From the NCBI RefSeq assembly GCF_038725785.1, contig NZ_CP109796.1:930001-994000 (forward strand): a stretch of DNA of 64,000 nt. Direction: 5' to 3'. The notes under the pieces are model-generated. The model was not told the DNA's origin and did no database searches. It worked only from the letters and a program-made list of their open reading frames with translations. How positions within the stretch are numbered: the first letter of the stretch is position 1; every line of letters starts with the position of its first letter. The position numbers and the translations under genes were made by a program. This DNA comes from Termitidicoccus mucosus (lineage in GTDB: Bacteria > Verrucomicrobiota > Verrucomicrobiia > Opitutales > Opitutaceae). Shown piece after piece: positions 1 to 64,000 of this stretch.

Positions 1-1
1 G

Positions 2-1555
2 GAGGTGAACACTCCGCTCGCCATCGCCCGGCGCGCGGAGTCCGCCGCCGGCACCGTGAACATCCGCGACGGCTCCACGCTGGAGTTCCGCGGTGTCCCG
101 TCCGGACCGGTGAACGCGATCCTCACCGGCGACCGCGTGCTCTTCACTGACAGCACGCTCACCCTGGCCGGACAAAACGCGCTCAAAACCCTCGTCGTCG
201 GCGCGGGCTCCCGCGTCACCGCCGCCACCACCGGCGCGCTCGGCGGGGCGGGCGCGGACATCGCCGTTCAGGATGGCGGCAGGTTGGAAACGTCCGTTCA
301 AGGCACGTTGGGGCGCAACCTGCTCGTGGACGGCGGCTCGCTCGTGTTCGGCTCCACCGCCTACGGCTCCGGCTGGCGCATAAGCTCCATCGCCCTCTCT
401 GGCACATTGGACTTCGCCAACGGCGGCGAGGTCCGCCTCGGCGGCCGCCTGTCCACCGGCGTCCACAATGCCGTTGTCGCCTACGGCGGCATCGCCAGCC
501 TGCCCGCCTACGACGCCAACCAAGACGGCATGTTCATGACGGTGGACATCATTGACGGAAACCTCCTGCGCATCACCGCCTACGACATGGCCCTCGAACC
601 CGGCAAGGACATCGCCGCCGGCTTCGACGCGATGCGCGCCTCGATGGACGCCGTCTATTCCCATCTCAACGACGCCTTCCTCGCTCCGCTCTCCGGCGTC
701 GAAGCCCCCTCCGGCCCTGCAAGCGCCTGGTGGTTCCGCGGCATCGGCACCTTTGCCGAGCACGAAAGCGACAAGGAATACCTCGGCTACACCGACAACA
801 CCTACGCCGGCGTCCTCGGCTACGACTGGCTCTCCCGCAAAAACCTCATGCTCGGCGGCTACCTCGGCTACTCCATGACGCGGCTGGAAACCGCCAACGA
901 CGCCACCACCGACATCGACCTGCCTGTCTTCGGCGTGTATGCCGCGCTTCGCCGCGGCAACTATTACATGGCCGCCGACCTCGCCTATGCCACCGGTGGC
1001 GCGGACACCGCGCGGCGCGACCCGCTCGGCCACAATGTGACCGGCTCCTACGACCTCGACAGCATCGGCGCCAGTCTGGAGGCGGGCCGTGCGTTCGCCT
1101 TTTTCTCCGAGAGCACCATCAGGCCCTCCGTCGGCCTCCAATACACCACCCTTTCCTTCCACGACCACACCGAGTCCGGGACGGGCGCCGTGCGGCTGGG
1201 CGACATCCGCACCGACTCCCTGCAAGCCGTGCTGAGGATTGATGGCAGCAAGGAAATCAAACTGCCTTGGGGACTTCCTGGCATGGTGGACCTCGGCCTC
1301 GGCTGGCGTCAGAACCTTCATAACAAGAGGACGGATCTCCAGGCCACCCTCGTCGAGTATCCCGATACCCGCCTGCCTATTCGCGGCGACAAGTATGACG
1401 ACAGCACCATCATCGCCCGCCTGGGCATCCGCATGATGCTCGCCAAGGCCACGCTCTTCTCCCTGTCCTACGATTATAACTACATCCCCTTCGGAAATCA
1501 CAGAAACGCCACGCGCCGCGACACCTTCATCGCCACGCTCCGGCAAAGCTGGTGA
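2..1555 (+). CDS. Autotransporter outer-membrane beta-barrel protein, 5' end missing
   Basis: This is the C-terminal part of a type V (autotransporter) protein; the frame is open to the window edge, so the GTG at position 5 is probably not the true start. The first ~220 residues are Gly/Ala/Thr-rich passenger sequence of short repeated beta strands, typical of the stalk next to the barrel. From about residue 240 (ASAWWFRG) to the end, alternating aromatic and polar residues (LGGYLGYSM, YYMAADLAYATGG, LFSLSYDYNYIPFGNH) form the ~275-residue translocator barrel. The last residue is Trp, an aromatic end as expected for a BAM substrate. The protein should sit in the outer membrane and display its passenger. 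The passenger's function cannot be read from the visible part. The next gene starts 19 nt downstream, but nothing ties the two functionally. Confidence 0.85.
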   Translation, partial: EVNTPLAIARRAESAAGTVNIRDGSTLEFRGVPSGPVNAILTGDRVLFTDSTLTLAGQNALKTLVVGAGSRVTAATTGALGGAGADIAVQDGGRLETSVQGTLGRNLLVDGGSLVFGSTAYGSGWRISSIALSGTLDFANGGEVRLGGRLSTGVHNAVVAYGGIASLPAYDANQDGMFMTVDIIDGNLLRITAYDMALEPGKDIAAGFDAMRASMDAVYSHLNDAFLAPLSGVEAPSGPASAWWFRGIGTFAEHESDKEYLGYTDNTYAGVLGYDWLSRKNLMLGGYLGYSMTRLETANDATTDIDLPVFGVYAALRRGNYYMAADLAYATGGADTARRDPLGHNVTGSYDLDSIGASLEAGRAFAFFSESTIRPSVGLQYTTLSFHDHTESGTGAVRLGDIRTDSLQAVLRIDGSKEIKLPWGLPGMVDLGLGWRQNLHNKRTDLQATLVEYPDTRLPIRGDKYDDSTIIARLGIRMMLAKATLFSLSYDYNYIPFGNHRNATRRDTFIATLRQSW

Positions 1556-1574
1556 GTGAGGAAAACATCTGCTG

Positions 1575-4500
1575 ATGAACACGGATGGACATGGACCGGA
1601 CCGGCTGGCTTTTGAGCGCGTTGTGTCGAAGCGAAGCGGCGGCACCGCTTCGCCCCGCCGCCGCGCTCCCAAAGCATGCCTGCCGCTGACTTTGTTTGTT
1701 TTTCTCCCGGTTATAGCCGCGTCGTTTGTCTTCGGTTGCGCTGGCTTGGTCGGCGCGCCCATTGCCGCCATTTCGCCGGCAGAATTTCGCGCTCCCCCGG
1801 CGTGGGCGCGTCCCCACGCCATGTGGCAGTGGGTGGGTTATAATATCACAAAAGAGGGCATTACCAAGGATCTCGAATCCATGAAAAACGTCGGCGTGGG
1901 CGGCGCGATCGTATTCCAGATCACCTCGGCGGGGACGAGCCGCTTCGCGCCCGTGGCCAATGTCTATTCTCCCGGCGTCGAATATTATAATGACGAATGG
2001 CTCGCCCTGCTGCGCCATGCCGCCGCCGAAGCCCAAAGGCTTGGTCTGGAGCTGGGCCTGCACAATTGCATCGGCTGGTCGGTCAGCGGCGGTCCCTGGA
2101 TAAAACCGGAAAACGCCATGCAACGCGTCGTCTGGTCGGAAACACGGGTCGCCGGCCCGCGTCCGTATGACCGCTTTCTCGACCAGCCCGCCACCAAGAT
2201 GAATCATTACAAGGATATCGCCGTGCTGCTCGTGCCCGACGGCGAGCCCGCGCCCGGCGATATTATAAACATCACCGGAAAAATGCGGCCCGACGGAAGG
2301 CTGGTCTGCGAAATACCAAGGGGAAAATACACCCTATACCGCTTCGGCCACACCCCGACCGGCTCGAAGCCCAACGCCGCGCCCGAGAACACCGACGCGC
2401 TGGAGGCCGACAAGATGAGCGCCGCCGCGATGTCCCTCCACATGCGAAGCGTGCTGGAACCGTTGCAAAAACACCTCGGCGACTATGTCGGACGTTCCCT
2501 CAAAGTCATTCATTTCGACAGTTACGAGGCGGGCGGGCAGGACTGGACGCCGCTCATGCGGGAGGAATTTCAAGCGCGGAAGGGCTATGACATCATCCCG
2601 TGGTTGCCCGTCCTCGCGGGACGCATGATTGAAAGCAAGGAGGCCGCCGAGGGGTTCAAACGTGATTTGAAGGCGGCCGTTGCAGACATGTTTCTCGAGT
2701 ACAGTTTCCAGTTGCCCAAAAAAATGATCCACGAGGCGGGCATGGAAATGCAAAGCGAGCCCTATGCCACCGGGCCGGGCAACGTGGCGAGGCCGTTTAA
2801 TACTTTCGACGCCGTGTTCATGTCCGACCGGCCCACCACCGAGTTCTGGTTTCACCGTCGCGCGGACGAACTCGACATCTGGCGGGTCGGCTCGGCCATC
2901 CCCTTTTTCGGGAAAACGATACTAAGCGCCGAGGCTTTTTCGGGCCGGGGCGAGCACAGCCGCTGGAGCGAGACGCCCGCGCGACTCAAGTTCAGCGGCG
3001 ACCTCGCCTTTTCGCTGGGCATCAACCGCATGATCCTGCACCACTGGGTTCACCAGCCATTTCCTGATCATATAAAACCGGGCATGAGCATGGGACCTTG
3101 GGGAACGCATTTCGGGCGCAACCAGACTTGGTATGAGCCTGGCAAGGCATGGCTCGCCTATCTGGCCCGTTCGCAATATCTGCTGCAACAGGGCGAAAAG
3201 GTGTCCGATTTCATCGCAATGGATGTTTATGTTCCGGGCGGCGACGTGATTTCGGAAAAATCCCTGCTCAACCATGTTAATATAAAAGACGGCAGGCTGA
3301 CCGGCCCCACCGGACGGATATATCATTTGCTCGCCATTTCCGGTAAGGACCAGGTGCCGTTGTCGCTGGAGGCGCTCGCAAAAATTGAGGAACTCGTGAC
3401 CCGCGGCGCGGTTGTGTTCGGCCCAAAACCATCGGTGGCCGCGCCAAGCTTGGATTTCGCGGCAGACGAAAAGAAATTCAAGGAACTGGCCGACCGCATC
3501 TGGGGGAAAGGTCCGCTCCCGGAGACGGGGGAAAACTCATACAAAAAAGGCAAAGTGCTGTGGGGCGGTTCGGTCGATGAGGCGCTGCGTCGGTTGAATG
3601 TTCCGGCGAGTGTGGAATTTCAGGGCAGCCGGGACCGGGACGATTCCATCTGCTGGCTGCACCGGCAGGCGGACGGAGTGGATATTTTTTATTTTTCCAA
3701 CCTCGGGGAGGAATCCAAACACCTGAATGTTGCGCTGAGGGCAAAAAACAAAACTCCTGAAACCTGGGATCCAGAAACCGGAGCGGTGCGCCCCGTCGCC
3801 ATCTGGCGCCCGACAGACACCGGCGCAAACGTATCACTGTCCCTGAAACCCAATCAGGCTCTGTTTGTAGTCTTTGAAAAAACAATCACACAGGATGATT
3901 TTGCCGTCGCCGTAACCACCCGGCTGCCTGCGGATGATTTTATGGTGGAAAGAAAAGCGGATGGCTGGATAGTCAAATCCTCCATCCCCGGGGTCGTTGA
4001 ATTGCAAACAGCCGCAGGCCGTAAATTGAGCGCGGCCATCGACGCGGTGCCTGACGGTCTGGTTCCAGGCGGGCCGTGGAATGTCGAATTCAAGCCGCCC
4101 GTCGGACAACCGTTCTCCACCAAGTTTGACAAACTCGAATCATGGACTCGCTCTGACGACAAGCGCATAAAGTATTTTTCCGGAACCGCGATATATACAA
4201 ATACATTTCGTCTGCCCGAAACCGCCGCCGCCGATGATCTGTCCGTCATCCTCAATCTCGGAGTCGTGAAAGAGCTGGCTTCTGTTTCGGTCAACGGCAA
4301 GTTCGTCGCCACGCTCTGGCATACTCCGTTCGAGGTGGATGTCACTGGTTTTATAAAACCCGGCGAGAACGAGCTTCGCATCGAAGTGGCCAACACATGG
4401 GCGAACCGGCTGATCGGCGACAATGATTATCCCGACGATTGCGAGTGGAGCACGGGCAATCAAGTGGAGGGCCGGCCCCTGCGACGCTTCCCCGGCTGGC

Positions 4501-4652
4501 TGCTCGAAAACAAGCCGCGCCCATCGGGGCAAAGGCAGGCCTTTTCGACGTGGGATTATTTTAATAAAAAATCCGTCCTGGCCGACGCCGGCCTGCTGGA
4601 CGAGCCGAGGCTGGAGTTCCGCGTGCATGCGGCCTTTTCCCGGCCTGAGTGA
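1575..4652 (+). CDS. Exported GH106-type alpha-L-rhamnosidase
   Basis: The 1025-residue protein matches the architecture of GH106 alpha-L-rhamnosidases, which release terminal rhamnose from rhamnogalacturonan and similar glycans. The family N-terminus is clear (MWQWVGYNITKEGI, then KDLESMKNVGVGGAIVFQ). The TIM-barrel body continues through LHNCIGWS, FDSYEAG and ILSAEAFSG. A C-terminal GH2-type sugar-binding jelly roll follows, about residues 830-980 (FSGTAIYTNTF, then GENELRIEVANTW). The N-terminus is long and basic before a hydrophobic stretch (residues 34-55) ending in VFGC, a possible lipobox, so the protein may be a lipoprotein or simply exported. The start is uncertain: the region around the ATG reads like repeat-derived sequence, and a GTG at 1623 would give a more normal signal peptide. 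Many Tyr/Ile/Lys codons here form AT-rich islands. Family assignment is good; substrate is inferred. Confidence 0.82.
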   Translation: MNTDGHGPDRLAFERVVSKRSGGTASPRRRAPKACLPLTLFVFLPVIAASFVFGCAGLVGAPIAAISPAEFRAPPAWARPHAMWQWVGYNITKEGITKDLESMKNVGVGGAIVFQITSAGTSRFAPVANVYSPGVEYYNDEWLALLRHAAAEAQRLGLELGLHNCIGWSVSGGPWIKPENAMQRVVWSETRVAGPRPYDRFLDQPATKMNHYKDIAVLLVPDGEPAPGDIINITGKMRPDGRLVCEIPRGKYTLYRFGHTPTGSKPNAAPENTDALEADKMSAAAMSLHMRSVLEPLQKHLGDYVGRSLKVIHFDSYEAGGQDWTPLMREEFQARKGYDIIPWLPVLAGRMIESKEAAEGFKRDLKAAVADMFLEYSFQLPKKMIHEAGMEMQSEPYATGPGNVARPFNTFDAVFMSDRPTTEFWFHRRADELDIWRVGSAIPFFGKTILSAEAFSGRGEHSRWSETPARLKFSGDLAFSLGINRMILHHWVHQPFPDHIKPGMSMGPWGTHFGRNQTWYEPGKAWLAYLARSQYLLQQGEKVSDFIAMDVYVPGGDVISEKSLLNHVNIKDGRLTGPTGRIYHLLAISGKDQVPLSLEALAKIEELVTRGAVVFGPKPSVAAPSLDFAADEKKFKELADRIWGKGPLPETGENSYKKGKVLWGGSVDEALRRLNVPASVEFQGSRDRDDSICWLHRQADGVDIFYFSNLGEESKHLNVALRAKNKTPETWDPETGAVRPVAIWRPTDTGANVSLSLKPNQALFVVFEKTITQDDFAVAVTTRLPADDFMVERKADGWIVKSSIPGVVELQTAAGRKLSAAIDAVPDGLVPGGPWNVEFKPPVGQPFSTKFDKLESWTRSDDKRIKYFSGTAIYTNTFRLPETAAADDLSVILNLGVVKELASVSVNGKFVATLWHTPFEVDVTGFIKPGENELRIEVANTWANRLIGDNDYPDDCEWSTGNQVEGRPLRRFPGWLLENKPRPSGQRQAFSTWDYFNKKSVLADAGLLDEPRLEFRVHAAFSRPE

Positions 4653-4713
4653 TGGCAAGAACCGAAACTATTAATTGGCAGCCTGAAATCATCCGAAAAA
4701 ACATTCTATCATT

Positions 4714-7700
4714 ATGAAAACCAAAACCAATCCCCAAGCCAACCTCCCCGCGTTCGTCACAAAAGCCCGAGCATTGCTGCTGGCCGCAGGCCTCGCCACG
4801 CTGGCATCCGCGTTGTTTGCCGCGCCGATGGACGATACCACGCTGACTGATTTCGACTTCAGCGGCACGCAACAAACCCGCACGCAGACGCTGCTCGACA
4901 ACGGCACGCTTGAGCTTCAGCGCGTGCTCACCGGACCGGCGAGCGGCTACCGCCACATGGGCTGGCCCATCGCCACCCGCCTGCCCGACGGACGCACGGT
5001 GTTGCTGATCCGGCACCTCCTCGACCACTCCGCTTACGCCAGCTATCCCGACAACGCCCGCCGCATCATCTGGTCCGATGACAACTTTGCCACTTGGCAA
5101 CCTGCCGACGTTTTGGATGCGGCACCGCCCTTCGGTCGCAACCTCGACGATACACCGACCAAATACGACTACCAAGGGATGCACGCCATGTCCTGGGCCT
5201 ATGCCAGCGGCACCACCCAGCTCGCCACCAGCGGCACCGCCCGTCTCGTCGCCGTCACCGCACAACAGGATGAAAATCCCAAGACCCCGCGCAGCCGCGT
5301 CTATCTCTCCGACGACCGGGGCGTGACTTGGCGCGAGCAGCCCAATGCCCTCGCCGCCATGCCAACCGCTGCCGTCCATTCCGGCCCAAACATGGTCCGC
5401 CATCCCGAATTTGGCCTCGTCGTGCCCTTCGGCCAAGAGACCACCATCGGCTCCAACAAGCAAAACTTCCTCGCCCGCAGCGCCGACGCTGGCGAAACTT
5501 GGGAAATCAAAACGTGGCTCAACGCCACCGCCTCCCGCAACGTCGAGCCCTCCCTTGCCACGTGGGGGTCCGGCCACATGGTCATCATCGGGCGCGATTA
5601 CAACGAGGCCACCGGCTACGATGCCGCCAGCGGAAAATATTATTACACGCAGAATGTTTATAAACACACGCCCGGCGCGCCATTCTCCGCCGTCACCTTC
5701 GCCACCGCGCGCACCAACATCGCCGGCAACGGCGCCACCGCGAAGGCCAAGGGCAAAAACGCCCGCGAGGCGCACGACACCCCCGATGTCATCTACAATC
5801 CGGTCACCGGCCGCATCGAAATGATACAAAGCTCCCGCTGGGGCAACGGCGCCGAAAACCCGCTTCCCGCCGACCCGACCGACCCCACCCAATGCAACAA
5901 CTCGCTAAACCTCTGGAGCATCGACCCCGTTGACCTGCTCGCCAGCGGCACCACCTGGCGCTTCGATGGAAACCTCGTCGAGCGCCAGGGCATCATCCTC
6001 GGCGGTGCCGCCGGCACCTACGGCGAAAAAGGCAACAAGGACGGTTACCACCCCGGCGGCTCCATCGTGGACGAGGCCGCCGGCAAACAGCACATCTTTA
6101 TATACGTCGGCGTTTATACCCAATACGCCAATGCCTACCGCCTCAGCCGCCCGCTCGACACGTATGCCTTCCGCGCCGCCTGCGACCTGCCCCCGCTGCC
6201 GGCGCCCGCCGTCACCGGTGCCGCCGTCTCCGGCAACACCGTCACCATCACCGGCATCAACTTCACCGCGCTCAAGGAGGTGCTCGTCGCCGGCAAGACC
6301 GCCGTTTTCTCCCCCACCTACAGCATCACCGAAATAAAGGCCACGCTCCCCGCCGGTGTCACCGCCGTCAACCCCGTCAACCCCGCCGACCTCGTCGTGC
6401 GCACCGACCATGGCATCACCCGCGGCCTGTCCGACCCCGCCACGCTTCCGCCCGCGGTCAGCGCCATCTCTTACGAGACCATCTGGCCCGGCAATCCCAT
6501 CACCATCACCGGCGTGAAACTCGCCGGTGTCGCCACCGTTCTCTTTGGCGACATGGCGATCACCAACTTCGTTTCGCACACCGACACGGAAATCGTCGTG
6601 AATGTCCCCGCCGGCGTGCCCGCCGGCGCCATCACGCTCAAGACCGCCGGCGGCGACATCGTGCCGCTCCCCATGAGCGGCAGCTACACCGTCGCTGAAA
6701 AACCCTCCGCACTCGCCCCGCTCGTCGCCACGCAGCCCGTCGTCATCGGCCTCCATCCCCTCGATCTCATCGCATCCGCCACCGGCGTGCCCGCGCCCTC
6801 CTTCAAATGGCAATATCGCAGCGGCGGCTCCGGCGACTGGGCCGACATCCCCGGCTCCGTCGATTACCAAGGCGCAAACACCGCGCACCTCTCCATCGTC
6901 AACACCGCCGGCAAAAACGGCTGGCAGTACCGCTACGCCGCGATGAATCACACCGAGGACGTTTATAGCGACACCGTGACCCTTCGGCTCCTCGCCGAGA
7001 CGTTCACCGCCCCCGCCGGCCTCACCGCCACTTCCGGCACCTCCGGCCCCGACCTCTACGTCGCCGACGCCCAGGCCCACGTCATCCGCAAAATCACGCA
7101 GGCCGACGGAAAGGCGGTCGTGTTCGCCGGCCAGTCCGGCGTGTCCGGCCATGCCGACGGCGCCGCCTCCGCCGCGCTGTTCAACGAGCCGCGCGGCGTC
7201 GCCATCACCGCTGCCGGCGCGCTTGTCGTCGCCGACACCGGCAACAATGCCATCCGCCTCGTCACCGCCGACGGCGCGGTCTCCACCCTCTCCACGGCCT
7301 TTAACAAACCCCGTGCCGTCGCCGCCCACGACCAAAACAACGAGATCTACGTGGCTGACACCGGCAATCACCTGATCAAAAAAATCACGGCTGACAGTGC
7401 TGTCTCCATCATTGCCGGCGCCGCCGTGCCCGGCTTCGCCAACGGTAGCGGTCCCGCCGCGCAATTCAACACCCCTTCCGGCATCGCCGTGGATGTCGCC
7501 GGCAATCTCTACGTGGCCGACACCGGCAACAACGCCATCCGCTACATTGACATGACTACCGGCAGCGTTTCCACCTTCGCCGGACGCCCTCTCGTGGCCC
7601 CCGGCCACAACGACGGCGCAAAAACCACCACCGCCACTTTCAATGCCCCCGAGGGTGTTGCCGTGGACGCCGGCGGGTGGGTGTTCGTGGCCGACACCGG

Positions 7701-8082
7701 CAACTCGCACATTCGCACCATTCGCTCCGGCACGGTTTTCCACACGGCTCTCTACCCCGAGGGCTTTTCCAACTATGCCGGCTTTAAAGACGGCAGGGAC
7801 AGCAATCCCGGCGATGTCTTGTTTGACCATCCGTCTTCCATCGTCGTGGCCGAGGACGGTTATCTCTACGTGGCCGACACCGGCAACGCTGCCATCCGCC
7901 GCATTGATAACGGCAGCGACGTCACGACGCTCTCCATCGAGCCACTGACAGGCAATTCCGATTCGCCCGGCAACGGCACGGGTGGCGGCAGCGGAGGTGG
8001 AGGCGGCGGCGCGCCCGGCTGGTGGTTCATCGCCGCCCTCGCCGCGCTTATCACCACCCGTGCCTTCGTGTGCAGGCGTTAA
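4714..8082 (+). CDS. Secreted BNR-propeller/IPT/NHL surface protein with Gly-rich C-terminal anchor
   Basis: A 1122-residue exported protein with a signal peptide (residues 1-36, ending ALFAA). Residues ~45-490 resemble the sialidase-type six-bladed propeller, with Asp-box-like motifs (SDDRGVTW, SADAGETW). Two IPT/TIG-like beta sandwiches follow (~495-580 and ~585-660), then an Ig-like domain (~675-765, FKWQYRS). Six NHL blades cover ~780-1080, each with a VADTGNxxIR signature. The tail is a Gly-rich run (~1088-1097), then APGWW, a hydrophobic helix and a basic end (CRR). That tripartite tail resembles the GlyGly-CTERM sorting class (rhombosortase); the match is by appearance only. The protein at 41973-46730 has the same NHL block and tail. 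A role in glycan binding or hydrolysis at the cell surface is likely, but whether the propeller is an active sialidase is unclear because a full catalytic Arg triad and Tyr/Glu pair were not traced. Confidence 0.75.
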   Translation: MKTKTNPQANLPAFVTKARALLLAAGLATLASALFAAPMDDTTLTDFDFSGTQQTRTQTLLDNGTLELQRVLTGPASGYRHMGWPIATRLPDGRTVLLIRHLLDHSAYASYPDNARRIIWSDDNFATWQPADVLDAAPPFGRNLDDTPTKYDYQGMHAMSWAYASGTTQLATSGTARLVAVTAQQDENPKTPRSRVYLSDDRGVTWREQPNALAAMPTAAVHSGPNMVRHPEFGLVVPFGQETTIGSNKQNFLARSADAGETWEIKTWLNATASRNVEPSLATWGSGHMVIIGRDYNEATGYDAASGKYYYTQNVYKHTPGAPFSAVTFATARTNIAGNGATAKAKGKNAREAHDTPDVIYNPVTGRIEMIQSSRWGNGAENPLPADPTDPTQCNNSLNLWSIDPVDLLASGTTWRFDGNLVERQGIILGGAAGTYGEKGNKDGYHPGGSIVDEAAGKQHIFIYVGVYTQYANAYRLSRPLDTYAFRAACDLPPLPAPAVTGAAVSGNTVTITGINFTALKEVLVAGKTAVFSPTYSITEIKATLPAGVTAVNPVNPADLVVRTDHGITRGLSDPATLPPAVSAISYETIWPGNPITITGVKLAGVATVLFGDMAITNFVSHTDTEIVVNVPAGVPAGAITLKTAGGDIVPLPMSGSYTVAEKPSALAPLVATQPVVIGLHPLDLIASATGVPAPSFKWQYRSGGSGDWADIPGSVDYQGANTAHLSIVNTAGKNGWQYRYAAMNHTEDVYSDTVTLRLLAETFTAPAGLTATSGTSGPDLYVADAQAHVIRKITQADGKAVVFAGQSGVSGHADGAASAALFNEPRGVAITAAGALVVADTGNNAIRLVTADGAVSTLSTAFNKPRAVAAHDQNNEIYVADTGNHLIKKITADSAVSIIAGAAVPGFANGSGPAAQFNTPSGIAVDVAGNLYVADTGNNAIRYIDMTTGSVSTFAGRPLVAPGHNDGAKTTTATFNAPEGVAVDAGGWVFVADTGNSHIRTIRSGTVFHTALYPEGFSNYAGFKDGRDSNPGDVLFDHPSSIVVAEDGYLYVADTGNAAIRRIDNGSDVTTLSIEPLTGNSDSPGNGTGGGSGGGGGGAPGWWFIAALAALITTRAFVCRR

Positions 8083-8404
8083 AAGGGATGCTGCACGACA
8101 TCCCGCCACCGACAGGTTTGGCGCAGGCTTCTAACCTGTTTCAGCGGATGCTTCGTTTGCGAAACCCTTTCGAGAGCGGGCCCTCGCTATTTTGAATGGC
8201 TATTTTTCACACAAAGGCACAAAGGCGCAAAGAAAGACAGCAAAAGGGTATTCTGCTGAAGTCATCAATTTATTGAAATTCATAAGAATAAAACTCTTTT
8301 CATGATTTCTTCGCCCTTTGCGCCTTGGTGCCTTGGTGTGAAAGATATGCTTTTTCAGACATCAGAAACGGCGACGAACCAAATAATTAATATCATTATC
8401 ATTC
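8083..8404. other. 322-bp intergenic region with three dyads
   Basis: No gene is visible here. Just after the stop codon, GGGATG and CATCCC (8086-8105) form a small hairpin without a T-run. ACAGGTT and AACCTGT (8112-8118 and 8133-8139) enclose GGCGCAGGCTTCT, which looks like a REP-type element. Further on lies a long inverted repeat listed separately. The 60 nt before the GH36 start are AT-rich, but I could not choose a convincing promoter. Confidence 0.5.
8205..8343. repeat. 28-nt inverted repeat with a ~83-nt spacer
   Basis: The left arm (8205-8232, beginning TTTCACAC and ending GCGCAAAG) is the reverse complement of the right arm (8316-8343) at 26 of 28 positions. Each arm contains a short internal direct repeat (AAGGCAC / AAGGCGC). 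The spacer has no coding signs. It may be a solo non-autonomous repeat or a long-stem RNA; nothing here shows which. Confidence 0.8.
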
Positions 8405-10594
8405 ATGAAACACAAAGCCACGATCCGCAAATCTGCGCCCTCGGCGTTATTTCTTTTCCTGGCCACACTGCTGTCACCGGTCTCCTCCAGCCTCGCCCGG
8501 GAGGGTGTCATCATTGCCGGCGAGAACGGCAAAAGCTGGGGCATCCTCACCCGCTCGGCTGTTTATCATCTGGCTGTGTCACCCAGGGGCGAGGTCAATG
8601 CCCTGTGGTTCGGAAACTCGCTGCAGCCAGCCGGCCAGGCAAAACCGCAGGGTCCCGAGATCCCCGTGCGCGGCGGCCAGGTGTCGGATATGCCCGTGCT
8701 TGAGGTGGTTTTCCCGGATGGCGTTCGCGACATCGAGCTGGAATATAAAACGCATGAATTGTTGGAAATCGACGGCAGCCAGACGCTGAAAATCATCCAG
8801 CGCGACAAATATTATCCACTGGAAGTCGCTTCTTTCATCCGCGCGCTGCCCGAATATGACATGATCGAAAAATGGGTGGAGGTGGCCAACACCGGCGCAG
8901 AGGGCGTGATTCGCGTGGAGAACCTGCTGTCCGGCTCGATGTTCCTGCCGAAGGACATCTATGAGCTGACACATTACTCGGGCGCGTGGGGACACGAGCT
9001 TGTGCCGCAGACCACCGAGCTTACGCAGGGAGTGAAGACCTTGCAGGTCCGGGATTTCAAATCATACGGTTCGTCGTCGTTTCTGGTGCGCCCCAAGGGC
9101 GAGACCGGAGCGAATGAAGGGAAAGCGTGGTTCGGAACACTGTGCTACAGCGGCAACTGGCGGGTGGATTTTCAAAAATCCTTTTCAGGGACAGTGCAGA
9201 TTGCAGGCGGCATCAACTTCTGGGACCAGGAAATAAACCTTCAGCCCGGACAAACTTTCGCCACGCCACGGATGCTTTTCGGTTATACGGAACAGGGCTC
9301 CGCCGGCGTCACCACCGCGATGGTCTCATACACGAGGGAAAAAATCCTGCCCGCTGCGCTGCGTGACCGGCTGCGTCCTGTTTTGTATAATAGCTGGTAT
9401 GCCACGACCTTCGATGTCAACGAGGCGCAGCAACTCGCCCTTGCCAAGGTCGCCGCGGAGCTGGGCGTGGAGATGTTTGTGATAGACGACGGCTGGTTCA
9501 AAGGCCGCAAAGACGGCAGCGCGGGACTGGGTGACTGGACCGTGGACAGAGGCAAGTTTCCCGACGGGCTGGCGCCCATGATAAAAAAAATCAATGCGAT
9601 GGGGCTGGATTTCGGCATCTGGGTCGAACCGGAAATGGTCAGTCCCGACAGCGACCTTTACCGGGCGCACCCCGACTGGGTGCTGCATTTCCCCAACCGC
9701 GAACGCCACCACGGAAAACGGCCTCAACTCATGCTCAATCTCGCCCGCGAGGACGTGTGGCAGTATTTATATAAAAGCCTCCGTGACCTGCTGGCGGAAA
9801 ACAATATCAAGTTCGTCAAATGGGACGCGAACAAGGCGCTGAGCGACGCAGGGTTCCCCTCGGCCCCCGCCGGCGAGCAGCGGGCCGTGCGCATCCGGTA
9901 TGTGGAGAACCTCTACCGGCTGGTGGAAACCCTGCGCGCCGAGTTTCCCGGCGTCTGGTTCGAAAACTGTTCCAGCGGCGGCGGACGCATCGACCCGGGC
10001 ATGATGGCCCGTTTTGACTGCAACTGGCCGAGCGACATTTCCGACCCCGTTGACCGGATTTTCATACACGATTCATATTTGGCCCTGTTCCCCGCCTGCA
10101 CCATGGTCACGTGGGTCGCGGAGAAGGACCGGCACCGCCGGAGCCTGCCATTGGAATATAAATTCGACGTTTGCATGGCCGGTGTATTGGGGGTGGGCTG
10201 CGATATCTCCAAATGGGACGACAGTCAAAGAAGGCTGGCCAGGGGAAAAATCGCGCAATATAAAAGGATTCGAGAAACCGTGCAAAAAGGCGGCGCCAGC
10301 CGGCTGGTTTCCCCTCATGATGAAAACCGGAGTATCCTCCAATATACAAGCGCAGATGGCAGAAACGCCGTTGTTTTTGTATATAATCTGGCCGAGTACC
10401 CCGAGAACACCGTGTCCGGAACGCGACGCAGCCCCTTGGTGAGGCTGCGCGGCCTGCTGCCTGGCGCCACTTACCAAATAAAGGAAATGAAAGGCCATTT
10501 TACGGGAAAATATTTGATGGATGCAGGGGTTGCATTTCCGGTCAAAGGCGCATATAGGAGCGGTGTGTTTGAAATAATGGCAGCCAGCAAATAA
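8405..10594 (+). CDS. Exported GH36 alpha-galactosidase
   Basis: A 729-residue GH36 (clan GH-D) enzyme that hydrolyses terminal alpha-1,6-galactosides such as raffinose-type sugars or galactomannan side chains. A signal peptide is clear (MKHKATIRK, hydrophobic core, then SSLA). The N-terminal beta-supersandwich covers roughly residues 30-320. The TIM barrel follows with VIDDGWF, DWTVDRGKFPDGL, FGIWVEPEMV, KWDANK (Asp474, expected nucleophile), ENCSSGGGRIDPGM and PSDISDPVDR (Asp544, expected acid/base). A small C-terminal beta domain ends the protein. Length is normal for GH36 (~700-740). It is unusual to see GH36 exported, but gut and soil polysaccharide degraders often do this. It lies downstream of the inverted repeat at 8205-8343 and upstream of the sulfatases. 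Confidence 0.93.
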   Translation: MKHKATIRKSAPSALFLFLATLLSPVSSSLAREGVIIAGENGKSWGILTRSAVYHLAVSPRGEVNALWFGNSLQPAGQAKPQGPEIPVRGGQVSDMPVLEVVFPDGVRDIELEYKTHELLEIDGSQTLKIIQRDKYYPLEVASFIRALPEYDMIEKWVEVANTGAEGVIRVENLLSGSMFLPKDIYELTHYSGAWGHELVPQTTELTQGVKTLQVRDFKSYGSSSFLVRPKGETGANEGKAWFGTLCYSGNWRVDFQKSFSGTVQIAGGINFWDQEINLQPGQTFATPRMLFGYTEQGSAGVTTAMVSYTREKILPAALRDRLRPVLYNSWYATTFDVNEAQQLALAKVAAELGVEMFVIDDGWFKGRKDGSAGLGDWTVDRGKFPDGLAPMIKKINAMGLDFGIWVEPEMVSPDSDLYRAHPDWVLHFPNRERHHGKRPQLMLNLAREDVWQYLYKSLRDLLAENNIKFVKWDANKALSDAGFPSAPAGEQRAVRIRYVENLYRLVETLRAEFPGVWFENCSSGGGRIDPGMMARFDCNWPSDISDPVDRIFIHDSYLALFPACTMVTWVAEKDRHRRSLPLEYKFDVCMAGVLGVGCDISKWDDSQRRLARGKIAQYKRIRETVQKGGASRLVSPHDENRSILQYTSADGRNAVVFVYNLAEYPENTVSGTRRSPLVRLRGLLPGATYQIKEMKGHFTGKYLMDAGVAFPVKGAYRSGVFEIMAASK

Positions 10595-10652
10595 TACCAC
10601 CCCCGGCACACGGCATTATTTGATTTGCGCGCCACATTTCCCCCTTCCCTCC

Positions 10653-12779
10653 ATGAAAAAAAGCCCAGCCGCAGTCCTCGCCCTCGCCGCGACAGCCGCC
10701 GCTGCGTCCGCCGCTCCCGGCGACGCCCCCCTTCCTCCGCCGAGACCCAACATCATCTTCATCCTTGCCGACGACCTTGGTTATGGAGACCTCGGCTCGT
10801 TTTTCCAAAACGCCCGTCGCGACTCCGGCGACCGCGCCGCGCCGTGGCACGCGACGCCCAAGCTCGACCGTATGGCCGCAGGTGGCGCACGACTCACTCA
10901 CCACTATTGCGCCGCCCCTGTCTGCGCGCCGTCGCGCGCCTCGTTCCTGAGCGGACGCTCCCAAGGCCACGCGAATGTCCGCGACAACCAGTTCGACAAG
11001 GCGCTCGACGCCAACCACACCGTCGGCACCATCCTGCAACGGGCAGGTTACGCCACCGCCGCCATCGGGAAATGGGGCTTGCAAGGCGACGGCGAAGCGC
11101 CCGGCTGGCCCGCGCACCCGCTCAATCGTGGCTTTGATTATTATTACGGCTGCATCCGCCACATTGACGGGCACGAGCACTACCCCAAGGAGCAGCCTCG
11201 CTTCGCAAAAAAAGCCGCCGCGCGCGGCCCCGTGCGGCTATGGGAAAACCACGCCGACGTCACCGCCGCGCTCGACAAATGTTACACCACCGACCTCTAC
11301 ACCGCGCGCGCCAAGCGGTGGATTGTTGACCACAAAAAAAGCGCGCCCGGAAAACCGTTCTTCATTTACCTTGCCTACGACACGCCCCACGCCGTGCTCG
11401 AACTGCCCGCGCAACCCTACCCCGACGGCGGCGGACTGCGCGGCGGTGTGCAATGGCTCGGCACGCCCGGCCGCATGATAAACACCGCCCTCGGCGAGCC
11501 CGACTCCTGGACACACCCCGACTACGCAAATGCCACTTATGACCACGACCGCAACCCCGCCACGCCGGAGATCCCCTGGCCCGAGGTGAACAAACGCCAC
11601 GCCACCAGCGTGCGCCGCATTGACGACGCTGTCGGCGACCTGCTGCAAACGCTCGACGACCTTGGCATCGCACAAAGCACCCTCGTCGTCTTCACCTCTG
11701 ACAACGGCCCCGCCGCCGAGTCGTATTTGGAAGATGAATATACGCCGGAGTTTTTTTCCAGCTTCGGGCCGTTCGACGGCCTCAAGCGCGACACCCTGGA
11801 GGGCGGCCTGCGCGTCCCCGCCATCGCGCTCTGGCCCGGTCGCATCGCCGCCGGGCGTGAACTCGCCGCGCCTTGCGCCATGTGGGACTGGCTGCCCACC
11901 TTTGCCAACCTCGCCGGCCTGCCCCCGCCCGCCAACACCGATGGCGTCTCCCTCGTCCCCGCCCTCGTCGGCGGCGGGGAAAATGACGCGCGACAAAGAT
12001 CCCCCTATTTATATTTTGAATACAACTACAAGGGCCGCACGCCGCCCTACACCACCTTCGAGCCGGGACGCCGCGGGCGTTTTCGCGGCCAGATGCAAGC
12101 CATCCGCCTCGGCGACCTCATGGCCTTGCGCTATGACATCAAGGACGCGCGGGACGACTTTGAAATCTACGACGTCGCGCACGATCCGAAGCAGACTCGG
12201 GATCTCTCCCTCGACCCGGCGCGCGCCGCGCTGCAAGCCCATTTCAAGATGCTCGCGCTCCAGTCGCGCCGCCCGGATTCTTCGGCCCCGCGACCCTACG
12301 ACGACGCGCTTGTGCCGGCGCTCGACCCGCCTCCCGTGAACCTCGCGCCCGGCCTCGCGTGGCGGTGCTTCGAAGGTGCGTTCCCTTGGGTGCCGGACGC
12401 CACGGCGCTGAAGACCGCGCGCGCCGGCAGGGCCGCCGTCCCCGATTCCGCGCCGCTCCCGCGCGGGCGGGCCGCCGCGCTCGAGTTCCACGGCTATCTG
12501 CGCGCGCCCGCCGGCGGCGAATACACGTTCGCGCTCGACACCGACGCGGGCGCCGTGCTGCGCCTTCACCATGCGACGCTGATTGACGCCGATTTCGGCC
12601 ACGCGCCCGGCGCGGAGAAAACCGCCTCCGCGCGCCTGCAAGCCGGCCTGCACCCCTTCACCCTCACCTGCCGCGCCGACGGCGGCGATGAACCGCGTCT
12701 CGCGTTGAGATGGCATGGCCCCGGCTTCGACTGGCAGCCGATCCCAGCGGACGCATTCTCAAGCGCGCCGGAAGAATGA
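10653..12779 (+). CDS. Exported arylsulfatase with C-terminal PA14-like domain
   Basis: A type I formylglycine-dependent sulfatase of 708 residues. The ATG at 10653 is preferred because it is followed directly by a signal peptide (MKKSPAAVLALAATAAAASA); an upstream TTG would only add a poor extension. The alkaline-phosphatase-like core begins RPNIIFILADDLGYGDLG, with the metal-binding Asp pair. The modification site is CAPSR (Cys91), followed by ASFLSGR. FTSDNGP gives the second metal-binding Asp-Asn pair. The core ends near residue 520. Residues ~600-705 (HGYLRAPAGGEYTFALDTD, then LRWHGPGFDWQPIP) look like a PA14 carbohydrate-binding domain, which is uncommon on sulfatases. It would desulfate glycans in the periplasm or outside the cell; an anSME or FGE maturase is needed and is not in the window. 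The next sulfatase starts 14 nt downstream. Confidence 0.9.
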   Translation: MKKSPAAVLALAATAAAASAAPGDAPLPPPRPNIIFILADDLGYGDLGSFFQNARRDSGDRAAPWHATPKLDRMAAGGARLTHHYCAAPVCAPSRASFLSGRSQGHANVRDNQFDKALDANHTVGTILQRAGYATAAIGKWGLQGDGEAPGWPAHPLNRGFDYYYGCIRHIDGHEHYPKEQPRFAKKAAARGPVRLWENHADVTAALDKCYTTDLYTARAKRWIVDHKKSAPGKPFFIYLAYDTPHAVLELPAQPYPDGGGLRGGVQWLGTPGRMINTALGEPDSWTHPDYANATYDHDRNPATPEIPWPEVNKRHATSVRRIDDAVGDLLQTLDDLGIAQSTLVVFTSDNGPAAESYLEDEYTPEFFSSFGPFDGLKRDTLEGGLRVPAIALWPGRIAAGRELAAPCAMWDWLPTFANLAGLPPPANTDGVSLVPALVGGGENDARQRSPYLYFEYNYKGRTPPYTTFEPGRRGRFRGQMQAIRLGDLMALRYDIKDARDDFEIYDVAHDPKQTRDLSLDPARAALQAHFKMLALQSRRPDSSAPRPYDDALVPALDPPPVNLAPGLAWRCFEGAFPWVPDATALKTARAGRAAVPDSAPLPRGRAAALEFHGYLRAPAGGEYTFALDTDAGAVLRLHHATLIDADFGHAPGAEKTASARLQAGLHPFTLTCRADGGDEPRLALRWHGPGFDWQPIPADAFSSAPEE

Positions 12780-12792
12780 TGAATTAACCTCC

Positions 12793-14250
12793 ATGAAAAC
12801 CACCGCCCTCGCCATGCTGACCGCCACGTCGGGACTCGCCGCGCCGTCGTCAGCCATCCCCACCGTGCCGCCGCCCGTCGCGCGTCCGAACGTCCTCTTC
12901 ATCGCCTGCGATGACCTGCGGCTGAATATTGGTTGCTTTGGCGACTCCGCCGCCATCACGCCCAACATCGACCGTCTGGCCGCGCGCGGCACGCTGTTTG
13001 GCCGCGCCTACACCCAGCAGGCCGTCTGCAATCCCTCGCGCCAGTCGCTGCTCAGCGGACGCCGCCCCGATTCCATTCGAGTGTGGGATCTGCGCGCGGA
13101 ATTCCGCAAGACCGCGCCCGACGTCGTTCCGCTGCCCGAGCACTTCAAGCTCAATGGGTATCGCACCCAGGCCATCGGCAAAATCTATCACGATGGCAAG
13201 CGTGACGCCGCATCATGGAACGAACCCGAGTTGCACATCAGCATGCCCAAGCGGGAGGATTACCGTCTGGAGGAAAATCGCAAACCCCACAAAGGCTCGA
13301 AGGCGGCGGCAACCGAGTTCGTTGACGCGCCCGAAAGCGAATACCCCGACGGCAGGGTTGCCGATGCCGCTGTCGATTCCCTCAAAAAATTCGCCGCGCG
13401 CGGGGCCGATTCGCCACCGTTTTTCCTCGCCGTCGGCTTTCGCAAGCCTCATGCGCCGTTCACCGCGCCGAAACGCTACTGGGATCTCTACGATCCGGCA
13501 AAAATTCCACCCGTCGAACAGCCCGCGCCGCCTCGTCTCGCGCCGGACATTGCCCTTCATGACTCGGTGGAACTGCGCGGTTATTCGGACATGCCCAAAG
13601 TCGGTCCGCTGACGCCCGCGCAAATCGCCCGCCTGCGCCACGGCTACTATGCGTCCACGAGTTTCACCGATGCGCAAATCGGACGCGTCCTCGATGCCCT
13701 CGACCGCACCGGCCTGGCCCAAAACACCATCATTGTCCTGTGGAGCGATCACGGCTACCATCTCGGCGAGCATGGACTCTGGTGTAAAACCACCTGCTAC
13801 GAGTCCGACACCCGCGTGCCCTTCATCATTGCCACGCCCGACGACCGCCCGCGCGGTGTCCGCACCGATGCGCTCGTCGAGCTTCTGGACATCTACCCGA
13901 CGTTGGTCGAACTCTGCGGTCTGCCTTCGCGCGAAAAGCTCGAAGGCCGCAGCCTCGTGCCCAACCTCGGCAATCCCGCCGCCCCGGGGCGCGACGGCGC
14001 GCGCAGCCAGTTTCCGCGCCCCTGGCCCCTGCGCAAGGATGCCCTGCCCGGCGTGATGGGCTATGCCGTGCGCACCACCGGGCACCGCTACGTTGAATGG
14101 CGCAAATTTGGCACGCTCGATGTCGTCGCGCGCGAGCTCTACGCTTACAAAGGCGACCAGCTTTTTGAAACCGAGAATATCGTCAACCGTCCTGAAAGCG
14201 CCGCCCTTGTCCGTCGCATGGCGGCCATGCTGCCGCAGGAAATCCCGTGA
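12793..14250 (+). CDS. Exported sulfatase, iduronate-2-sulfatase-like
   Basis: A second formylglycine sulfatase, 485 residues from the ATG at 12793. That start gives a short signal peptide (MKTTALAMLTATSGLAAPSSA); longer upstream starts would run into the previous gene. The core opens RPNVLFIACDDLR, and the active-site motif is CNPSR (Cys79) followed by QSLLSGRRPDS. Further family marks are FFLAVGFRKPHAPF and LWSDHGYHLGEHGLWCK, characteristic of the iduronate-2-sulfatase/choline-sulfatase-like branch. The C-terminus carries YEWRKFG-like and LYAYKGD elements where the substrate cap is expected. Two adjacent sulfatases point to a sulfated glycan (host mucin, glycosaminoglycan or algal-type polysaccharide). 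It probably acts in the same compartment as its neighbour and shares an operon with it. Confidence 0.9.
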   Translation: MKTTALAMLTATSGLAAPSSAIPTVPPPVARPNVLFIACDDLRLNIGCFGDSAAITPNIDRLAARGTLFGRAYTQQAVCNPSRQSLLSGRRPDSIRVWDLRAEFRKTAPDVVPLPEHFKLNGYRTQAIGKIYHDGKRDAASWNEPELHISMPKREDYRLEENRKPHKGSKAAATEFVDAPESEYPDGRVADAAVDSLKKFAARGADSPPFFLAVGFRKPHAPFTAPKRYWDLYDPAKIPPVEQPAPPRLAPDIALHDSVELRGYSDMPKVGPLTPAQIARLRHGYYASTSFTDAQIGRVLDALDRTGLAQNTIIVLWSDHGYHLGEHGLWCKTTCYESDTRVPFIIATPDDRPRGVRTDALVELLDIYPTLVELCGLPSREKLEGRSLVPNLGNPAAPGRDGARSQFPRPWPLRKDALPGVMGYAVRTTGHRYVEWRKFGTLDVVARELYAYKGDQLFETENIVNRPESAALVRRMAAMLPQEIP

Positions 14251-14316
14251 ACGCTCTGCCCGTGTTCTTATCCTGCGATAACTGACCGCCTTAAACTTTG
14301 AATTTCTACATATTCC

Positions 14317-18569
<4,253 letters not shown>

Positions 18570-18902
18570 TGAAAAAAATCTACCAGCCCGTGCAAATGCG
18601 CGCGCTCGACCTCGCCGCGTCCGCGCCCGAAATCGAAATCAAAAACTGGGCCGATTTCCAAAACACCGCCGAGTGGCTCGACGCGCGCTGGCGCCTCGTC
18701 GCCGAGGGCAAAACGCTCCAGCAAGGCGCGCTCGCCGGTCTTTCCGTCGCCCCGCGCGAGGCCAAACGCATCGCGATTCCGCTGCGCGCCCTCACCCCCG
18801 AGCCGGGGTGGAGTATTCCTCGAAGTCAGTTTCACCTCCGCGAAAAACGCCCTGGGCCGATGCCGGCCATGAAGTCGCTCGGAACAGTTCAAACTCCGTT
18901 TC

Positions 18903-18957
18903 GGTAGGGCGAAGCCTCCGGCTGAGCCGCGGCTCGGCGGGGACGCCTCGCCCTACC
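18903..18957. repeat. Palindromic element of the GTAGGGC/GCCCTAC family
   Basis: A 55-nt palindrome bounded by GGTAGGGC and GCCCTACC, with the centre GAGCCGCGGCTCGG. It sits between GH2 domains 4 and 5 in the pseudogene and carries the in-frame TAG at 18905. Its arms (GGCGAGGCGTCC-like) are related to the intergenic element at 23761-23823. Confidence 0.85.
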
Positions 18958-19963
18958 TTTCCGCCTCCAGCCCCGCTCCCGCTCTCGCCCTCGCCGAAAC
19001 CGCCACCCGCATCACCGTGACCGGGAAAACCTTCTCCGCCGCCTTTGACCGCGCCACCGGCTTCCTCGCCTCGCTCAAAACCGGCGAGATCGAACTCCTC
19101 GCCGCCCCTCTCGCCCCGCACTACTGGCGCGCACCCGTGGACAACGACCGCGGCAACAACATGGCCGACCCCGGCAAACCCGTCCCCGGACGCCCCTCCG
19201 CCCGTGGCCCCGGCGCGTGGCGCACCGCGACTGATTCGTGGAAACTCGCCGCCCTCGAAACCACCACCGCCCCCGACGGTGCCGTCACCCTCACCGCCAC
19301 CGGCCGCCTGAATCCGTCAACCGCTCGCAAACCCTCGCCCGACCGTCTGCCCGGACGGCGACATCCTTGTCCGCCTCAAACTCTACGGCGACCCTGACTA
19401 CCGCGGCGCCGCCGAACTGCCCCGCTTCGGCATGCAAACCACGCTGCGCCCCGGCTTCGACCGCCCGCCGGCTCGGCAAGGGCCCCCACGAAACCTACTG
19501 GGACCGCCAGGACGCCCGCGTCGGCCTGTATGCAGGCAAAGTCCGCGACCAGTTCTTCCCCTACATCAAACCGCAGGAGACCGGCAACCACGAGTCCGTC
19601 CGCTGGATCGCCCTCACCGACACCCAAGGCCGCGGCCTGCTCGCCGCCGCCCTCCCCGGCCAAAATCTCCTCAGCGCCAACGCCCTCCATCACACCACCG
19701 ACGACCTCTTCTTCCCCACACACAAGGAAGGCCAGTTCTATCCCTACCAGCTTCCCGCGCGCGACACCGTCACCCTCAACCTCGACCTCCACCAGCGCGG
19801 CCTCGGCGGCGACGACTCCTGGCGCGCTCTCCCTCACGAAAACTACCGCCTCAACCGCTGGGCGCTCGAATACGCCTACCGCCTCCGCCCCCTCTCCGGC
19901 ACCGAGGACATACCAAAAATCGCCCGCCAAAAATGATAACCCTGACGGCTCCCGCATCGATCA

Positions 19964-22450
19964 ATGAAACCAAGCGATAATAAGAATATCCAACCCCGCC
20001 GCCTGCCGCCGGTCGCCCTGCTTCTGGGTCTGCTTTCCGCGTGCCCGGCCCAGGCCGGCCAGCCGTCCGCCGGTCCCCTTGGCATCAGCGGCATCCATCC
20101 CCATCTGGCCTTTTATAATGACGAGGGGGAATGCGGCACCGGGGCGGTGGTGCCCTGGGCCGGAAGCCTGTGGGCCGTCACCTACGGCCCGCACCAGCCT
20201 TTCGGCTCCTCGGACAAATTATATCAAATTTCCCCGGACCTGAATCTGACGGTCCGCCCCGAGAGCGTGGGCGGCACCCCGGCCAACCGGATGATCCACC
20301 CGGAAAGCAACCAGCTTTTTATCGGCCCCTATGCAATCGACCGGTCCGGCAAGGTGCGCGTCATCGACTACAAGGCGATGCCGGGAAGGCACACCGGCAA
20401 TGCCCGCCACCTGACCGACCCGGCCGGCAAAATCTACTATGGAACCATGGAGGAGGGGTTTTATGAGGTGGATGTCGCCACGCTGGAGCCGACGGTTTTA
20501 TATAAGGACGGAAACGTCCTCCGCAAACCCGGGCAGATGGCCCAGCACGCGGAATTGCTGCCCGGCGCCCACGGGAAGGGATTATATTCCGGGCAGGGGG
20601 TGCTGGTTTATTCCAACAATGGGGAAGCCAGCAAGGCGGCCCTGAAACAATTTAATATAAAATCGGGCGTGCTGGCGGAATGGGACGGGCGGGACTGGAA
20701 GGTCATCCGCCGCAACCAATTCGTGGAGGTCACCGGCCCCGGCGGGATTCATGGCAGCAGCCATCCGGAGACCGATCCGATCTGGGCCACCGGATGGGAT
20801 TATAAATCAGTCCTGCTGGGCGTGCGGGACAAGGGGGCCTGGTCGTTTTACCGCCTGCCCAAGGCAAGCTATTCCTATGACGGAGCCCACGGCTGGAACA
20901 CCGAGTGGCCCCGCATCCGCGATGTCGGCGAACCGGGGAACCCCGACTACCTCATGACCATGCACGGGATGTTCTGGCGGTTTCCCGCCGGCTTCACGCC
21001 CGGAAACTCCGCGGGCATCCGTCCGCGTTCCGCTTATCTGAAAGTGATCGGTGACTTCACCCGGTGGAATGACCAATTGGTCTTCGGATGCGACGATTCG
21101 GCCAAAAAAGAATTTTTGAACAAACGCAGGGCCAAGGGGGAAATCCAGGGCCCCGGCCAGTCCAACTCGAACCTGTGGTTCACGCCCCTCGGGCAGCCGG
21201 ATCTGCTGGGGCCCCGCACCGCCGCCGGCTATGTCTGGGTGCAAGAGCCGGTCAGGGCCGGCGTCGCTTCCGATCCGTTTCTCTTTTCGGGCTGGGATGA
21301 ACGCCGTGCCTGGTTGAAAAATTCCGGGACGCAGCCGGTCGTCTTTCGCTTCGAGGTGGACAAGGCGGGCAATAATAAATGGTCGGAATTGGAAACTATA
21401 AGCGTGGTGCCCGGCGTGTCCGCCTTCGTCGATTTCAAGGACGACGGACAGGGCGAATGGATCCGGGTGACCGCCGACAGGGACACGGTGGCCAGCGTGT
21501 CCTTTGTCTATACGGCCCGGGAAAAACGCCCCGCAGCGGCGGACGCCCTGTTCAAAGGATTATCCGGAATCGGTGACACGCACTCCCACGGCGGGCTGCT
21601 CTATGGCTTGGGCAACAACCGCAGGGCGATGGGACTGCTGGCCCGGACGGAAGCGGGGGAAACCGGCTATTATGAAATCGACGAACAGATGAACCTCACG
21701 GCCAGGGATGATGCCGAAACCGCCGCCTTTATCCGGGAAAAGTTCGCCATCCCCCGCCATGCGGTCGAGGTGGACGAGGGCTCCGTGCTGATTGTGGACG
21801 ACGCCGGCAGGCGGTGGCGCCTGCCGCTGGGGGATGCGCGTTTCACCGAACCCACGCTCGACGGTTCCCTGCGCGTCTGCCGCGAGGTGGCCACGGAGCG
21901 GGATTTGTTCAACTGCCACGGCACCTTCTATGAATTGCCGGCGGAGAATGCCGATGGTTACGCGAAAATCCGCCCGGTGGCCTCGCACAATCTGCACATC
22001 AACGACTATGCCTCCTATCGCGGCCTGCTGGTCATCACCGGCATCAACCCGGAGGAGGCGAAGGACAACCCGCATGTCTTTGTCTCGGTGGACCGGAAGG
22101 CCGCGGTCTGGGCGGGCGTCATTGACGACCTGTGGAAACTGGGCCGGCCGACGGGCCGCGGCGGCCCTTGGGTGAACGCAGGCGTGCGAGCCGGCCAATC
22201 CTCCGATCCCTACCTGATCGGATTCTATGACCGGCGCACGCTGCAATTGTCGCACCGCTCGGCGTCCGCCGTGACTTTCAGCGTAGAGGTCGATCCCACC
22301 GGCGACGGAGACTGGCTGGTTTATGCCAGCCTCACGGTCAGGCCCGGCGAACGCCTCGAGCATCTATTTCCGCCCGCGTTCCAGGCCCGCTGGATTCGGT
22401 TCGTGGTCGACGCCGACACAACCGCCACCGCATGGCTTGAATACAGGTAG
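19964..22450 (+). CDS. Unrecognised exported beta-rich protein, probable lipoprotein
   Basis: An 828-residue protein I cannot assign to a family. Residues 1-27 form a lipoprotein-type signal (basic start, LLLGLLSAC with LSAC as lipobox, Cys27). The rest shows short repeated blocks typical of a beta-propeller (SDKLYQISPDLN, NQLFIGPYAIDRSGKVRVID, GKIYYGTMEEGFYEVDVATLE). There are two similar modules near residues ~420-520 and ~735-828, each containing VxAGxxSDPFLxxxxDxR (SDPFLFSGWDERRAW, SDPYLIGFYDRRTL), then FEVD and a closing FVDAD or RVTAD strand. So the protein seems to be a propeller with internal duplication of a C-terminal jelly roll. Context between glycosidases suggests glycan binding or a new hydrolase or lyase class. 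The start follows the GH2 pseudogene by 27 nt. Confidence 0.6.
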   Translation: MKPSDNKNIQPRRLPPVALLLGLLSACPAQAGQPSAGPLGISGIHPHLAFYNDEGECGTGAVVPWAGSLWAVTYGPHQPFGSSDKLYQISPDLNLTVRPESVGGTPANRMIHPESNQLFIGPYAIDRSGKVRVIDYKAMPGRHTGNARHLTDPAGKIYYGTMEEGFYEVDVATLEPTVLYKDGNVLRKPGQMAQHAELLPGAHGKGLYSGQGVLVYSNNGEASKAALKQFNIKSGVLAEWDGRDWKVIRRNQFVEVTGPGGIHGSSHPETDPIWATGWDYKSVLLGVRDKGAWSFYRLPKASYSYDGAHGWNTEWPRIRDVGEPGNPDYLMTMHGMFWRFPAGFTPGNSAGIRPRSAYLKVIGDFTRWNDQLVFGCDDSAKKEFLNKRRAKGEIQGPGQSNSNLWFTPLGQPDLLGPRTAAGYVWVQEPVRAGVASDPFLFSGWDERRAWLKNSGTQPVVFRFEVDKAGNNKWSELETISVVPGVSAFVDFKDDGQGEWIRVTADRDTVASVSFVYTAREKRPAAADALFKGLSGIGDTHSHGGLLYGLGNNRRAMGLLARTEAGETGYYEIDEQMNLTARDDAETAAFIREKFAIPRHAVEVDEGSVLIVDDAGRRWRLPLGDARFTEPTLDGSLRVCREVATERDLFNCHGTFYELPAENADGYAKIRPVASHNLHINDYASYRGLLVITGINPEEAKDNPHVFVSVDRKAAVWAGVIDDLWKLGRPTGRGGPWVNAGVRAGQSSDPYLIGFYDRRTLQLSHRSASAVTFSVEVDPTGDGDWLVYASLTVRPGERLEHLFPPAFQARWIRFVVDADTTATAWLEYR

Positions 22451-22540
22451 CAGGGCCATGCCCCTGCCGGCGCGGGCGCAGGACACCCGCCCCACGCCCG
22501 CCGCAGCGATTTCTCCAAACCAAACAACAACAAACCACCC

Positions 22541-23698
22541 ATGAAAAGCCGTTCGCTGTTATTATACGTCCTGTGCTTGCTTCCGTTCCTATGGCCGGTG
22601 CTCCGCGGCGCCGCATATCCGTTTATCGAGAAACAGATTCTCTTTGAGGCGGGAGGCGGCTATCCCTCCATTCGCATTCCTTGCATCCTGGCCCTGCCGG
22701 ACAACACCGTGCTCGCCGTGGCCGCGGGGCGCAGCCGCGTCTCGGACTGGGCCGACATCGACATGATCATGAGGCGCAGCGGCGACGGCGGAAAAACCTG
22801 GGGGCCGGTCACGGTGCTGGCCGACGCGGGGACGGAGGTGGCGGACAATCCCGTGCTGATCTGGGACCGCGACACGAAGGCGGTGCATTTCCTGCATCAG
22901 GTGGATTACGCGCGCGTTTATCACATGCAAAGCACCGACGGCGGAAAAACCTTTTCGCCCGCCGTTGAAATCACCCCGCAGCTCGGCGCGTTCAAGGGAA
23001 AATACGACTGGACGGTGATCGCCCCCGGCCCCGGCCACGGCATCCAGTTGAAAAACGGGCGGCTCGTGGTGCCGGTCTGGCTGGCCGCCGGCCAGCCGCT
23101 CGCCTCGGGACACGGGCGCGCGCACCAGCCGTCGGTCACCGCGTCAATCTACAGCGACGACCACGGCAAAACCTGGCAGTGCGGCGAGATTCTCCCCGAC
23201 ACGCTGAAAAACATGAACGAGACCGTGGCGGTCCCGATGGATGACGGCGGCGTGATGTTTGTCATCCGCAACGGCGAGCCCGGCGCCTACAGCAAGGCGA
23301 TTTCGCGCAGCCCGGACGGGGCGACGGGCTGGACCAAGCCGGAGCTGAACCAGGAATTGTATTCGCCGATTTGCTTCGGCAGCGCGCTGCGGATTTCGGG
23401 AGCCCCGGACAAAAGCCGCATCCTCTTTTGCAATCCCGACAGCCGCGTCAACCTGAGGCCGAACCGCTCGGGCAGCGGCCGGGCGCGGATGAACCTGACG
23501 GTGAAACTCAGCTACGACGAAGGCCAATCGTGGCCCGCCTCGAAGGTGATCGAGCCGGCGCACAGTTCCTACTCCGACCTGGCCATGCTCCCGGACGGCA
23601 CGATCCTCTGCCTGTATGAAAACGCCAACAAATACGTCTCCCTCGCGCGCTTCAACCTCGAATGGTTGACGGACGTCAGGGACAGCCTGTCCAAATGA
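22541..23698 (+). CDS. Exported sialidase-family (GH33-like) propeller enzyme
   Basis: A 385-residue protein with a signal peptide (LLLYVLCLLPFLWPVLRGAA), then a six-bladed sialidase propeller. The N-terminal IRIP motif (IRIPCIL) is the variant of the FRIP/YRIP arginine site. Asp boxes appear as SGDGGKTW, STDGGKTF and SDDHGKTW, with a weaker fourth (YDEGQSW). NMNETVAVPMDDG provides a candidate catalytic Glu, and a late Arg (FCNPDSRVNLRPNRSG) plus YSDL may be the remaining triad and Tyr. Length is right for single-domain GH33. It should release terminal sialic acid or a related nonulosonic or hexuronic sugar. No sialic-acid catabolic genes (nanA, nanE, nanK) are in the window, so the substrate may be something else. 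Confidence 0.78.
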   Translation: MKSRSLLLYVLCLLPFLWPVLRGAAYPFIEKQILFEAGGGYPSIRIPCILALPDNTVLAVAAGRSRVSDWADIDMIMRRSGDGGKTWGPVTVLADAGTEVADNPVLIWDRDTKAVHFLHQVDYARVYHMQSTDGGKTFSPAVEITPQLGAFKGKYDWTVIAPGPGHGIQLKNGRLVVPVWLAAGQPLASGHGRAHQPSVTASIYSDDHGKTWQCGEILPDTLKNMNETVAVPMDDGGVMFVIRNGEPGAYSKAISRSPDGATGWTKPELNQELYSPICFGSALRISGAPDKSRILFCNPDSRVNLRPNRSGSGRARMNLTVKLSYDEGQSWPASKVIEPAHSSYSDLAMLPDGTILCLYENANKYVSLARFNLEWLTDVRDSLSK

Positions 23699-23760
23699 AC
23701 CGCCCGCATGCGACAGGCCGCATGTTCTCCAAAAAATATTATATCATATTATGAATATAA

Positions 23761-23823
23761 GGCAGGGCGAGGCGTCCCGCCGAGCCGCTGGCGGTTCACG
23801 GCTCGGCCGGAGGCTTCGCTACC
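23761..23823. repeat. Intergenic palindromic element
   Basis: The arms GGCAGGGCGAGGCGTCC and GGAGGCTTCGCTACC, with inner arms CCGAGCCG and CGGCTCGG, form an imperfect stem-loop. The arms match those of the element at 18903-18957 in sequence and order, so the two belong to one family. It lies downstream of the sialidase gene. Confidence 0.75.
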
Positions 23824-24014
23824 GGCGCTTCCGCGCCAATGTGAAATGAAAATACTATAACCGCGAAATGAGTGACGGAGAATCTAGGCAGGCACACACC
23901 GATGGTGGCGCAAATATCTGGCGAAGGCCAAGCCATTCGATACGCTGCAACAGAACCGGCACTGCAAAATGCGGCCGATGCTCACGTAAAATAACATTCT
24001 GGCAACCACCATAA

Positions 24015-24031
24015 AGTCATTGGGAGTGACT
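24015..24031. promoter_or_regulatory. Candidate operator AGTCA-N7-TGACT
   Basis: A perfect 5-bp dyad preceded by ATAA lies 30 nt before the MFS start. A sister site with the same spacing and the TAAAGTCATT left half is found upstream of the flavoprotein operon at 48659-48673. The regulator is unknown; a XylR/AraC- or LacI-type protein is possible. Confidence 0.4.
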
Positions 24032-24061
24032 GGCGGCGGATGGCGGCGCACTTTACCGCTC

Positions 24062-25348
24062 ATGCCCGCATCCATCCCCTCGGCATCCCGTGAGAACAAA
24101 AAGAAAATCCCCTACGCATGGGAACTCGTCGGCTGGCTCTGGCTCGCCTACTTCATGAACCAGGCCGACCGCCAGCTTTACAGCGTCGTCCAAAAACAGG
24201 TGCAGGAGGCGCTGGGGCTGACCGACATCCAGACCGGCTTGGTGAACACCGTCCTCATCGCCGCGATGGCCGTGATGATGCCCATCGCCGGTTTCCTCGG
24301 CGACCGCCTTTCCCGCCGCCGCATCATCCTGTGGAGCCTGCTGGCGTGGAGCGTCGCCACGATGCTGACCGGCTTCACCGGCGGCTTGGTCTCGCTCATC
24401 GTCATCCGCAGTCTCGCAACCGCCGTGGGCGAGGCGTTTTTCGTTCCCGCCGCGACCGCGCTCATCGGACAATACCACGTGAAAACGCGCGGGCAGGCGC
24501 TCGCGTTTTACCAGACGGCGCAGTATTTCGGCGCGGTCTCGTGCGGCGCGGCGGGCGGCTGGATCGCGGGGCAATATGGCTGGAAACACTCGTTCTGGCT
24601 GTTCGGCGGCGTCGGTGTCGTCCTCGTCGCGCTGATGTGGCGCCGGTTGAAAGACGCTCCGAAAACCGCCGCCGCAATCGCGTGCTCCGAGCCGATCGGC
24701 GACGTCCTCCGCGCGCTGTTCCGCACGCCGACCGCGCTGGTGCTGACGCTCGCGCTGGGTTGCTCGACCTTTGTCAACATGGGCTGCCTCGCCTGGGCGC
24801 CCACCTACTTGCAATTGGAGCCGTTCAACCTCACGCCCGCGCGCGCCGGCTTCTTCAGCATGTTTTACTACCAGCTTTTCTCCTTCGCCGGCGTGCTCCT
24901 CGGCGGGCGTGTCTCGGACAAGATTGTCGGTCGCCGCCCCGCCTTCCGGGTCGAGTTGTCCGGTGTGTCGCTGTTACTCTGCGTGCCGACGCTCTACCTC
25001 ATGGGCGCGACGAGCACCCTCTGGGTCGTCTATGCGATGCTCGGCGCCTTCGGGTTCTTCCGCGGGCTCTACGACTCGAACATCTACGCCTCGCTTTTCG
25101 ACGTGACCGCGCCTCGCTACCACTCCTCGGCCACCGGGCTGATGGTCGGATTTTCCTTTGCCGTCGGCTCTCTGGCCCCCCTCGCGCTGGGCGCGATCAA
25201 GCAGTCCTACGCGCTCCACACGGGCATCTCCCTGCTGGGCGTCGTTTATATCATCGGAAGCCTCGCCCTTTTCATCGCCGCCCGGGGCTTTTTCCCCTCG
25301 GATTTCCTGCGCAACCAGCAAACCGTCCCAACCTCCCCGAAATTATAA
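24062..25348 (+). CDS. MFS transporter, sugar-acid/anion symporter-like
   Basis: A 428-residue major facilitator protein with 12 predicted membrane segments. The ATG at 24062 is preferred because an upstream start would translate through the operator-like dyad. The N-terminal half has LAYFMNQADRQLYSVV, then the loop 2-3 signature GFLGDRLSRRRI, typical of the family. The C-terminal half repeats it as LLGGRVSDKIVGRRP. The NQADR motif at TM1 is shared with the second MFS protein at 61995-63299, so the two are paralogues. By general resemblance they fall near the hexuronate/glucarate symporter branch, but substrate is not readable. Export and glycosidase genes around it suggest it imports a released mono- or disaccharide or uronate. 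Confidence 0.85.
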   Translation: MPASIPSASRENKKKIPYAWELVGWLWLAYFMNQADRQLYSVVQKQVQEALGLTDIQTGLVNTVLIAAMAVMMPIAGFLGDRLSRRRIILWSLLAWSVATMLTGFTGGLVSLIVIRSLATAVGEAFFVPAATALIGQYHVKTRGQALAFYQTAQYFGAVSCGAAGGWIAGQYGWKHSFWLFGGVGVVLVALMWRRLKDAPKTAAAIACSEPIGDVLRALFRTPTALVLTLALGCSTFVNMGCLAWAPTYLQLEPFNLTPARAGFFSMFYYQLFSFAGVLLGGRVSDKIVGRRPAFRVELSGVSLLLCVPTLYLMGATSTLWVVYAMLGAFGFFRGLYDSNIYASLFDVTAPRYHSSATGLMVGFSFAVGSLAPLALGAIKQSYALHTGISLLGVVYIIGSLALFIAARGFFPSDFLRNQQTVPTSPKL

Positions 25349-25359
25349 TAACAACCATC

Positions 25360-25806
25360 ATGAAAACACTCATCCTCCTCGCCGCACTCGCCGCCGCCTT
25401 TCCGCTGTTCTCGCCCGCCCAGAGTAGCGCGCCCTACACCGAGGGACCTGTTTGGGAAATGACGCTGGTGCGCACCAAGCACGGCATGGCGGACACCTAC
25501 CTGAAAAGCATCGCCAAGACGTTCAAGGCCGTCATGGAAGAGGCCAAAAAACAGGGTGTCATCATGGATTACAAAGTCCTCTACGGCCTGGCTGCGTCGC
25601 CGGCCGATTTTGACGTGTTGCTGATGACCCAGACTCCAAACATGGCCTATCGCGACCGCGCCCGCGAACTGCTCGACCCCATCGTGCGGAAAATCGAGGG
25701 CGACACCAAGACGCAGCATGCGCGCTCCGCCACGCGCCTCGACATGCGCGAGGTTCTGGGCTACAAACTCATGCGTGAAATCACCCTGACCGGCGGCGAC
25801 GAATGA
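25360..25806 (+). CDS. Small exported protein, possibly a dimeric alpha/beta-barrel fold
   Basis: A 148-residue protein in a frame different from the MFS gene, starting 12 nt after it. Residues 1-22 are a signal peptide (MKTLILLAALAAAFPLFSPAQ). The mature part (VWEMTLVRTKHGMADTYLK, AVMEEAKKQGVIMDYKVL, DFDVLLMTQTPNM) has the beta-alpha-beta-beta rhythm of NIPSNAP/ABM-like ferredoxin-fold domains. That is inference from pattern only. No catalytic motif is evident. It is likely cotranscribed with the transporter and the GH43-GH50 gene downstream. Function unknown. Confidence 0.65.
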   Translation: MKTLILLAALAAAFPLFSPAQSSAPYTEGPVWEMTLVRTKHGMADTYLKSIAKTFKAVMEEAKKQGVIMDYKVLYGLAASPADFDVLLMTQTPNMAYRDRARELLDPIVRKIEGDTKTQHARSATRLDMREVLGYKLMREITLTGGDE

Positions 25807-25852
25807 ATTTTTGGAATGCGGCGGCGCAGGTCGCGAAGCAACCGGCGATATC

Positions 25853-28800
25853 ATGACAACACTCGCCCGCCTACTCCTCTCCGCGCTCCTCGTCCCCCTC
25901 GCGCCCACCGTGCTTGCTTCGCCAGTGGATCCGCCGCCGCAAGCCGTTGTTTTTGTCGGCGGGCCGGACATGACCGCGACAGCCGGGGAACTTGCGGCGG
26001 CCTTCAAGCAGCTCGCGCGAAGCGGCGGCGTCATCGTCCTGCGCGGACCGGTGCGCATAAATGGAAACTTCGACGCCCCCGCGCACGATGCGCCCGTCAC
26101 CGTGACGAGCAGCCACGACGGCAGGGATTACCGGCGCGAGGGCGGCGCGAAACTGGAGCTGGGCGCCGTTTACACCGTCAACGGCCCGACGACGTTTGCC
26201 AGCCTCGTCATCGCCCCGGATGACAAGGCCGGCCGCATCTATTGCAACGGCCGCAAGGTCGTGTTCGGCAAGGGCGTTTCCTGCCAGCCGTCGGGAGGCA
26301 AGTTTCCCACCATCGTCGGTGCGACGCGCAACGCGGGCGGCCGCGCCGACTCGGATGTCACCATCAACAGCGGCCAGTGGGACACCGTGGTCGGTGGCGC
26401 ATTCCAGGACGCCGCGCCGACGTCCGGCACGCTCCGGGTGACGGTCAACGGCGGCCGGTTTTACGGCGCGGTGTGTGCCGCGGGCACGGGCCGGCACACG
26501 GGTGACGCGGAGATGACCCTGAACCAAGGTTTCTTCCACGGCGGCGTTGCCGGACTCGGCAATCATCCCGCCGCGTCCGTGCGCGGTGCCATCCGCGTCA
26601 CGATCAACGGCGGGACATTTTACAACACCATCGCCGCCTCGCGCCACGCGGGCGCGGAACTCGCCGGCTCCTACGCGCTCGCGTTCAACGGTGGCGACTT
26701 CACCTCGGTCACCGGCGTCACCGGCACGCGCGGCCTGCGCGGCAGCGCGGCCTCCTCTCTCATGGCGGCGCGGGCGGCGTTGCTCGACGCGGAAAACATC
26801 GGTGAGCTGACCTTCACCAACCCGCTCATCACCGGCGCCGATCCGTGGGTGTTTTTCCACGACGGCTTTTACTACTGCACGGCCACGGACGGTTCGCAGT
26901 TGAGCGGACGCAAGGTCGCGAACCTGTCCGATCTGCCTTACGCCCCTCCCGTGACCTACTGGAAGCCTGCTCCGGGGCGAGACTATTCAAAAAATCTCTG
27001 GTCGCCGAAAATCTACCACTTCAGCGCGGAGGAGGCCGGCGAAAAAAACGCTGGCTGGTATCTCTACCTGACGGCCAATGACGGCCTCGACAGCGCCGCC
27101 GCCGATCACCGCATGTATGTGCTGCGCGCGCTTACCGACGACCCCTTCGGCCCCTATGGCTCGCCCGAGGACGGCAAGCCGGACGTGCCCGCGAGAATGG
27201 CCGACACAAAACGGAAAAACTTCAGAAACGAATGGGTCGCCGGTCCGAAGGTGCTCAAATACGGCGGCAAACTCTATTTCATTTGGGTGAGCCGCGTCGG
27301 TGATAAAAACTCCGCGCGCACTGGCGACCACTGGCAGTTTCTCTACATTGACGAACTGGTCAATCCGTGGACCATCGCGGGCCGCCCCGCGATGATCTGC
27401 CGCCCGACGCTCGATTGGGAAAAACGCGGCGCCGGTCCGAGCAGCGACGGAAAACGCATGCTTCCCGAGGTTGTCGAGGGCGGCACGTCGGTTTACGCCG
27501 CCGACGGATCCCTCTACCTGCTCTACGCGGCCAGCGGTTACTGGACGCCGCATTACGCGATCGGGCTGATGAAACTGATCGGCAGCGACCCGATGACCCC
27601 GGCCCACTGGCAAAAGGCAACCCAGCCCGTCTTCAAGGCATCGGACGAAGTTGTCGGCACGGGCAACGCCTGCTACGTGCCCTCGCCCACCGGCAAATCG
27701 AACTGGGCCATCTATCACGCCTATGTCGGCAAAAAGACGCGCGGCGTCCCGAGGCAACTGTTCGCCGAGCCCTATGTCGCCAACGACAAGGACGTGGCCA
27801 TCGGTATCGGCCGCCCGCTGCCGCTCGGCACACCGTTGAAAATCGAGGCCAACCCGATGCCCCTGCGCAAAAAAATCAGCGGCTTCACAGACGCGCTCCC
27901 GCCGCCCGGCCCGGAGGAGCCTCTAGCGCTCGGCAACTACGACGCGCGCAAGATCACCGTCAACGGCAACGCCTCCGTGGAAAAACAAGCCGGCGCGCTC
28001 ATCGTCACCATACCCGCCGAACAGAAAGCCACCTGGCCGGGGATCAACCTCCGTCCGCAAAACAGCTCGCCCTACTTCGACATTTCCCGCTGCTCCGTGC
28101 TGGCGATGGACGTGAAAAATCTCACCGCCGCCCAGATCGGCGTCAAATGCGAGCTCAACAACCCCGGCGCCACCGGTAACATGTTTTGCGAGCGTGGCGG
28201 CATCGCGCTCGATGCCGGTGAAACCGCCACCCTCCGCGTCCGCTATCAACGCGACGGACTCGTCCCCGACGACGTGACAATGGAGGGCGTGAAAAACACC
28301 CCCGAGTGCCTGAAGGGCCGGCGCAACCTCGACCCGAAGCGCATCGTGAACATCATGCTCTTCATCCAGCCCCTTGGCTGCGAGGTGAAGTTCGCCGTGT
28401 CCAACATCCGCTTGGAGGAACCGTTCGCCGGTGTGTCCGACGCCGTCAAAAGCGCCGAAACCTTTTATCCCGCGTTCGATCGTTACGGCCAATACAAGCA
28501 CAAGGACTGGTCCGGCAAGACGCGCTCCGACGCCGACCTGGTCAAGGCGCGCGCCGACGAGGACGCCGACCTTGCCGCCCACCCGCGCCCGGCGGAATTC
28601 GACCGCTACGGCGGCTGGGCCGGCGGACCGCAATTGGAAGCCACCGGCGCTTTCCGCACCGCCAAACACGACGACAAATGGTGGCTCGTTGACCCGGAAG
28701 GCCGCCTGTTCTTCTCGCACGGCATTGACCAGTTCCACGACGCGGAACTCACCGGCGTCACCCTGCGCGAACACTATTTCGAGGGACTCCCATCAAAGGG

Positions 28801-29986
28801 CTCGCCCGGCGCGGAAGGACTCTGGCGCAAACAAGCCTGGCTTTCCGGCACGCCAAATTTCTACCGCGACAAAAAAGTGACGCCCGATGCGTTCGATTTT
28901 CTCGGCGCGAATCTTCTCAAAAAATACGGCCCGGACCACGCCGCCGCCTACCGCGAACGACTCTGCGCGCGCGCCGGCAGTTGGGGTGTCAATACCCTCG
29001 GCAACTGGACGAAAAAGGACTATCTCCGCGAAGGGCGTTTCCCCTATGTCGGGCAGGCGGACGTGCCCGGTGCGGTCATCATTCAGGGGCATGCTGGCAG
29101 CGCGGCGCGCAAATTCCAGGACGTGTTCGACGACGGCTTCGAGGACGCGATTGTCGCATCGCTGCAAAAAAACTGGGCCTTCGCCGCGAACGACCCCATG
29201 TGCATCGGGTTCTTCGTGGACAACGAGCACGCGTGGGACGGCCCGACCTCGCTGGCCGAGGCCGTGTTGCGCAGTCCCGCCTCCCAGCCGGCCAAGCGCG
29301 AATTTCGACGCAGGCTGGAAAAGGACTACGGCAGCATCACCGCGCTCAACGCCGCGTGGAAAACCAGCCATGCGTCGTTCGACGCGTTTCTCTCCTCGAC
29401 TGAGCTCCCCGACCGCGAGGCCGCGCTCGCCGACCTGCTCGCCTTCAATACCGCCCTCAGCGACCGCTACTTCGAGAGCGCGCGCAACGCCGTCCGCCGC
29501 TTCGCCCCCGGCCGCCTTTACCTCGGCTGCCGCTTCCAGACCATCCCGCCCGCGTCCATCATGAAATCCGCCGCGAAATTTTGCGACGTGGTCAGCCTTA
29601 ATCTCTACGAATACTCCATCGAAAGCCTCCGCCTGCCCGACGATGTTGACCGGCCCATGCTCATCGGCGAATTCCACTTCGGCACCATCGCCAACGGCCA
29701 TTTCCACCCCGGCGTGCAGGGCTGCGCCAGCGACGCCGAGCGCGGACGCGCCTACCAACGCTACATGGAGGGCGCGCTGCGCAACCCGCTCGTCGTCGGC
29801 ACGCACTACTACCGTTTGGTTGACCAGTGCCCGGCGGGCCGCAGCCTCGACGACGAAAATTTCCAGCATGGTTTTCTCGATATTTGCGACCGCCCCTACC
29901 CTGAAATGGTCGCCGCCGCGCGCTCCATAGCCGCCCGCATGTATGCCCTCCGCTCAGCCGCCGGAGCGCCCCAGCGACAACAATGA
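25853..29986 (+). CDS. Two-enzyme fusion: beta-repeat region, GH43, CBM-like domain, GH50-like agarase
   Basis: A 1377-residue exported protein; the ATG at 25853 gives a good signal peptide (LARLLLSALLVPLAPTVLA). Residues ~60-310 contain repeated INGGTFY / VNGGRFYGAV strands, suggesting a beta-helix. Residues ~320-690 are a GH43 five-bladed propeller (GADPWVFFHDGFYYCTATDG, Asp330 expected catalytic base; later LPEVVEGG with the general acid Glu). Residues ~700-870 are a jelly roll beginning YDARKITVNG. Residues ~880-1370 are a clan GH-A domain closest to GH50 beta-agarases: VDPEGRLFFSHGID, SWGVNTLGNWT, FFVDNEHAWD (Glu1125, acid/base) and IGEFHFGTIANGHFHPGVQG (Glu1273, nucleophile). Coupling an arabinan/xylan-type exo-enzyme with an agarase-type one is unusual. 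The target should be a mixed galactan or an arabinosylated sulfated polysaccharide. Confidence 0.85.
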   Translation: MTTLARLLLSALLVPLAPTVLASPVDPPPQAVVFVGGPDMTATAGELAAAFKQLARSGGVIVLRGPVRINGNFDAPAHDAPVTVTSSHDGRDYRREGGAKLELGAVYTVNGPTTFASLVIAPDDKAGRIYCNGRKVVFGKGVSCQPSGGKFPTIVGATRNAGGRADSDVTINSGQWDTVVGGAFQDAAPTSGTLRVTVNGGRFYGAVCAAGTGRHTGDAEMTLNQGFFHGGVAGLGNHPAASVRGAIRVTINGGTFYNTIAASRHAGAELAGSYALAFNGGDFTSVTGVTGTRGLRGSAASSLMAARAALLDAENIGELTFTNPLITGADPWVFFHDGFYYCTATDGSQLSGRKVANLSDLPYAPPVTYWKPAPGRDYSKNLWSPKIYHFSAEEAGEKNAGWYLYLTANDGLDSAAADHRMYVLRALTDDPFGPYGSPEDGKPDVPARMADTKRKNFRNEWVAGPKVLKYGGKLYFIWVSRVGDKNSARTGDHWQFLYIDELVNPWTIAGRPAMICRPTLDWEKRGAGPSSDGKRMLPEVVEGGTSVYAADGSLYLLYAASGYWTPHYAIGLMKLIGSDPMTPAHWQKATQPVFKASDEVVGTGNACYVPSPTGKSNWAIYHAYVGKKTRGVPRQLFAEPYVANDKDVAIGIGRPLPLGTPLKIEANPMPLRKKISGFTDALPPPGPEEPLALGNYDARKITVNGNASVEKQAGALIVTIPAEQKATWPGINLRPQNSSPYFDISRCSVLAMDVKNLTAAQIGVKCELNNPGATGNMFCERGGIALDAGETATLRVRYQRDGLVPDDVTMEGVKNTPECLKGRRNLDPKRIVNIMLFIQPLGCEVKFAVSNIRLEEPFAGVSDAVKSAETFYPAFDRYGQYKHKDWSGKTRSDADLVKARADEDADLAAHPRPAEFDRYGGWAGGPQLEATGAFRTAKHDDKWWLVDPEGRLFFSHGIDQFHDAELTGVTLREHYFEGLPSKGSPGAEGLWRKQAWLSGTPNFYRDKKVTPDAFDFLGANLLKKYGPDHAAAYRERLCARAGSWGVNTLGNWTKKDYLREGRFPYVGQADVPGAVIIQGHAGSAARKFQDVFDDGFEDAIVASLQKNWAFAANDPMCIGFFVDNEHAWDGPTSLAEAVLRSPASQPAKREFRRRLEKDYGSITALNAAWKTSHASFDAFLSSTELPDREAALADLLAFNTALSDRYFESARNAVRRFAPGRLYLGCRFQTIPPASIMKSAAKFCDVVSLNLYEYSIESLRLPDDVDRPMLIGEFHFGTIANGHFHPGVQGCASDAERGRAYQRYMEGALRNPLVVGTHYYRLVDQCPAGRSLDDENFQHGFLDICDRPYPEMVAAARSIAARMYALRSAAGAPQRQQ

Positions 29987-30040
29987 ATTCCCGGCTCGTC
30001 GCTATTTTCGAAGGCCAGAAACCCGTCGCAAACCCTCCCC

Positions 30041-31048
30041 ATGAGAATAATATCATTTTCCGCCCTCGTCTTCGCCGCGCTTCCGCTCCCAGCCGGAACC
30101 CCGCTCGTCTATGACAACGTCGCCGGCATCGTCCGCGAAATGGCCGATCCCTACATCCTCCGGCACGACGGACGTTATTATCTCTACGGCACCGATGACG
30201 CCCCGCCGGCCATCAACAGGGGCTTCACCGTCCGCGTCTCAACCGACCTCGTCAACTGGAGCGCCCCCTGCGGCGCCGGCCCGGAGGGGCGTGCGCTCGA
30301 CGCCGCCGATGTCTATGGCGAGCGCGCCTTCTGGAGCGCCCAAGTCAATGAGCGCGACGGCATTTTCTACATGTTCTATACCGCCGAGGAGCACATCGCC
30401 GTCGCCACCAGCCGCTCCCCGCTCGGTCCCTTCGTTCAGGAAGTGAAGAAGCCCATGCGCCCGGAAAAAACCATAGGCGGCATGCCCTTCATCGACACCG
30501 ATGGACGCGCCTACCTTTTCTACACCGCCTTCGACAACAAGGCCAACGAGATCTTTGTCGAGGAAATGACCGACGACTGGCTCGGCTCGAAACCCGAAAC
30601 CCGCCGCCGTTGCATCTGGTGGACCCAGCCTTGGGAAAACAGCGACCCGCGCCCCAAATACAAGCGCTGGCCCGTCACCGAGGGCGCCTCCATCCTGAAA
30701 CACAAGGGGCTCTACTACATGTTCTATACCGCCAATCACTTCATGAGTCCCAAATACTCCGTCGGCTGCGCCACCGCCACGACGCCCCTCGGCCCTTGGA
30801 CTAAATACAAGGGGAATCCGGTTCTCTCCCAGACACCGAAAGTGCGCGGCGTCGGCAGCGTCTCCTTCGTCACCGCCCCCAACGGCGACCGCTACATCGT
30901 CTATCACGCGCATAAGGACACGGAAACCGTCCTCCCCCGGAAGATGTGCATGGACAAAATCGAGTTCATTCCCAATCGCGTTCCGGGCCAACCCGACATC
31001 CCAAAAATCCAGGGCCCTTCCGACACCCCGGTCACCGTCCTCTGGTAA
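30041..31048 (+). CDS. Exported GH43 glycosidase
   Basis: A 335-residue single-domain GH43 protein with a short signal peptide (MRIISFSALVFAALPLPAG). The propeller begins with ADPYIL (Asp36, base), continues through AFWSAQV, PFIDTDGRAYLFY (pKa modulator Asp region) and VTEGASILKHKGLYYMFY (Glu214, acid). GPWTKYKGNPVL and YIVYHAH complete the last blade, as is standard in the family. Activities in GH43 include alpha-L-arabinofuranosidase, beta-xylosidase and galactan exo-beta-1,3-galactosidase; sequence alone does not decide. It follows the fusion enzyme by 54 nt and likely belongs to the same operon. Confidence 0.9.
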   Translation: MRIISFSALVFAALPLPAGTPLVYDNVAGIVREMADPYILRHDGRYYLYGTDDAPPAINRGFTVRVSTDLVNWSAPCGAGPEGRALDAADVYGERAFWSAQVNERDGIFYMFYTAEEHIAVATSRSPLGPFVQEVKKPMRPEKTIGGMPFIDTDGRAYLFYTAFDNKANEIFVEEMTDDWLGSKPETRRRCIWWTQPWENSDPRPKYKRWPVTEGASILKHKGLYYMFYTANHFMSPKYSVGCATATTPLGPWTKYKGNPVLSQTPKVRGVGSVSFVTAPNGDRYIVYHAHKDTETVLPRKMCMDKIEFIPNRVPGQPDIPKIQGPSDTPVTVLW

Positions 31049-31070
31049 TGACCTCGCGCAGGACCGCAGG

Positions 31071-31089
31071 CGGCCTCGCAGGAGCCCGG
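31071..31089. repeat. 19-nt direct repeat, left copy
   Basis: CGGCCTCGCAGGAGCCCGG occurs here and again at 32278-32296. The two copies bracket the tandem-repeat CBM-like gene, one ~60 nt before it and the other ~25 nt after it. It could mark a past insertion or duplication, or be a regulatory or REP half. Confidence 0.6.
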
Positions 31090-31151
31090 ACCTCCAGCCT
31101 TTCAAGCGGACCGGACATCAAAAATAAACGAACCACCAAAAAAACAAAACC

Positions 31152-32252
31152 ATGAAACACCCTCCGTCCGCAGGCGCGCCCCGCATTCTGGCGCCAGTGA
31201 CCGCGCTCGCCGCGTTTCTGCTCATGTTGATTGCCGTCGCCACCAAGCCCGCAGCCGCCAGCGGCGACGGCACTGTGGAATTCCGTCCGCCGAACCGGGA
31301 CTGGTTCTTCGACAGCGGCCCCGATCCCGCGACCACCGGCGCCCTGGAGTTTTCCAAGAAAACAATCCTTCTCACCGGCGACTTCACCCGCGGCAAACGC
31401 TACGTCGCCGCCGCGTGCGTCATCTCCCGGAAGTTCCGCGAGGCAAACCGGATGGTTTTCACTGTCAGGACCGACCAGGAAGTCCTGATGGTGCTCCTCA
31501 CTGACTCGACCGGGCAGGTCCACATGCAAAAGCATCCGGTCAAGCTCAACAAGCCGAAGGAAATCACTGTCAAATTCGTCGCCGGAAAACCTTTCTGGGA
31601 TGGCGCGAAGGACGGCGTGCTACATCTGCCCGTCAAGGAGGTCAGCGTGCTGGTCCACTCGGACGAGGTGGACCAGCGCGGTTTTTGCGAAATCTCCGAT
31701 GTCCGCCTGCTCAAGCCGCCGGCGTCGGAGCCGATCGTGTTCGAGAACTTCGACGCGCGCAAAATCACCATCGACGGCAGCACTTTCGTCGAACCGACGG
31801 AACGGGACTGGGCCTTCGACCGCGGCCCCGACCCCGCGACCACCGGCACCTTGGAGTTTTCCAATAAAACAATCCTCCTCACCGGCGACTTCACCCGCGG
31901 TAAACGCTACGTCGCCGCCGCGTGCGCCATCAGGTTCCGCGAGGTGAACCGGATGAGTTTCAAGGTCCATACCAACCAGAAAAAAACTCTGATAGTGTTC
32001 ATCACGGACGTGACCGGGCAGATCCACCTGCAAAGGCATCCGGTCAAACCCAACGAATCGCAGAAAATCACCGTCGGGTGGACCGCTGGAAAATCCAAGG
32101 AATTCAGGGGCGGCGCGAAGGACGGCGTGCTGCATCTTCCCGTCAGGAAAGTCAGTGTGCTGATTGACTCGGCGGAGGTGGCTGGGCGCGGTTTTTGCGA
32201 AATCTCCGATGTCCGCCTGTTCAACTCCCCGCCGTCGCCGCCCGCAACATAG
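31152..32252 (+). CDS. Exported tandem-duplicated CBM-like protein
   Basis: A 366-residue protein: signal peptide (TALAAFLLMLIAVATKPAAA) and two copies of a ~140-residue beta-sandwich with a period of 169 residues (507 nt). The copies share RDWxFDxGPDPATTGxLEF, TILLTGDFTRGKRYVAAAC, GAKDGVLHLPVxxVSVL and GFCEISDVRLxxPP. At DNA level long stretches are nearly identical, so the duplication is recent. The linker FDARKITIDG is also found at the start of the CBM-like domain in the GH43-GH50 protein, which suggests a common origin. No catalytic residues are evident; I infer a free carbohydrate-binding protein acting with the nearby enzymes. Confidence 0.75.
   Translation: MKHPPSAGAPRILAPVTALAAFLLMLIAVATKPAAASGDGTVEFRPPNRDWFFDSGPDPATTGALEFSKKTILLTGDFTRGKRYVAAACVISRKFREANRMVFTVRTDQEVLMVLLTDSTGQVHMQKHPVKLNKPKEITVKFVAGKPFWDGAKDGVLHLPVKEVSVLVHSDEVDQRGFCEISDVRLLKPPASEPIVFENFDARKITIDGSTFVEPTERDWAFDRGPDPATTGTLEFSNKTILLTGDFTRGKRYVAAACAIRFREVNRMSFKVHTNQKKTLIVFITDVTGQIHLQRHPVKPNESQKITVGWTAGKSKEFRGGAKDGVLHLPVRKVSVLIDSAEVAGRGFCEISDVRLFNSPPSPPAT
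31299..32227 (+). repeat. Intragenic tandem duplication, units ~31299-31720 and ~31806-32227
   Basis: The two units are offset by 507 nt. They match almost base for base around the TILLTGDFTRGKRYVAAAC block and the GFCEISDVRL end, and diverge more in the middle. The first unit has one extra codon pair (VISRKF versus AIRF). Confidence 0.85.
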
Positions 32253-32277
32253 CAAACATGCGCCGTTTTTCGGCTCC

Positions 32278-32296
32278 GGCCTCGCAGGAGCCCGGC
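32278..32296. repeat. 19-nt direct repeat, right copy
   Basis: Identical to 31071-31089. It lies in the 147-nt gap before the GH2 gene; the preceding CGGCTCC gives it a partial hairpin with GGAGCC. Confidence 0.6.
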
Positions 32297-32399
32297 CATC
32301 CACCAGAAATCTGATTTTGCAGACGCATTAACGAAAAACCATATTGGAAAACAGCTATCCACGCATCAAAGAACATCCATCCCTCCGACTCATTTTTCC

Positions 32400-34319
32400 A
32401 TGAAAATCAAACTTAGAAACACCCCCCGTCCCCTGGCCGCGCTCTGCCTCCTCATGCCGGTTTTTGCCCAAGCCGCCGATTGGAAGCCTGCCGGCGACCT
32501 CATCAAGACCCCGTGGGCCGCGCAAGTCTCGCCCGAGTCCCCCCTGCCCGAGTATCCGCGCCCGCGCCTCGTCCGCGACGCGTGGCAAAACCTCAACGGC
32601 CTGTGGGACTACGCCATCACCCCCAAGGGCGCGGCGCTGCCCGCCGCCTTCGACGGCCAAATCCTCGTGCCCTTCCCCGTCGAGTCCTCCCTCTCCGGCG
32701 TGCAACGCGAGGTCGGCCCGGACAACGAACTTTGGTACAAGCGCGAGTTCACCGTCCCCGTTGGCGCCGCATGGCGGGGAAAAAACGTCCTCCTCCATTT
32801 CGGCGCGGTGGACTGGCGCGCCGACGTGTTTGTCAACGGCGCGCCCGCCGGCTCGCACACCGGCGGCTACACGCCGTTCTCGTTTGATATAACAAATTAT
32901 ATAAAAACAGACGTCGCGAACACCCTCGTCGTCCGCGTCTGGGACCCGACGGACGCCTCCGACCATCCCGTCGGCAAGCAGTCGCGCAAGCCCAAGGGCA
33001 TCTGGTATACCGCCGTCACCGGCATCTGGCAGACCGTCTGGCTGGAGCCGGCCCCGACAAATTATATAAAAGACATCCAAGCCGTCTCCAACATCGACAA
33101 CGGCACGCTCGCCGTCACCGTCACCCAAAGGAGCGCGGGCATTCCTGCCCGCGAAATCGCGGACAAGAATGTCCGCGCTCCTGTCGAGGTGGAGCTGCTC
33201 GACAACGACAAAATCCTCGCCACCGCGCGCGGCCACGCCGGCGAAGCCGTGACGCTCTCCCTGAAAAACCCTATCCTCTGGTCCCCCGAAAACCCCAAGC
33301 TCTACGACCTGCGCGCCCGCCTGTTCTCCGGCGAAAAAACCGCCGACGAAGCCCGCTCCTACGCCGCCTTCCGCAAAATCTCCATGCAGCGCGACGCCGC
33401 CGGCATCATGCGCATGCAACTCAACGGGAAAAACTATTTCCACTTCGGACCTCTTGACCAGGGCTGGTGGCCCGACGGATTATACACCGCGCCGACCGAC
33501 GAGGCCCTCCGCTTTGATATTATCAAAACCAAGGAGCTGGGTTTTAACATGATTCGCAAGCACGTGAAAGTGGAGCCGCAGCGCTGGTATTACCACTGCG
33601 ACCGCGAAGGCATCCTCGTCTGGCAGGACATGCCCAGCACGCACAGTTACGGCCTCGGCGCGAAATGGGGCCGCAACGAGCTCGACGGCGGCATAGACAC
33701 GCTGCGTACGCCGCTCTCGAAGGACAATTTTTATAAGGAATGGGGCGAAATCATGGATCTTTGCCAAGGCCACCCGTCGGTGGTGGTGTGGGTGCCGTTC
33801 AATGAGGCGTGGGGCCAGTTTGACACCGACAAAGTGGTCGCCTGGACCAAACAGCGCGACCCTTCCCGCCTCGTGAACCCGGCCAGCGGCGGCAACCTCC
33901 GCATGTATAAGGATGCCGCCGGTGTCCTGCGTCCCTGCGCAGACATGGTTGATTTTCACCATTACCCGGAGCCCAAAATATTCAAGGGCGACGCCGACCG
34001 CGTGCTTGTGCTCGGCGAATACGGCGGCCTCGCCCTCCCGCTGCCCGACCACCTCTGGCAGCGCGACGGAAAGAACTGGGGCTACGGCAAGGTCAAGTTC
34101 ACAGGCCGGGACGACCTCACCGCGAAATATGTCGAATATGCAAACATGCTGAAAGGCCTGGTGAAGGACGGCTTTTCCGCCGCCGTCTATACCCAGACCA
34201 CCGACGTCGAAATCGAGGCCAACGGCTTTTATACCTACGACCGCAAGGTGCTGAAATTCGACCCCGCCGCAGCCCGCGCCGCCAACCTCGAAGTCATCAA
34301 CGCCCTGCCCCATGAATAG
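32400..34319 (+). CDS. Exported GH2 glycosidase carrying an in-frame palindromic insert
   Basis: A 639-residue GH2 enzyme (beta-galactosidase/glucuronidase type) with a signal peptide (PLAALCLLMPVFAQA). The order is standard: sugar-binding jelly roll (WQNLNGLWDYAI, then YTPFSFDITNYIK), an Ig-like domain, then the TIM barrel with the acid/base Glu469 in FNEAWGQ and the nucleophile Glu540 in LGEYGG. The Ig-like domain contains the peptide SAGIPAREIADKNVRAP, encoded by the 52-bp palindrome at 33130-33181. Normal GH2 domains of this type have only a short turn there, so the element adds ~17 residues to a surface loop between two strands and the enzyme may stay functional. Several Tyr-Ile-Lys codons use AT-rich words (ATTATATAAAA, twice). 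Confidence 0.9.
   Translation: MKIKLRNTPRPLAALCLLMPVFAQAADWKPAGDLIKTPWAAQVSPESPLPEYPRPRLVRDAWQNLNGLWDYAITPKGAALPAAFDGQILVPFPVESSLSGVQREVGPDNELWYKREFTVPVGAAWRGKNVLLHFGAVDWRADVFVNGAPAGSHTGGYTPFSFDITNYIKTDVANTLVVRVWDPTDASDHPVGKQSRKPKGIWYTAVTGIWQTVWLEPAPTNYIKDIQAVSNIDNGTLAVTVTQRSAGIPAREIADKNVRAPVEVELLDNDKILATARGHAGEAVTLSLKNPILWSPENPKLYDLRARLFSGEKTADEARSYAAFRKISMQRDAAGIMRMQLNGKNYFHFGPLDQGWWPDGLYTAPTDEALRFDIIKTKELGFNMIRKHVKVEPQRWYYHCDREGILVWQDMPSTHSYGLGAKWGRNELDGGIDTLRTPLSKDNFYKEWGEIMDLCQGHPSVVVWVPFNEAWGQFDTDKVVAWTKQRDPSRLVNPASGGNLRMYKDAAGVLRPCADMVDFHHYPEPKIFKGDADRVLVLGEYGGLALPLPDHLWQRDGKNWGYGKVKFTGRDDLTAKYVEYANMLKGLVKDGFSAAVYTQTTDVEIEANGFYTYDRKVLKFDPAAARAANLEVINALPHE
33130..33181. repeat. 52-bp twin-hairpin palindrome inside the GH2 coding region
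   Basis: The outer arms GGAGCGCGGGCATTC and GAATGTCCGCGCTCC pair at 14 of 15 positions. Each half also folds alone (GCGGGCATTCCTGCCCGC and GCGGACAAGAATGTCCGC). It is 50/52 identical to 54411-54462. Base 1 of the element is codon position 2 in both host genes, giving the same peptide in both. Confidence 0.95.
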
Positions 34320-34332
34320 GACTTCCCTGTAA

Positions 34333-35280
34333 ATGCAATCTACACCCATTAAGAACGGGGCATCGGATAAAGATAATAAAACCGAGGGACGGCATCGCTA
34401 CGGTCTCGGCATCCTGCTGATTATTTGTGCTGTTTTTATATTCTCCATCATGGATGCCCTCGTGAAATACCTTGGGAGCCAGTCTTTAAACTCGATCTAT
34501 ATCATCGGTATTCGTTTCACCCTTACGTTCTTTTGGACCCTGCTCATTCTTAAACCTTGGAAACATCCCGAGGTGACGCGGACAAAGCATCTGGGGCTGC
34601 ATCTCATTCGCGCGGCCTGTATGATTTTCGCGGCATTCACCGTGTTTGTCGCGCTCAAGTATCTCAGCATGCCGGCGATGACGTCCATCGTCTTTGCCGC
34701 GCCATTGATCGTTTCCATTCTGGCCGGTTATTTTCTCGGAGAAAAAATCGGCCCGCGCCGTATTGTCGCGGTGATTATCGGTTTTCTTGGCGTTCTTGTA
34801 GTTACACGTCCAGGCACATCGTTTTTTAGCCTGGCAGCGTTGCTGGCGCTTTTGACAGCGGTGTTGAATGCCTTCTATTCCATGACGACGCGGCGCTTGT
34901 CCGACCACGACAGGCCCGAAACGGCGTTCTTTTACACTGCGCTGGCAGGCATCATCGTCTTGCTTCCCATCCTTCCCTTCTTTTGGGAAACACCAGACTC
35001 ATGGACAATCTGGCTCGCGTTATTTGTTCTCAGTGTACTGAGCACGCTTGCGCATGGCATTTTGACGATTGCGCACAAGTATGCGCCAGCGTCCATTCTC
35101 GCTCCCTTCTATTATGCCCAACTTATTAGCGCGATTTTTTTGAGCGTCATTTTCTTTAAGCAAGTTCCCGATAAATGGACGTTAATCGGTGGATCGATTG
35201 TCGTCGCTTCAGGGCTTTATGTTTTCTATCGCGAACATGTTCGAAAAAAGGAAAAACGCGAAAGTCAATCAGCCCGGTAA
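34333..35280 (+). CDS. EamA/DMT-family permease
   Basis: A 315-residue inner-membrane protein with about ten hydrophobic segments and the two-fold EamA repeat. The first half runs FIFSIMDALVKYLG to VIIGFLGVLVVTRPG (the usual end of repeat one) and the second ends LIGGSIVVASGLYVFYREH. A short Lys/Arg-rich tail follows. The family exports metabolites such as amino acids or S-adenosylmethionine-like compounds; substrate unknown. Base composition is clearly lower in GC than the neighbours and third positions are mixed, which suggests a different history. It starts 13 nt after the GH2 gene and converges on the AraC regulator. Confidence 0.88.
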   Translation: MQSTPIKNGASDKDNKTEGRHRYGLGILLIICAVFIFSIMDALVKYLGSQSLNSIYIIGIRFTLTFFWTLLILKPWKHPEVTRTKHLGLHLIRAACMIFAAFTVFVALKYLSMPAMTSIVFAAPLIVSILAGYFLGEKIGPRRIVAVIIGFLGVLVVTRPGTSFFSLAALLALLTAVLNAFYSMTTRRLSDHDRPETAFFYTALAGIIVLLPILPFFWETPDSWTIWLALFVLSVLSTLAHGILTIAHKYAPASILAPFYYAQLISAIFLSVIFFKQVPDKWTLIGGSIVVASGLYVFYREHVRKKEKRESQSAR

Positions 35281-35337
35281 AAGGCCGCGTCATTTCAACC
35301 GAGGTTTGACGGTGTAATCGGGGTTCCAGATACTGAA

Positions 35338-36264
35338 TTACCCGGAACGGACGAAGTGGTCGGTGAAGCGCTGGCGGTAGCCGCGCGGCGAGATGCCCCG
35401 GTGCCGCTTGAACCAGGTGGTGAATTGCGGCAGGTGGAGAAAGCCCAGGCCGTAGGCAATTTCCTTGATGCTCGCGTCTGTGTTCTCCAGCCGGTCGCAC
35501 GCCACGCGCACGCGGCGGTCGTTCCAGTATTGAAACGGCGTCTGCCCGCGCGCCTCGCGCCAGATGCGGTCGAGCTGGCTGGCGCTCACGCCTCCGGCCC
35601 ACGCGATCTGCCCCCGGTTCCACGGCAGGTTGTCGGGCCAGTTGTCAATGAACACCATGCTCGCGCCCACGCGCGCGTCATACTGGTCCGGCTCGCGGAT
35701 GTGGATGCCGGCCTCGGTCAGGCGCGGATACAGCGCCTCCATCAAGGTCCAGACGAGTTTTTGCAGATGAATGCGATCCTCGAAAGTTTTCGCCGCGTAG
35801 GCGCGGTCGTCGGGTGTCAGGCCGGCAGGATACCGGATGGTGACGTAGTTCCCCACATCGGCGATGGCATCGCGCAACACCGCGTCGCCCCGCATCACAT
35901 GGGCCGGCGGGCCCGCCCACTCGGCGGAGCCGGTGTCCACACCCAGATGGAGCGATTCGATTTGCGAGCCGGGCGTGAACACTTGGTAGCGGCGGCCCAG
36001 CGTATGCGCCATCACCATCCAGTCACCCGCGCCGGCCTCAAGGCTGCGCCCTGTGTATTTGATTTTCACGGCGCCGCGCAACATGTGCCAGATGATAAAA
36101 TTCACCGTCTCAAATGTGCCGGACTGCGTGTTGGGCACGCCCTTGTAATATGAAAGCAGCCGGCAGCGAATAGAGTTCCAGTCGAACTGGCGTCTCGGCA
36201 CGGCTGACGCCGGCATCGGCGGCGAGGTATTCCTTTGTGACTCGGTTTCGACCTGAGTGCGCAT
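35338..36264 (-). CDS. AraC-family transcriptional regulator
   Basis: A 308-residue regulator read on the minus strand. The ATG at 36264 (MRTQVETES) is chosen because the longer frame upstream has no recognisable sequence; no strong Shine-Dalgarno helps. Residues ~30-160 form an N-terminal cupin-like ligand domain (FIIWHMLRGAVKIKYTGRSLEAGAGDWMVM). The C-terminal ~100 residues hold the two helix-turn-helix motifs (WAGGVSASQLDRIWREARGQTPFQYWNDRRVRVA and SIKEIAYGLGFLHLPQFTTWFKRHRGISPRGYRQR). It is divergent to the exported (alpha/alpha)-barrel gene at 36623 and may control that operon from the 358-nt gap. The inducer is unknown but is likely a sugar. Confidence 0.9.
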   Translation of the reverse strand: MRTQVETESQRNTSPPMPASAVPRRQFDWNSIRCRLLSYYKGVPNTQSGTFETVNFIIWHMLRGAVKIKYTGRSLEAGAGDWMVMAHTLGRRYQVFTPGSQIESLHLGVDTGSAEWAGPPAHVMRGDAVLRDAIADVGNYVTIRYPAGLTPDDRAYAAKTFEDRIHLQKLVWTLMEALYPRLTEAGIHIREPDQYDARVGASMVFIDNWPDNLPWNRGQIAWAGGVSASQLDRIWREARGQTPFQYWNDRRVRVACDRLENTDASIKEIAYGLGFLHLPQFTTWFKRHRGISPRGYRQRFTDHFVRSG

Positions 36265-36622
36265 AAAAGGGAATTTTTTTCCAAGTAATGGAAAGTCAAT
36301 CCCGAAAGGAGAACGCTGCTCGTGCGCGCCTCCCGCGCCCGCTTTCCTCCCGTTTCCGCCCTCTCCAAGGAGACCAGCGTCAGGCAAAAAACGAAGGCAC
36401 AAGGATCGCACCGCCAAAATCCGCCATGATGGCAAATGACCGCAGTCACGGTCAGGCCCCCGCACCGATATTATTCAAGCACCTTGAAAAAGAAGATGGA
36501 GTGCATGGGAGGCGGAAGTTGGTGCGCATAAAAATTAAAATTTTGTCGGAAAGTATTAAGCCAAAAAGAATGCAATCCGGATGGCGGGCGGGCATCATGG
36601 ATTGCGTAACTTGGCAAACCCT
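36265..36622. promoter_or_regulatory. 358-bp divergent control region
   Basis: The gap lies between the AraC regulator (minus) and the 36623 operon (plus). TTGTCG at 36543-36548 and AAGAAT at 36566-36571, 17 nt apart, are a possible sigma-70 promoter toward the plus strand. A TGACC/GGTCA dyad (36437-36441 and 36450-36454) may be an operator. No gene is convincing inside. Confidence 0.4.
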
Positions 36623-38884
36623 ATGGACTGTATCCCCGCCATCTTCTCCCCAAAAATTGGGTTCCTCGCATGCGCGTTGATTTTTCTGCCTGACGTTTTT
36701 GCCGGTGCCTCCCCAGCGAGCACACCGGTGAAGGTGAGCGCCCTGAAAAATGCCGCCGGCACGCTTGGCCTCTCGGCATCCAACGCCGGCGAACCCGCCT
36801 CCGTCTCGCAGCCCGCGCCGTTGCGCGTGTCACTCTGGAACGGACGTCCCGATGCCGCGCCCGTCACCCTGCAAGGCGGCTACACCTCGCTGCGCGAGAC
36901 CGCCGCCGGCGACTGGCTCGGCGCCGGTTCGCTGCGCGTGGCGGACGGCGTGACACTTGAGTTCACCGACCGCTGGGACGCCGCACAAAACACCCTGCGC
37001 CTGCGCCGTGAAATTTGCGTGCGTGGCAATGCCTCCGGCGGCTTCACCAGCGTCGCCACCTTCCGTGTCGCGGACGCCCGCCCGTGGCCGGAAATGGAGT
37101 GGTTCGTCCCCGGCATGATTTACGGCAATTTCGACCACATGCGCCCAAACTCCTTCGGGGCGGGCAATTATTATAAACCCGGCGATTACACCGTGTGGAT
37201 TCGCGAGGACCGCATGCCCGCGCCGCTGCTCGCCGCCCGCCTGCCCTCCGGCGCGAGCATGGCCGTGCTCAACTCCGCGCCCGACGGCGCCACCACCGCC
37301 GCCGAGGGCCAAGGCTTCTCCCGCGAGCCGATGGCCGACGCCCGTTTCCGCTTCGGTGCGATCCTCGCCGAGGAGCGTCCCGACGGCACCTCGCTCGGCT
37401 ACGCCTTCCCTGGCTCGGAGGGCACGCTCAGCTATGGGCGCAAAACCGGCGCCGGCCCCGAGACCGCGCAGCAGTGGCGGCATCGTTTCCACCCGCTCAC
37501 GGACGGCTTTGTCCAACGCTACGAGGTCTCCTTCCGTCTCGGCGCCGCCGCCGACACCAACGACCTCGTCGCCCGCTCGTGGCGCTGGGCCTGGGACACG
37601 CTCAAGCCTCAGGTCAATCCGCAGCCCATCGAAACCCTGCGCCGTTGCATGGTGGATGTGCTGGAGGAAAATTTTATCGAAGTCGAGGACCGCGCCGGCG
37701 TGCAATTTCTCGCCCTCGCCGCGCCCGGCGGCAAGCCGCACCCCAACCCGAAAACCATCCTCGGCTTCACCGGCTACGCCCTCGGCTCCGCGGAAATGAT
37801 GCTCGTGGAGGCCAACCGCGAGCCCGCGTCCAAACGCGGGCGCCAGTTGCGCGCCGACGCGGAAAAGGCCATCGCCTCTTTCCTCCGCCGCCCGATCGCC
37901 CCGCCCGTTGACGAGGGCTTTTTGCTCAAAACCGGCGGGCCCGCGCTTTCGACCTGGCCCGCGGCAAAAAAAGTCACCGAAAACCAGCCCATCTATCTGC
38001 GCAGCTTCTGCGACGACATGAAGTCGCTCATGCGCGCTTACGAGCGTGAGGCGCGCGCAGGCCGCCCCCGTCCCGAGTGGCTGGCGTGGGTCAGGCAATT
38101 CGGCGACTGGCTTCTCACGCAGGAGCAGCCCGGCGGCGGTTTCCCCCGCTCGTGGCGCGCCCTTTCCGGCAAACTCCTCGACGCGTCCGCCACGGGCACC
38201 TTCAACGCCGTGCCTTTCTACACCCAGTTGTATCGAATTACAGGATACAAACCCTACCTCGACGCGGCCGTCCGCGCCGGTGAGTTCGCCTGGGGCACCG
38301 GCCACGCCCGCGCCCGCTTCACCGGGGGCACCATCGACAATCCCGACGTGATCGACAAGGAGGCCGCCACCCTCTCGCTCGAAGGCTACCTCGCGCTGCA
38401 CGACGCCACCCGCGATAAGAAATGGCTCGACCGCGCCCGCGCCGCCGCCGATGCCGCCGAGACATGGATGTATATCTGGAACATCCCCATGCCCGCCGAC
38501 GCCGACGGCGAGAAACTCCACTGGAAGCGCGGACAGTCCACCGTCGGCATCCAGCTCATCGCCACCGGCCACTCGCTCAACGACGCCTACATGTGCTGGG
38601 ACGTGGAAAGTTACGCGCGCCTCGCCCGCGAGACCGGCGATCCGCACTACATGGAGGTCGCGCGCATCCTCCTGCATAACACCAAGGCCATGGTCGGCCG
38701 CCCCGGCGACCTGCGCGGCACGCGCGGCCCCGGCTGGCAGCAGGAGCACTGGTGCTTCACTCTCCCGCGCGGTCTCGGCCGCCACCGCGAATGGCTCCCC
38801 TGGGTCACCGTCAGCCATCTGCGCGGCATCAACGACCTCATGGATTACGACCCCGAATTATACAAACAACTCGCCGCCCAATAA
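36623..38884 (+). CDS. Exported beta-sandwich plus (alpha/alpha)-barrel protein of unknown activity
   Basis: A 753-residue protein; the ATG at 36623 gives a signal peptide (IGFLACALIFLPDVFA). Residues ~40-330 are beta-rich (VSLWNGRPDAAPVTLQGGYTSL, MEWFVPGMIYGNFDHMRPN). Residues ~330-750 show repeating helical hairpins with Gly-Asp or Trp turns (YALGSAEMMLVEANREP, WLAWVRQFGDWLLTQEQPGGGFPRSW, YTQLYRITGYKPYLDAAVRAGEFAW, EGYLALHDATRDKKWLDRARAAADAAETW). This is the layout of six-hairpin glycosidases and some polysaccharide lyases. I do not recognise the family and will not name a catalytic residue. It is the first gene of the operon with the TonB receptor, KDPG aldolase and KDG kinase, so a uronate-releasing lyase or hydrolase is a reasonable guess. 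Confidence 0.75.
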   Translation: MDCIPAIFSPKIGFLACALIFLPDVFAGASPASTPVKVSALKNAAGTLGLSASNAGEPASVSQPAPLRVSLWNGRPDAAPVTLQGGYTSLRETAAGDWLGAGSLRVADGVTLEFTDRWDAAQNTLRLRREICVRGNASGGFTSVATFRVADARPWPEMEWFVPGMIYGNFDHMRPNSFGAGNYYKPGDYTVWIREDRMPAPLLAARLPSGASMAVLNSAPDGATTAAEGQGFSREPMADARFRFGAILAEERPDGTSLGYAFPGSEGTLSYGRKTGAGPETAQQWRHRFHPLTDGFVQRYEVSFRLGAAADTNDLVARSWRWAWDTLKPQVNPQPIETLRRCMVDVLEENFIEVEDRAGVQFLALAAPGGKPHPNPKTILGFTGYALGSAEMMLVEANREPASKRGRQLRADAEKAIASFLRRPIAPPVDEGFLLKTGGPALSTWPAAKKVTENQPIYLRSFCDDMKSLMRAYEREARAGRPRPEWLAWVRQFGDWLLTQEQPGGGFPRSWRALSGKLLDASATGTFNAVPFYTQLYRITGYKPYLDAAVRAGEFAWGTGHARARFTGGTIDNPDVIDKEAATLSLEGYLALHDATRDKKWLDRARAAADAAETWMYIWNIPMPADADGEKLHWKRGQSTVGIQLIATGHSLNDAYMCWDVESYARLARETGDPHYMEVARILLHNTKAMVGRPGDLRGTRGPGWQQEHWCFTLPRGLGRHREWLPWVTVSHLRGINDLMDYDPELYKQLAAQ

Positions 38885-38899
38885 CCCCTTTGTCCCGTC

Positions 38900-41800
38900 A
38901 TGAAAAAAACCCTCCTTCCGCCCCGCCTCGTCTTTTTCCTCGTCCTGCTCGCCGCATTTCCGGTCGCCCGTGCTCAAAACGCCTCGACCGGCGCCGTCAG
39001 CGGGCGTGTTTACAACCCCGAGACCGGGGAATACGTCCGCAACGCCCAAATCCGCGCCACGCCCGGCGGCGAGGTCGCCATTTCCGAGCAGGGCGGCTTT
39101 TACCAAATCACCAACCTGCCCCCGGGCGAGGTCACCCTCGTGCTCAGCTACGCCGGTTTCCCCAACGTCACCGTCAAGGCAACCGTCACGACCGGCGCCA
39201 CCGCCACCGTGGATCTCAACCTGCCCGCCGCCGCTCCTTCCGCCACCGCGGGCGCAGGCGCCGCCGGCGAGGTCGTCCAGCTTGAAGCCTTCACCGTCAC
39301 CTCCGACCGCTCCGGGCAGGCCAAGGTCATCATGGACCAGCGCGCCTCCATGAACATCTCCCAGCACGTCGCCGCCGACGTGTTCGGCGACAACACCGAG
39401 GGCAACATCGGCGAGTTCATGCGCAACCTCCCCGGCGTGCTGGTGAACACCTCGGAGGGTGAGGTGACGAACGTCAACCTCGGCGGCCTCGGCGCCGAAT
39501 ACACCAGCGTCACCATCGACGGCATTTCCCTCGCCACCGTCAGCGCCGCCTCAAGCGACTCCCGCGCCGCCAGCTTCTCCGCCATCTCCCTCAACAGCAT
39601 AGACTCGCTCGAAATCTCCCGCACCGTCAGCGCCGACATGGACGCCAACGCCCCCGCCGGCATCATCAACCTCCGCAGCAAGCGCGCGTTCGAAAACAAG
39701 GGCCAGAAAATCGTCGCGCAGGCCAACCTCACCATGCACTCCTCGGCGACGACCCTCGAAAAGGAGCCCGGGCCGCATGACACCAGCGGGATGTTCAAAA
39801 TCCGTCCCGGCGGCCAGCTCCAGTATTCCAATGCGTTCGGCAGGCGTTTCGGCGTCCTGCTCAATGTCAGCGAGTCCAACATCTACTCGGCGGAAAGCCG
39901 CGTCGTGACCAACTACGACCGCCCCACCGCCACCAACAACAACCCCGCCGACCCGCGCGAGGAGGTGCCCCAGTCGTTCGTCTTCCACAACACGACCCGC
40001 CTCAACCGTCGCTTCGCCGGCACCCTCACGCTCGACTGGCGCGCCACCGAGCACCTCACCCTTTCCCTCACCGGCATCTACAATTATTCACGCATGTTCG
40101 GCCTCCAGCGCCCCATCACCTTCTCCACTTGGAGCAGCCAGGGCGGCTCGCGCGCCATGGTGCAGGGCACCGACCCCACCCACTCCATCTACACCATCTA
40201 CGGCTCCGCCGTGACCATAGCCCCGGCGGTCGTCTCGCGCCTGGGCCAGAATATCACCTTCACCCCCAAGTTTGAATACCGTCGCGGCGACTTCAGGCTG
40301 GAGGGCCTCTTCACCTCCTCCGAGGCCAAGGCGTGGTATGACCCGTGGGGCCGCGAGGGCGCCGTCCGCAGCATCGCCAGCCCCGCCGCCTACCACGTGC
40401 TCTACAACGTCTCCCGCGGCCCCGGCCTCACCGACTCCGACTACAAGGTCACCCAGACCGGCGGCCCCGACATGTCCGGCGCCGCCCCCTTCGGCTCTCC
40501 GAAAATCTATCTCCGCGACGGCCGCCAGGCCGTCACCAAAATCCGCACCGCCAGCCTCGATGCCTCCTACCTCACGCGCTTCCTCCTCCCCGTCAAGTGG
40601 AAGGCCGGCCTCAAAATGCGAAACGAAAAATGGCGCTACCGCGACGACAGTGCGCTGAACCTCGCCAACTATACCGGCCCGCTTTCGCTCGGCGACTTCG
40701 CCTCCCCCTACACTTGGGACTCCTACATGAAAGGTGTGAGCCTCACCTCCCTCTCCGGCGGCGGCGTTTTCATGCCCGACCTCTTCGCCCTCGGCGCCCG
40801 CTACCGCGCCCACCCCGAGGAGTTCACGCGCGTCGTCACCGCCACCAATTATTACGACGCCAACGTGCAATACGACCGCAACTTCGAGGAGGACGTCAAC
40901 GCCGGCTACCTCATGGGCATGGGCACCTGGGGCCGCCTCATCTTCCAGGCCGGCGTGCGCCTGGAGGCCACGAAAACCGACATCCGCGAGATTGACGCCT
41001 ACACCCCGGAGCAAACCGAATCCCAGGGCTACGCCGTGGGCGCCGACGGTGTGGCCGCCTCCATCGAGGGCGTGCAGTGGCAGTTCCTCTCCCGCCCCCG
41101 CGTCCACAAGATCAACCGCTACCACGACTACTTCCCCAGCGCCTCCATCAAATACCAGATCACCCCAAAACTCGACCTCATCGTCGCCGCGAACAAGACC
41201 ATCCGCCGCCCCTCCTACTACGACGCCACCGGCATCTTCCTCGTCAACGAGGACACCATGACCGTCTCCTTCCCCAACCGCGCCCTCAAGCCCGAGCGCG
41301 GCACCGGCGCCGCCGTCCGCCTGATCTACTATTTCAAGGGCATCGGCCAGCTCAGCGCCTCTTTCTACCAGACCCGCCTGACCAACATGATCGCCGCCAG
41401 CACCAACCTCACCGCCGTCGATGTCGGCTACGATGAAAGCTACCCCGGCTACAACGAGGACTACGCCACCTACCGCTTCTCCACCAGGAACAACTCCGGC
41501 GCCCCCGTCACCGTCCGCAGCATGGAGCTTTCCTACTCGCAAACCCTCGGCTTCCTCGGGCCGGTGTTCCGCCGCCTCAACGTCCACCTCAACTACACCC
41601 GCGGTTACGCCGACGCCATCAAGCCCATGCTGCCCCCGCACGCGGTCAGCACCGGCTTCAACTACACCTACAAAAAGCTCATCCTCTGGTCCGACCTCAA
41701 CTGGACCGACGACTTCCCCGTCTCCGACACCGGCTACTCCTTCCGCCGCCACCGCACCCAGTTGGACGCCGGCCTCGGCTGGAACTTCGGCAAGGGCTTC

Positions 41801-41956
41801 ATGTTCGGCCTCAACGCCCGCAACCTCACCGACGCCCCCTACATGCACATGCAGCGCGCCCCGCGCTTCTACAGCGACGGCTACAACCCCACCGTACTGC
41901 AAGACTACCTCCGCATCGGCACCACTTGGACCACCTACATCAAAAAAACCTTCTGA
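38900..41956 (+). CDS. TonB-dependent outer-membrane receptor
   Basis: A 1018-residue receptor for import of large substrates, here probably oligosaccharides. Signal peptide (LVFFLVLLAAFPVARA), then a carboxypeptidase-regulatory-like domain (residues ~28-110, GAVSGRVYNPETGEYVRNAQI), the usual N-terminal extension of SusC-type and related receptors. A linker holds LEAFTVTSDRSGQAK (a TonB-box-like strand). The plug follows with NIGEFMRNLPGVLVNTSEGEV, VTIDGISLATV and GIINLRSK. The rest is a 22-strand barrel ending in TTYIKKTF, with C-terminal Phe. No SusD partner is present, so it belongs to the TonB-receptor-only import type of Proteobacteria and Verrucomicrobia. It starts 15 nt after the previous gene and is followed at 16 nt by the large IPT/NHL protein. 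Confidence 0.93.
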   Translation: MKKTLLPPRLVFFLVLLAAFPVARAQNASTGAVSGRVYNPETGEYVRNAQIRATPGGEVAISEQGGFYQITNLPPGEVTLVLSYAGFPNVTVKATVTTGATATVDLNLPAAAPSATAGAGAAGEVVQLEAFTVTSDRSGQAKVIMDQRASMNISQHVAADVFGDNTEGNIGEFMRNLPGVLVNTSEGEVTNVNLGGLGAEYTSVTIDGISLATVSAASSDSRAASFSAISLNSIDSLEISRTVSADMDANAPAGIINLRSKRAFENKGQKIVAQANLTMHSSATTLEKEPGPHDTSGMFKIRPGGQLQYSNAFGRRFGVLLNVSESNIYSAESRVVTNYDRPTATNNNPADPREEVPQSFVFHNTTRLNRRFAGTLTLDWRATEHLTLSLTGIYNYSRMFGLQRPITFSTWSSQGGSRAMVQGTDPTHSIYTIYGSAVTIAPAVVSRLGQNITFTPKFEYRRGDFRLEGLFTSSEAKAWYDPWGREGAVRSIASPAAYHVLYNVSRGPGLTDSDYKVTQTGGPDMSGAAPFGSPKIYLRDGRQAVTKIRTASLDASYLTRFLLPVKWKAGLKMRNEKWRYRDDSALNLANYTGPLSLGDFASPYTWDSYMKGVSLTSLSGGGVFMPDLFALGARYRAHPEEFTRVVTATNYYDANVQYDRNFEEDVNAGYLMGMGTWGRLIFQAGVRLEATKTDIREIDAYTPEQTESQGYAVGADGVAASIEGVQWQFLSRPRVHKINRYHDYFPSASIKYQITPKLDLIVAANKTIRRPSYYDATGIFLVNEDTMTVSFPNRALKPERGTGAAVRLIYYFKGIGQLSASFYQTRLTNMIAASTNLTAVDVGYDESYPGYNEDYATYRFSTRNNSGAPVTVRSMELSYSQTLGFLGPVFRRLNVHLNYTRGYADAIKPMLPPHAVSTGFNYTYKKLILWSDLNWTDDFPVSDTGYSFRRHRTQLDAGLGWNFGKGFMFGLNARNLTDAPYMHMQRAPRFYSDGYNPTVLQDYLRIGTTWTTYIKKTF

Positions 41957-41972
41957 CCAACGAGGAAACCCC

Positions 41973-44900
41973 ATGAACACCACCCGCACCTCTCGCATCT
42001 CCGCCCTCTTGAGCCTCTTTGCGGCTGTTTTTGCGCAGGCCGCGCCCGTCGCCACTGACAACTTCGACAGTTACACCGCCGGCGCCACGCTCGTCGGCGG
42101 CACCGCCGGCGCCGGCTGGTCCGCCGCGTGGACCGGCCAGGGTGCCTACGCGAACATCGTCAGCGGCACCGCCGGCGCCATCACCTACACCCTCGACAAC
42201 GGCGAGGTGCGCGGCGGCGGCAACGCCCTCAAAATCACCGCCCCGTCCGATGCCGAAAACATCGGTGTCCTCGAGCGCGCCGTGCCTGAAATCACCGACG
42301 GGGGCGATGTCTTCGTCAGCCTCGTTTTCAAAATCAAAAGCGGCTCCGCCGCCGGTGGCGTTGACCAGTTCGACGGCGTCACCTTCACGACCAACAACAA
42401 CGTCTATTACTACGCCGGCGACGGCGCGAAAAGCCCCACCGCCGACGCCGCCGGTTATGCCGGCTATCAAGGCAAGGCCGGTGCCCGCTTGGCGGGCGGC
42501 TGGCAGGCCGTCAATAAATCGCTCGTCATCGGCCAGACCTACTTCCTCGTCATCAGATACAGCGGCTGGAACGTGGGCGCCAATCAGAAAAACACCTACG
42601 ATATCATCTCCACCTGGCTCAACCCCACCACCAACGACGAAGGCATCCCCTCCACCACCACCAACGGCGGCACCAGCGACAACACCGTGGCTATCACCCG
42701 CGTGGGCGACTCCGTCGGCTACGGCAGCACCAAGTTCAGCAGCCTCTACCTGAACACGATCGGCCTCGGCCCCGAGTATCGCTTCCACATCATTGACGAC
42801 ATCCGCGTCGGTCGCACTTGGGCCGACGTGGTCGGCATCCCCATGCCCGTCGTGACCGCCATCACGCCATCCAGCGCCATGGCCGGCGACCCCGTCATCC
42901 TCACCGGCAAGAGCCTCGGCGACGTTTCCGTCACCATCGGCGGCATCGCCGCCGTAATCACCTCGCAATCCGCCACGTCGCTCACCGTCACCGTGCCCGC
43001 CTCGCTCGGCCTCGGCGGACAGCAGGTCGTCGTCACCGGCCCCGGCGGCTCCGTCACAAAAACGCTCACCATCATCCGTCCGCCCATCCTCGACTCTGCC
43101 ACGCCCGGCAGCGGCATCGGCGGTGACACCGTCGTCCTCGCCGGACGCAACCTTGAGGAGTCCGCCGTCACCATCGGCGGGCTTCCCGCCGCCATCACTT
43201 CCAATACCGGCACGGAGCTGGCCATCGTCATCCCCGCGGGTCTGGCCAACGGCGCGCAGACCATCACCGTCTCCACCAACGCCGGGGTGGCCACCATCGC
43301 GTTCACCAACACCGCGCCCACACCGCCCGCGCCCGTCGTCAGTGGCGTTGACTCGCCCACCTCCCGCGCCGGCGCGTCGGTCACACTCTCCGGCAGCGAC
43401 CTTGCCGGCGCCATCTCCGTGACCGTCGGCGGCATCGCGGCCGAGATCACCAGCCGGGCCAACGGCGCGCTGACCATCACCATCCCCGCCGGACTCGCCA
43501 ACGGCGAGCATCCCGTTGTCATCACCACCGCCGGCGGCGAGACCACGACCACCCTCACGCTCACCGACCTCATCGCGACCGACGACTTCAGCGGCTACAC
43601 CGCCGGCGCTGCGATCGCCGGCGTCTCCGCCGGCACGGGTTGGGCTGGCGCATGGGCCGCGAACGCCGGTGTCACCGTGACCGGCGACCCCGCCGACACC
43701 GTCACCTATACGCTCAGCAACGGCACCGTCCTCGGCGGCGGCCAGGCGCTCAAGCTCGCCCTCGACACCCCGCTCCTCGGCACGTTCCCGCGCGTGCTCG
43801 AGCGCAACCTCGCGCGGCCCGTCACCACGGGCGAGGATGTGTTTGTCAGCTTCGTCTGCAAAATCAAAAACCCCGCGACCCCGGACGGCTCGCCTGTCTC
43901 CACCACGGACAACGTCACCTCCGTCTGGCTCGCCAAGGACGCCGTCCCCGACACCCGCTACGACACCCACGCCTACGTCGGCTACACCGGCAAGGTCGGC
44001 GCCAACATCGCCTCGCCCAGCAGCACTACGTTCGTCTCCACCGGCCTCAAGGCGGGACAGCCTTGTTTTGTCGTGCTCCGCTACGGCGGCTGGGACGGCT
44101 CCTCCTATAAAAAATGCCGCGTCTGGCTCAATCCGGCCAACAACGACGAGACCGCGGTCAGCACCACGCTCACCAACGAACGCACCGCCTCCACCGCCGG
44201 CTACGGCTCCGAGGGCTTCCTCGGCCTGTGCGTGGACACCCTCGGCATCAACTCCGCCGGACGCTATCAGGTGATTGACGACCTTCGCGTCGGCTACACC
44301 TGGGCCGCCGTCACCGGCCCGCGCACCGCGTTCATCGCCGCCGATAATTTCGACTCCTACGTCCCCGGCGCAAAACTCGCCGGCGCCTCCGGCGGCGCGG
44401 GCTGGGACGGCCCGTGGTCCGCCCAATCTCCCGCCACCGTCACCGGCAACCCTGCCGACGCTGTCACCTACACCCTCGACAACGGCACCGTCCGCGGCGG
44501 CGGCAATGCCCTCAAAATTACCGGCACCGGCGCGGACGTCGCCACCACCGTCGCCGGTGTGCTCGAACGCCGCTTCGCCCGCGTGCCCGCCGGCGACGAC
44601 GTTTACGCCAGCTTTGTCTTCAAAATCAAAAACCCCGCCATCCCCGACGGTTCTCCCCTCTCCGGCAATACCTGCGCCTTGTGGTATGCCGCCGACGCAA
44701 CAAAAGACCCCGATCGCGACATCGCCGCCTTCGCCGGCTATGGCGGCAAGGCGGGCGGAAAATTGAGCGCCGGCTGGCAGACTGTCACGACCCCGCTGGT
44801 CGCGGGGCAAACCTATTTCCTCGTCATCCGCTACAGCGGCTGGAACTCAGGCGTCCAAGCCTACGACACCTGCCGGGTCTGGCTCAACCCGGCCACCAAC

Positions 44901-46730
44901 GACGAGGCCGCCACCGATCCCGCAATCACCACCGAACGCGCCGGCAACTCCGCCGGCTACGGCAATACCGACATCCGCGGCCTCTACGTGAGCACCCTCG
45001 GCCTCGTCGCCGGCGGAGCGTATCACATCGTGGACGACATACGCGTCGGCTCGACTTGGGAATCCGTCGTCGGCGAACCTGTCCCGGCTTACGCTCCCGG
45101 CACGCCGCCGACACTCGACGCGCTGCCGTCCGCCGACATCGCGCCCGGCTCGTCCGTCACCCTCACGGGCAGCAATTTCGCCGGGCTTGTCCGCGTGATG
45201 ATCGGCGGCGTCGAGGCCGAGATAACCGCCGCCTCTGACTCCGCCATCACGGTTACCGTCCCTGTGGATGCGGTCTGCGGCTCCGTCGCCGTGTTCACTG
45301 CCGCTGGCTCTTGCATACCCGCGGAAACGCTTTCGCTCGCCACCCCGCCTGTCTTTGCCAGCGTCCCGCCCGCTTCCCAAGTCGCCGTGGAAGGCCGCCC
45401 CGTCAACCTCGCCGCCCCCGCATGGGCCTCCGGCAATATTTCCTACACGTGGCAGTGCCGCCCCTCCGCCACCGCCACATGGGAAAGCGTTCCCGGCGAC
45501 ATCTGCACCGGCGCCGACTCCGCCATTCTTTCGCTGACCGTACCCGCCGACAAAAACAGCTGGCAATTCCGCTGTGTCGCCTCCACCCGAGCCGGCTCTG
45601 TGGAAAGCCCGCCCGCCACTCTCGTCGTGGTCGGGAACCTCCTCGCCGCCCCCGCCGGCCTCGCCGCGGGCTCCGGCTCCTCCGCCCGCTTCGTTTACGT
45701 CACCGACCGCGCCGCCCACACCGTCTCCGTCCTCGCACCCGACGGCGGCCTCGCGCCGCTCGCCGGCGTTTCCGGCACCTCCGGCGACAACGACGGTCCC
45801 GGCTCCACCGCCCGTTTCGACCAGCCTCGCGGCCTCGCGCTGTCGCCCGCCGGCACCCTGCTTGTCGCCGACTCCGGCAACGGCCTCCTGCGCTCCGTCG
45901 CGCTCGATGCCTCCGCTGTTCAAACCCTCGGTGCCACCGGCTCCGACGCCTGGCTCGCCTCCCCGTCCGCCGTGGTCGCCGACGCCGCCGGCACGGCCTA
46001 CATCGCCGACACCGGCAACCACCTCATCAAACGCCTCGACAACGCCGGCGTCATGGAAATCCTCGCCGGCTCCGGAGTCTCGGGCACCGACAACGGCCCC
46101 CTCCTTGAGGCGAAATTCAACACCCCCGCCGCCCTCGCGTTTTCCGCCTCCGGCACGCTCCTCTACGTCGCCGATGCCGGCAACCACGTCATCCGTGTCG
46201 TTGACCTTGCCGCCGGCCAGGTCTCCACCTTCGCCGGCCGGATGGCCTCCCGTGGCGCCACCGACGGCGACGCCCTCTCCGCCGCTTCCTTCGATTCCCC
46301 CGCCGGCCTCGCCCTGGACGACTCCGGCGGCCTTCTCTATGTCGCCGACACCGGCAACTCTCGCATCCGCGTCATCACCACCGGCACCGCGCGCTCCGTG
46401 GCCACTCTTGCCGGCTCGGCTCCCGGTTTCCGCGACGGCCCCGGCGCGGACGCATGGTTCAACGCACCCGAGGCTCTCGCCCTTGCACCCGACGGCGCCC
46501 TCTACGTCGCCGACACCGGCAACGGCGTCATCCGCCGCGTGGCCTCCGGCGCCGACGCGCTCGTTTCCACTCCCGCCCTGAAAGCCGTCGCATTCCCGCC
46601 CTCCGACGGAAGCGGTCCGGACGACAATAAAGCCGGCGGTGGCGGCGGTGGCGCCCCATCGGCCTGGCTTCTCCTCGCGCTTGCCGTCTGCGCCGCCCTA
46701 CGCGGACGCGGCCATAAACGGAACTCCTAA
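41973..46730 (+). CDS. Large exported jelly-roll/IPT/NHL surface protein with Gly-rich C-terminal anchor
   Basis: A 1585-residue protein. The ATG at 41973 follows the TonB receptor by 16 nt and begins a signal peptide (ISALLSLFAAVFAQA). Three ~250-residue jelly-roll modules start DNFDSYTAGA, DDFSGYTAGA and DNFDSYVPGA (about residues 27, 533 and 786), each ending with a conserved DDIRVGxTW. IPT/TIG domains are at ~290-530 (three) and ~1045-1125 (one). An Ig-like domain (~1126-1225) and six NHL blades (~1230-1525, VADTGN motifs) follow. The tail has a six-Gly run, APSAWLLLALAVCA and RGRGHKRNS. It matches the protein at 4714-8082 from the IPT region on. A surface glycan-binding scaffold is the best reading; no enzyme motif is seen. 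Confidence 0.8.
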   Translation: MNTTRTSRISALLSLFAAVFAQAAPVATDNFDSYTAGATLVGGTAGAGWSAAWTGQGAYANIVSGTAGAITYTLDNGEVRGGGNALKITAPSDAENIGVLERAVPEITDGGDVFVSLVFKIKSGSAAGGVDQFDGVTFTTNNNVYYYAGDGAKSPTADAAGYAGYQGKAGARLAGGWQAVNKSLVIGQTYFLVIRYSGWNVGANQKNTYDIISTWLNPTTNDEGIPSTTTNGGTSDNTVAITRVGDSVGYGSTKFSSLYLNTIGLGPEYRFHIIDDIRVGRTWADVVGIPMPVVTAITPSSAMAGDPVILTGKSLGDVSVTIGGIAAVITSQSATSLTVTVPASLGLGGQQVVVTGPGGSVTKTLTIIRPPILDSATPGSGIGGDTVVLAGRNLEESAVTIGGLPAAITSNTGTELAIVIPAGLANGAQTITVSTNAGVATIAFTNTAPTPPAPVVSGVDSPTSRAGASVTLSGSDLAGAISVTVGGIAAEITSRANGALTITIPAGLANGEHPVVITTAGGETTTTLTLTDLIATDDFSGYTAGAAIAGVSAGTGWAGAWAANAGVTVTGDPADTVTYTLSNGTVLGGGQALKLALDTPLLGTFPRVLERNLARPVTTGEDVFVSFVCKIKNPATPDGSPVSTTDNVTSVWLAKDAVPDTRYDTHAYVGYTGKVGANIASPSSTTFVSTGLKAGQPCFVVLRYGGWDGSSYKKCRVWLNPANNDETAVSTTLTNERTASTAGYGSEGFLGLCVDTLGINSAGRYQVIDDLRVGYTWAAVTGPRTAFIAADNFDSYVPGAKLAGASGGAGWDGPWSAQSPATVTGNPADAVTYTLDNGTVRGGGNALKITGTGADVATTVAGVLERRFARVPAGDDVYASFVFKIKNPAIPDGSPLSGNTCALWYAADATKDPDRDIAAFAGYGGKAGGKLSAGWQTVTTPLVAGQTYFLVIRYSGWNSGVQAYDTCRVWLNPATNDEAATDPAITTERAGNSAGYGNTDIRGLYVSTLGLVAGGAYHIVDDIRVGSTWESVVGEPVPAYAPGTPPTLDALPSADIAPGSSVTLTGSNFAGLVRVMIGGVEAEITAASDSAITVTVPVDAVCGSVAVFTAAGSCIPAETLSLATPPVFASVPPASQVAVEGRPVNLAAPAWASGNISYTWQCRPSATATWESVPGDICTGADSAILSLTVPADKNSWQFRCVASTRAGSVESPPATLVVVGNLLAAPAGLAAGSGSSARFVYVTDRAAHTVSVLAPDGGLAPLAGVSGTSGDNDGPGSTARFDQPRGLALSPAGTLLVADSGNGLLRSVALDASAVQTLGATGSDAWLASPSAVVADAAGTAYIADTGNHLIKRLDNAGVMEILAGSGVSGTDNGPLLEAKFNTPAALAFSASGTLLYVADAGNHVIRVVDLAAGQVSTFAGRMASRGATDGDALSAASFDSPAGLALDDSGGLLYVADTGNSRIRVITTGTARSVATLAGSAPGFRDGPGADAWFNAPEALALAPDGALYVADTGNGVIRRVASGADALVSTPALKAVAFPPSDGSGPDDNKAGGGGGGAPSAWLLLALAVCAALRGRGHKRNS

Positions 46731-46757
46731 AAATCGGAAAAAATTCCAGTGGATAAC

Positions 46758-47435
46758 ATGAACCCAACCGCCATGACATTCCCGCCCGGCCTTGAGCAGG
46801 GCATCCACGCCGCCGGCGTCATCGCCGTGCTCGTCATTGACGACCCCGCCGACGCCGTGCCGCTGGCCGGCGCGCTTGCCGCCGGCGGCATCAACGCCAT
46901 CGAGCTAACCCTGCGCACGCCCTCCGCGCTGGAATCGCTCGCCGCCATCAAAAAGCACGCGCCCCAAATGCTCGTCGGCGCGGGCACCGTGCTCACGCCC
47001 GCGCAAATCATGCAAGCCCGCGCCGCCGGGGCCGACTTCGCCGTCGCGCCCGGTTGCAACCCCCGCGTGCTCGCCGCCGCCGCGGAGGCCGGCCTGCCCT
47101 TCGCGCCCGGCATCGCCACCCCCAGCGACATCGAGGCCGCGCTGGAGTTCGGCTGCCGCCTGCTCAAGTTCTTTCCCGCCGAGCCATCCGGCGGGCTCGC
47201 CTATCTGAAAAACATGGCCGCGCCCTACGCCCACCTCGGCCTGCGCTACATCCCGCTCGGCGGCGTCACCGCTGCCACCGCCGCCGCCTGGCTGGCCGAT
47301 CCGCTCATCGCCGCCCTCGGCGGTTCATGGCTCGCCCCGCGCGTCCTCATTCAAGCCCGCGACTGGTCCGCGGTCACCCAACGCGCCGCCGAGGTCGCCG
47401 CCATCGTCCGCGCCGCCCGCAACCGATCCGCCTGA
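46758..47435 (+). CDS. eda: KDPG/KHG aldolase
   Basis: A 225-residue class I aldolase cleaving 2-keto-3-deoxy-6-phosphogluconate to pyruvate and glyceraldehyde-3-phosphate. The family is clear from GVIAVLVIDDPADAVPLAGAL, NAIELTLRTPSAL (catalytic Glu49), VGAGTVLTPAQ, FAVAPGCNPRVL and CRLLKFFPAE (Schiff-base Lys137), then YIPLGGVTAATAAAWL. The start is uncertain: GTG at 46749 would add three residues and there is no good Shine-Dalgarno for either. The gene lies 27 nt after the surface protein and 30 nt before KDG kinase, which acts just before it in the pathway. Confidence 0.92.
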   Translation: MNPTAMTFPPGLEQGIHAAGVIAVLVIDDPADAVPLAGALAAGGINAIELTLRTPSALESLAAIKKHAPQMLVGAGTVLTPAQIMQARAAGADFAVAPGCNPRVLAAAAEAGLPFAPGIATPSDIEAALEFGCRLLKFFPAEPSGGLAYLKNMAAPYAHLGLRYIPLGGVTAATAAAWLADPLIAALGGSWLAPRVLIQARDWSAVTQRAAEVAAIVRAARNRSA

Positions 47436-47465
47436 TCGATCCGATCTCATCCTGCATTCTTCACC

Positions 47466-48557
47466 ATGAAACCCATAGTCACTTTCGGAGAAATCATGGG
47501 ACGCCTCTGCCCGCCGGGCTACAAGCGTTTCATCCAAAGCATGCCCGGCACGCTGGAACTGACCTTTGCCGGCGCCGAGGCCAACGTGGCTGCGTCGCTT
47601 GCGATTTTCGGCTCACCGGCCCGTTTCGTCACCGCGCTCCCGGACAACGTCGTCGGCGACGCCTGCGTGCAAAACCTGCGCGGCCTCGGCGTGGATATCA
47701 GCCGCATTCTGCGCGTCAAAAACGGACGCCTCGGCTTGTATTTCGTGGAGAAAGGCGCGAACCAGCGGCCCAGCAATGTGGTTTACGACCGCTCTCACAG
47801 CGCCATCGCCGAGACGCCCGCCGGCAAATTCGACTGGCCCGCCATATTCGACGGCGCCGGCTGGCTTCATATTTCCGGCATCACGCCCGCGCTTTCACGC
47901 ATCGCGTTCGAGTCATCGCTCGCCGCCGCGCGCCACGCCAAAGCCGCGGGGCTCACGGTTTCGTGTGATCTCAATTTCCGCAAAAAACTCTGGCAATGGG
48001 AACCCGGCACGCCCGCCGCCGCGCTCGCGCGCCGCTGCATGGGCGAGATGCTACCCTATGTCGATGTGGCCATCGCCAACGAAGAGGACGCGTCCGACGT
48101 GCTCGGCATTCGCGCCGAGGGCAGCGACATCGAGGGCGGACATCTGGCCATCAATCGCTATCCGCAAGTCGCGCGTGAAATCACACGCCAGTTTCCCAAT
48201 ATCAAAAAAGTCGCCATCACGCTGCGCGAAAGCATCTCCGCCACGCACAATAACTGGGGCGCCATGCTCTACGACGCCGTCTCGGAGGCCGCCGTCTTCG
48301 CCCCCACCGCCGGCGGAGCCTACCGGCCCTATGAAATCCGCGCCATCGTGGACCGCGTCGGCGGGGGTGACAGTTTCGCCGCGGGCTTGGTTTTTGCGCT
48401 CAACACCCCGGAGCTGGCGGCCCCGGAGACGGCGGTTGCCTTTGCCGCCGCCGCGTCCTGCCTCGCGCATTCCATCGAGGGCGACTACAATTTCAGCACG
48501 CGCGCCGAGGTCGAGTCCCTCATGCACGGCAGCGCCTCCGGACGGGTTGTCCGGTAA
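47466..48557 (+). CDS. kdgK: 2-keto-3-deoxygluconate kinase, PfkB family
   Basis: A 363-residue PfkB-family sugar kinase. It opens VTFGEIMGRLCPPG and has the Gly-rich AGAEANVAASLAIFG substrate region, DLNFRKKLW and the C-terminal signature VDRVGGGDSFAAGL, with the catalytic base Asp302. The Arg-Gly-Gly variant of the usual DTxGAGD motif and the LNFRKKLW element are typical of KdgK-type kinases. It should phosphorylate KDG to KDPG, the substrate of the upstream aldolase. The pair is the lower end of pectin, alginate and uronate catabolism or a semiphosphorylative Entner-Doudoroff route. A strong terminator follows 4 nt after the stop. Confidence 0.92.
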   Translation: MKPIVTFGEIMGRLCPPGYKRFIQSMPGTLELTFAGAEANVAASLAIFGSPARFVTALPDNVVGDACVQNLRGLGVDISRILRVKNGRLGLYFVEKGANQRPSNVVYDRSHSAIAETPAGKFDWPAIFDGAGWLHISGITPALSRIAFESSLAAARHAKAAGLTVSCDLNFRKKLWQWEPGTPAAALARRCMGEMLPYVDVAIANEEDASDVLGIRAEGSDIEGGHLAINRYPQVAREITRQFPNIKKVAITLRESISATHNNWGAMLYDAVSEAAVFAPTAGGAYRPYEIRAIVDRVGGGDSFAAGLVFALNTPELAAPETAVAFAAAASCLAHSIEGDYNFSTRAEVESLMHGSASGRVVR

Positions 48558-48561
48558 AGAC

Positions 48562-48595
48562 AAAAAGTCCCCGCCCAAACGGGCGGGGACTTTTT
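48562..48595 (+). terminator. Rho-independent terminator after kdgK
   Basis: AAAAAGTCCCCGCCC (48562-48576) pairs perfectly with GGGCGGGGACTTTTT (48581-48595) around an AAAC loop, and a T-run follows. It ends the 36623-48557 operon and separates it from the flavoprotein operon. The A-run on the left lets it work in both directions. Confidence 0.95.
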
Positions 48596-48658
48596 TTGCC
48601 CCGGATGCCACCCGCAACCCATGCGCACCAAAAATAATTTTTCCATCGCCATCGTAAA

Positions 48659-48673
48659 GTCATTCCTCGTGAC
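48659..48673. promoter_or_regulatory. Candidate operator GTCA-N7-TGAC
   Basis: This dyad, within CGTAAAGTCATT then GTGACGGG, lies 72 nt before the flavoprotein start and matches the site before the MFS gene at 24015-24031 in spacing and left half. It suggests one regulator for both units. Confidence 0.4.
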
Positions 48674-48744
48674 GGGAAAAAAGAATCCGGCATCTTGAAA
48701 TTTGCGCACAAAACAGAACAGACCGAGAACCGCATTTCCAAACC

Positions 48745-50385
48745 ATGACACCGCTGCAAGAAATCCAAACCGACGTGCTGGTGATCGGGGCCGGCATCGC
48801 CGGCCTGCGGGCCGGCTTGGCCGCGCGGCGCGCCGGCGCGTCGGTGTTGATCGTCGCCAAGGGCGTCGCGGCGTCGCCGGGTGTCATCGGTTTCAACGCT
48901 CCCGTCGGCTCCGGCGACTCGGTGCATGCGTTCTTCGACGACACTTACAAAGGGGGCCTCGAAATCGCGGACCCGGCGCTGGTGCGGCTGCTCGTGGAAA
49001 ACGCGACGGCGGCGGCGGGCGGGATGGAGGCGCTGGGCCTCCGGCTCGACCGCATGCCGGATCGGACGTGGCATTTGCAAAAAGCCCTTGGTTGTTCGCA
49101 CGCGCGGCTGCTGCACCAGGGAAACCGCACCGCGCGCGTCGGCATGGACGCGCTGGCCCGGGTGCTGGCGAAAGGAGGAGTGGTTACCCGGCACGGAGTG
49201 TTTGTGTCGGAGCTGCTGACCACGCGGACCGGCGCTGTGGCCGGCGCACTGGCGGCGGACTTGCGCGCGCGGAAACTGCTGCTCATCCGCGCCGGCGCGG
49301 TGGTGCTCGCCTGCGGCGGAGGTGGCGGCATCTATGCGGGCGGCACCTACCCGAAAAGCCTGACGGGAGACGGCTATGCGCTGGCGTGGCGCGCGGGCGC
49401 GGAACTGACGGACATGGAGTTTGTGCAGTTCGAGCCGTGCCATTGCATTTTTCCGAAACGCATCGGTCTGAGCACAACCCTGTTCGCGCACGGCGGGCAG
49501 TTGCGGAATGCGCTGAACGAGCGGTTCGTGCTGAAAGAATATCCGGAGGGCGAAGGCTCCGCGCCGAAGGATGCGCTCGCCCGTCTGGTCGCGCTGGAAA
49601 TCAAGGCGGGGCGCGGCACACCGCACGGCGGCGTCTGGTGCGATCTCACCGACATTCCCGAAAAATTCATCAAGGAGGAGCACTCCGCCTATTACAGCCT
49701 GTTCTTGAAACACGGGATTGACCTGACGAAACAACCGCTGGAGGCCGGCCCGGCGCCGCATACGTTTCTCGGCGGCGTGGCGATCAACGCCCGCTGCGAA
49801 AGCACAGTGCCGGGGCTGTTCGCGGCGGGGGAAGTGACGGGCGGCGTCCACGGTGCGAACCGCATCGGAGGCAACGCGGGCACGGACATCTTCGTGTTCG
49901 GCGCGATGGCCGGCGCCAGCGCCGCCGCGTACGCCAGGAGCCGCCGCGCGCGCACGCTGCCCGGCGCGGCGCGGCGCGCGGAAAACTTGGCCGCGCCCCT
50001 TTCGCCCGTCGGCCGATGGGGCCGGTGGAGCATGTTTGCGAGATCCATCCGCGAGTTGATGACGGCCAAGGCCGGCGTCATCCGCGAGGAGACCGAGCTG
50101 CGCGAGGCGGCGGCGGAGTTGCGGGCCATTGACGCCGAGGTCGCGGCCCTCGGTGCGTGCTCGCTGGACGATTTCGCCGGACAAACCGAAATCAGGAATA
50201 TGGCGCTGACGGGCCTTTGCGTGGCGGAGGCAGCGCTGCGCCGGAGGGAAAGCCGCGGCGTGCATTACCGCGATGATTTTCCGGAGCGCGACGACGCGCG
50301 CTGGCGGAAGAGCATTTATCTCCGGCAGGCTGGCGGCCGGCTGCGCGCCGCAGTGCGGACGCGAAGGAAAGGAGCGGGAGCATGA
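48745..50385 (+). CDS. FAD-dependent oxidoreductase, fumarate-reductase/NadB-like flavoprotein
   Basis: A 546-residue flavoprotein. The N-terminal Rossmann motif is VLVIGAGIAGLRAGLAA, and the FAD-binding domain continues with ACGGGGGIYAGGTYP and LTGDGYALAWRAGAELTDMEFVQFEP. The second FAD contact is PGLFAAGEVTGGVHGANRIGGNAGTDIFVFG, a hallmark of succinate dehydrogenase/fumarate reductase flavoproteins and L-aspartate oxidase. The capping domain has THMDRxxR-like elements less clearly. There is no signal peptide or haem/flavin attachment site, so a soluble cytosolic enzyme is expected. It starts the operon; its stop overlaps the next start by 4 nt (ATGA). Substrate unknown; oxidation or reduction of a carboxylated C=C or an imino/amino acid is the family theme. 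Confidence 0.85.
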   Translation: MTPLQEIQTDVLVIGAGIAGLRAGLAARRAGASVLIVAKGVAASPGVIGFNAPVGSGDSVHAFFDDTYKGGLEIADPALVRLLVENATAAAGGMEALGLRLDRMPDRTWHLQKALGCSHARLLHQGNRTARVGMDALARVLAKGGVVTRHGVFVSELLTTRTGAVAGALAADLRARKLLLIRAGAVVLACGGGGGIYAGGTYPKSLTGDGYALAWRAGAELTDMEFVQFEPCHCIFPKRIGLSTTLFAHGGQLRNALNERFVLKEYPEGEGSAPKDALARLVALEIKAGRGTPHGGVWCDLTDIPEKFIKEEHSAYYSLFLKHGIDLTKQPLEAGPAPHTFLGGVAINARCESTVPGLFAAGEVTGGVHGANRIGGNAGTDIFVFGAMAGASAAAYARSRRARTLPGAARRAENLAAPLSPVGRWGRWSMFARSIRELMTAKAGVIREETELREAAAELRAIDAEVAALGACSLDDFAGQTEIRNMALTGLCVAEAALRRRESRGVHYRDDFPERDDARWRKSIYLRQAGGRLRAAVRTRRKGAGA

Positions 50386-51308
50386 GCGTGATGACCGGGC
50401 GGCATGTTCTTCGCGTCTCGGAAATGTCGCGGCTCGCCGCGACATCGGTCGCGCAGGCGGGCGCCGGGCGCGTGCACAGCGTGTTTCACCATTGCTTCAA
50501 TATCACCCGGCCCGATGGCGCCTGGCTCACCGTGGCGTTCATGCCGTTCCCGCGCACGCCGGACGCCATCATCGTGGAGACATGTGCGGACGGGGTTGAC
50601 GCGGCTGATTTTTATTTCTTTCCCGACTTGGAGCCGAGCCTGGCGGCGGAAATCGCGCCGGAAAGAATCGCGGTTCCGGACGCCGGCATCGAAATCGCGC
50701 TCGATGGCGCGGCGCTGTTCGACACGCGCCGGCATCCTTTCCCGCGCGCCGGTCGCGGTCCCGCGCGCGCAACGCGCAACCTCGACACGGCCCGCGCGCT
50801 CATCCGGCGCGACGGACGTTCCTGCGACGCGCCGGAGTTCCGCCGCCGCGCGGAGCCGGCGCTCGCCGCGCTTGCCGCCGCCATCATCGCGGGTGACGAC
50901 ACCGCGACGCGCGCGCACTGCGAGGCGCTGCTCGGGCTCGGCATCGGGCTGACGCCTTCGGGCGATGACATTCTCGGTGGCATCGCAGCGGGTTTGTTCC
51001 TGAGCGACGAAGCAGGGGAACAGAACAGGTTTCTGCCGATGTTGCTGGACTTGTTGCGGGATGACAGGCGAACGACCGATGTGAGCGCGCGCTCCCTGAA
51101 ACTGTGCGCAGATGGCGAGATCAACGACGGCGTTTTCGAGGCGGCCCGCGCCATCCTGTTCGATGACGAGGCTGAGACAAAGCGTGCGGTCTCGTCCCTG
51201 CTCGCGATCGGCCACACGTCCGGCACCGAGACGGCGCGGGGCCTGTGTCTCGGCCTGCGGCTCGCGGAGGAAATTTTTTGCCGGCGCCACGTCGGCGGAG
51301 GAAATTGA
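50382..51308 (+). CDS. DUF2877 protein (YlbF/AllH-like)
   Basis: A 308-residue soluble protein with the DUF2877 signature ARNLDTARALI, then the C-terminal block LLGLGIGLTPSGDDILGGIAAGL. In E. coli the homologous YlbF lies beside FdrA and YlbE, and the three are reported to be needed for carbamoyl transfer from oxalurate to give oxamate. The exact role of this subunit is not known. It overlaps the flavoprotein stop by 4 nt and is followed at 2 nt by fdrA, so translation is coupled. Confidence 0.88.
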   Translation: MSVMTGRHVLRVSEMSRLAATSVAQAGAGRVHSVFHHCFNITRPDGAWLTVAFMPFPRTPDAIIVETCADGVDAADFYFFPDLEPSLAAEIAPERIAVPDAGIEIALDGAALFDTRRHPFPRAGRGPARATRNLDTARALIRRDGRSCDAPEFRRRAEPALAALAAAIIAGDDTATRAHCEALLGLGIGLTPSGDDILGGIAAGLFLSDEAGEQNRFLPMLLDLLRDDRRTTDVSARSLKLCADGEINDGVFEAARAILFDDEAETKRAVSSLLAIGHTSGTETARGLCLGLRLAEEIFCRRHVGGGN

Positions 51309-51310
51309 CC

Positions 51311-52882
51311 ATGCTGATCAAATGCATCATCCGACCAAACGAATATCATGACTCCGTCTTCCTGATGGGCGTGGCCCGCCACGCAGGACAGCTCCCCGGA
51401 GTGCAACGCGCCGCCCTCGCCATGGGCACGGCGATGAACAAGGGCCTGCTCAAGGACATGGAGCTGTTCTCCGACGCCGCCGGCGACGCCGGGCCGAACG
51501 ACCTCGTTATTGCGGTGCGTGTCGCGGACGAGGAGGCGTTTGCCATCGCGAAGGCGGAGATCGAGCGCCGCCTCAAGGAAAAGGCCGCGGTCCGGTCCTC
51601 AGACGGCGGGCTCGGCGGTGGAGCGCGCACGCTCCACACGATCGGGGCCGCCTGCGCCGCCGCCCCGGGACTGAACCTCGCCCTCATTTCCCTGCCCGGC
51701 GAATACGCCGCGGCGGAGGCCGCCAAGGCGCTCTCGCAGGGACTGAATGTTTACATGTTCAGCGACGATATTTCCTACGCCGACGAGGTCATGCTCAAGA
51801 AGCTGGCCCGCGAGAAAAACCTGATGATGATGGGGCCTGGCTGCGGACTGGCGTTTCTCCAGCAGACTGCCATCGGCCTGTGCAGCAAGACGCACTCCGG
51901 CCCCGTCGGGCTGGTCGCTGCGTCGGGCAGCGGCTTGCAGGAGACGATGGTGCAGATTGATCGGCTCGGTCTGGGCGTCTCGCAGGCAATCGGCACCGGC
52001 GGACGCGACTTGCGCGACGAGGTCGGCGGACTCGCCACCTTGCAGGCGCTCGACCTCCTGGAGGCCGACCCGGCCACCACCGTGATCGTCCTGATTTCCA
52101 AACCGCCGGGCGCGAAGACCGCCGCCGCCGTGCTGGAGCGCGTGCGTGCCTGCAAAAAGCCCGTCGTGGTGGATTTCATCGGCGGCTCGCCCGCCGCCGT
52201 CACCGCCGCCGGCGCGCATTTCGCGGCCACGTTCGAGGAGGCCGCGAAGCTCGCCGCCCGTCTGGCCCGCGGAGGGGACGTCGCGCCGCTCAGCGACGAC
52301 GCGGACGCCCGCGCTCTCGCCGCGCGCGAGGCAGCCGGGCTCGCCCCCGGCCAGCGTTACCTGCGCGGCATCTTCTGCGGCGGCACCCTCGCCGAGGAGG
52401 CCATGATGGTCATGCGCCCGCCGTTGCCGGAAATCCACTCAAACACGGCCGTCATGCCGGAGTTCAACCTCAAGGACGCGCTCGTCAGCGAAAAGCACAC
52501 CGTGATTGACATCGGCACCGAGGACTTCACGCGCGGGCGCCCGCACGCCGCCATTGACCCGGCGCCGCGTGTCGAGCGATTTGCAGCCGAGGCCGCCGAC
52601 CCGTCGGTGGCGGTCATCCTGCTCGACTTCCTCCTCGGCTACGGCTGCCACGTCGATCCGTGCGGCATCATGGCCGGCCCCATCCGCGACGCCATCGCGG
52701 CGGCGAAAAAGGCCGGGCGCCGGCTCGCCGTGGTCGCGTCAATCTGCGGCACCGAACTCGACCCGCAGCGCGCCTCCGCGCAACGGGAAAAACTCGTCGC
52801 CGCCGGTGTGATCGTCATGCCCGGCAACGCGCAGGCCGCTCGATTCGCGGGCATGATCGCCGCGTCCGCCTCGTCCAAATAA
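51311..52882 (+). CDS. fdrA: FdrA-like acyl-CoA synthetase-fold protein (AllF-like)
   Basis: A 523-residue protein of the FdrA family, related to succinyl-CoA synthetase subunits. The ATG at 51311 has a good Shine-Dalgarno (GGAGG at about 51297) and sits 2 nt after the previous stop. The N-terminus MLIKCIIRPNEYHDSVFLM is typical of FdrA. The CoA-ligase-like half holds MMMGPGCGLAFL, GLVAASGSGLQETMVQIDRLG, GTGGRDLRDEVGG and VIVLISKPPG. The second half has IDIGTEDFTRGRPHAAIDP and LLDFLLGYGCHVDP. In E. coli it is one part of the fdrA/ylbE/ylbF group. Here it probably forms a complex with the neighbours; the carbamoyl or acyl substrate is unknown. Confidence 0.92.
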   Translation: MLIKCIIRPNEYHDSVFLMGVARHAGQLPGVQRAALAMGTAMNKGLLKDMELFSDAAGDAGPNDLVIAVRVADEEAFAIAKAEIERRLKEKAAVRSSDGGLGGGARTLHTIGAACAAAPGLNLALISLPGEYAAAEAAKALSQGLNVYMFSDDISYADEVMLKKLAREKNLMMMGPGCGLAFLQQTAIGLCSKTHSGPVGLVAASGSGLQETMVQIDRLGLGVSQAIGTGGRDLRDEVGGLATLQALDLLEADPATTVIVLISKPPGAKTAAAVLERVRACKKPVVVDFIGGSPAAVTAAGAHFAATFEEAAKLAARLARGGDVAPLSDDADARALAAREAAGLAPGQRYLRGIFCGGTLAEEAMMVMRPPLPEIHSNTAVMPEFNLKDALVSEKHTVIDIGTEDFTRGRPHAAIDPAPRVERFAAEAADPSVAVILLDFLLGYGCHVDPCGIMAGPIRDAIAAAKKAGRRLAVVASICGTELDPQRASAQREKLVAAGVIVMPGNAQAARFAGMIAASASSK

Positions 52883-52901
52883 AAACAGAAAGGAATTTGT
52901 C

Positions 52902-54341
52902 ATGATCACAAACCCAACCCTTCCCCTTTCCACTCCGGTCAAGGCGGTGAACATCGGCGCAGAACTGTTTGCCGACGCGCTCCGCGCGCAGGGCATCGAG
53001 ACCGTGCAGTTGCAGTGGCGCCCGCCGCCGCCCGAGGTACTCAGGCACCAGCTTGCGCTGACGCAACTCCTCGCCGGAAGCCACGCGAAACACATCGCCG
53101 CCGCCAACGTCCGCGCAACCGAAACGCTGCTCGCCGCCGATCCGTGGTGGATTGACATGAAGCCCGCCATCGAGGTCGTGCCCGGTCTGAAGAAAAACAT
53201 GATCCTCAAGTCCGGCCCGCCGCTGTCTTGGGAAAAATCCTGCCCCACGCAGCAAAACGGCGTGGTCAACGGCATCCTCCACGAGGGCCTCGCCGCCTCC
53301 GCCGACGAGGCCACCGCCCTTATCCGGTCCGGCAAGGTCGAGGTCGCCTCCGCCAACGACTACGCCATCGTCGGCCCCGGCGCCGGCATCCTCACGCCGT
53401 CCATGATCGTGAACGTCGTCGAGGACCGCTCCACCGGAAAACGCGGCTTCTGCGCCCCCTTCGAAGGGCCGAACCAGGGCGGCCTCTGCGGCTGGGGCAC
53501 CTACAGTCCCGAAATCCGCGCATTTCTCCACGAGCTCAACGACACCATCGGCCCGCTCCTCTCCCGCGTCCTCCGCGCCGAGGGCGGCATCGCCATCCGC
53601 CCCATCATCACGCGCGGCGTCGAGATGGGCGACGAAACCCATACGCGCCAGGACGCCGAGGGGCTCATCCTCATCAACCGCCTCCTGTTCCTGCTCATGA
53701 AGCACGCGCCGGACGCCTCGCCCGCGCGCGGCGCCTGCGTGGACTTTTTGGAAAAGACCGAGCGCTTTTTCCACCCCGTCGGCATGGCCTCCGCCATGGC
53801 CACGGCGCAGTCGCTCAAAAACATCCCCGCCTCCACCGTCGTCACCGCGCTCTGCGGCAACGGCGTCGAATACGGCATAAAAATCAGCGCCCTCGGCGAC
53901 CGCTGGTTCACCGCGCCCTCGCCTCAGCTTACCGGCATGTATCTCGCCTCCGACGCGAAACCCGGGGACACGCTGCCGTGGATCGGCGACAGCTCCGTGC
54001 TGGAGTCAATCGGTCTGGGCGGTTTCGCTGCCGCCGCCTCGCCCGCCGTCGCGCGCCTGCTCGGACGCACCTTCGCCGAGGCCGTTGCCCAGTCGCGCGA
54101 GCTGGCCGAAATCTGCCTGGCCGCCAACCGCAACTTCCTCGTGCCCGCGCTCGACTACACCGGCTCCCCGTCCGGCATAGACATCCTGAAAGTGCTCTCC
54201 ACCGGCATCCTGCCCGCCATCCACGGCGGCATGATCTCGCGCACCGGCCTGCGCGTCGGCGCCGGCGTGGCCCGCGTGCCGTTCGCCTGCTTCGCCAGCG
54301 CGTTTGAAACCTACGTAAACCAGCCCACCCAATCCCTATGA
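52902..54341 (+). CDS. DUF1116 protein (YlbE/AllG-like)
   Basis: A 479-residue soluble protein of the DUF1116 family. Diagnostic blocks are NIGAELFADALRAQGIETVQLQWRPP, PWWIDMKPAIEVVPGL, SGPPLSWEKSCPTQQNG, VASANDYAIVGPGAGILTPSMIV and FEGPNQGGLCGWGTYSPE. It is the usual partner of FdrA. Its stop (TGA) overlaps the next start (ATGA), so it is coupled to the SDR gene. An AAAGGAATTT Shine-Dalgarno-like stretch precedes the start. No carbamate kinase, the expected consumer of carbamoyl phosphate in E. coli, lies in the window. Confidence 0.92.
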   Translation: MITNPTLPLSTPVKAVNIGAELFADALRAQGIETVQLQWRPPPPEVLRHQLALTQLLAGSHAKHIAAANVRATETLLAADPWWIDMKPAIEVVPGLKKNMILKSGPPLSWEKSCPTQQNGVVNGILHEGLAASADEATALIRSGKVEVASANDYAIVGPGAGILTPSMIVNVVEDRSTGKRGFCAPFEGPNQGGLCGWGTYSPEIRAFLHELNDTIGPLLSRVLRAEGGIAIRPIITRGVEMGDETHTRQDAEGLILINRLLFLLMKHAPDASPARGACVDFLEKTERFFHPVGMASAMATAQSLKNIPASTVVTALCGNGVEYGIKISALGDRWFTAPSPQLTGMYLASDAKPGDTLPWIGDSSVLESIGLGGFAAAASPAVARLLGRTFAEAVAQSRELAEICLAANRNFLVPALDYTGSPSGIDILKVLSTGILPAIHGGMISRTGLRVGAGVARVPFACFASAFETYVNQPTQSL

Positions 54342-55273
54342 AACCCGCCAAAGCCAACAACAGCCAAACCACCATCGCAAAAAATGGCGCGAACGTCCCG
54401 CCCTCGAACGGGAGCGCGGGCATTCCTGCCCGCGACATCGCGGACAAAAATGTCCGCGCTCCCAAAAACGCCGCCGTCCGCGCCGGCGAGTTCGCCGGCA
54501 AGGTCGTCCTCGTCACCGGCGGCGCCCAAGGCATTGGCGAGGGCGTCGCGCTTGAGTTCGCTCGCGCCGGCGCCGATGTCGCCTTCACCTATCTCGGCGC
54601 CAATTCGAAAAGCCGCGCCAAGGCCGTCCGCACCGCCGCCGCCCTCCGCAAGCTCGGTGCGCGCGTCGTCTTCGACGCCGTGGATGCCACCAGCGAACAG
54701 GCGGCGGAGGCCTTTGTCGTCCGCGTCCTCGCCGAACTCGGCCGCGTTGACGTCCTCGTCAACAATGTCGGCGGCGCCGGCACCGTGCCCGAGGGCGGCT
54801 TCGTCGGCCTGCCTCTCGACTACTGGCGCTCCCAGCTCGACAAAAACTTCTTCAGCGCCGTCATCTACGCACGCCTCGCCGTGCGGGACATGCTGCGCCG
54901 CCGCTCCCCCGGCGCCGTCATCAACATCGGCACCATCCACACCGCCAAGGTCTTTAATACCCGGTTCGTCCCCTATTCCTGCGCCAAGCAGGCCATGAAC
55001 CAGCTTACCCGGGACCTTGCGGTCGAACTCGCCCCGCAAAACATCCGCGTAAACTGCATCGCCCCCGGCCTGATCAAAACCGCCCTCACCAAATGGCGCT
55101 ACGACGCCGCCTGGTGGGCCGACGTCAATCAGCGCATTCCCATGCGCCGCCCGGGCTCGCCCGCCGAGATCGGCAAGATCGCCCTCTTCCTCGCCTCCCC
55201 GCGCTCCAGCTACCTCACCGGCCAGATCATCTACGTCGATGGCGGCGGCGCCGACGGCGGCTGGAAACTTTGA
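54338..55273 (+). CDS. Short-chain dehydrogenase with palindrome-derived N-terminal extension
   Basis: A 311-residue SDR. The Rossmann core begins late, at GKVVLVTGGAQGIGEGVALEFA (residues ~54-75), and contains NNVGGAG, the active-site YSCAK (Tyr214, Lys218) and NIRVNCIAPGLIKT. The final YLTGQIIYVDGGG is standard. The usual catalytic Ser position reads NIGTIHT, so Thr may replace Ser. The first ~50 residues are not part of the fold; they hold SAGIPARDIADKNVRAP, encoded by the 52-bp palindrome at 54411-54462. Because the start overlaps the previous stop (ATGA), the extension is probably translated. It may oxidise a sugar to its lactone, given the neighbouring MBL hydrolase and dehydratase. Confidence 0.9.
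   Translation: MKPAKANNSQTTIAKNGANVPPSNGSAGIPARDIADKNVRAPKNAAVRAGEFAGKVVLVTGGAQGIGEGVALEFARAGADVAFTYLGANSKSRAKAVRTAAALRKLGARVVFDAVDATSEQAAEAFVVRVLAELGRVDVLVNNVGGAGTVPEGGFVGLPLDYWRSQLDKNFFSAVIYARLAVRDMLRRRSPGAVINIGTIHTAKVFNTRFVPYSCAKQAMNQLTRDLAVELAPQNIRVNCIAPGLIKTALTKWRYDAAWWADVNQRIPMRRPGSPAEIGKIALFLASPRSSYLTGQIIYVDGGGADGGWKL
54411..54462. repeat. 52-bp twin-hairpin palindrome inside the SDR coding region
   Basis: Identical to 33130-33181 except for two bases (one changes Glu to Asp, one is silent). The arms extend by one more pair (G54410/C54463). It is read in the same frame as the copy in the GH2 gene and lies upstream of the folded domain. Confidence 0.95.
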
Positions 55274-55308
55274 TCTTCCCGCCCCTCTCGCGAAAAGGAA
55301 ATCCAATC

Positions 55309-56220
55309 ATGGAAATCGCCTCCGGCATCCACCTCCTCAAGTGCCCGCTCGACTCGCTCTGGACGGGCGTCTTCGTGCTCGCGCGCGAAAAACTCGTGGT
55401 CATTGACACGGCCTTCGATCACTCGCTCGTCGAGGTCGTCTATCCGTATCTGGAAAAAATCGGACGCTCCCCGGCGGACATTGATCTGGTGATCAACACC
55501 CACATTCACGGCGACCACATCGGCGGCAACGCCCGCCTGCAACGCGACTCGCGCGCGAAGTTCGCCGCCCACCGCCTCGGACGCGAGAAACTCGCCAACC
55601 CGTATTTTCACCTCAACAAAATCCGCAGCCGCTTCACGCCGCTCGTGCCGTTTCAGGAAATCAAGTCCGGCCTCCATCCGCAGGACATCGACATTGATCT
55701 TGAGCACGGGCAGATCATCGACCTCGGCGACTCGACGCTGCGCGTGCTCCACTCCCCCGGACACGCCGCCGAAGGCATCTGCCTGCACGACAGTGCCTCG
55801 GGCATCCTCTTTACCGGCGATGCCCTCCAAGGCGGCGGCACCATGAGCACCGGCGTCGCCCTCTATCACGACCTCGACGGCTATCTCCTCGCCCTTGACC
55901 GCGTCGCCGGCGCGCTCGCCGACGGCGTCACCATGATTGCCGCCTCGCACCCCTTCGACCCGATATCCGGTCTGGTGCCCGCCGCCGAATGCAGCGCGTT
56001 CCTGCGCTACTGCCGCGACAAGGTCGCCCGTCACGATGCCATCCTCCGCGGCTATCTCGCCGCGCACCGCGACGCCCCCGACCTGCGCGAAGCCGTCCGC
56101 CTCCTGCTCGAAGGCGCCGGTCTCACCACCGCGCCGACCGTCCCCGTCCTCGCCTACCACACCGCCGCCGCCCACCTCGCCAAGCTCGCCCCCGAAAAAC
56201 AATGGGGCGAGCCGCTGTGA
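55309..56220 (+). CDS. Metallo-beta-lactamase-fold hydrolase
   Basis: A 303-residue cytosolic MBL-fold protein. The ATG at 55309 starts MEIASGIHLLKCPLDSLWTGVFVLA, and the metal motif is THIHGDHIGG (His65, His67, Asp69, His70). LHSPGHAAEGICLHD and LFTGDALQGGG give the third His and the bridging Asp, and ASHPFDP supplies a final His. A helical C-terminus of ~70 residues resembles the substrate-side tail of lactonase- and glyoxalase II-like members. With an SDR before and an IlvD/Edd dehydratase after it, a lactonase that opens the SDR product is a good guess. Genes are spaced 35 nt (up) and 54 nt (down). Confidence 0.88.
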   Translation: MEIASGIHLLKCPLDSLWTGVFVLAREKLVVIDTAFDHSLVEVVYPYLEKIGRSPADIDLVINTHIHGDHIGGNARLQRDSRAKFAAHRLGREKLANPYFHLNKIRSRFTPLVPFQEIKSGLHPQDIDIDLEHGQIIDLGDSTLRVLHSPGHAAEGICLHDSASGILFTGDALQGGGTMSTGVALYHDLDGYLLALDRVAGALADGVTMIAASHPFDPISGLVPAAECSAFLRYCRDKVARHDAILRGYLAAHRDAPDLREAVRLLLEGAGLTTAPTVPVLAYHTAAAHLAKLAPEKQWGEPL

Positions 56221-56274
56221 CGCGACGTAACCCGACACTTAAACCCAAACCTTAAATTCAAACTTTTCCTCACC

Positions 56275-57936
56275 ATGAAAAAACTACGCAGCCAATGGGA
56301 TTTCGGCGTCGCGACTGTGAAGCGCGACGGCATCCTCCGCGGACTCGGCTTCACGAAAGAGGAGCTCCAGCGCCCCTTCATCGCCGTCGTCAACTCCTGG
56401 AATGAATACAACCCGGGACACATCCACTTGCGCGAGCTCGCCGAGCGCGTCAAACACGGCATCCGCGAGGCCGGTGGCCTCCCGTTCGAGGTCGTCACCA
56501 CCGGCGTCTGCGATGGCCTCGTCCTCAAGGACCCCCGTTACATCGAACTGCCCAGCCGCAACCTCATCGCCGACGAGGTCGAACTCAACATCGAGGCCAA
56601 CCTCTTCGACGGCATGGTTCTGCTCGGCACCTGCGACTCCATCGTGCCCGGCCACCTCATGGCCGCCGCCCGCATCGGCATCCCCGCCGTCCTCGTCACC
56701 GGCGGCTACATGCCCAACTGCGTTTACCAAGGCCGCGATCTCGGCGTCACCGAGGTCTCCGACGCCATCGGCAAGGTCATGGAGGGCCGCATGGACCGTG
56801 CCTCCTTCGACGAAATGGTGAGCTGCGGCCACGCCGGCCAGGGCGCCTGCGGCGAAATGACCACCGCCAACAGCATGTGCTGCGCCGCCGAGGCCATGGG
56901 CATGGCCCTGCCGGGCAACTCCACCACCGACGCCACCGACAAACGCCGCCTCTGGTCCATCGCCTACGAGGCCGGCATCCACGTCATGCGCATGCTCGTC
57001 CAAGGCGTCACCACCCGCGACCTCATCACCGAAAAATCCATCGAAAACGCCATCATCACCGACCTCGCCATCGGCGGCTCCACCAACCTCCTCCTCCACC
57101 TGCCCGCCATCGCCGCCGAGGCCGGCATCGAGCGCGATTGGTGGAAATTTTTCGACGAGGCCTCTCATCGCGTCCCGCTCCTCACCGCCATCTCTCCGAG
57201 CGGACGCTACTACTTCAAGGACTTCGACGCCGCCGGCGGCCTGCCCGCCCTCCTCAAAAATCTCCTCCCGCTTCTCCACGGCGATATCCCCACCGTGAAC
57301 GGCAAAACCCTTGCCCAAAACGTCGCCTCCTCGTGCGTTTATCACAAGGACGTCATCCGCGGCCTCGACAACCCCGTCACCAAGGCCGCCGGCATCGCCG
57401 TGCTCTATGGCAACATCGCCCCCGAAGGCGCCATCATCAAGGCTGCCGCCCTCCATCCCGGCCAATACCACTTCGAGGGCGTCGCGCGCGTTTTCCACGA
57501 CGTTGACGACGCCGTCGCCGCGCTCCGCCGCAAGGAAATCACGCCCGGCACCGCCGTGGTCATCCGCTACCTCGGCCCCAAGGGCCGCTTCGGCACGACC
57601 GCCTTTGCCTTCCAAAAGGAGCTTGCCGGCATGAGCATCGCCGACGAGGTCGCCATCATCACCGACGGGCGTTTCTCCGGCGGCACCTCCGGCCTGAGCA
57701 TCGGCTACGTCGCCCCCGAGGCCGCGATCGGCGGTCCGCTGAACGCCGTGCTGGACGGTGACCGCGTCATTATAGACATCGAAAAACGCGCGATGAACAT
57801 AGGCGTGAGCGACGAGGAAATAAAACGCCGCCAGGCAGCCGTGGACTGGAAATTTGACGAAACCAAATACAGCCGTTTTCTCCGCCTCTTCACTCGCAAC
57901 GTCACCTCGACCGCCAAGGGCGCCACGTGGATATGA
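56275..57936 (+). CDS. IlvD/Edd-family dehydratase, atypical metal site
   Basis: A 553-residue dehydratase of the IlvD/Edd family (dihydroxy-acid and sugar-acid dehydratases, Fe-S dependent). Family blocks include [54 protein letters not shown] (Cys120), [18 protein letters not shown] (Cys184, Cys192), LALAIGGST-like [28 protein letters not shown], and [19 protein letters not shown]. The usual CDK triplet is CDS here, so the lysine that is carbamylated in characterised members and holds Mg2+ is absent. [11 protein letters not shown] replaces the Cys-containing NSCN block of the 2Fe-2S type. It is probably an aldonate dehydratase making a 2-keto-3-deoxy acid for KdgK, but dihydroxy-acid dehydratase is not excluded. 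Confidence 0.88.
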
Positions 57937-58705
57937 AGTTTAGGTTCGTCGCTTATGTAGAGAGCCCGTGAACCCAAAGAGGTTGAAAACGCGCAGAGAA
58001 GCCCTTTGTCCAAACGAAAGGGCGGCTCTGCGGTGCTCCATGTCTGGCCCTTCTCGCACGTCGAGTCACGGGCGGACGCGCTGAGGAGCGTCAGCGACGA
58101 GAGGGGAAGCGCCCGGCGGGAAAGGTGAAGCTGCGCCCCGCGCAGACTACCCAATACGGCTCCAAGTTATTCATAATCTCCTGAATGGGCCGGCCCCCGT
58201 TGACCCGGGGCCGGAGGCGCGTGCAATGGCGGTGGTGGGGCCCTCGTGCATGCGCTGCTTCCGATAGGTACACCGCCACGCGCAGGGGCTTGCCCGGTTT
58301 CCGGCGAGCGAGGGATGCGTCCTCTCCGTCCATGCGTGGAGACCATGCGCCTTGGTGGGAAAAGCCAATGACGCAAAATCGGGATATGTTGGCGTAATTC
58401 CGGCACTAGACAACCATGCACGGGACATTCAAGCTGGCATCAAAAATCAGTCAATTCCAGCCAGCATCCAAATAGCCTAAACCGATATGAAAACCTTGAA
58501 TCATGCAGAAAATATAACCGCTGTGCCCCTCGGCGCCGCCTCCGCGATGGCGGCAGGCAGGCGCTGGACGGAAGAACGCACCGCACCCCGCATAGCCAGA
58601 AAGAGGCGGACTTCATCCGCCGCATAACCCCCAAAAAAACTTAAAGCCAATCTCTTATAAAAGCAGGAACAAGCCAGGCTTTGGCATATAGACACAGGAA
58701 ACAAT
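57937..58705. other. 769-bp gap with stem-loops, no identified gene
   Basis: No gene can be supported here. Open frames on both strands (for example 58091-58333 minus) have no family motifs. Dyads are frequent: a strong hairpin at 57992-58032, CGCTGA/TCAGCG at 58079-58096, CCGGCCCC/GGGGCCGG at 58190-58214, and GCTGGC/GCCAGC around 58433-58467. The last ~60 nt are AT-rich and hold the DUF5107 start. It could be a decayed element, an RNA gene, or a long leader. Standard bacterial RNAs (tmRNA, RNase P, SRP, 6S) were not recognised. Confidence 0.5.
57992..58032 (+). terminator. Hairpin after the dehydratase, possible terminator without T-run
   Basis: CGCAGAG and CTCTGCG enclose a 2x2 internal loop (AA/GG), then GCCCTTT and AAAGGGC. 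This is a 14-bp stem 56 nt after the dehydratase stop. No T-run follows, so it may be a transcript-end stabiliser or a REP element rather than a true terminator. Confidence 0.5.
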
Positions 58706-61700
58706 ATGATGAAAGACAAAGTAACGGCAATCGTCGAAAAAGCCACAATCCCCACATATATACCCAAAAAAGCGATGGAACTGCCCATGTTCTTTGAGAA
58801 CAAGCCCTACCAGGGGGCCAGCGGCAGGTTGTATCCCCTGCCTTTTTCCGACAGGATAAGCGATGATAAAAGCAATGTGGATTACGATGTTTACACATTG
58901 GAAAACGAATATGTCAGAACGCAGGTTCTGCCGCGCTTCGGCGGCAAGATCCTGCGCGGCTACGACAAGATCGGAAATTATGACTTTATTTATTACAACG
59001 AGGTCATCAAGCCCGCCCTCGTCGGCCTGGCGGGGCCGTGGATTTCGGGCGGCATAGAGTTTAATTTCCCCCAGCACCACCGCCCGACAACCTACATGCC
59101 CCTTGAGGCGGTCCTTGAGAAAAACGCCGACGGTTCAAAAACCGCATGGGTGGGCGAGGTCGATCCGTTTCACAGGATGAAGGGCATGGCGGGAATAACC
59201 CTCGAGCCGGGGCGCTCTTATATAAAAGCCAAAATACGCGTGTATAATCGCACGAACCGCCCGCAGGTGTTCATGTGGTGGGCGAACCTCGCCGTTCCGG
59301 TCAACGACAGCTACCGAACCATATTCCCCCCCGACGTGGAATGGGTGAACGACCACGACAGGAGGGCCGTGATGAGCTGGCCCATCGCAAAGGGCGTTTA
59401 CAAAACCGCGCGTCCCTTTGATTACGGGGATGGCACGGATCTGTCACAATACAGCGCGGTCAAGGTGCCGTCCTCGTTCATGGTGTCCCAAGGGCAGTCA
59501 GACATGGACTTTGTCGCCGGTTACGACGGTGGCAGACAAAAGGGAATCGTCACAGTCGCGGATCATCATATTTCCCCGGGCAAAAAGATGTGGCACTGGG
59601 GAATGGGCGATTTCGGCGACATGTGGTGCCAGAACCTTACGGACGAAAACGGTCCGTATATAGAACTGATGACCGGAATATACACCGACAACCAGCCGGA
59701 TTTCACGTGGCTTGCGCCATACGAGTCGAGGGTATTTGAGCAATACTGGTATCCCATCCGCGACATCGGCGATGTTAAGAACGCCTCGATTGACGCCGCC
59801 ATGAACGTGGAGCAGCGCGAGGACAGGTTGTTTTTCGGTTTTAATGTGACCGGCTCCTTTGACGGCGCGCGGATAAGCGTCGCGCACAAGGGTAATGTTG
59901 TATTCGAGGATGTCGCGAACCTAAGCCCGAAGGCGGCATGGCTGAGGGAAATCCCAATGGGAGACATGAACATCGAGGATGTGACCGTTTCCCTTTCCTC
60001 GCGCGATGGGAAAAAACTGGTGGAATACACCACCTATAAACGCGGGCAAAAACAACCCATTGAACCGCGAAAGCCCGTCTTGCGCCCCTCGGAAATCAAT
60101 AATATCGAGGAACTGTATATCAATGGCTTGCACCTGGAGCAGTATAAACAGCACAATTACGATGCAAAGGACTATTATATTGAGGGCCTGAACCGTGATC
60201 CGGGTGACGTCCGCTGCAACACCGCCCTTGCGCGCCTGTGCCTGAAAAACGGCGAATTTGAAAAATGCGTGGGCTACAGCGATGCGGCCATAAAACGGCT
60301 GACGCTAAGAAACCAGCACCCCGTGGATACGGAGGCCATGTATCTCAAGGGGCTCGCCCTTAAATATCTTGGAAAATACGATGAAGCGTATGACGTTTTG
60401 TTCAAGGCCGGGTGGAATTACGCCCACAGGGGGGCCGCATATTACGAGCTGGCGAACATTGATTGCATGAACGGCAAATTCGCCGACGCGCTTGAAAAAC
60501 TGGATGTTTCGGCGGGCTTGCATGAGGGCCATACAAAGGCGTTGAATTTGAAGGCCGCCATCTTCAGAAAGCTGGGATGCGCGGAAAAAGCGCGGGAGGC
60601 GGCGAGGACCGCCGGGCTTGTTGACCCGCTGGACATGTTCTCGCGGGTCGAGCTGGCCCGCCTTGGTGATGATAAAGAGATAATCGAAACATACGGCGGC
60701 AAGCCCGAGAACTTTATTGATGTGGCGTGCGACTACATTGGTGCCGGATTTTATGACGACGCGCTTTTTGCCCTCGGTCTGACCGGCGTCGATTATCCAT
60801 TGTTCGACTACTATCGCGCCCTGTGCCATGACAAAATGGGACAGGCGGACAAGGCCGCCGAATACTGCAAAAAAGCCGACAGCCAGGATACCGGATATTG
60901 CTTCCCCTCGCGGCTTGAAGACATGGCCGCGCTCGAATGCGGAATCGCGCTCTATCCCGCCGGGGCAAACGCATACTATTATTTAGGCTGCTTGTATTAT
61001 GACAAATTCCGCTATGACGCGGCGATGTCATGCTGGGAAAAAGCGATTGAAAGAAACGGAGGCCACGCCAAGGCGCTCAGAAACCTTGCCCTGGCCTATT
61101 TTGATAAAAAAGGCGACTTCATTTCCGCAAAAACCCGCATGGAGAAAGCACTGGAAAGCGACACGACCGAGCCGCGCCTCCTGTTTGAATACCAGCACTT
61201 GCTTAAAAACATGAATATCGCGCCAGAAAAACGCCTGGCGGTGTATGACAAGCATGAAAATTTAATGTTGATGCGGGATGACAGCTATCTGGATTATTTG
61301 ACATTAAAATCCATGACGGCCGATTACTCCACGGCCATCGAGCTTGCCAAAACAAGACGTTTCCACATATACGAGGGCGGCGAGGGAAAACTGACCCGGC
61401 AGCACGCTTGGATGCACGTTTTATACGGCAACGAGCTTGCCGGGAAGGGCGACTTAGGGAAGGCGGCCGAAATATACAAGGACGGCATCAACATGCCAAA
61501 GTCGTATGGCGAGGCCAAAACCTTCTTCAATCAGGAGGCCCATGTGTATTATTTCACGGGGCTGCTGCTTGAAAAACAAGGGCTGGATTCGATGGGAGCC
61601 TTTGCAGAGGCCGCGGTTTACAAAGCCGCCGTTTCGGAGCTTTCAATGTTCCGGGCGCTGGCCTTGCGGAAGCTCGGGCGATTTGCCGAGGCCGGCGCAG

Positions 61701-61972
61701 TTTTGGAGGAGATGATGCGCGCGGGCGATAATCTTATCGAAAACCGCGACCGTCGCACTTATTATGGCGTCGGCTCACCGTCGCCGCTGCCGTTTGAGAA
61801 CGACATTGTAAAGAACAACCTTGTGGAAGGATATGTTTTAAAAGCGTATGCCTCGCTGGGGTTGGGAAAATTTGGGAATGCGGAGGATCATATTAAAAAA
61901 GCCGGGGATCTTAATCCGCATGATTTTAGAATATACGCATTCCATTGCATCAAGGACAGGATTGATGTTTGA
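58706..61972 (+). CDS. DUF5107 sugar-epimerase-like domain plus TPR repeats
   Basis: A 1088-residue protein without a signal peptide. An AGGAA Shine-Dalgarno lies ahead of tandem ATGs at 58706/58709. Residues ~15-400 form the DUF5107 domain, a galactose-mutarotase-like beta sandwich (VLPRFGGKILRGYDKIGNYDFIYYN, SGGIEFNFPQHHRPTTYM, RPQVFMWWANLAVPV). From ~450 to the end, TPR units repeat (LYINGLHLEQYKQHNYDAKDYYIEGL, ALARLCLKNGEFEKCVGYSDAAI, YYLGCLYYDKFRYDAAMSCWEKAI). Such proteins sit in sugar-utilisation loci and are cytosolic; their substrate and reaction are not established. Codon use and base composition are less GC-rich than the operon upstream. It lies 22 nt before an MFS gene, so the two probably work together on an imported sugar. 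Confidence 0.88.
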   Translation: MMKDKVTAIVEKATIPTYIPKKAMELPMFFENKPYQGASGRLYPLPFSDRISDDKSNVDYDVYTLENEYVRTQVLPRFGGKILRGYDKIGNYDFIYYNEVIKPALVGLAGPWISGGIEFNFPQHHRPTTYMPLEAVLEKNADGSKTAWVGEVDPFHRMKGMAGITLEPGRSYIKAKIRVYNRTNRPQVFMWWANLAVPVNDSYRTIFPPDVEWVNDHDRRAVMSWPIAKGVYKTARPFDYGDGTDLSQYSAVKVPSSFMVSQGQSDMDFVAGYDGGRQKGIVTVADHHISPGKKMWHWGMGDFGDMWCQNLTDENGPYIELMTGIYTDNQPDFTWLAPYESRVFEQYWYPIRDIGDVKNASIDAAMNVEQREDRLFFGFNVTGSFDGARISVAHKGNVVFEDVANLSPKAAWLREIPMGDMNIEDVTVSLSSRDGKKLVEYTTYKRGQKQPIEPRKPVLRPSEINNIEELYINGLHLEQYKQHNYDAKDYYIEGLNRDPGDVRCNTALARLCLKNGEFEKCVGYSDAAIKRLTLRNQHPVDTEAMYLKGLALKYLGKYDEAYDVLFKAGWNYAHRGAAYYELANIDCMNGKFADALEKLDVSAGLHEGHTKALNLKAAIFRKLGCAEKAREAARTAGLVDPLDMFSRVELARLGDDKEIIETYGGKPENFIDVACDYIGAGFYDDALFALGLTGVDYPLFDYYRALCHDKMGQADKAAEYCKKADSQDTGYCFPSRLEDMAALECGIALYPAGANAYYYLGCLYYDKFRYDAAMSCWEKAIERNGGHAKALRNLALAYFDKKGDFISAKTRMEKALESDTTEPRLLFEYQHLLKNMNIAPEKRLAVYDKHENLMLMRDDSYLDYLTLKSMTADYSTAIELAKTRRFHIYEGGEGKLTRQHAWMHVLYGNELAGKGDLGKAAEIYKDGINMPKSYGEAKTFFNQEAHVYYFTGLLLEKQGLDSMGAFAEAAVYKAAVSELSMFRALALRKLGRFAEAGAVLEEMMRAGDNLIENRDRRTYYGVGSPSPLPFENDIVKNNLVEGYVLKAYASLGLGKFGNAEDHIKKAGDLNPHDFRIYAFHCIKDRIDV

Positions 61973-61994
61973 AATTAATTAACCACCAAAAACA

Positions 61995-63299
61995 ATGTCC
62001 TCTAAAAGACCGTTCTGGCACGGCTACAAATGGGAGATGCTCGCGCTGCTCTCGGTGGCCTTTTTGCTCAACCAGGCCGACCGCGCCATTTACGGCGTGG
62101 TGCTGCCGCAGATCACGGTCGATCTGCAGTTGACCGAGTCGCAGGCCGGCCTTGTCGCCACCGTGCTTTTTCTGACGATGGCGGTGTTGATGCCCTTCGC
62201 CGGGTTCGCCGGCGACCGGCTGCCCAAGGCGCGCCTCATCACCTTCTGCCTCATCCTTTGGAGCGTGGCGACGCTGTTCACCGGCGTCGTTGGCGGCGTG
62301 GTGGGACTGGTGCTGTTGCGCAGCGTGCTGACCGGCGGGGCCGAGGCTTTTTACGCTCCGGCGGCCTACGCGCTGGTGGCGAAGTTTCACACGACCACGC
62401 GCAGCATTGCCCTGTCCGTCCATCAGGCTGCATTTTACGTCGGCGTCATGACGAGCGGTTTCATCGCGGGCTGGGTCGCCGAGCAATGGGGCTGGCGCCA
62501 CGCCTTCTATACTTACGGTGGCGCAGGCATCCTGCTCGGCTTTGTGTTCATGTTCCGTCTCCGTGACACACGGGTGCCCGTCTTGGACGAGGAAACTCCA
62601 AGTTCCCAAATTACGGATTCCAGCCCGGTTGAAAAAACAAATTCCGACGGCCCCCCGCCGGGTTTCTGGCAGTCCTTCAGTTTATTTTTCCGCGTGCCCT
62701 CGGCGTTGCTGCTTACCTGCGGCTTCGCCGGGATTCACTGCGCGCACTCCGCCTACATAGTGTTCGCGCCCAAGCTGCTCCTCGAAAAATTCCCCTCGCT
62801 CTCACTCACGATGGCCGGCGGCTACGCGATGTTCTTCCATTATCTCGCGGCGTTCGTGGGAATCATTGCCGGCGGCGTGTTATCGGATTATTTGGTGAGC
62901 AAGCGTCCCGCCGTGCGGCTGGAGTTGCAACTGGTCTCGATGGCCCTCGGTGTGCCGTTTATTGTTTGGATGGGCCTTGCGCCAAGCCTTGTGTCGGTTT
63001 GCGTTGCCATGTCTTTCTTCGGCCTGTTGCGCGGCGTGTATGAAAGCAACACCCAGGCTTCGCTCTTCGATGTGATCCCGCCGCGCTTCCGCGGCATGGC
63101 GTGGGGGGTGATGGCGATGCTCGCGCTTATCCCCAGCTCCTTCATGCCCTGGCTGATGGGCATGGTGAAGGACCGGCTGCCGGAGAACGGCTTCTCGTAT
63201 GGCTTCGCGGCGACGGGCGTGTTCTGGGTGCTCGGCGCCCTCGCGCTTCTGGCGGCAAGACTGCGCACCTTCCATCGCGACCGCATTGACCTCTCTTGA
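61995..63299 (+). CDS. MFS transporter, paralogue of the 24062 gene
   Basis: A 434-residue MFS protein with 12 predicted membrane segments. It shares LNQADRAIYGVV at TM1, PFAGFAGDRLPKARL in loop 2-3 and GGVLSDYLVSKRPAV in the second-half repeat with the protein at 24062-25348, along with the closing FGLLRGVYESNTQASLFDV. A hydrophilic central loop (~residues 190-225) joins the two halves. Start at 61995 (MSSKRPFWHG), no strong Shine-Dalgarno. It probably imports a sugar or sugar acid processed by the DUF5107 protein directly upstream. The 245 nt after it, before the convergent regulator, contain no recognisable gene. Confidence 0.88.
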   Translation: MSSKRPFWHGYKWEMLALLSVAFLLNQADRAIYGVVLPQITVDLQLTESQAGLVATVLFLTMAVLMPFAGFAGDRLPKARLITFCLILWSVATLFTGVVGGVVGLVLLRSVLTGGAEAFYAPAAYALVAKFHTTTRSIALSVHQAAFYVGVMTSGFIAGWVAEQWGWRHAFYTYGGAGILLGFVFMFRLRDTRVPVLDEETPSSQITDSSPVEKTNSDGPPPGFWQSFSLFFRVPSALLLTCGFAGIHCAHSAYIVFAPKLLLEKFPSLSLTMAGGYAMFFHYLAAFVGIIAGGVLSDYLVSKRPAVRLELQLVSMALGVPFIVWMGLAPSLVSVCVAMSFFGLLRGVYESNTQASLFDVIPPRFRGMAWGVMAMLALIPSSFMPWLMGMVKDRLPENGFSYGFAATGVFWVLGALALLAARLRTFHRDRIDLS

Positions 63300-63544
63300 A
63301 AAATTCCCAGCATCCCGCCCCGCCCTGCGATCAGGTCAGGTCAAACCACTCGCAGACTCGTAGGCACTTCATTCATAGACACGTTCATTAGCGGTTAAAG
63401 AAGGTTCGCTTTGATTGCAGTCGTTTCATAGGGGCATCTATACGCGTGCGCGCGTGATGTTGCGATATTGCAGCGCAGAGAGCGCGAAGAAGCCGGATTT
63501 TTATCCACGGGGGATCGGCACACAACCGGTGCCCGGGCTGAACC

Positions 63545-64000
63545 TCACCCTCGGTAATGCTGCCTGTGCTGGTCGCGGTATTCGCACGGGGACATCCCCG
63601 TCTGCGTGGCAAACATTTGCACGAACGCGGACTGCGACAAATAGCCGCTCTGCACCGGGATGTCACCGAGCGGCATGTCCGTCTGCCTCAGCAGTTGCTT
63701 CGCGCCCTGCAGCCGTAACTGCACGAGATAATCATGCACGGTCTTTCCCACGTCGGCGGAAAATATCCGCTCAAGCGTGCGCCGGGACACGCCCGCGGCG
63801 GCGGTCACCTGATCCACGCCAATCGGATGGTGGCTTTCCGCACGCATGAACTCAAGCGCCTTGAGCACCGCGGGACGCGCCGCCGGCAGCCTGTCCGTCG
63901 AGGTGCGGCTGATTATGTCCAGCGGAGCGAGCGACAGCCACTTTTCCTTGACCTTTTTTCCGGCCATCAGCCGCTCCAGCATCTCCGCCCCCATCCATCC
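63545..64000 (-). CDS. XylR/AraC-type sugar regulator, N-terminus beyond the window
   Basis: The C-terminal ~152 residues of a minus-strand regulator; the frame stays open to the window end. AEMLERLMAGKK and ISRTSTDRLP are the end of a periplasmic-binding-protein-like ligand domain, as in XylR. The AraC DNA-binding domain follows: ALEFMRAESHHPIGVDQVTAAAGVSRRTLERIFSADVG with its first helix-turn-helix, then LGDIPVQSGYLSQSAFVQMFATQTGMSPCEYRDQH with the second. It converges on the MFS gene. It likely controls sugar genes nearby and could be the protein that binds the GTCA-N7-TGAC sites, but this is inference. Confidence 0.9.
   Translation of the reverse strand, partial: GWMGAEMLERLMAGKKVKEKWLSLAPLDIISRTSTDRLPAARPAVLKALEFMRAESHHPIGVDQVTAAAGVSRRTLERIFSADVGKTVHDYLVQLRLQGAKQLLRQTDMPLGDIPVQSGYLSQSAFVQMFATQTGMSPCEYRDQHRQHYRG

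Follow-up and report, generated by a model that had tools for sequence, protein, structure and literature searches.

A 52-bp palindrome within two unrelated genes of Termitidicoccus mucosus belongs to a probably REPIN-like, largely genic hairpin family

A 52-bp element that encodes the same peptide within two unrelated genes of the window (the whole stretch analysed here, 64,000 nucleotides of contig NZ_CP109796.1) is very probably one of a family of mobile hairpins that are REPIN-like, non-autonomous and most likely moved by a RAYT transposase, with the peptide as a by-product. The two copies, hereafter REP-A, and their host genes are as follows:

32400-34319, plus strand: host gene 1, GH2 glycosidase (639 aa), with the element at about aa 244-261, within PF00703
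33130-33181, plus strand: REP-A doublet in the GH2 gene, peptide SAGIPAREIADKNVRAP
33130-33153, plus strand: left half-unit of the GH2 copy, with GGAG tag, 8-bp stem and 4-nt loop
33158-33181, minus strand: right half-unit of the GH2 copy, inverted, a 4-bp spacer separating the halves
54338-55273, plus strand: host gene 2, SDR oxidoreductase (311 aa), whose extended N-terminus carries the element at about aa 25-42; the gene's ATG overlaps the upstream stop codon
54411-54462, plus strand: REP-A doublet in the SDR gene, peptide SAGIPARDIADKNVRAP
54411-54434, plus strand: left half-unit of the SDR copy
54439-54462, minus strand: right half-unit of the SDR copy, inverted

An earlier note on this DNA had described the two copies as 50/52 identical and in a shared frame, and both observations hold: 2 of the 52 positions differ, and SAGIPAR(E/D)IADKNVRAP is read in both the GH2 and the SDR protein. 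Each arm is a hairpin by itself (8-bp stem), and in both copies a single hairpin takes in nearly the whole element (-41.0 kcal/mol, z -8.4, and -37.6 kcal/mol, z -7.3). Chance repetition was excluded: 100 shuffles yielded no match to either arm. The unit consists of GGAG followed by CGCGGGCA-TTCC-TGCCCGCG, and two such 24-nt hairpins in inverted orientation, with a commonest spacer of 4 bp, make up a REPIN-like doublet. The 5' tag is a conserved GGAG, in some cases GGGG, and not GTAG.

The whole-genome search that the earlier note had proposed places the window pair as one case of a genome-wide family, with 102 half-units in the window's genome and none for a reversed-pattern control. The analysis covered 100 of these 102, two lying outside the set listed. 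With the search pattern used, 28 of 72 clusters are plain inverted doublets; in the others a single half is recognisable, the second half being longer in some.

The closest relatives of this family are RAYT-associated REPs. In the portions of the literature drawn on here (PMC2817692, PMC3116915, PMC8266576), REP/REPIN-RAYT systems share with REP-A the tagged short hairpins, the inverted doublets folding as one hairpin and the high copy number. REPs in these sources normally carry a GTAG tag and are mostly extragenic, whereas REP-A has GGAG, a commonest spacer of 4 bp and a mostly genic location; because 52 of its 72 clusters are genic, we refer to it as REPIN-like and RAYT-associated rather than as an ordinary REP. 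A further likeness, the presence of a RAYT between two inverted copies, is found in the congener G077 but not around the Y1_Tnp matches of the window's genome. The G077 RAYT gene (C87:3580-3795, minus strand) is bracketed by inverted REP-A at 3433 (plus) and 4178 (minus); its product resembles TnpArep 4er8 (E 6e-4) and scores 79.2 bits against NCBIfam REP_Tyr_transpos, just below the cut-off of 80. In the window's genome (assembly 96.5% complete), none of the seven Y1_Tnp matches, each inspected over a stretch of about 10 kb, has REP-A beside it, and the closest RAYT there, at 47% identity, is accompanied by different hairpins. No RAYT remnant was found between the members of two inverted REP-A pairs, C1:76437/76575 and 3731507/3731646, either in the sequences or among the blastn matches listed. 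Most likely, a RAYT (a Y1/HUH transposase of the IS200/IS605 superfamily) would copy REP-A in trans as a single-stranded hairpin; that the G077 RAYT moves REP-A, the mode of insertion and the production of the peptides are steps that we infer.

To establish where REP-A lies with respect to genes, we relied on calls from a hexamer model rather than on annotation, masking the element in both training and calling. Called genes contain 52 of the 72 clusters, the remaining 20 being intergenic, as opposed to 11 of 54 clusters for REP-B, a sister family in the same genome (Fisher p 1.1e-8). The REP-B set comprises 76 listed half-units, grouped into 54 clusters under a slightly different, stricter pattern, with shorter loci (1.5-2 kb a side vs 3 kb) and clusters joined over 130 vs 60 bp; its 11 genic clusters include two repeats flanking REP-B's own RAYT, within a called ORF. 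Relative to their share of the sequence, genes are nonetheless under-targeted by REP-A (52/72 genic vs a coding fraction of 0.886, p 1e-4). Many genic copies lie mid-gene, at varied positions.

Over-called ORFs or wrong start codons could in principle produce apparently genic copies, and 13 of the 52 do lie within 40 aa of a called start, while in one host (C1:6140238; 461 aa, score 125) the score near the element is poor. Such an artefact is exceedingly improbable given the masking, the 33 unique copies with coding signal on both sides, the conserved sequence that flanks the element on both sides in Der, Tex and GH2, and the absence of any further usual start upstream of the SDR domain.

In the GH2 protein, PF00703 spans aa 222-325 and the peptide falls inside it, where homologues have a shorter loop. 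The earlier note's placement of the peptide in a surface loop of the Ig-like domain thus stands as to domain and loop; surface exposure is a plausible reading of that position. The copy is common to three paralogues that are 94-95% identical, which the note had not foreseen and which is most simply explained by one insertion event; the paralogues differ at one peptide position (K, C or W). Twelve GH2 homologues from other genomes, including the congener G046 and other genera, were aligned; none carries the peptide, and where they have 7 residues the protein has 20 (net +13). In the SDR protein, the peptide precedes PF00106, which begins at aa 55, in agreement with the N-terminal extension previously proposed. 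Here, as in the G051 orthologue, the start ATG overlaps the upstream gene's stop codon. That orthologue, the one inspected, lacks the peptide and has an N-terminus 32 residues shorter. There is no other in-frame ATG, GTG or TTG ahead of the SDR VTGG motif, so REP-A would be translated if the protein is made from a usual start.

Further hosts include Der, Tex, ScpA, adenylosuccinate lyase, glycosidases, autotransporters and a TonB plug protein, with no evident common pathway or compartment. The peptide is absent from Der in 2hjg and in relatives, and from Tex in 2oce. Among the 97 genic entries of the three genomes, 13 have an element-free homologue inside the fetched loci, mostly a distant one. 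The earlier note had looked to insert-free homologues to show precise insertion, and to distant homologues naturally bearing the peptide, but not the DNA palindrome, as evidence against its reading. On the second point, the 12 GH2 homologues and the SDR orthologue all lack it. On the first, no exact empty site was found (20 residues for 7 in GH2, +32 at the SDR N-terminus), so these two comparisons stop short of a precise 54-bp insertion.

The frame in which REP-A is read is strongly biased. In the window's genome, the favoured frame (SAGIPAR…ADKNVRAP) holds all halves in 39 of 50 independent genic copies (p 1.2e-10 vs 1/3), two of the three GH2 paralogues having been dropped from the 52, and in 27 of the 33 copies with coding-scoring flanks on both sides. 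It is likewise found in 29 of 38 genic copies in G077 and 6 of 7 in G046. The G077 analysis (60 clusters; 87 half-hits) used fetched contigs with places of at most one mismatch, several two-mismatch places being left out, and that of G046 used 8 places (8 clusters) from 21 half-hits. Omitting the 10 of 38 G077 copies that match a host region in the window's genome (at least 55% identity over 60 aa) leaves 21 of 28 non-shared sites in the favoured frame (p 8e-6). A frame preference, whose genome-wide absence would have told against the earlier note, is present in two species.

One account of this bias, a serious candidate if somewhat short of probable, is mechanical: the transposase would prefer ACA/AAA-type targets, which in this GC-rich genome occur predominantly in a single codon phase, with no selection on the peptide needed. 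The preference is visible in the intergenic flanks of 53 half-units from the window's genome and G077 (ACA 23, AAA 11, CCG 7, TCA 5, ACG 3, others 4). A target model built on these flanks only, since an all-flank version is circular, and projected on coding sequence predicts the favoured frame at 0.58-0.60 (sense) and 0.40-0.44 (antisense) vs 0.33. Against the highest expectation, 0.603, the bias is much weaker in the window's genome (39/50, p 0.006), and the non-shared G077 copies alone do not exceed it significantly (21/28, p 0.079; strict 14/17, p 0.049). Pooled non-shared copies, however, do (60/78, p 0.0015; strict 41/50, p 9e-4), and the ERGHSCPR/QECPRS frame is nearly empty, holding any half in only 3 of 95 unique genic copies from three genomes where the model expects about one fifth of sense insertions. 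Target preference could thus explain a good part of the frame bias, leaving a modest excess (p ~0.001). Spacers of genic copies in the window's genome are 1 mod 3 in 19 of 23, 2 mod 3 in four and never 0 mod 3; intergenic spacers are too few for a frame test (n=5 in the window's genome, two of them 0 mod 3; 6/6 are 1 mod 3 in G077).

What is conserved is the pairing of the hairpin rather than the peptide. Among 194 halves, positions 10 and 19 pair as G-C in 117, A-T in 67 and G-T in 7 (other 3), and positions 12 and 17 as A-T in 155 and T-A in 26 (other 13). Restricted to the 98 genic halves in the favoured frame, the counts for the 10-19 pair are G-C 51, A-T 42 and G-T 5, and since this swap alters two codons at their second base (Gly/Asp, Ala/Val), it is stem pairing that is maintained. 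This argues against a functional adaptor or localisation tag placed by selection in many proteins, an alternative suggested by the recurrence of the same peptide in dozens of proteins across two congeners. The hosts are unrelated, relatives lack the peptide, its sequence varies (SAGIPAR/SADIPVR, besides the GH2 variants) and 20 of the 72 clusters are intergenic, making the adaptor function also entertained by the earlier note highly improbable. Its other suggestion, an element spreading within genes and tolerating translation, is supported.

It is very unlikely that the hairpin is retained for a regulatory role, at the RNA or DNA level (as a terminator, an mRNA stabiliser or a gyrase site), and lies in genes incidentally. 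The RNA hairpins are strong, roles of that kind are proposed for REPs in the part of PMC3733652 used here, and a simple terminator scan of 52800-55400 gave 7 sites vs 2.4 in shuffles, including two minus-strand sites that adjoin or overlap the SDR copy. Against it stand the absence of Rfam matches at gathering score in 32000-56000 and the many mid-gene copies at varied positions, with homologues that lack them.

The preferred reading, a RAYT-moved hairpin with a by-product peptide, would account for these features in the following manner. The doublet with one flanking base per side is usually a multiple of three (54 bp) and usually stop-free in six frames. Among distinct doublets, the length is a multiple of 3 in 42 of 50, and 42 of 50 are stop-free in all six frames, vs 732 of 5000 random 54-mers from the window. 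An in-gene insertion of such a stop-free 54-bp unit would therefore often keep the protein open with about 18 extra residues. Insertions would survive at sites that can accommodate a spacer, such as linkers, loops and termini, mostly in the frame of the Cys-free peptide SAGIPAR.DIADKNVRAP, a frame that the preference for ACA, AAA, ACG or CCG directly before GGAG already favours; the peptide itself would have no function. That REP-A is moreover adapted to translation (usually stop-free, usually 3n long, with a target preference toward a frame giving a benign peptide) and so colonises genes, which REP-B for the most part avoids, and lengthens linkers, for instance in Der, is conceivable but rather unlikely.

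REP-A unites two usually separate kinds of element, the REPIN/RAYT hairpins, defined as extragenic, and the protein-coding palindromes of the Rickettsia type. For the latter, we know of no transposase. As REP-A combines the two and a congener holds a candidate transposase for it, the spread of coding palindromes becomes testable outside obligate intracellular bacteria. The family also shows one way in which new sequence can enter the linkers of conserved proteins.

Occurrence within genes is not in itself new to the phylum, for which the earlier note knew of no description: PMC3733652, in the part used here, reports REPs and dimers within genes of the verrucomicrobium Opitutus terrae, encoding 20-30 residues, most REPs being intergenic. 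Compared by tag, those REPs carry GTAG (mostly GTGG in one family) as opposed to the GGAG of REP-A. The resemblance to Rickettsia palindromic elements drawn by the earlier note extends to in-frame insertion in many unrelated, conserved genes, but not to identity: in the sections consulted (PMC2229807, PMC3733652) those elements measure 105-146 bp and belong to Rickettsia, whereas REP-A is 52 bp (plus a longer variant), belongs to Opitutaceae, adjoins a RAYT in a congener and is REPIN/RAYT-like in structure and transposase. Neisseria Correia/NEMIS elements, as far as the text of PMC2229807 used here describes them, offer a similar case in that an open-frame version enters genes and a stop-bearing version is almost wholly intergenic; they differ in being MITEs of greater size (107 and 155 bp) that have terminal inverted repeats and duplicate their target site.

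The two 52-bp copies in the window, at 33130-33181 in the GH2 glycosidase gene and at 54411-54462 in the SDR gene, were confirmed as the earlier note had described them, with 50/52 identical bases and a common reading frame encoding the peptides SAGIPAREIADKNVRAP and SAGIPARDIADKNVRAP. Folding yields for each copy a hairpin over almost its full length, and each arm of the doublet is a hairpin of its own, composed of a GGAG tag followed by an 8-bp stem; both copies are open in all six reading frames. The 24-nt half-unit is hereafter referred to as REP-A. On the minus strand, three terminator-like patterns, which are consensus matches only, lie around the SDR copy (54389-54489), one of them overlapping the edge of the copy.

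A search of the 7.92-Mb genome allowing up to three mismatches identified 102 REP-A half-units (52 forward, 50 reverse), while the reversed REP-A pattern, used as a control, had no matches in the same genome. The surroundings of 100 of these 102 half-units, window included, were analysed with gene calls from a home-made hexamer model, masking REP-A in both training and scoring. They form 72 clusters, of which 52 fall within called genes and the other 20 are intergenic. This genic share is below random (0.886 expected, p = 1e-4), called coding sequence spanning 88.6% of the 514,559 bases examined, but the same kind of analysis on the sister repeat REP-B (GGAGCGCCGGCATCCTGCCGGC) of this genome placed 11/54 clusters in genes (Fisher p = 1.1e-8). 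Because of this difference, REP-A is unusual within its own genome for its location in genes, though it also falls under the random share. Including a single flanking base at either end, the REP-A doublet usually measures 54 bp; the length is a multiple of three in 42/50 distinct doublets, and all six frames are open in 42/50, against 732/5000 random 54-mers from the window and 244/5000 shuffles. Openness alone is insufficient to explain the contrast with REP-B, since 9/16 REP-B doublets are also fully open and 8/16 have a length that is a multiple of three.

Genic REP-A copies show a marked reading-frame bias, with 62 of 75 half-units read as SAGIPAR/ADKNVRAP, 11 as GARAFLPA/TRMSAL and 2 as ERGHSCPR/QECPRS. 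Counted per element, with the three GH2 paralogues taken as one, 39/50 lie wholly in the favoured SAGIPAR/ADKNVRAP frame (p = 1.2e-10 against one third), as do 27/33 when a coding signal is required on both sides. The congener G077, which matching hit positions on one contig suggest is the MAG Opitutaceae bacterium Ct408_bin80, yields 29/38; ten of these 38 copies have hosts matching a host in the window's genome and may be inherited, and the remaining 28 give 21/28 (p = 8e-6 against one third). A second congener, G046, yields 6/7, some of these copies being also shared. A frame bias could arise without selection if the transposase chose its insertion sites, and the triplet preceding GGAG is non-random in intergenic copies too (ACA 23, AAA 11, CCG 7, TCA 5, ACG 3; n = 53). 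Projected on coding sequence, such a target preference would assign 58-60% of sense and 40-44% of antisense insertions to the favoured frame. We gave this explanation more weight because the unshared G077 copies (21/28) do not by themselves exceed its highest expectation of 0.603 (p = 0.079), whereas the copies in the window's genome (39/50, p = 0.006) and the pooled set do (60/78, p = 0.0015; strict 41/50, p = 9e-4). The frame excess over this highest expectation is modest. PMC8266576 reports that TnpAREP cuts at CT or CA beside the repeat, and we infer that cutting of this type at CA may be the origin of the CA preceding GGAG.

The conserved feature of REP-A is the hairpin rather than the peptide. 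In 194 half-units from three genomes, pair 10-19 is G-C in 117, A-T in 67, G-T in 7 and other in 3, and pair 12-17 is A-T in 155, T-A in 26 and other in 13. Exchanging G-C for A-T at 10-19 changes, when read in the favoured frame, the middle base in two codons (Gly to Asp, Ala to Val), and yet the 98 genic favoured-frame halves carry A-T in 42, G-C in 51 and G-T in 5 cases; one residue position reads K, C and W in the three GH2 paralogues. Two source variants, if copied, would yield the same pairing picture as selection for pairing. In the window's genome and G077, T-A at 12-17 is concentrated in genic copies off the favoured frame (11/27 halves, versus 4/98 in frame and 10/53 intergenic). A longer version of REP-A, in which the loop of the second half is extended, accounts for 19/86 single-half clusters in these two genomes, 16/19 of them in genes; among the genic cases of three genomes, the recognisable half is in the favoured frame in 16/19, and many cases are in frame through to the far end. 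In each of two intergenic pairs of inverted REP-A (C1:76437-76598 and C1:3731507-3731669), the two members are separated by ~115 bp and enclose unrelated sequence.

REP-A occupies 49 distinct host genes in this genome. Of 40 scanned against Pfam, the large ones in part, 2 had no family; the others include GTPase Der, Tex, ScpA, adenylosuccinate lyase, a Cons_hypoth95 methylase (presumably RsmD), a YjeF/carbohydrate-kinase protein, a disulphide oxidoreductase, AMP-binding enzymes, glycosidases, autotransporters and a TonB plug protein. Against known structures, REP-A appears as extra sequence between the two GTPase domains of Der (2hjg), in Tex (2oce), between two aligned blocks of the disulphide oxidoreductase (5x1y) and in a loop of the second domain of GH2 (7sf2); the methylase alignment likewise breaks near REP-A. 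The GH2 here reads TLAVTV, 20 residues including REP-A, then VEVELLD, with 7 residues following TLAVTV in G046 and in G002 and G051, from another genus; the peptide is absent from all 12 GH2 homologues aligned from other genomes. The one SDR orthologue inspected in G051 is 78% identical, has an N-terminus 32 residues shorter and retains the same overlapping stop/start. Across 12 aligned genomes, the Der linker contains REP-A in the window's genome and G077 and additional sequence of another kind in G046 and G102, and the remaining eight have a short linker; the linker is thus lengthened by different inserts in 4/12 genomes. The homologue comparisons show gain in this lineage; the GH2, SDR and Der comparisons contain no exact empty site. 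A polysaccharide-lyase-4-type host (C1:4904925) has a neighbouring paralogue without REP-A, with CCCCAAAGGGGCGGC where the host has CCCAAAGGAGCG plus the insert, and further sequence also differs.

At up to one mismatch, REP-A occurs in 5/150 genomes of the family (own genome 83 matches, G077 55, G046 7, G102 17, G042 1), with a variant loop in all 17 matches listed for G102, from another genus. Class-wide, the main form is found at this threshold in 5/384 genomes (own 49, four others 1 to 3). Within these samples, only the window's genus carries REP-A in abundance. The incomplete G102 genome has 42 Y1_Tnp matches alongside its variant (17 half-units).

RAYT genes, the REP-associated tyrosine transposases, always lie between two inverted REPs according to PMC2817692. 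REP-A adjoins none of the seven Y1_Tnp matches in the window's genome. In G077, a Y1_Tnp gene sits between two exact inverted REP-A copies, all within ~0.77 kb; its product resembles TnpArep 4er8 (E = 6e-4), scores 79.2 bits against NCBIfam REP_Tyr_transpos, just under the cut-off of 80, and shares 47% identity with the nearest relative present in the window's genome. Given this REP-A-flanked gene, and matches without REP-A in the window's genome, the family most likely has, or once had, a RAYT of its own that was lost or is missing from the assembly there. REP-B (76 half-units, mostly intergenic), with a RAYT between two perfect inverted copies, is a complete REPtron in the window's genome:

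C1:1040906 (+), REP-B
~C1:1041019-1041246, REP-B RAYT (locus L129, C1:1036000-1046000)
C1:1041566 (-), REP-B

REP-A is thus a genuine REPIN-like family that is spread across the genome, lies mostly inside genes and is associated with a RAYT. Intragenic REPs and REP dimers that encode 20-30 residues have already been reported from another verrucomicrobium, Opitutus terrae (PMC3733652); the same paper places most REPs between genes. PMC3116915 describes REPINs as extragenic doublets of inverted REPs, and PMC2229807 reviews Rickettsia palindromic elements as 105-146 bp long and in frame within 19 reading frames. The likeness to the latter drawn in the earlier note holds for how the element works and fails for membership. 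Among the titles and abstract openings of a partial literature collection, none concerned the GGAG family or a frame bias of intragenic REPs.

Another Y1_Tnp gene, near C1:275495-276256 (L134), has hairpins on both sides, some with GTAG/GTGG-like tags, and a RAYT-like gene lies between two identical GGGCGGCG hairpins, arranged as direct rather than inverted repeats, near C1:2928140 and C1:2929055 (L131). Scattered over the analysed stretches is a third palindromic repeat, which closely resembles GTAGCGCAGGCATCCCTGCCTGCC:

C1:79500, third repeat (L069)
C1:1914699, third repeat (L080)
C1:3182157, third repeat (L091)
C1:3724736, third repeat (L096)
C1:6045618, third repeat (L114)
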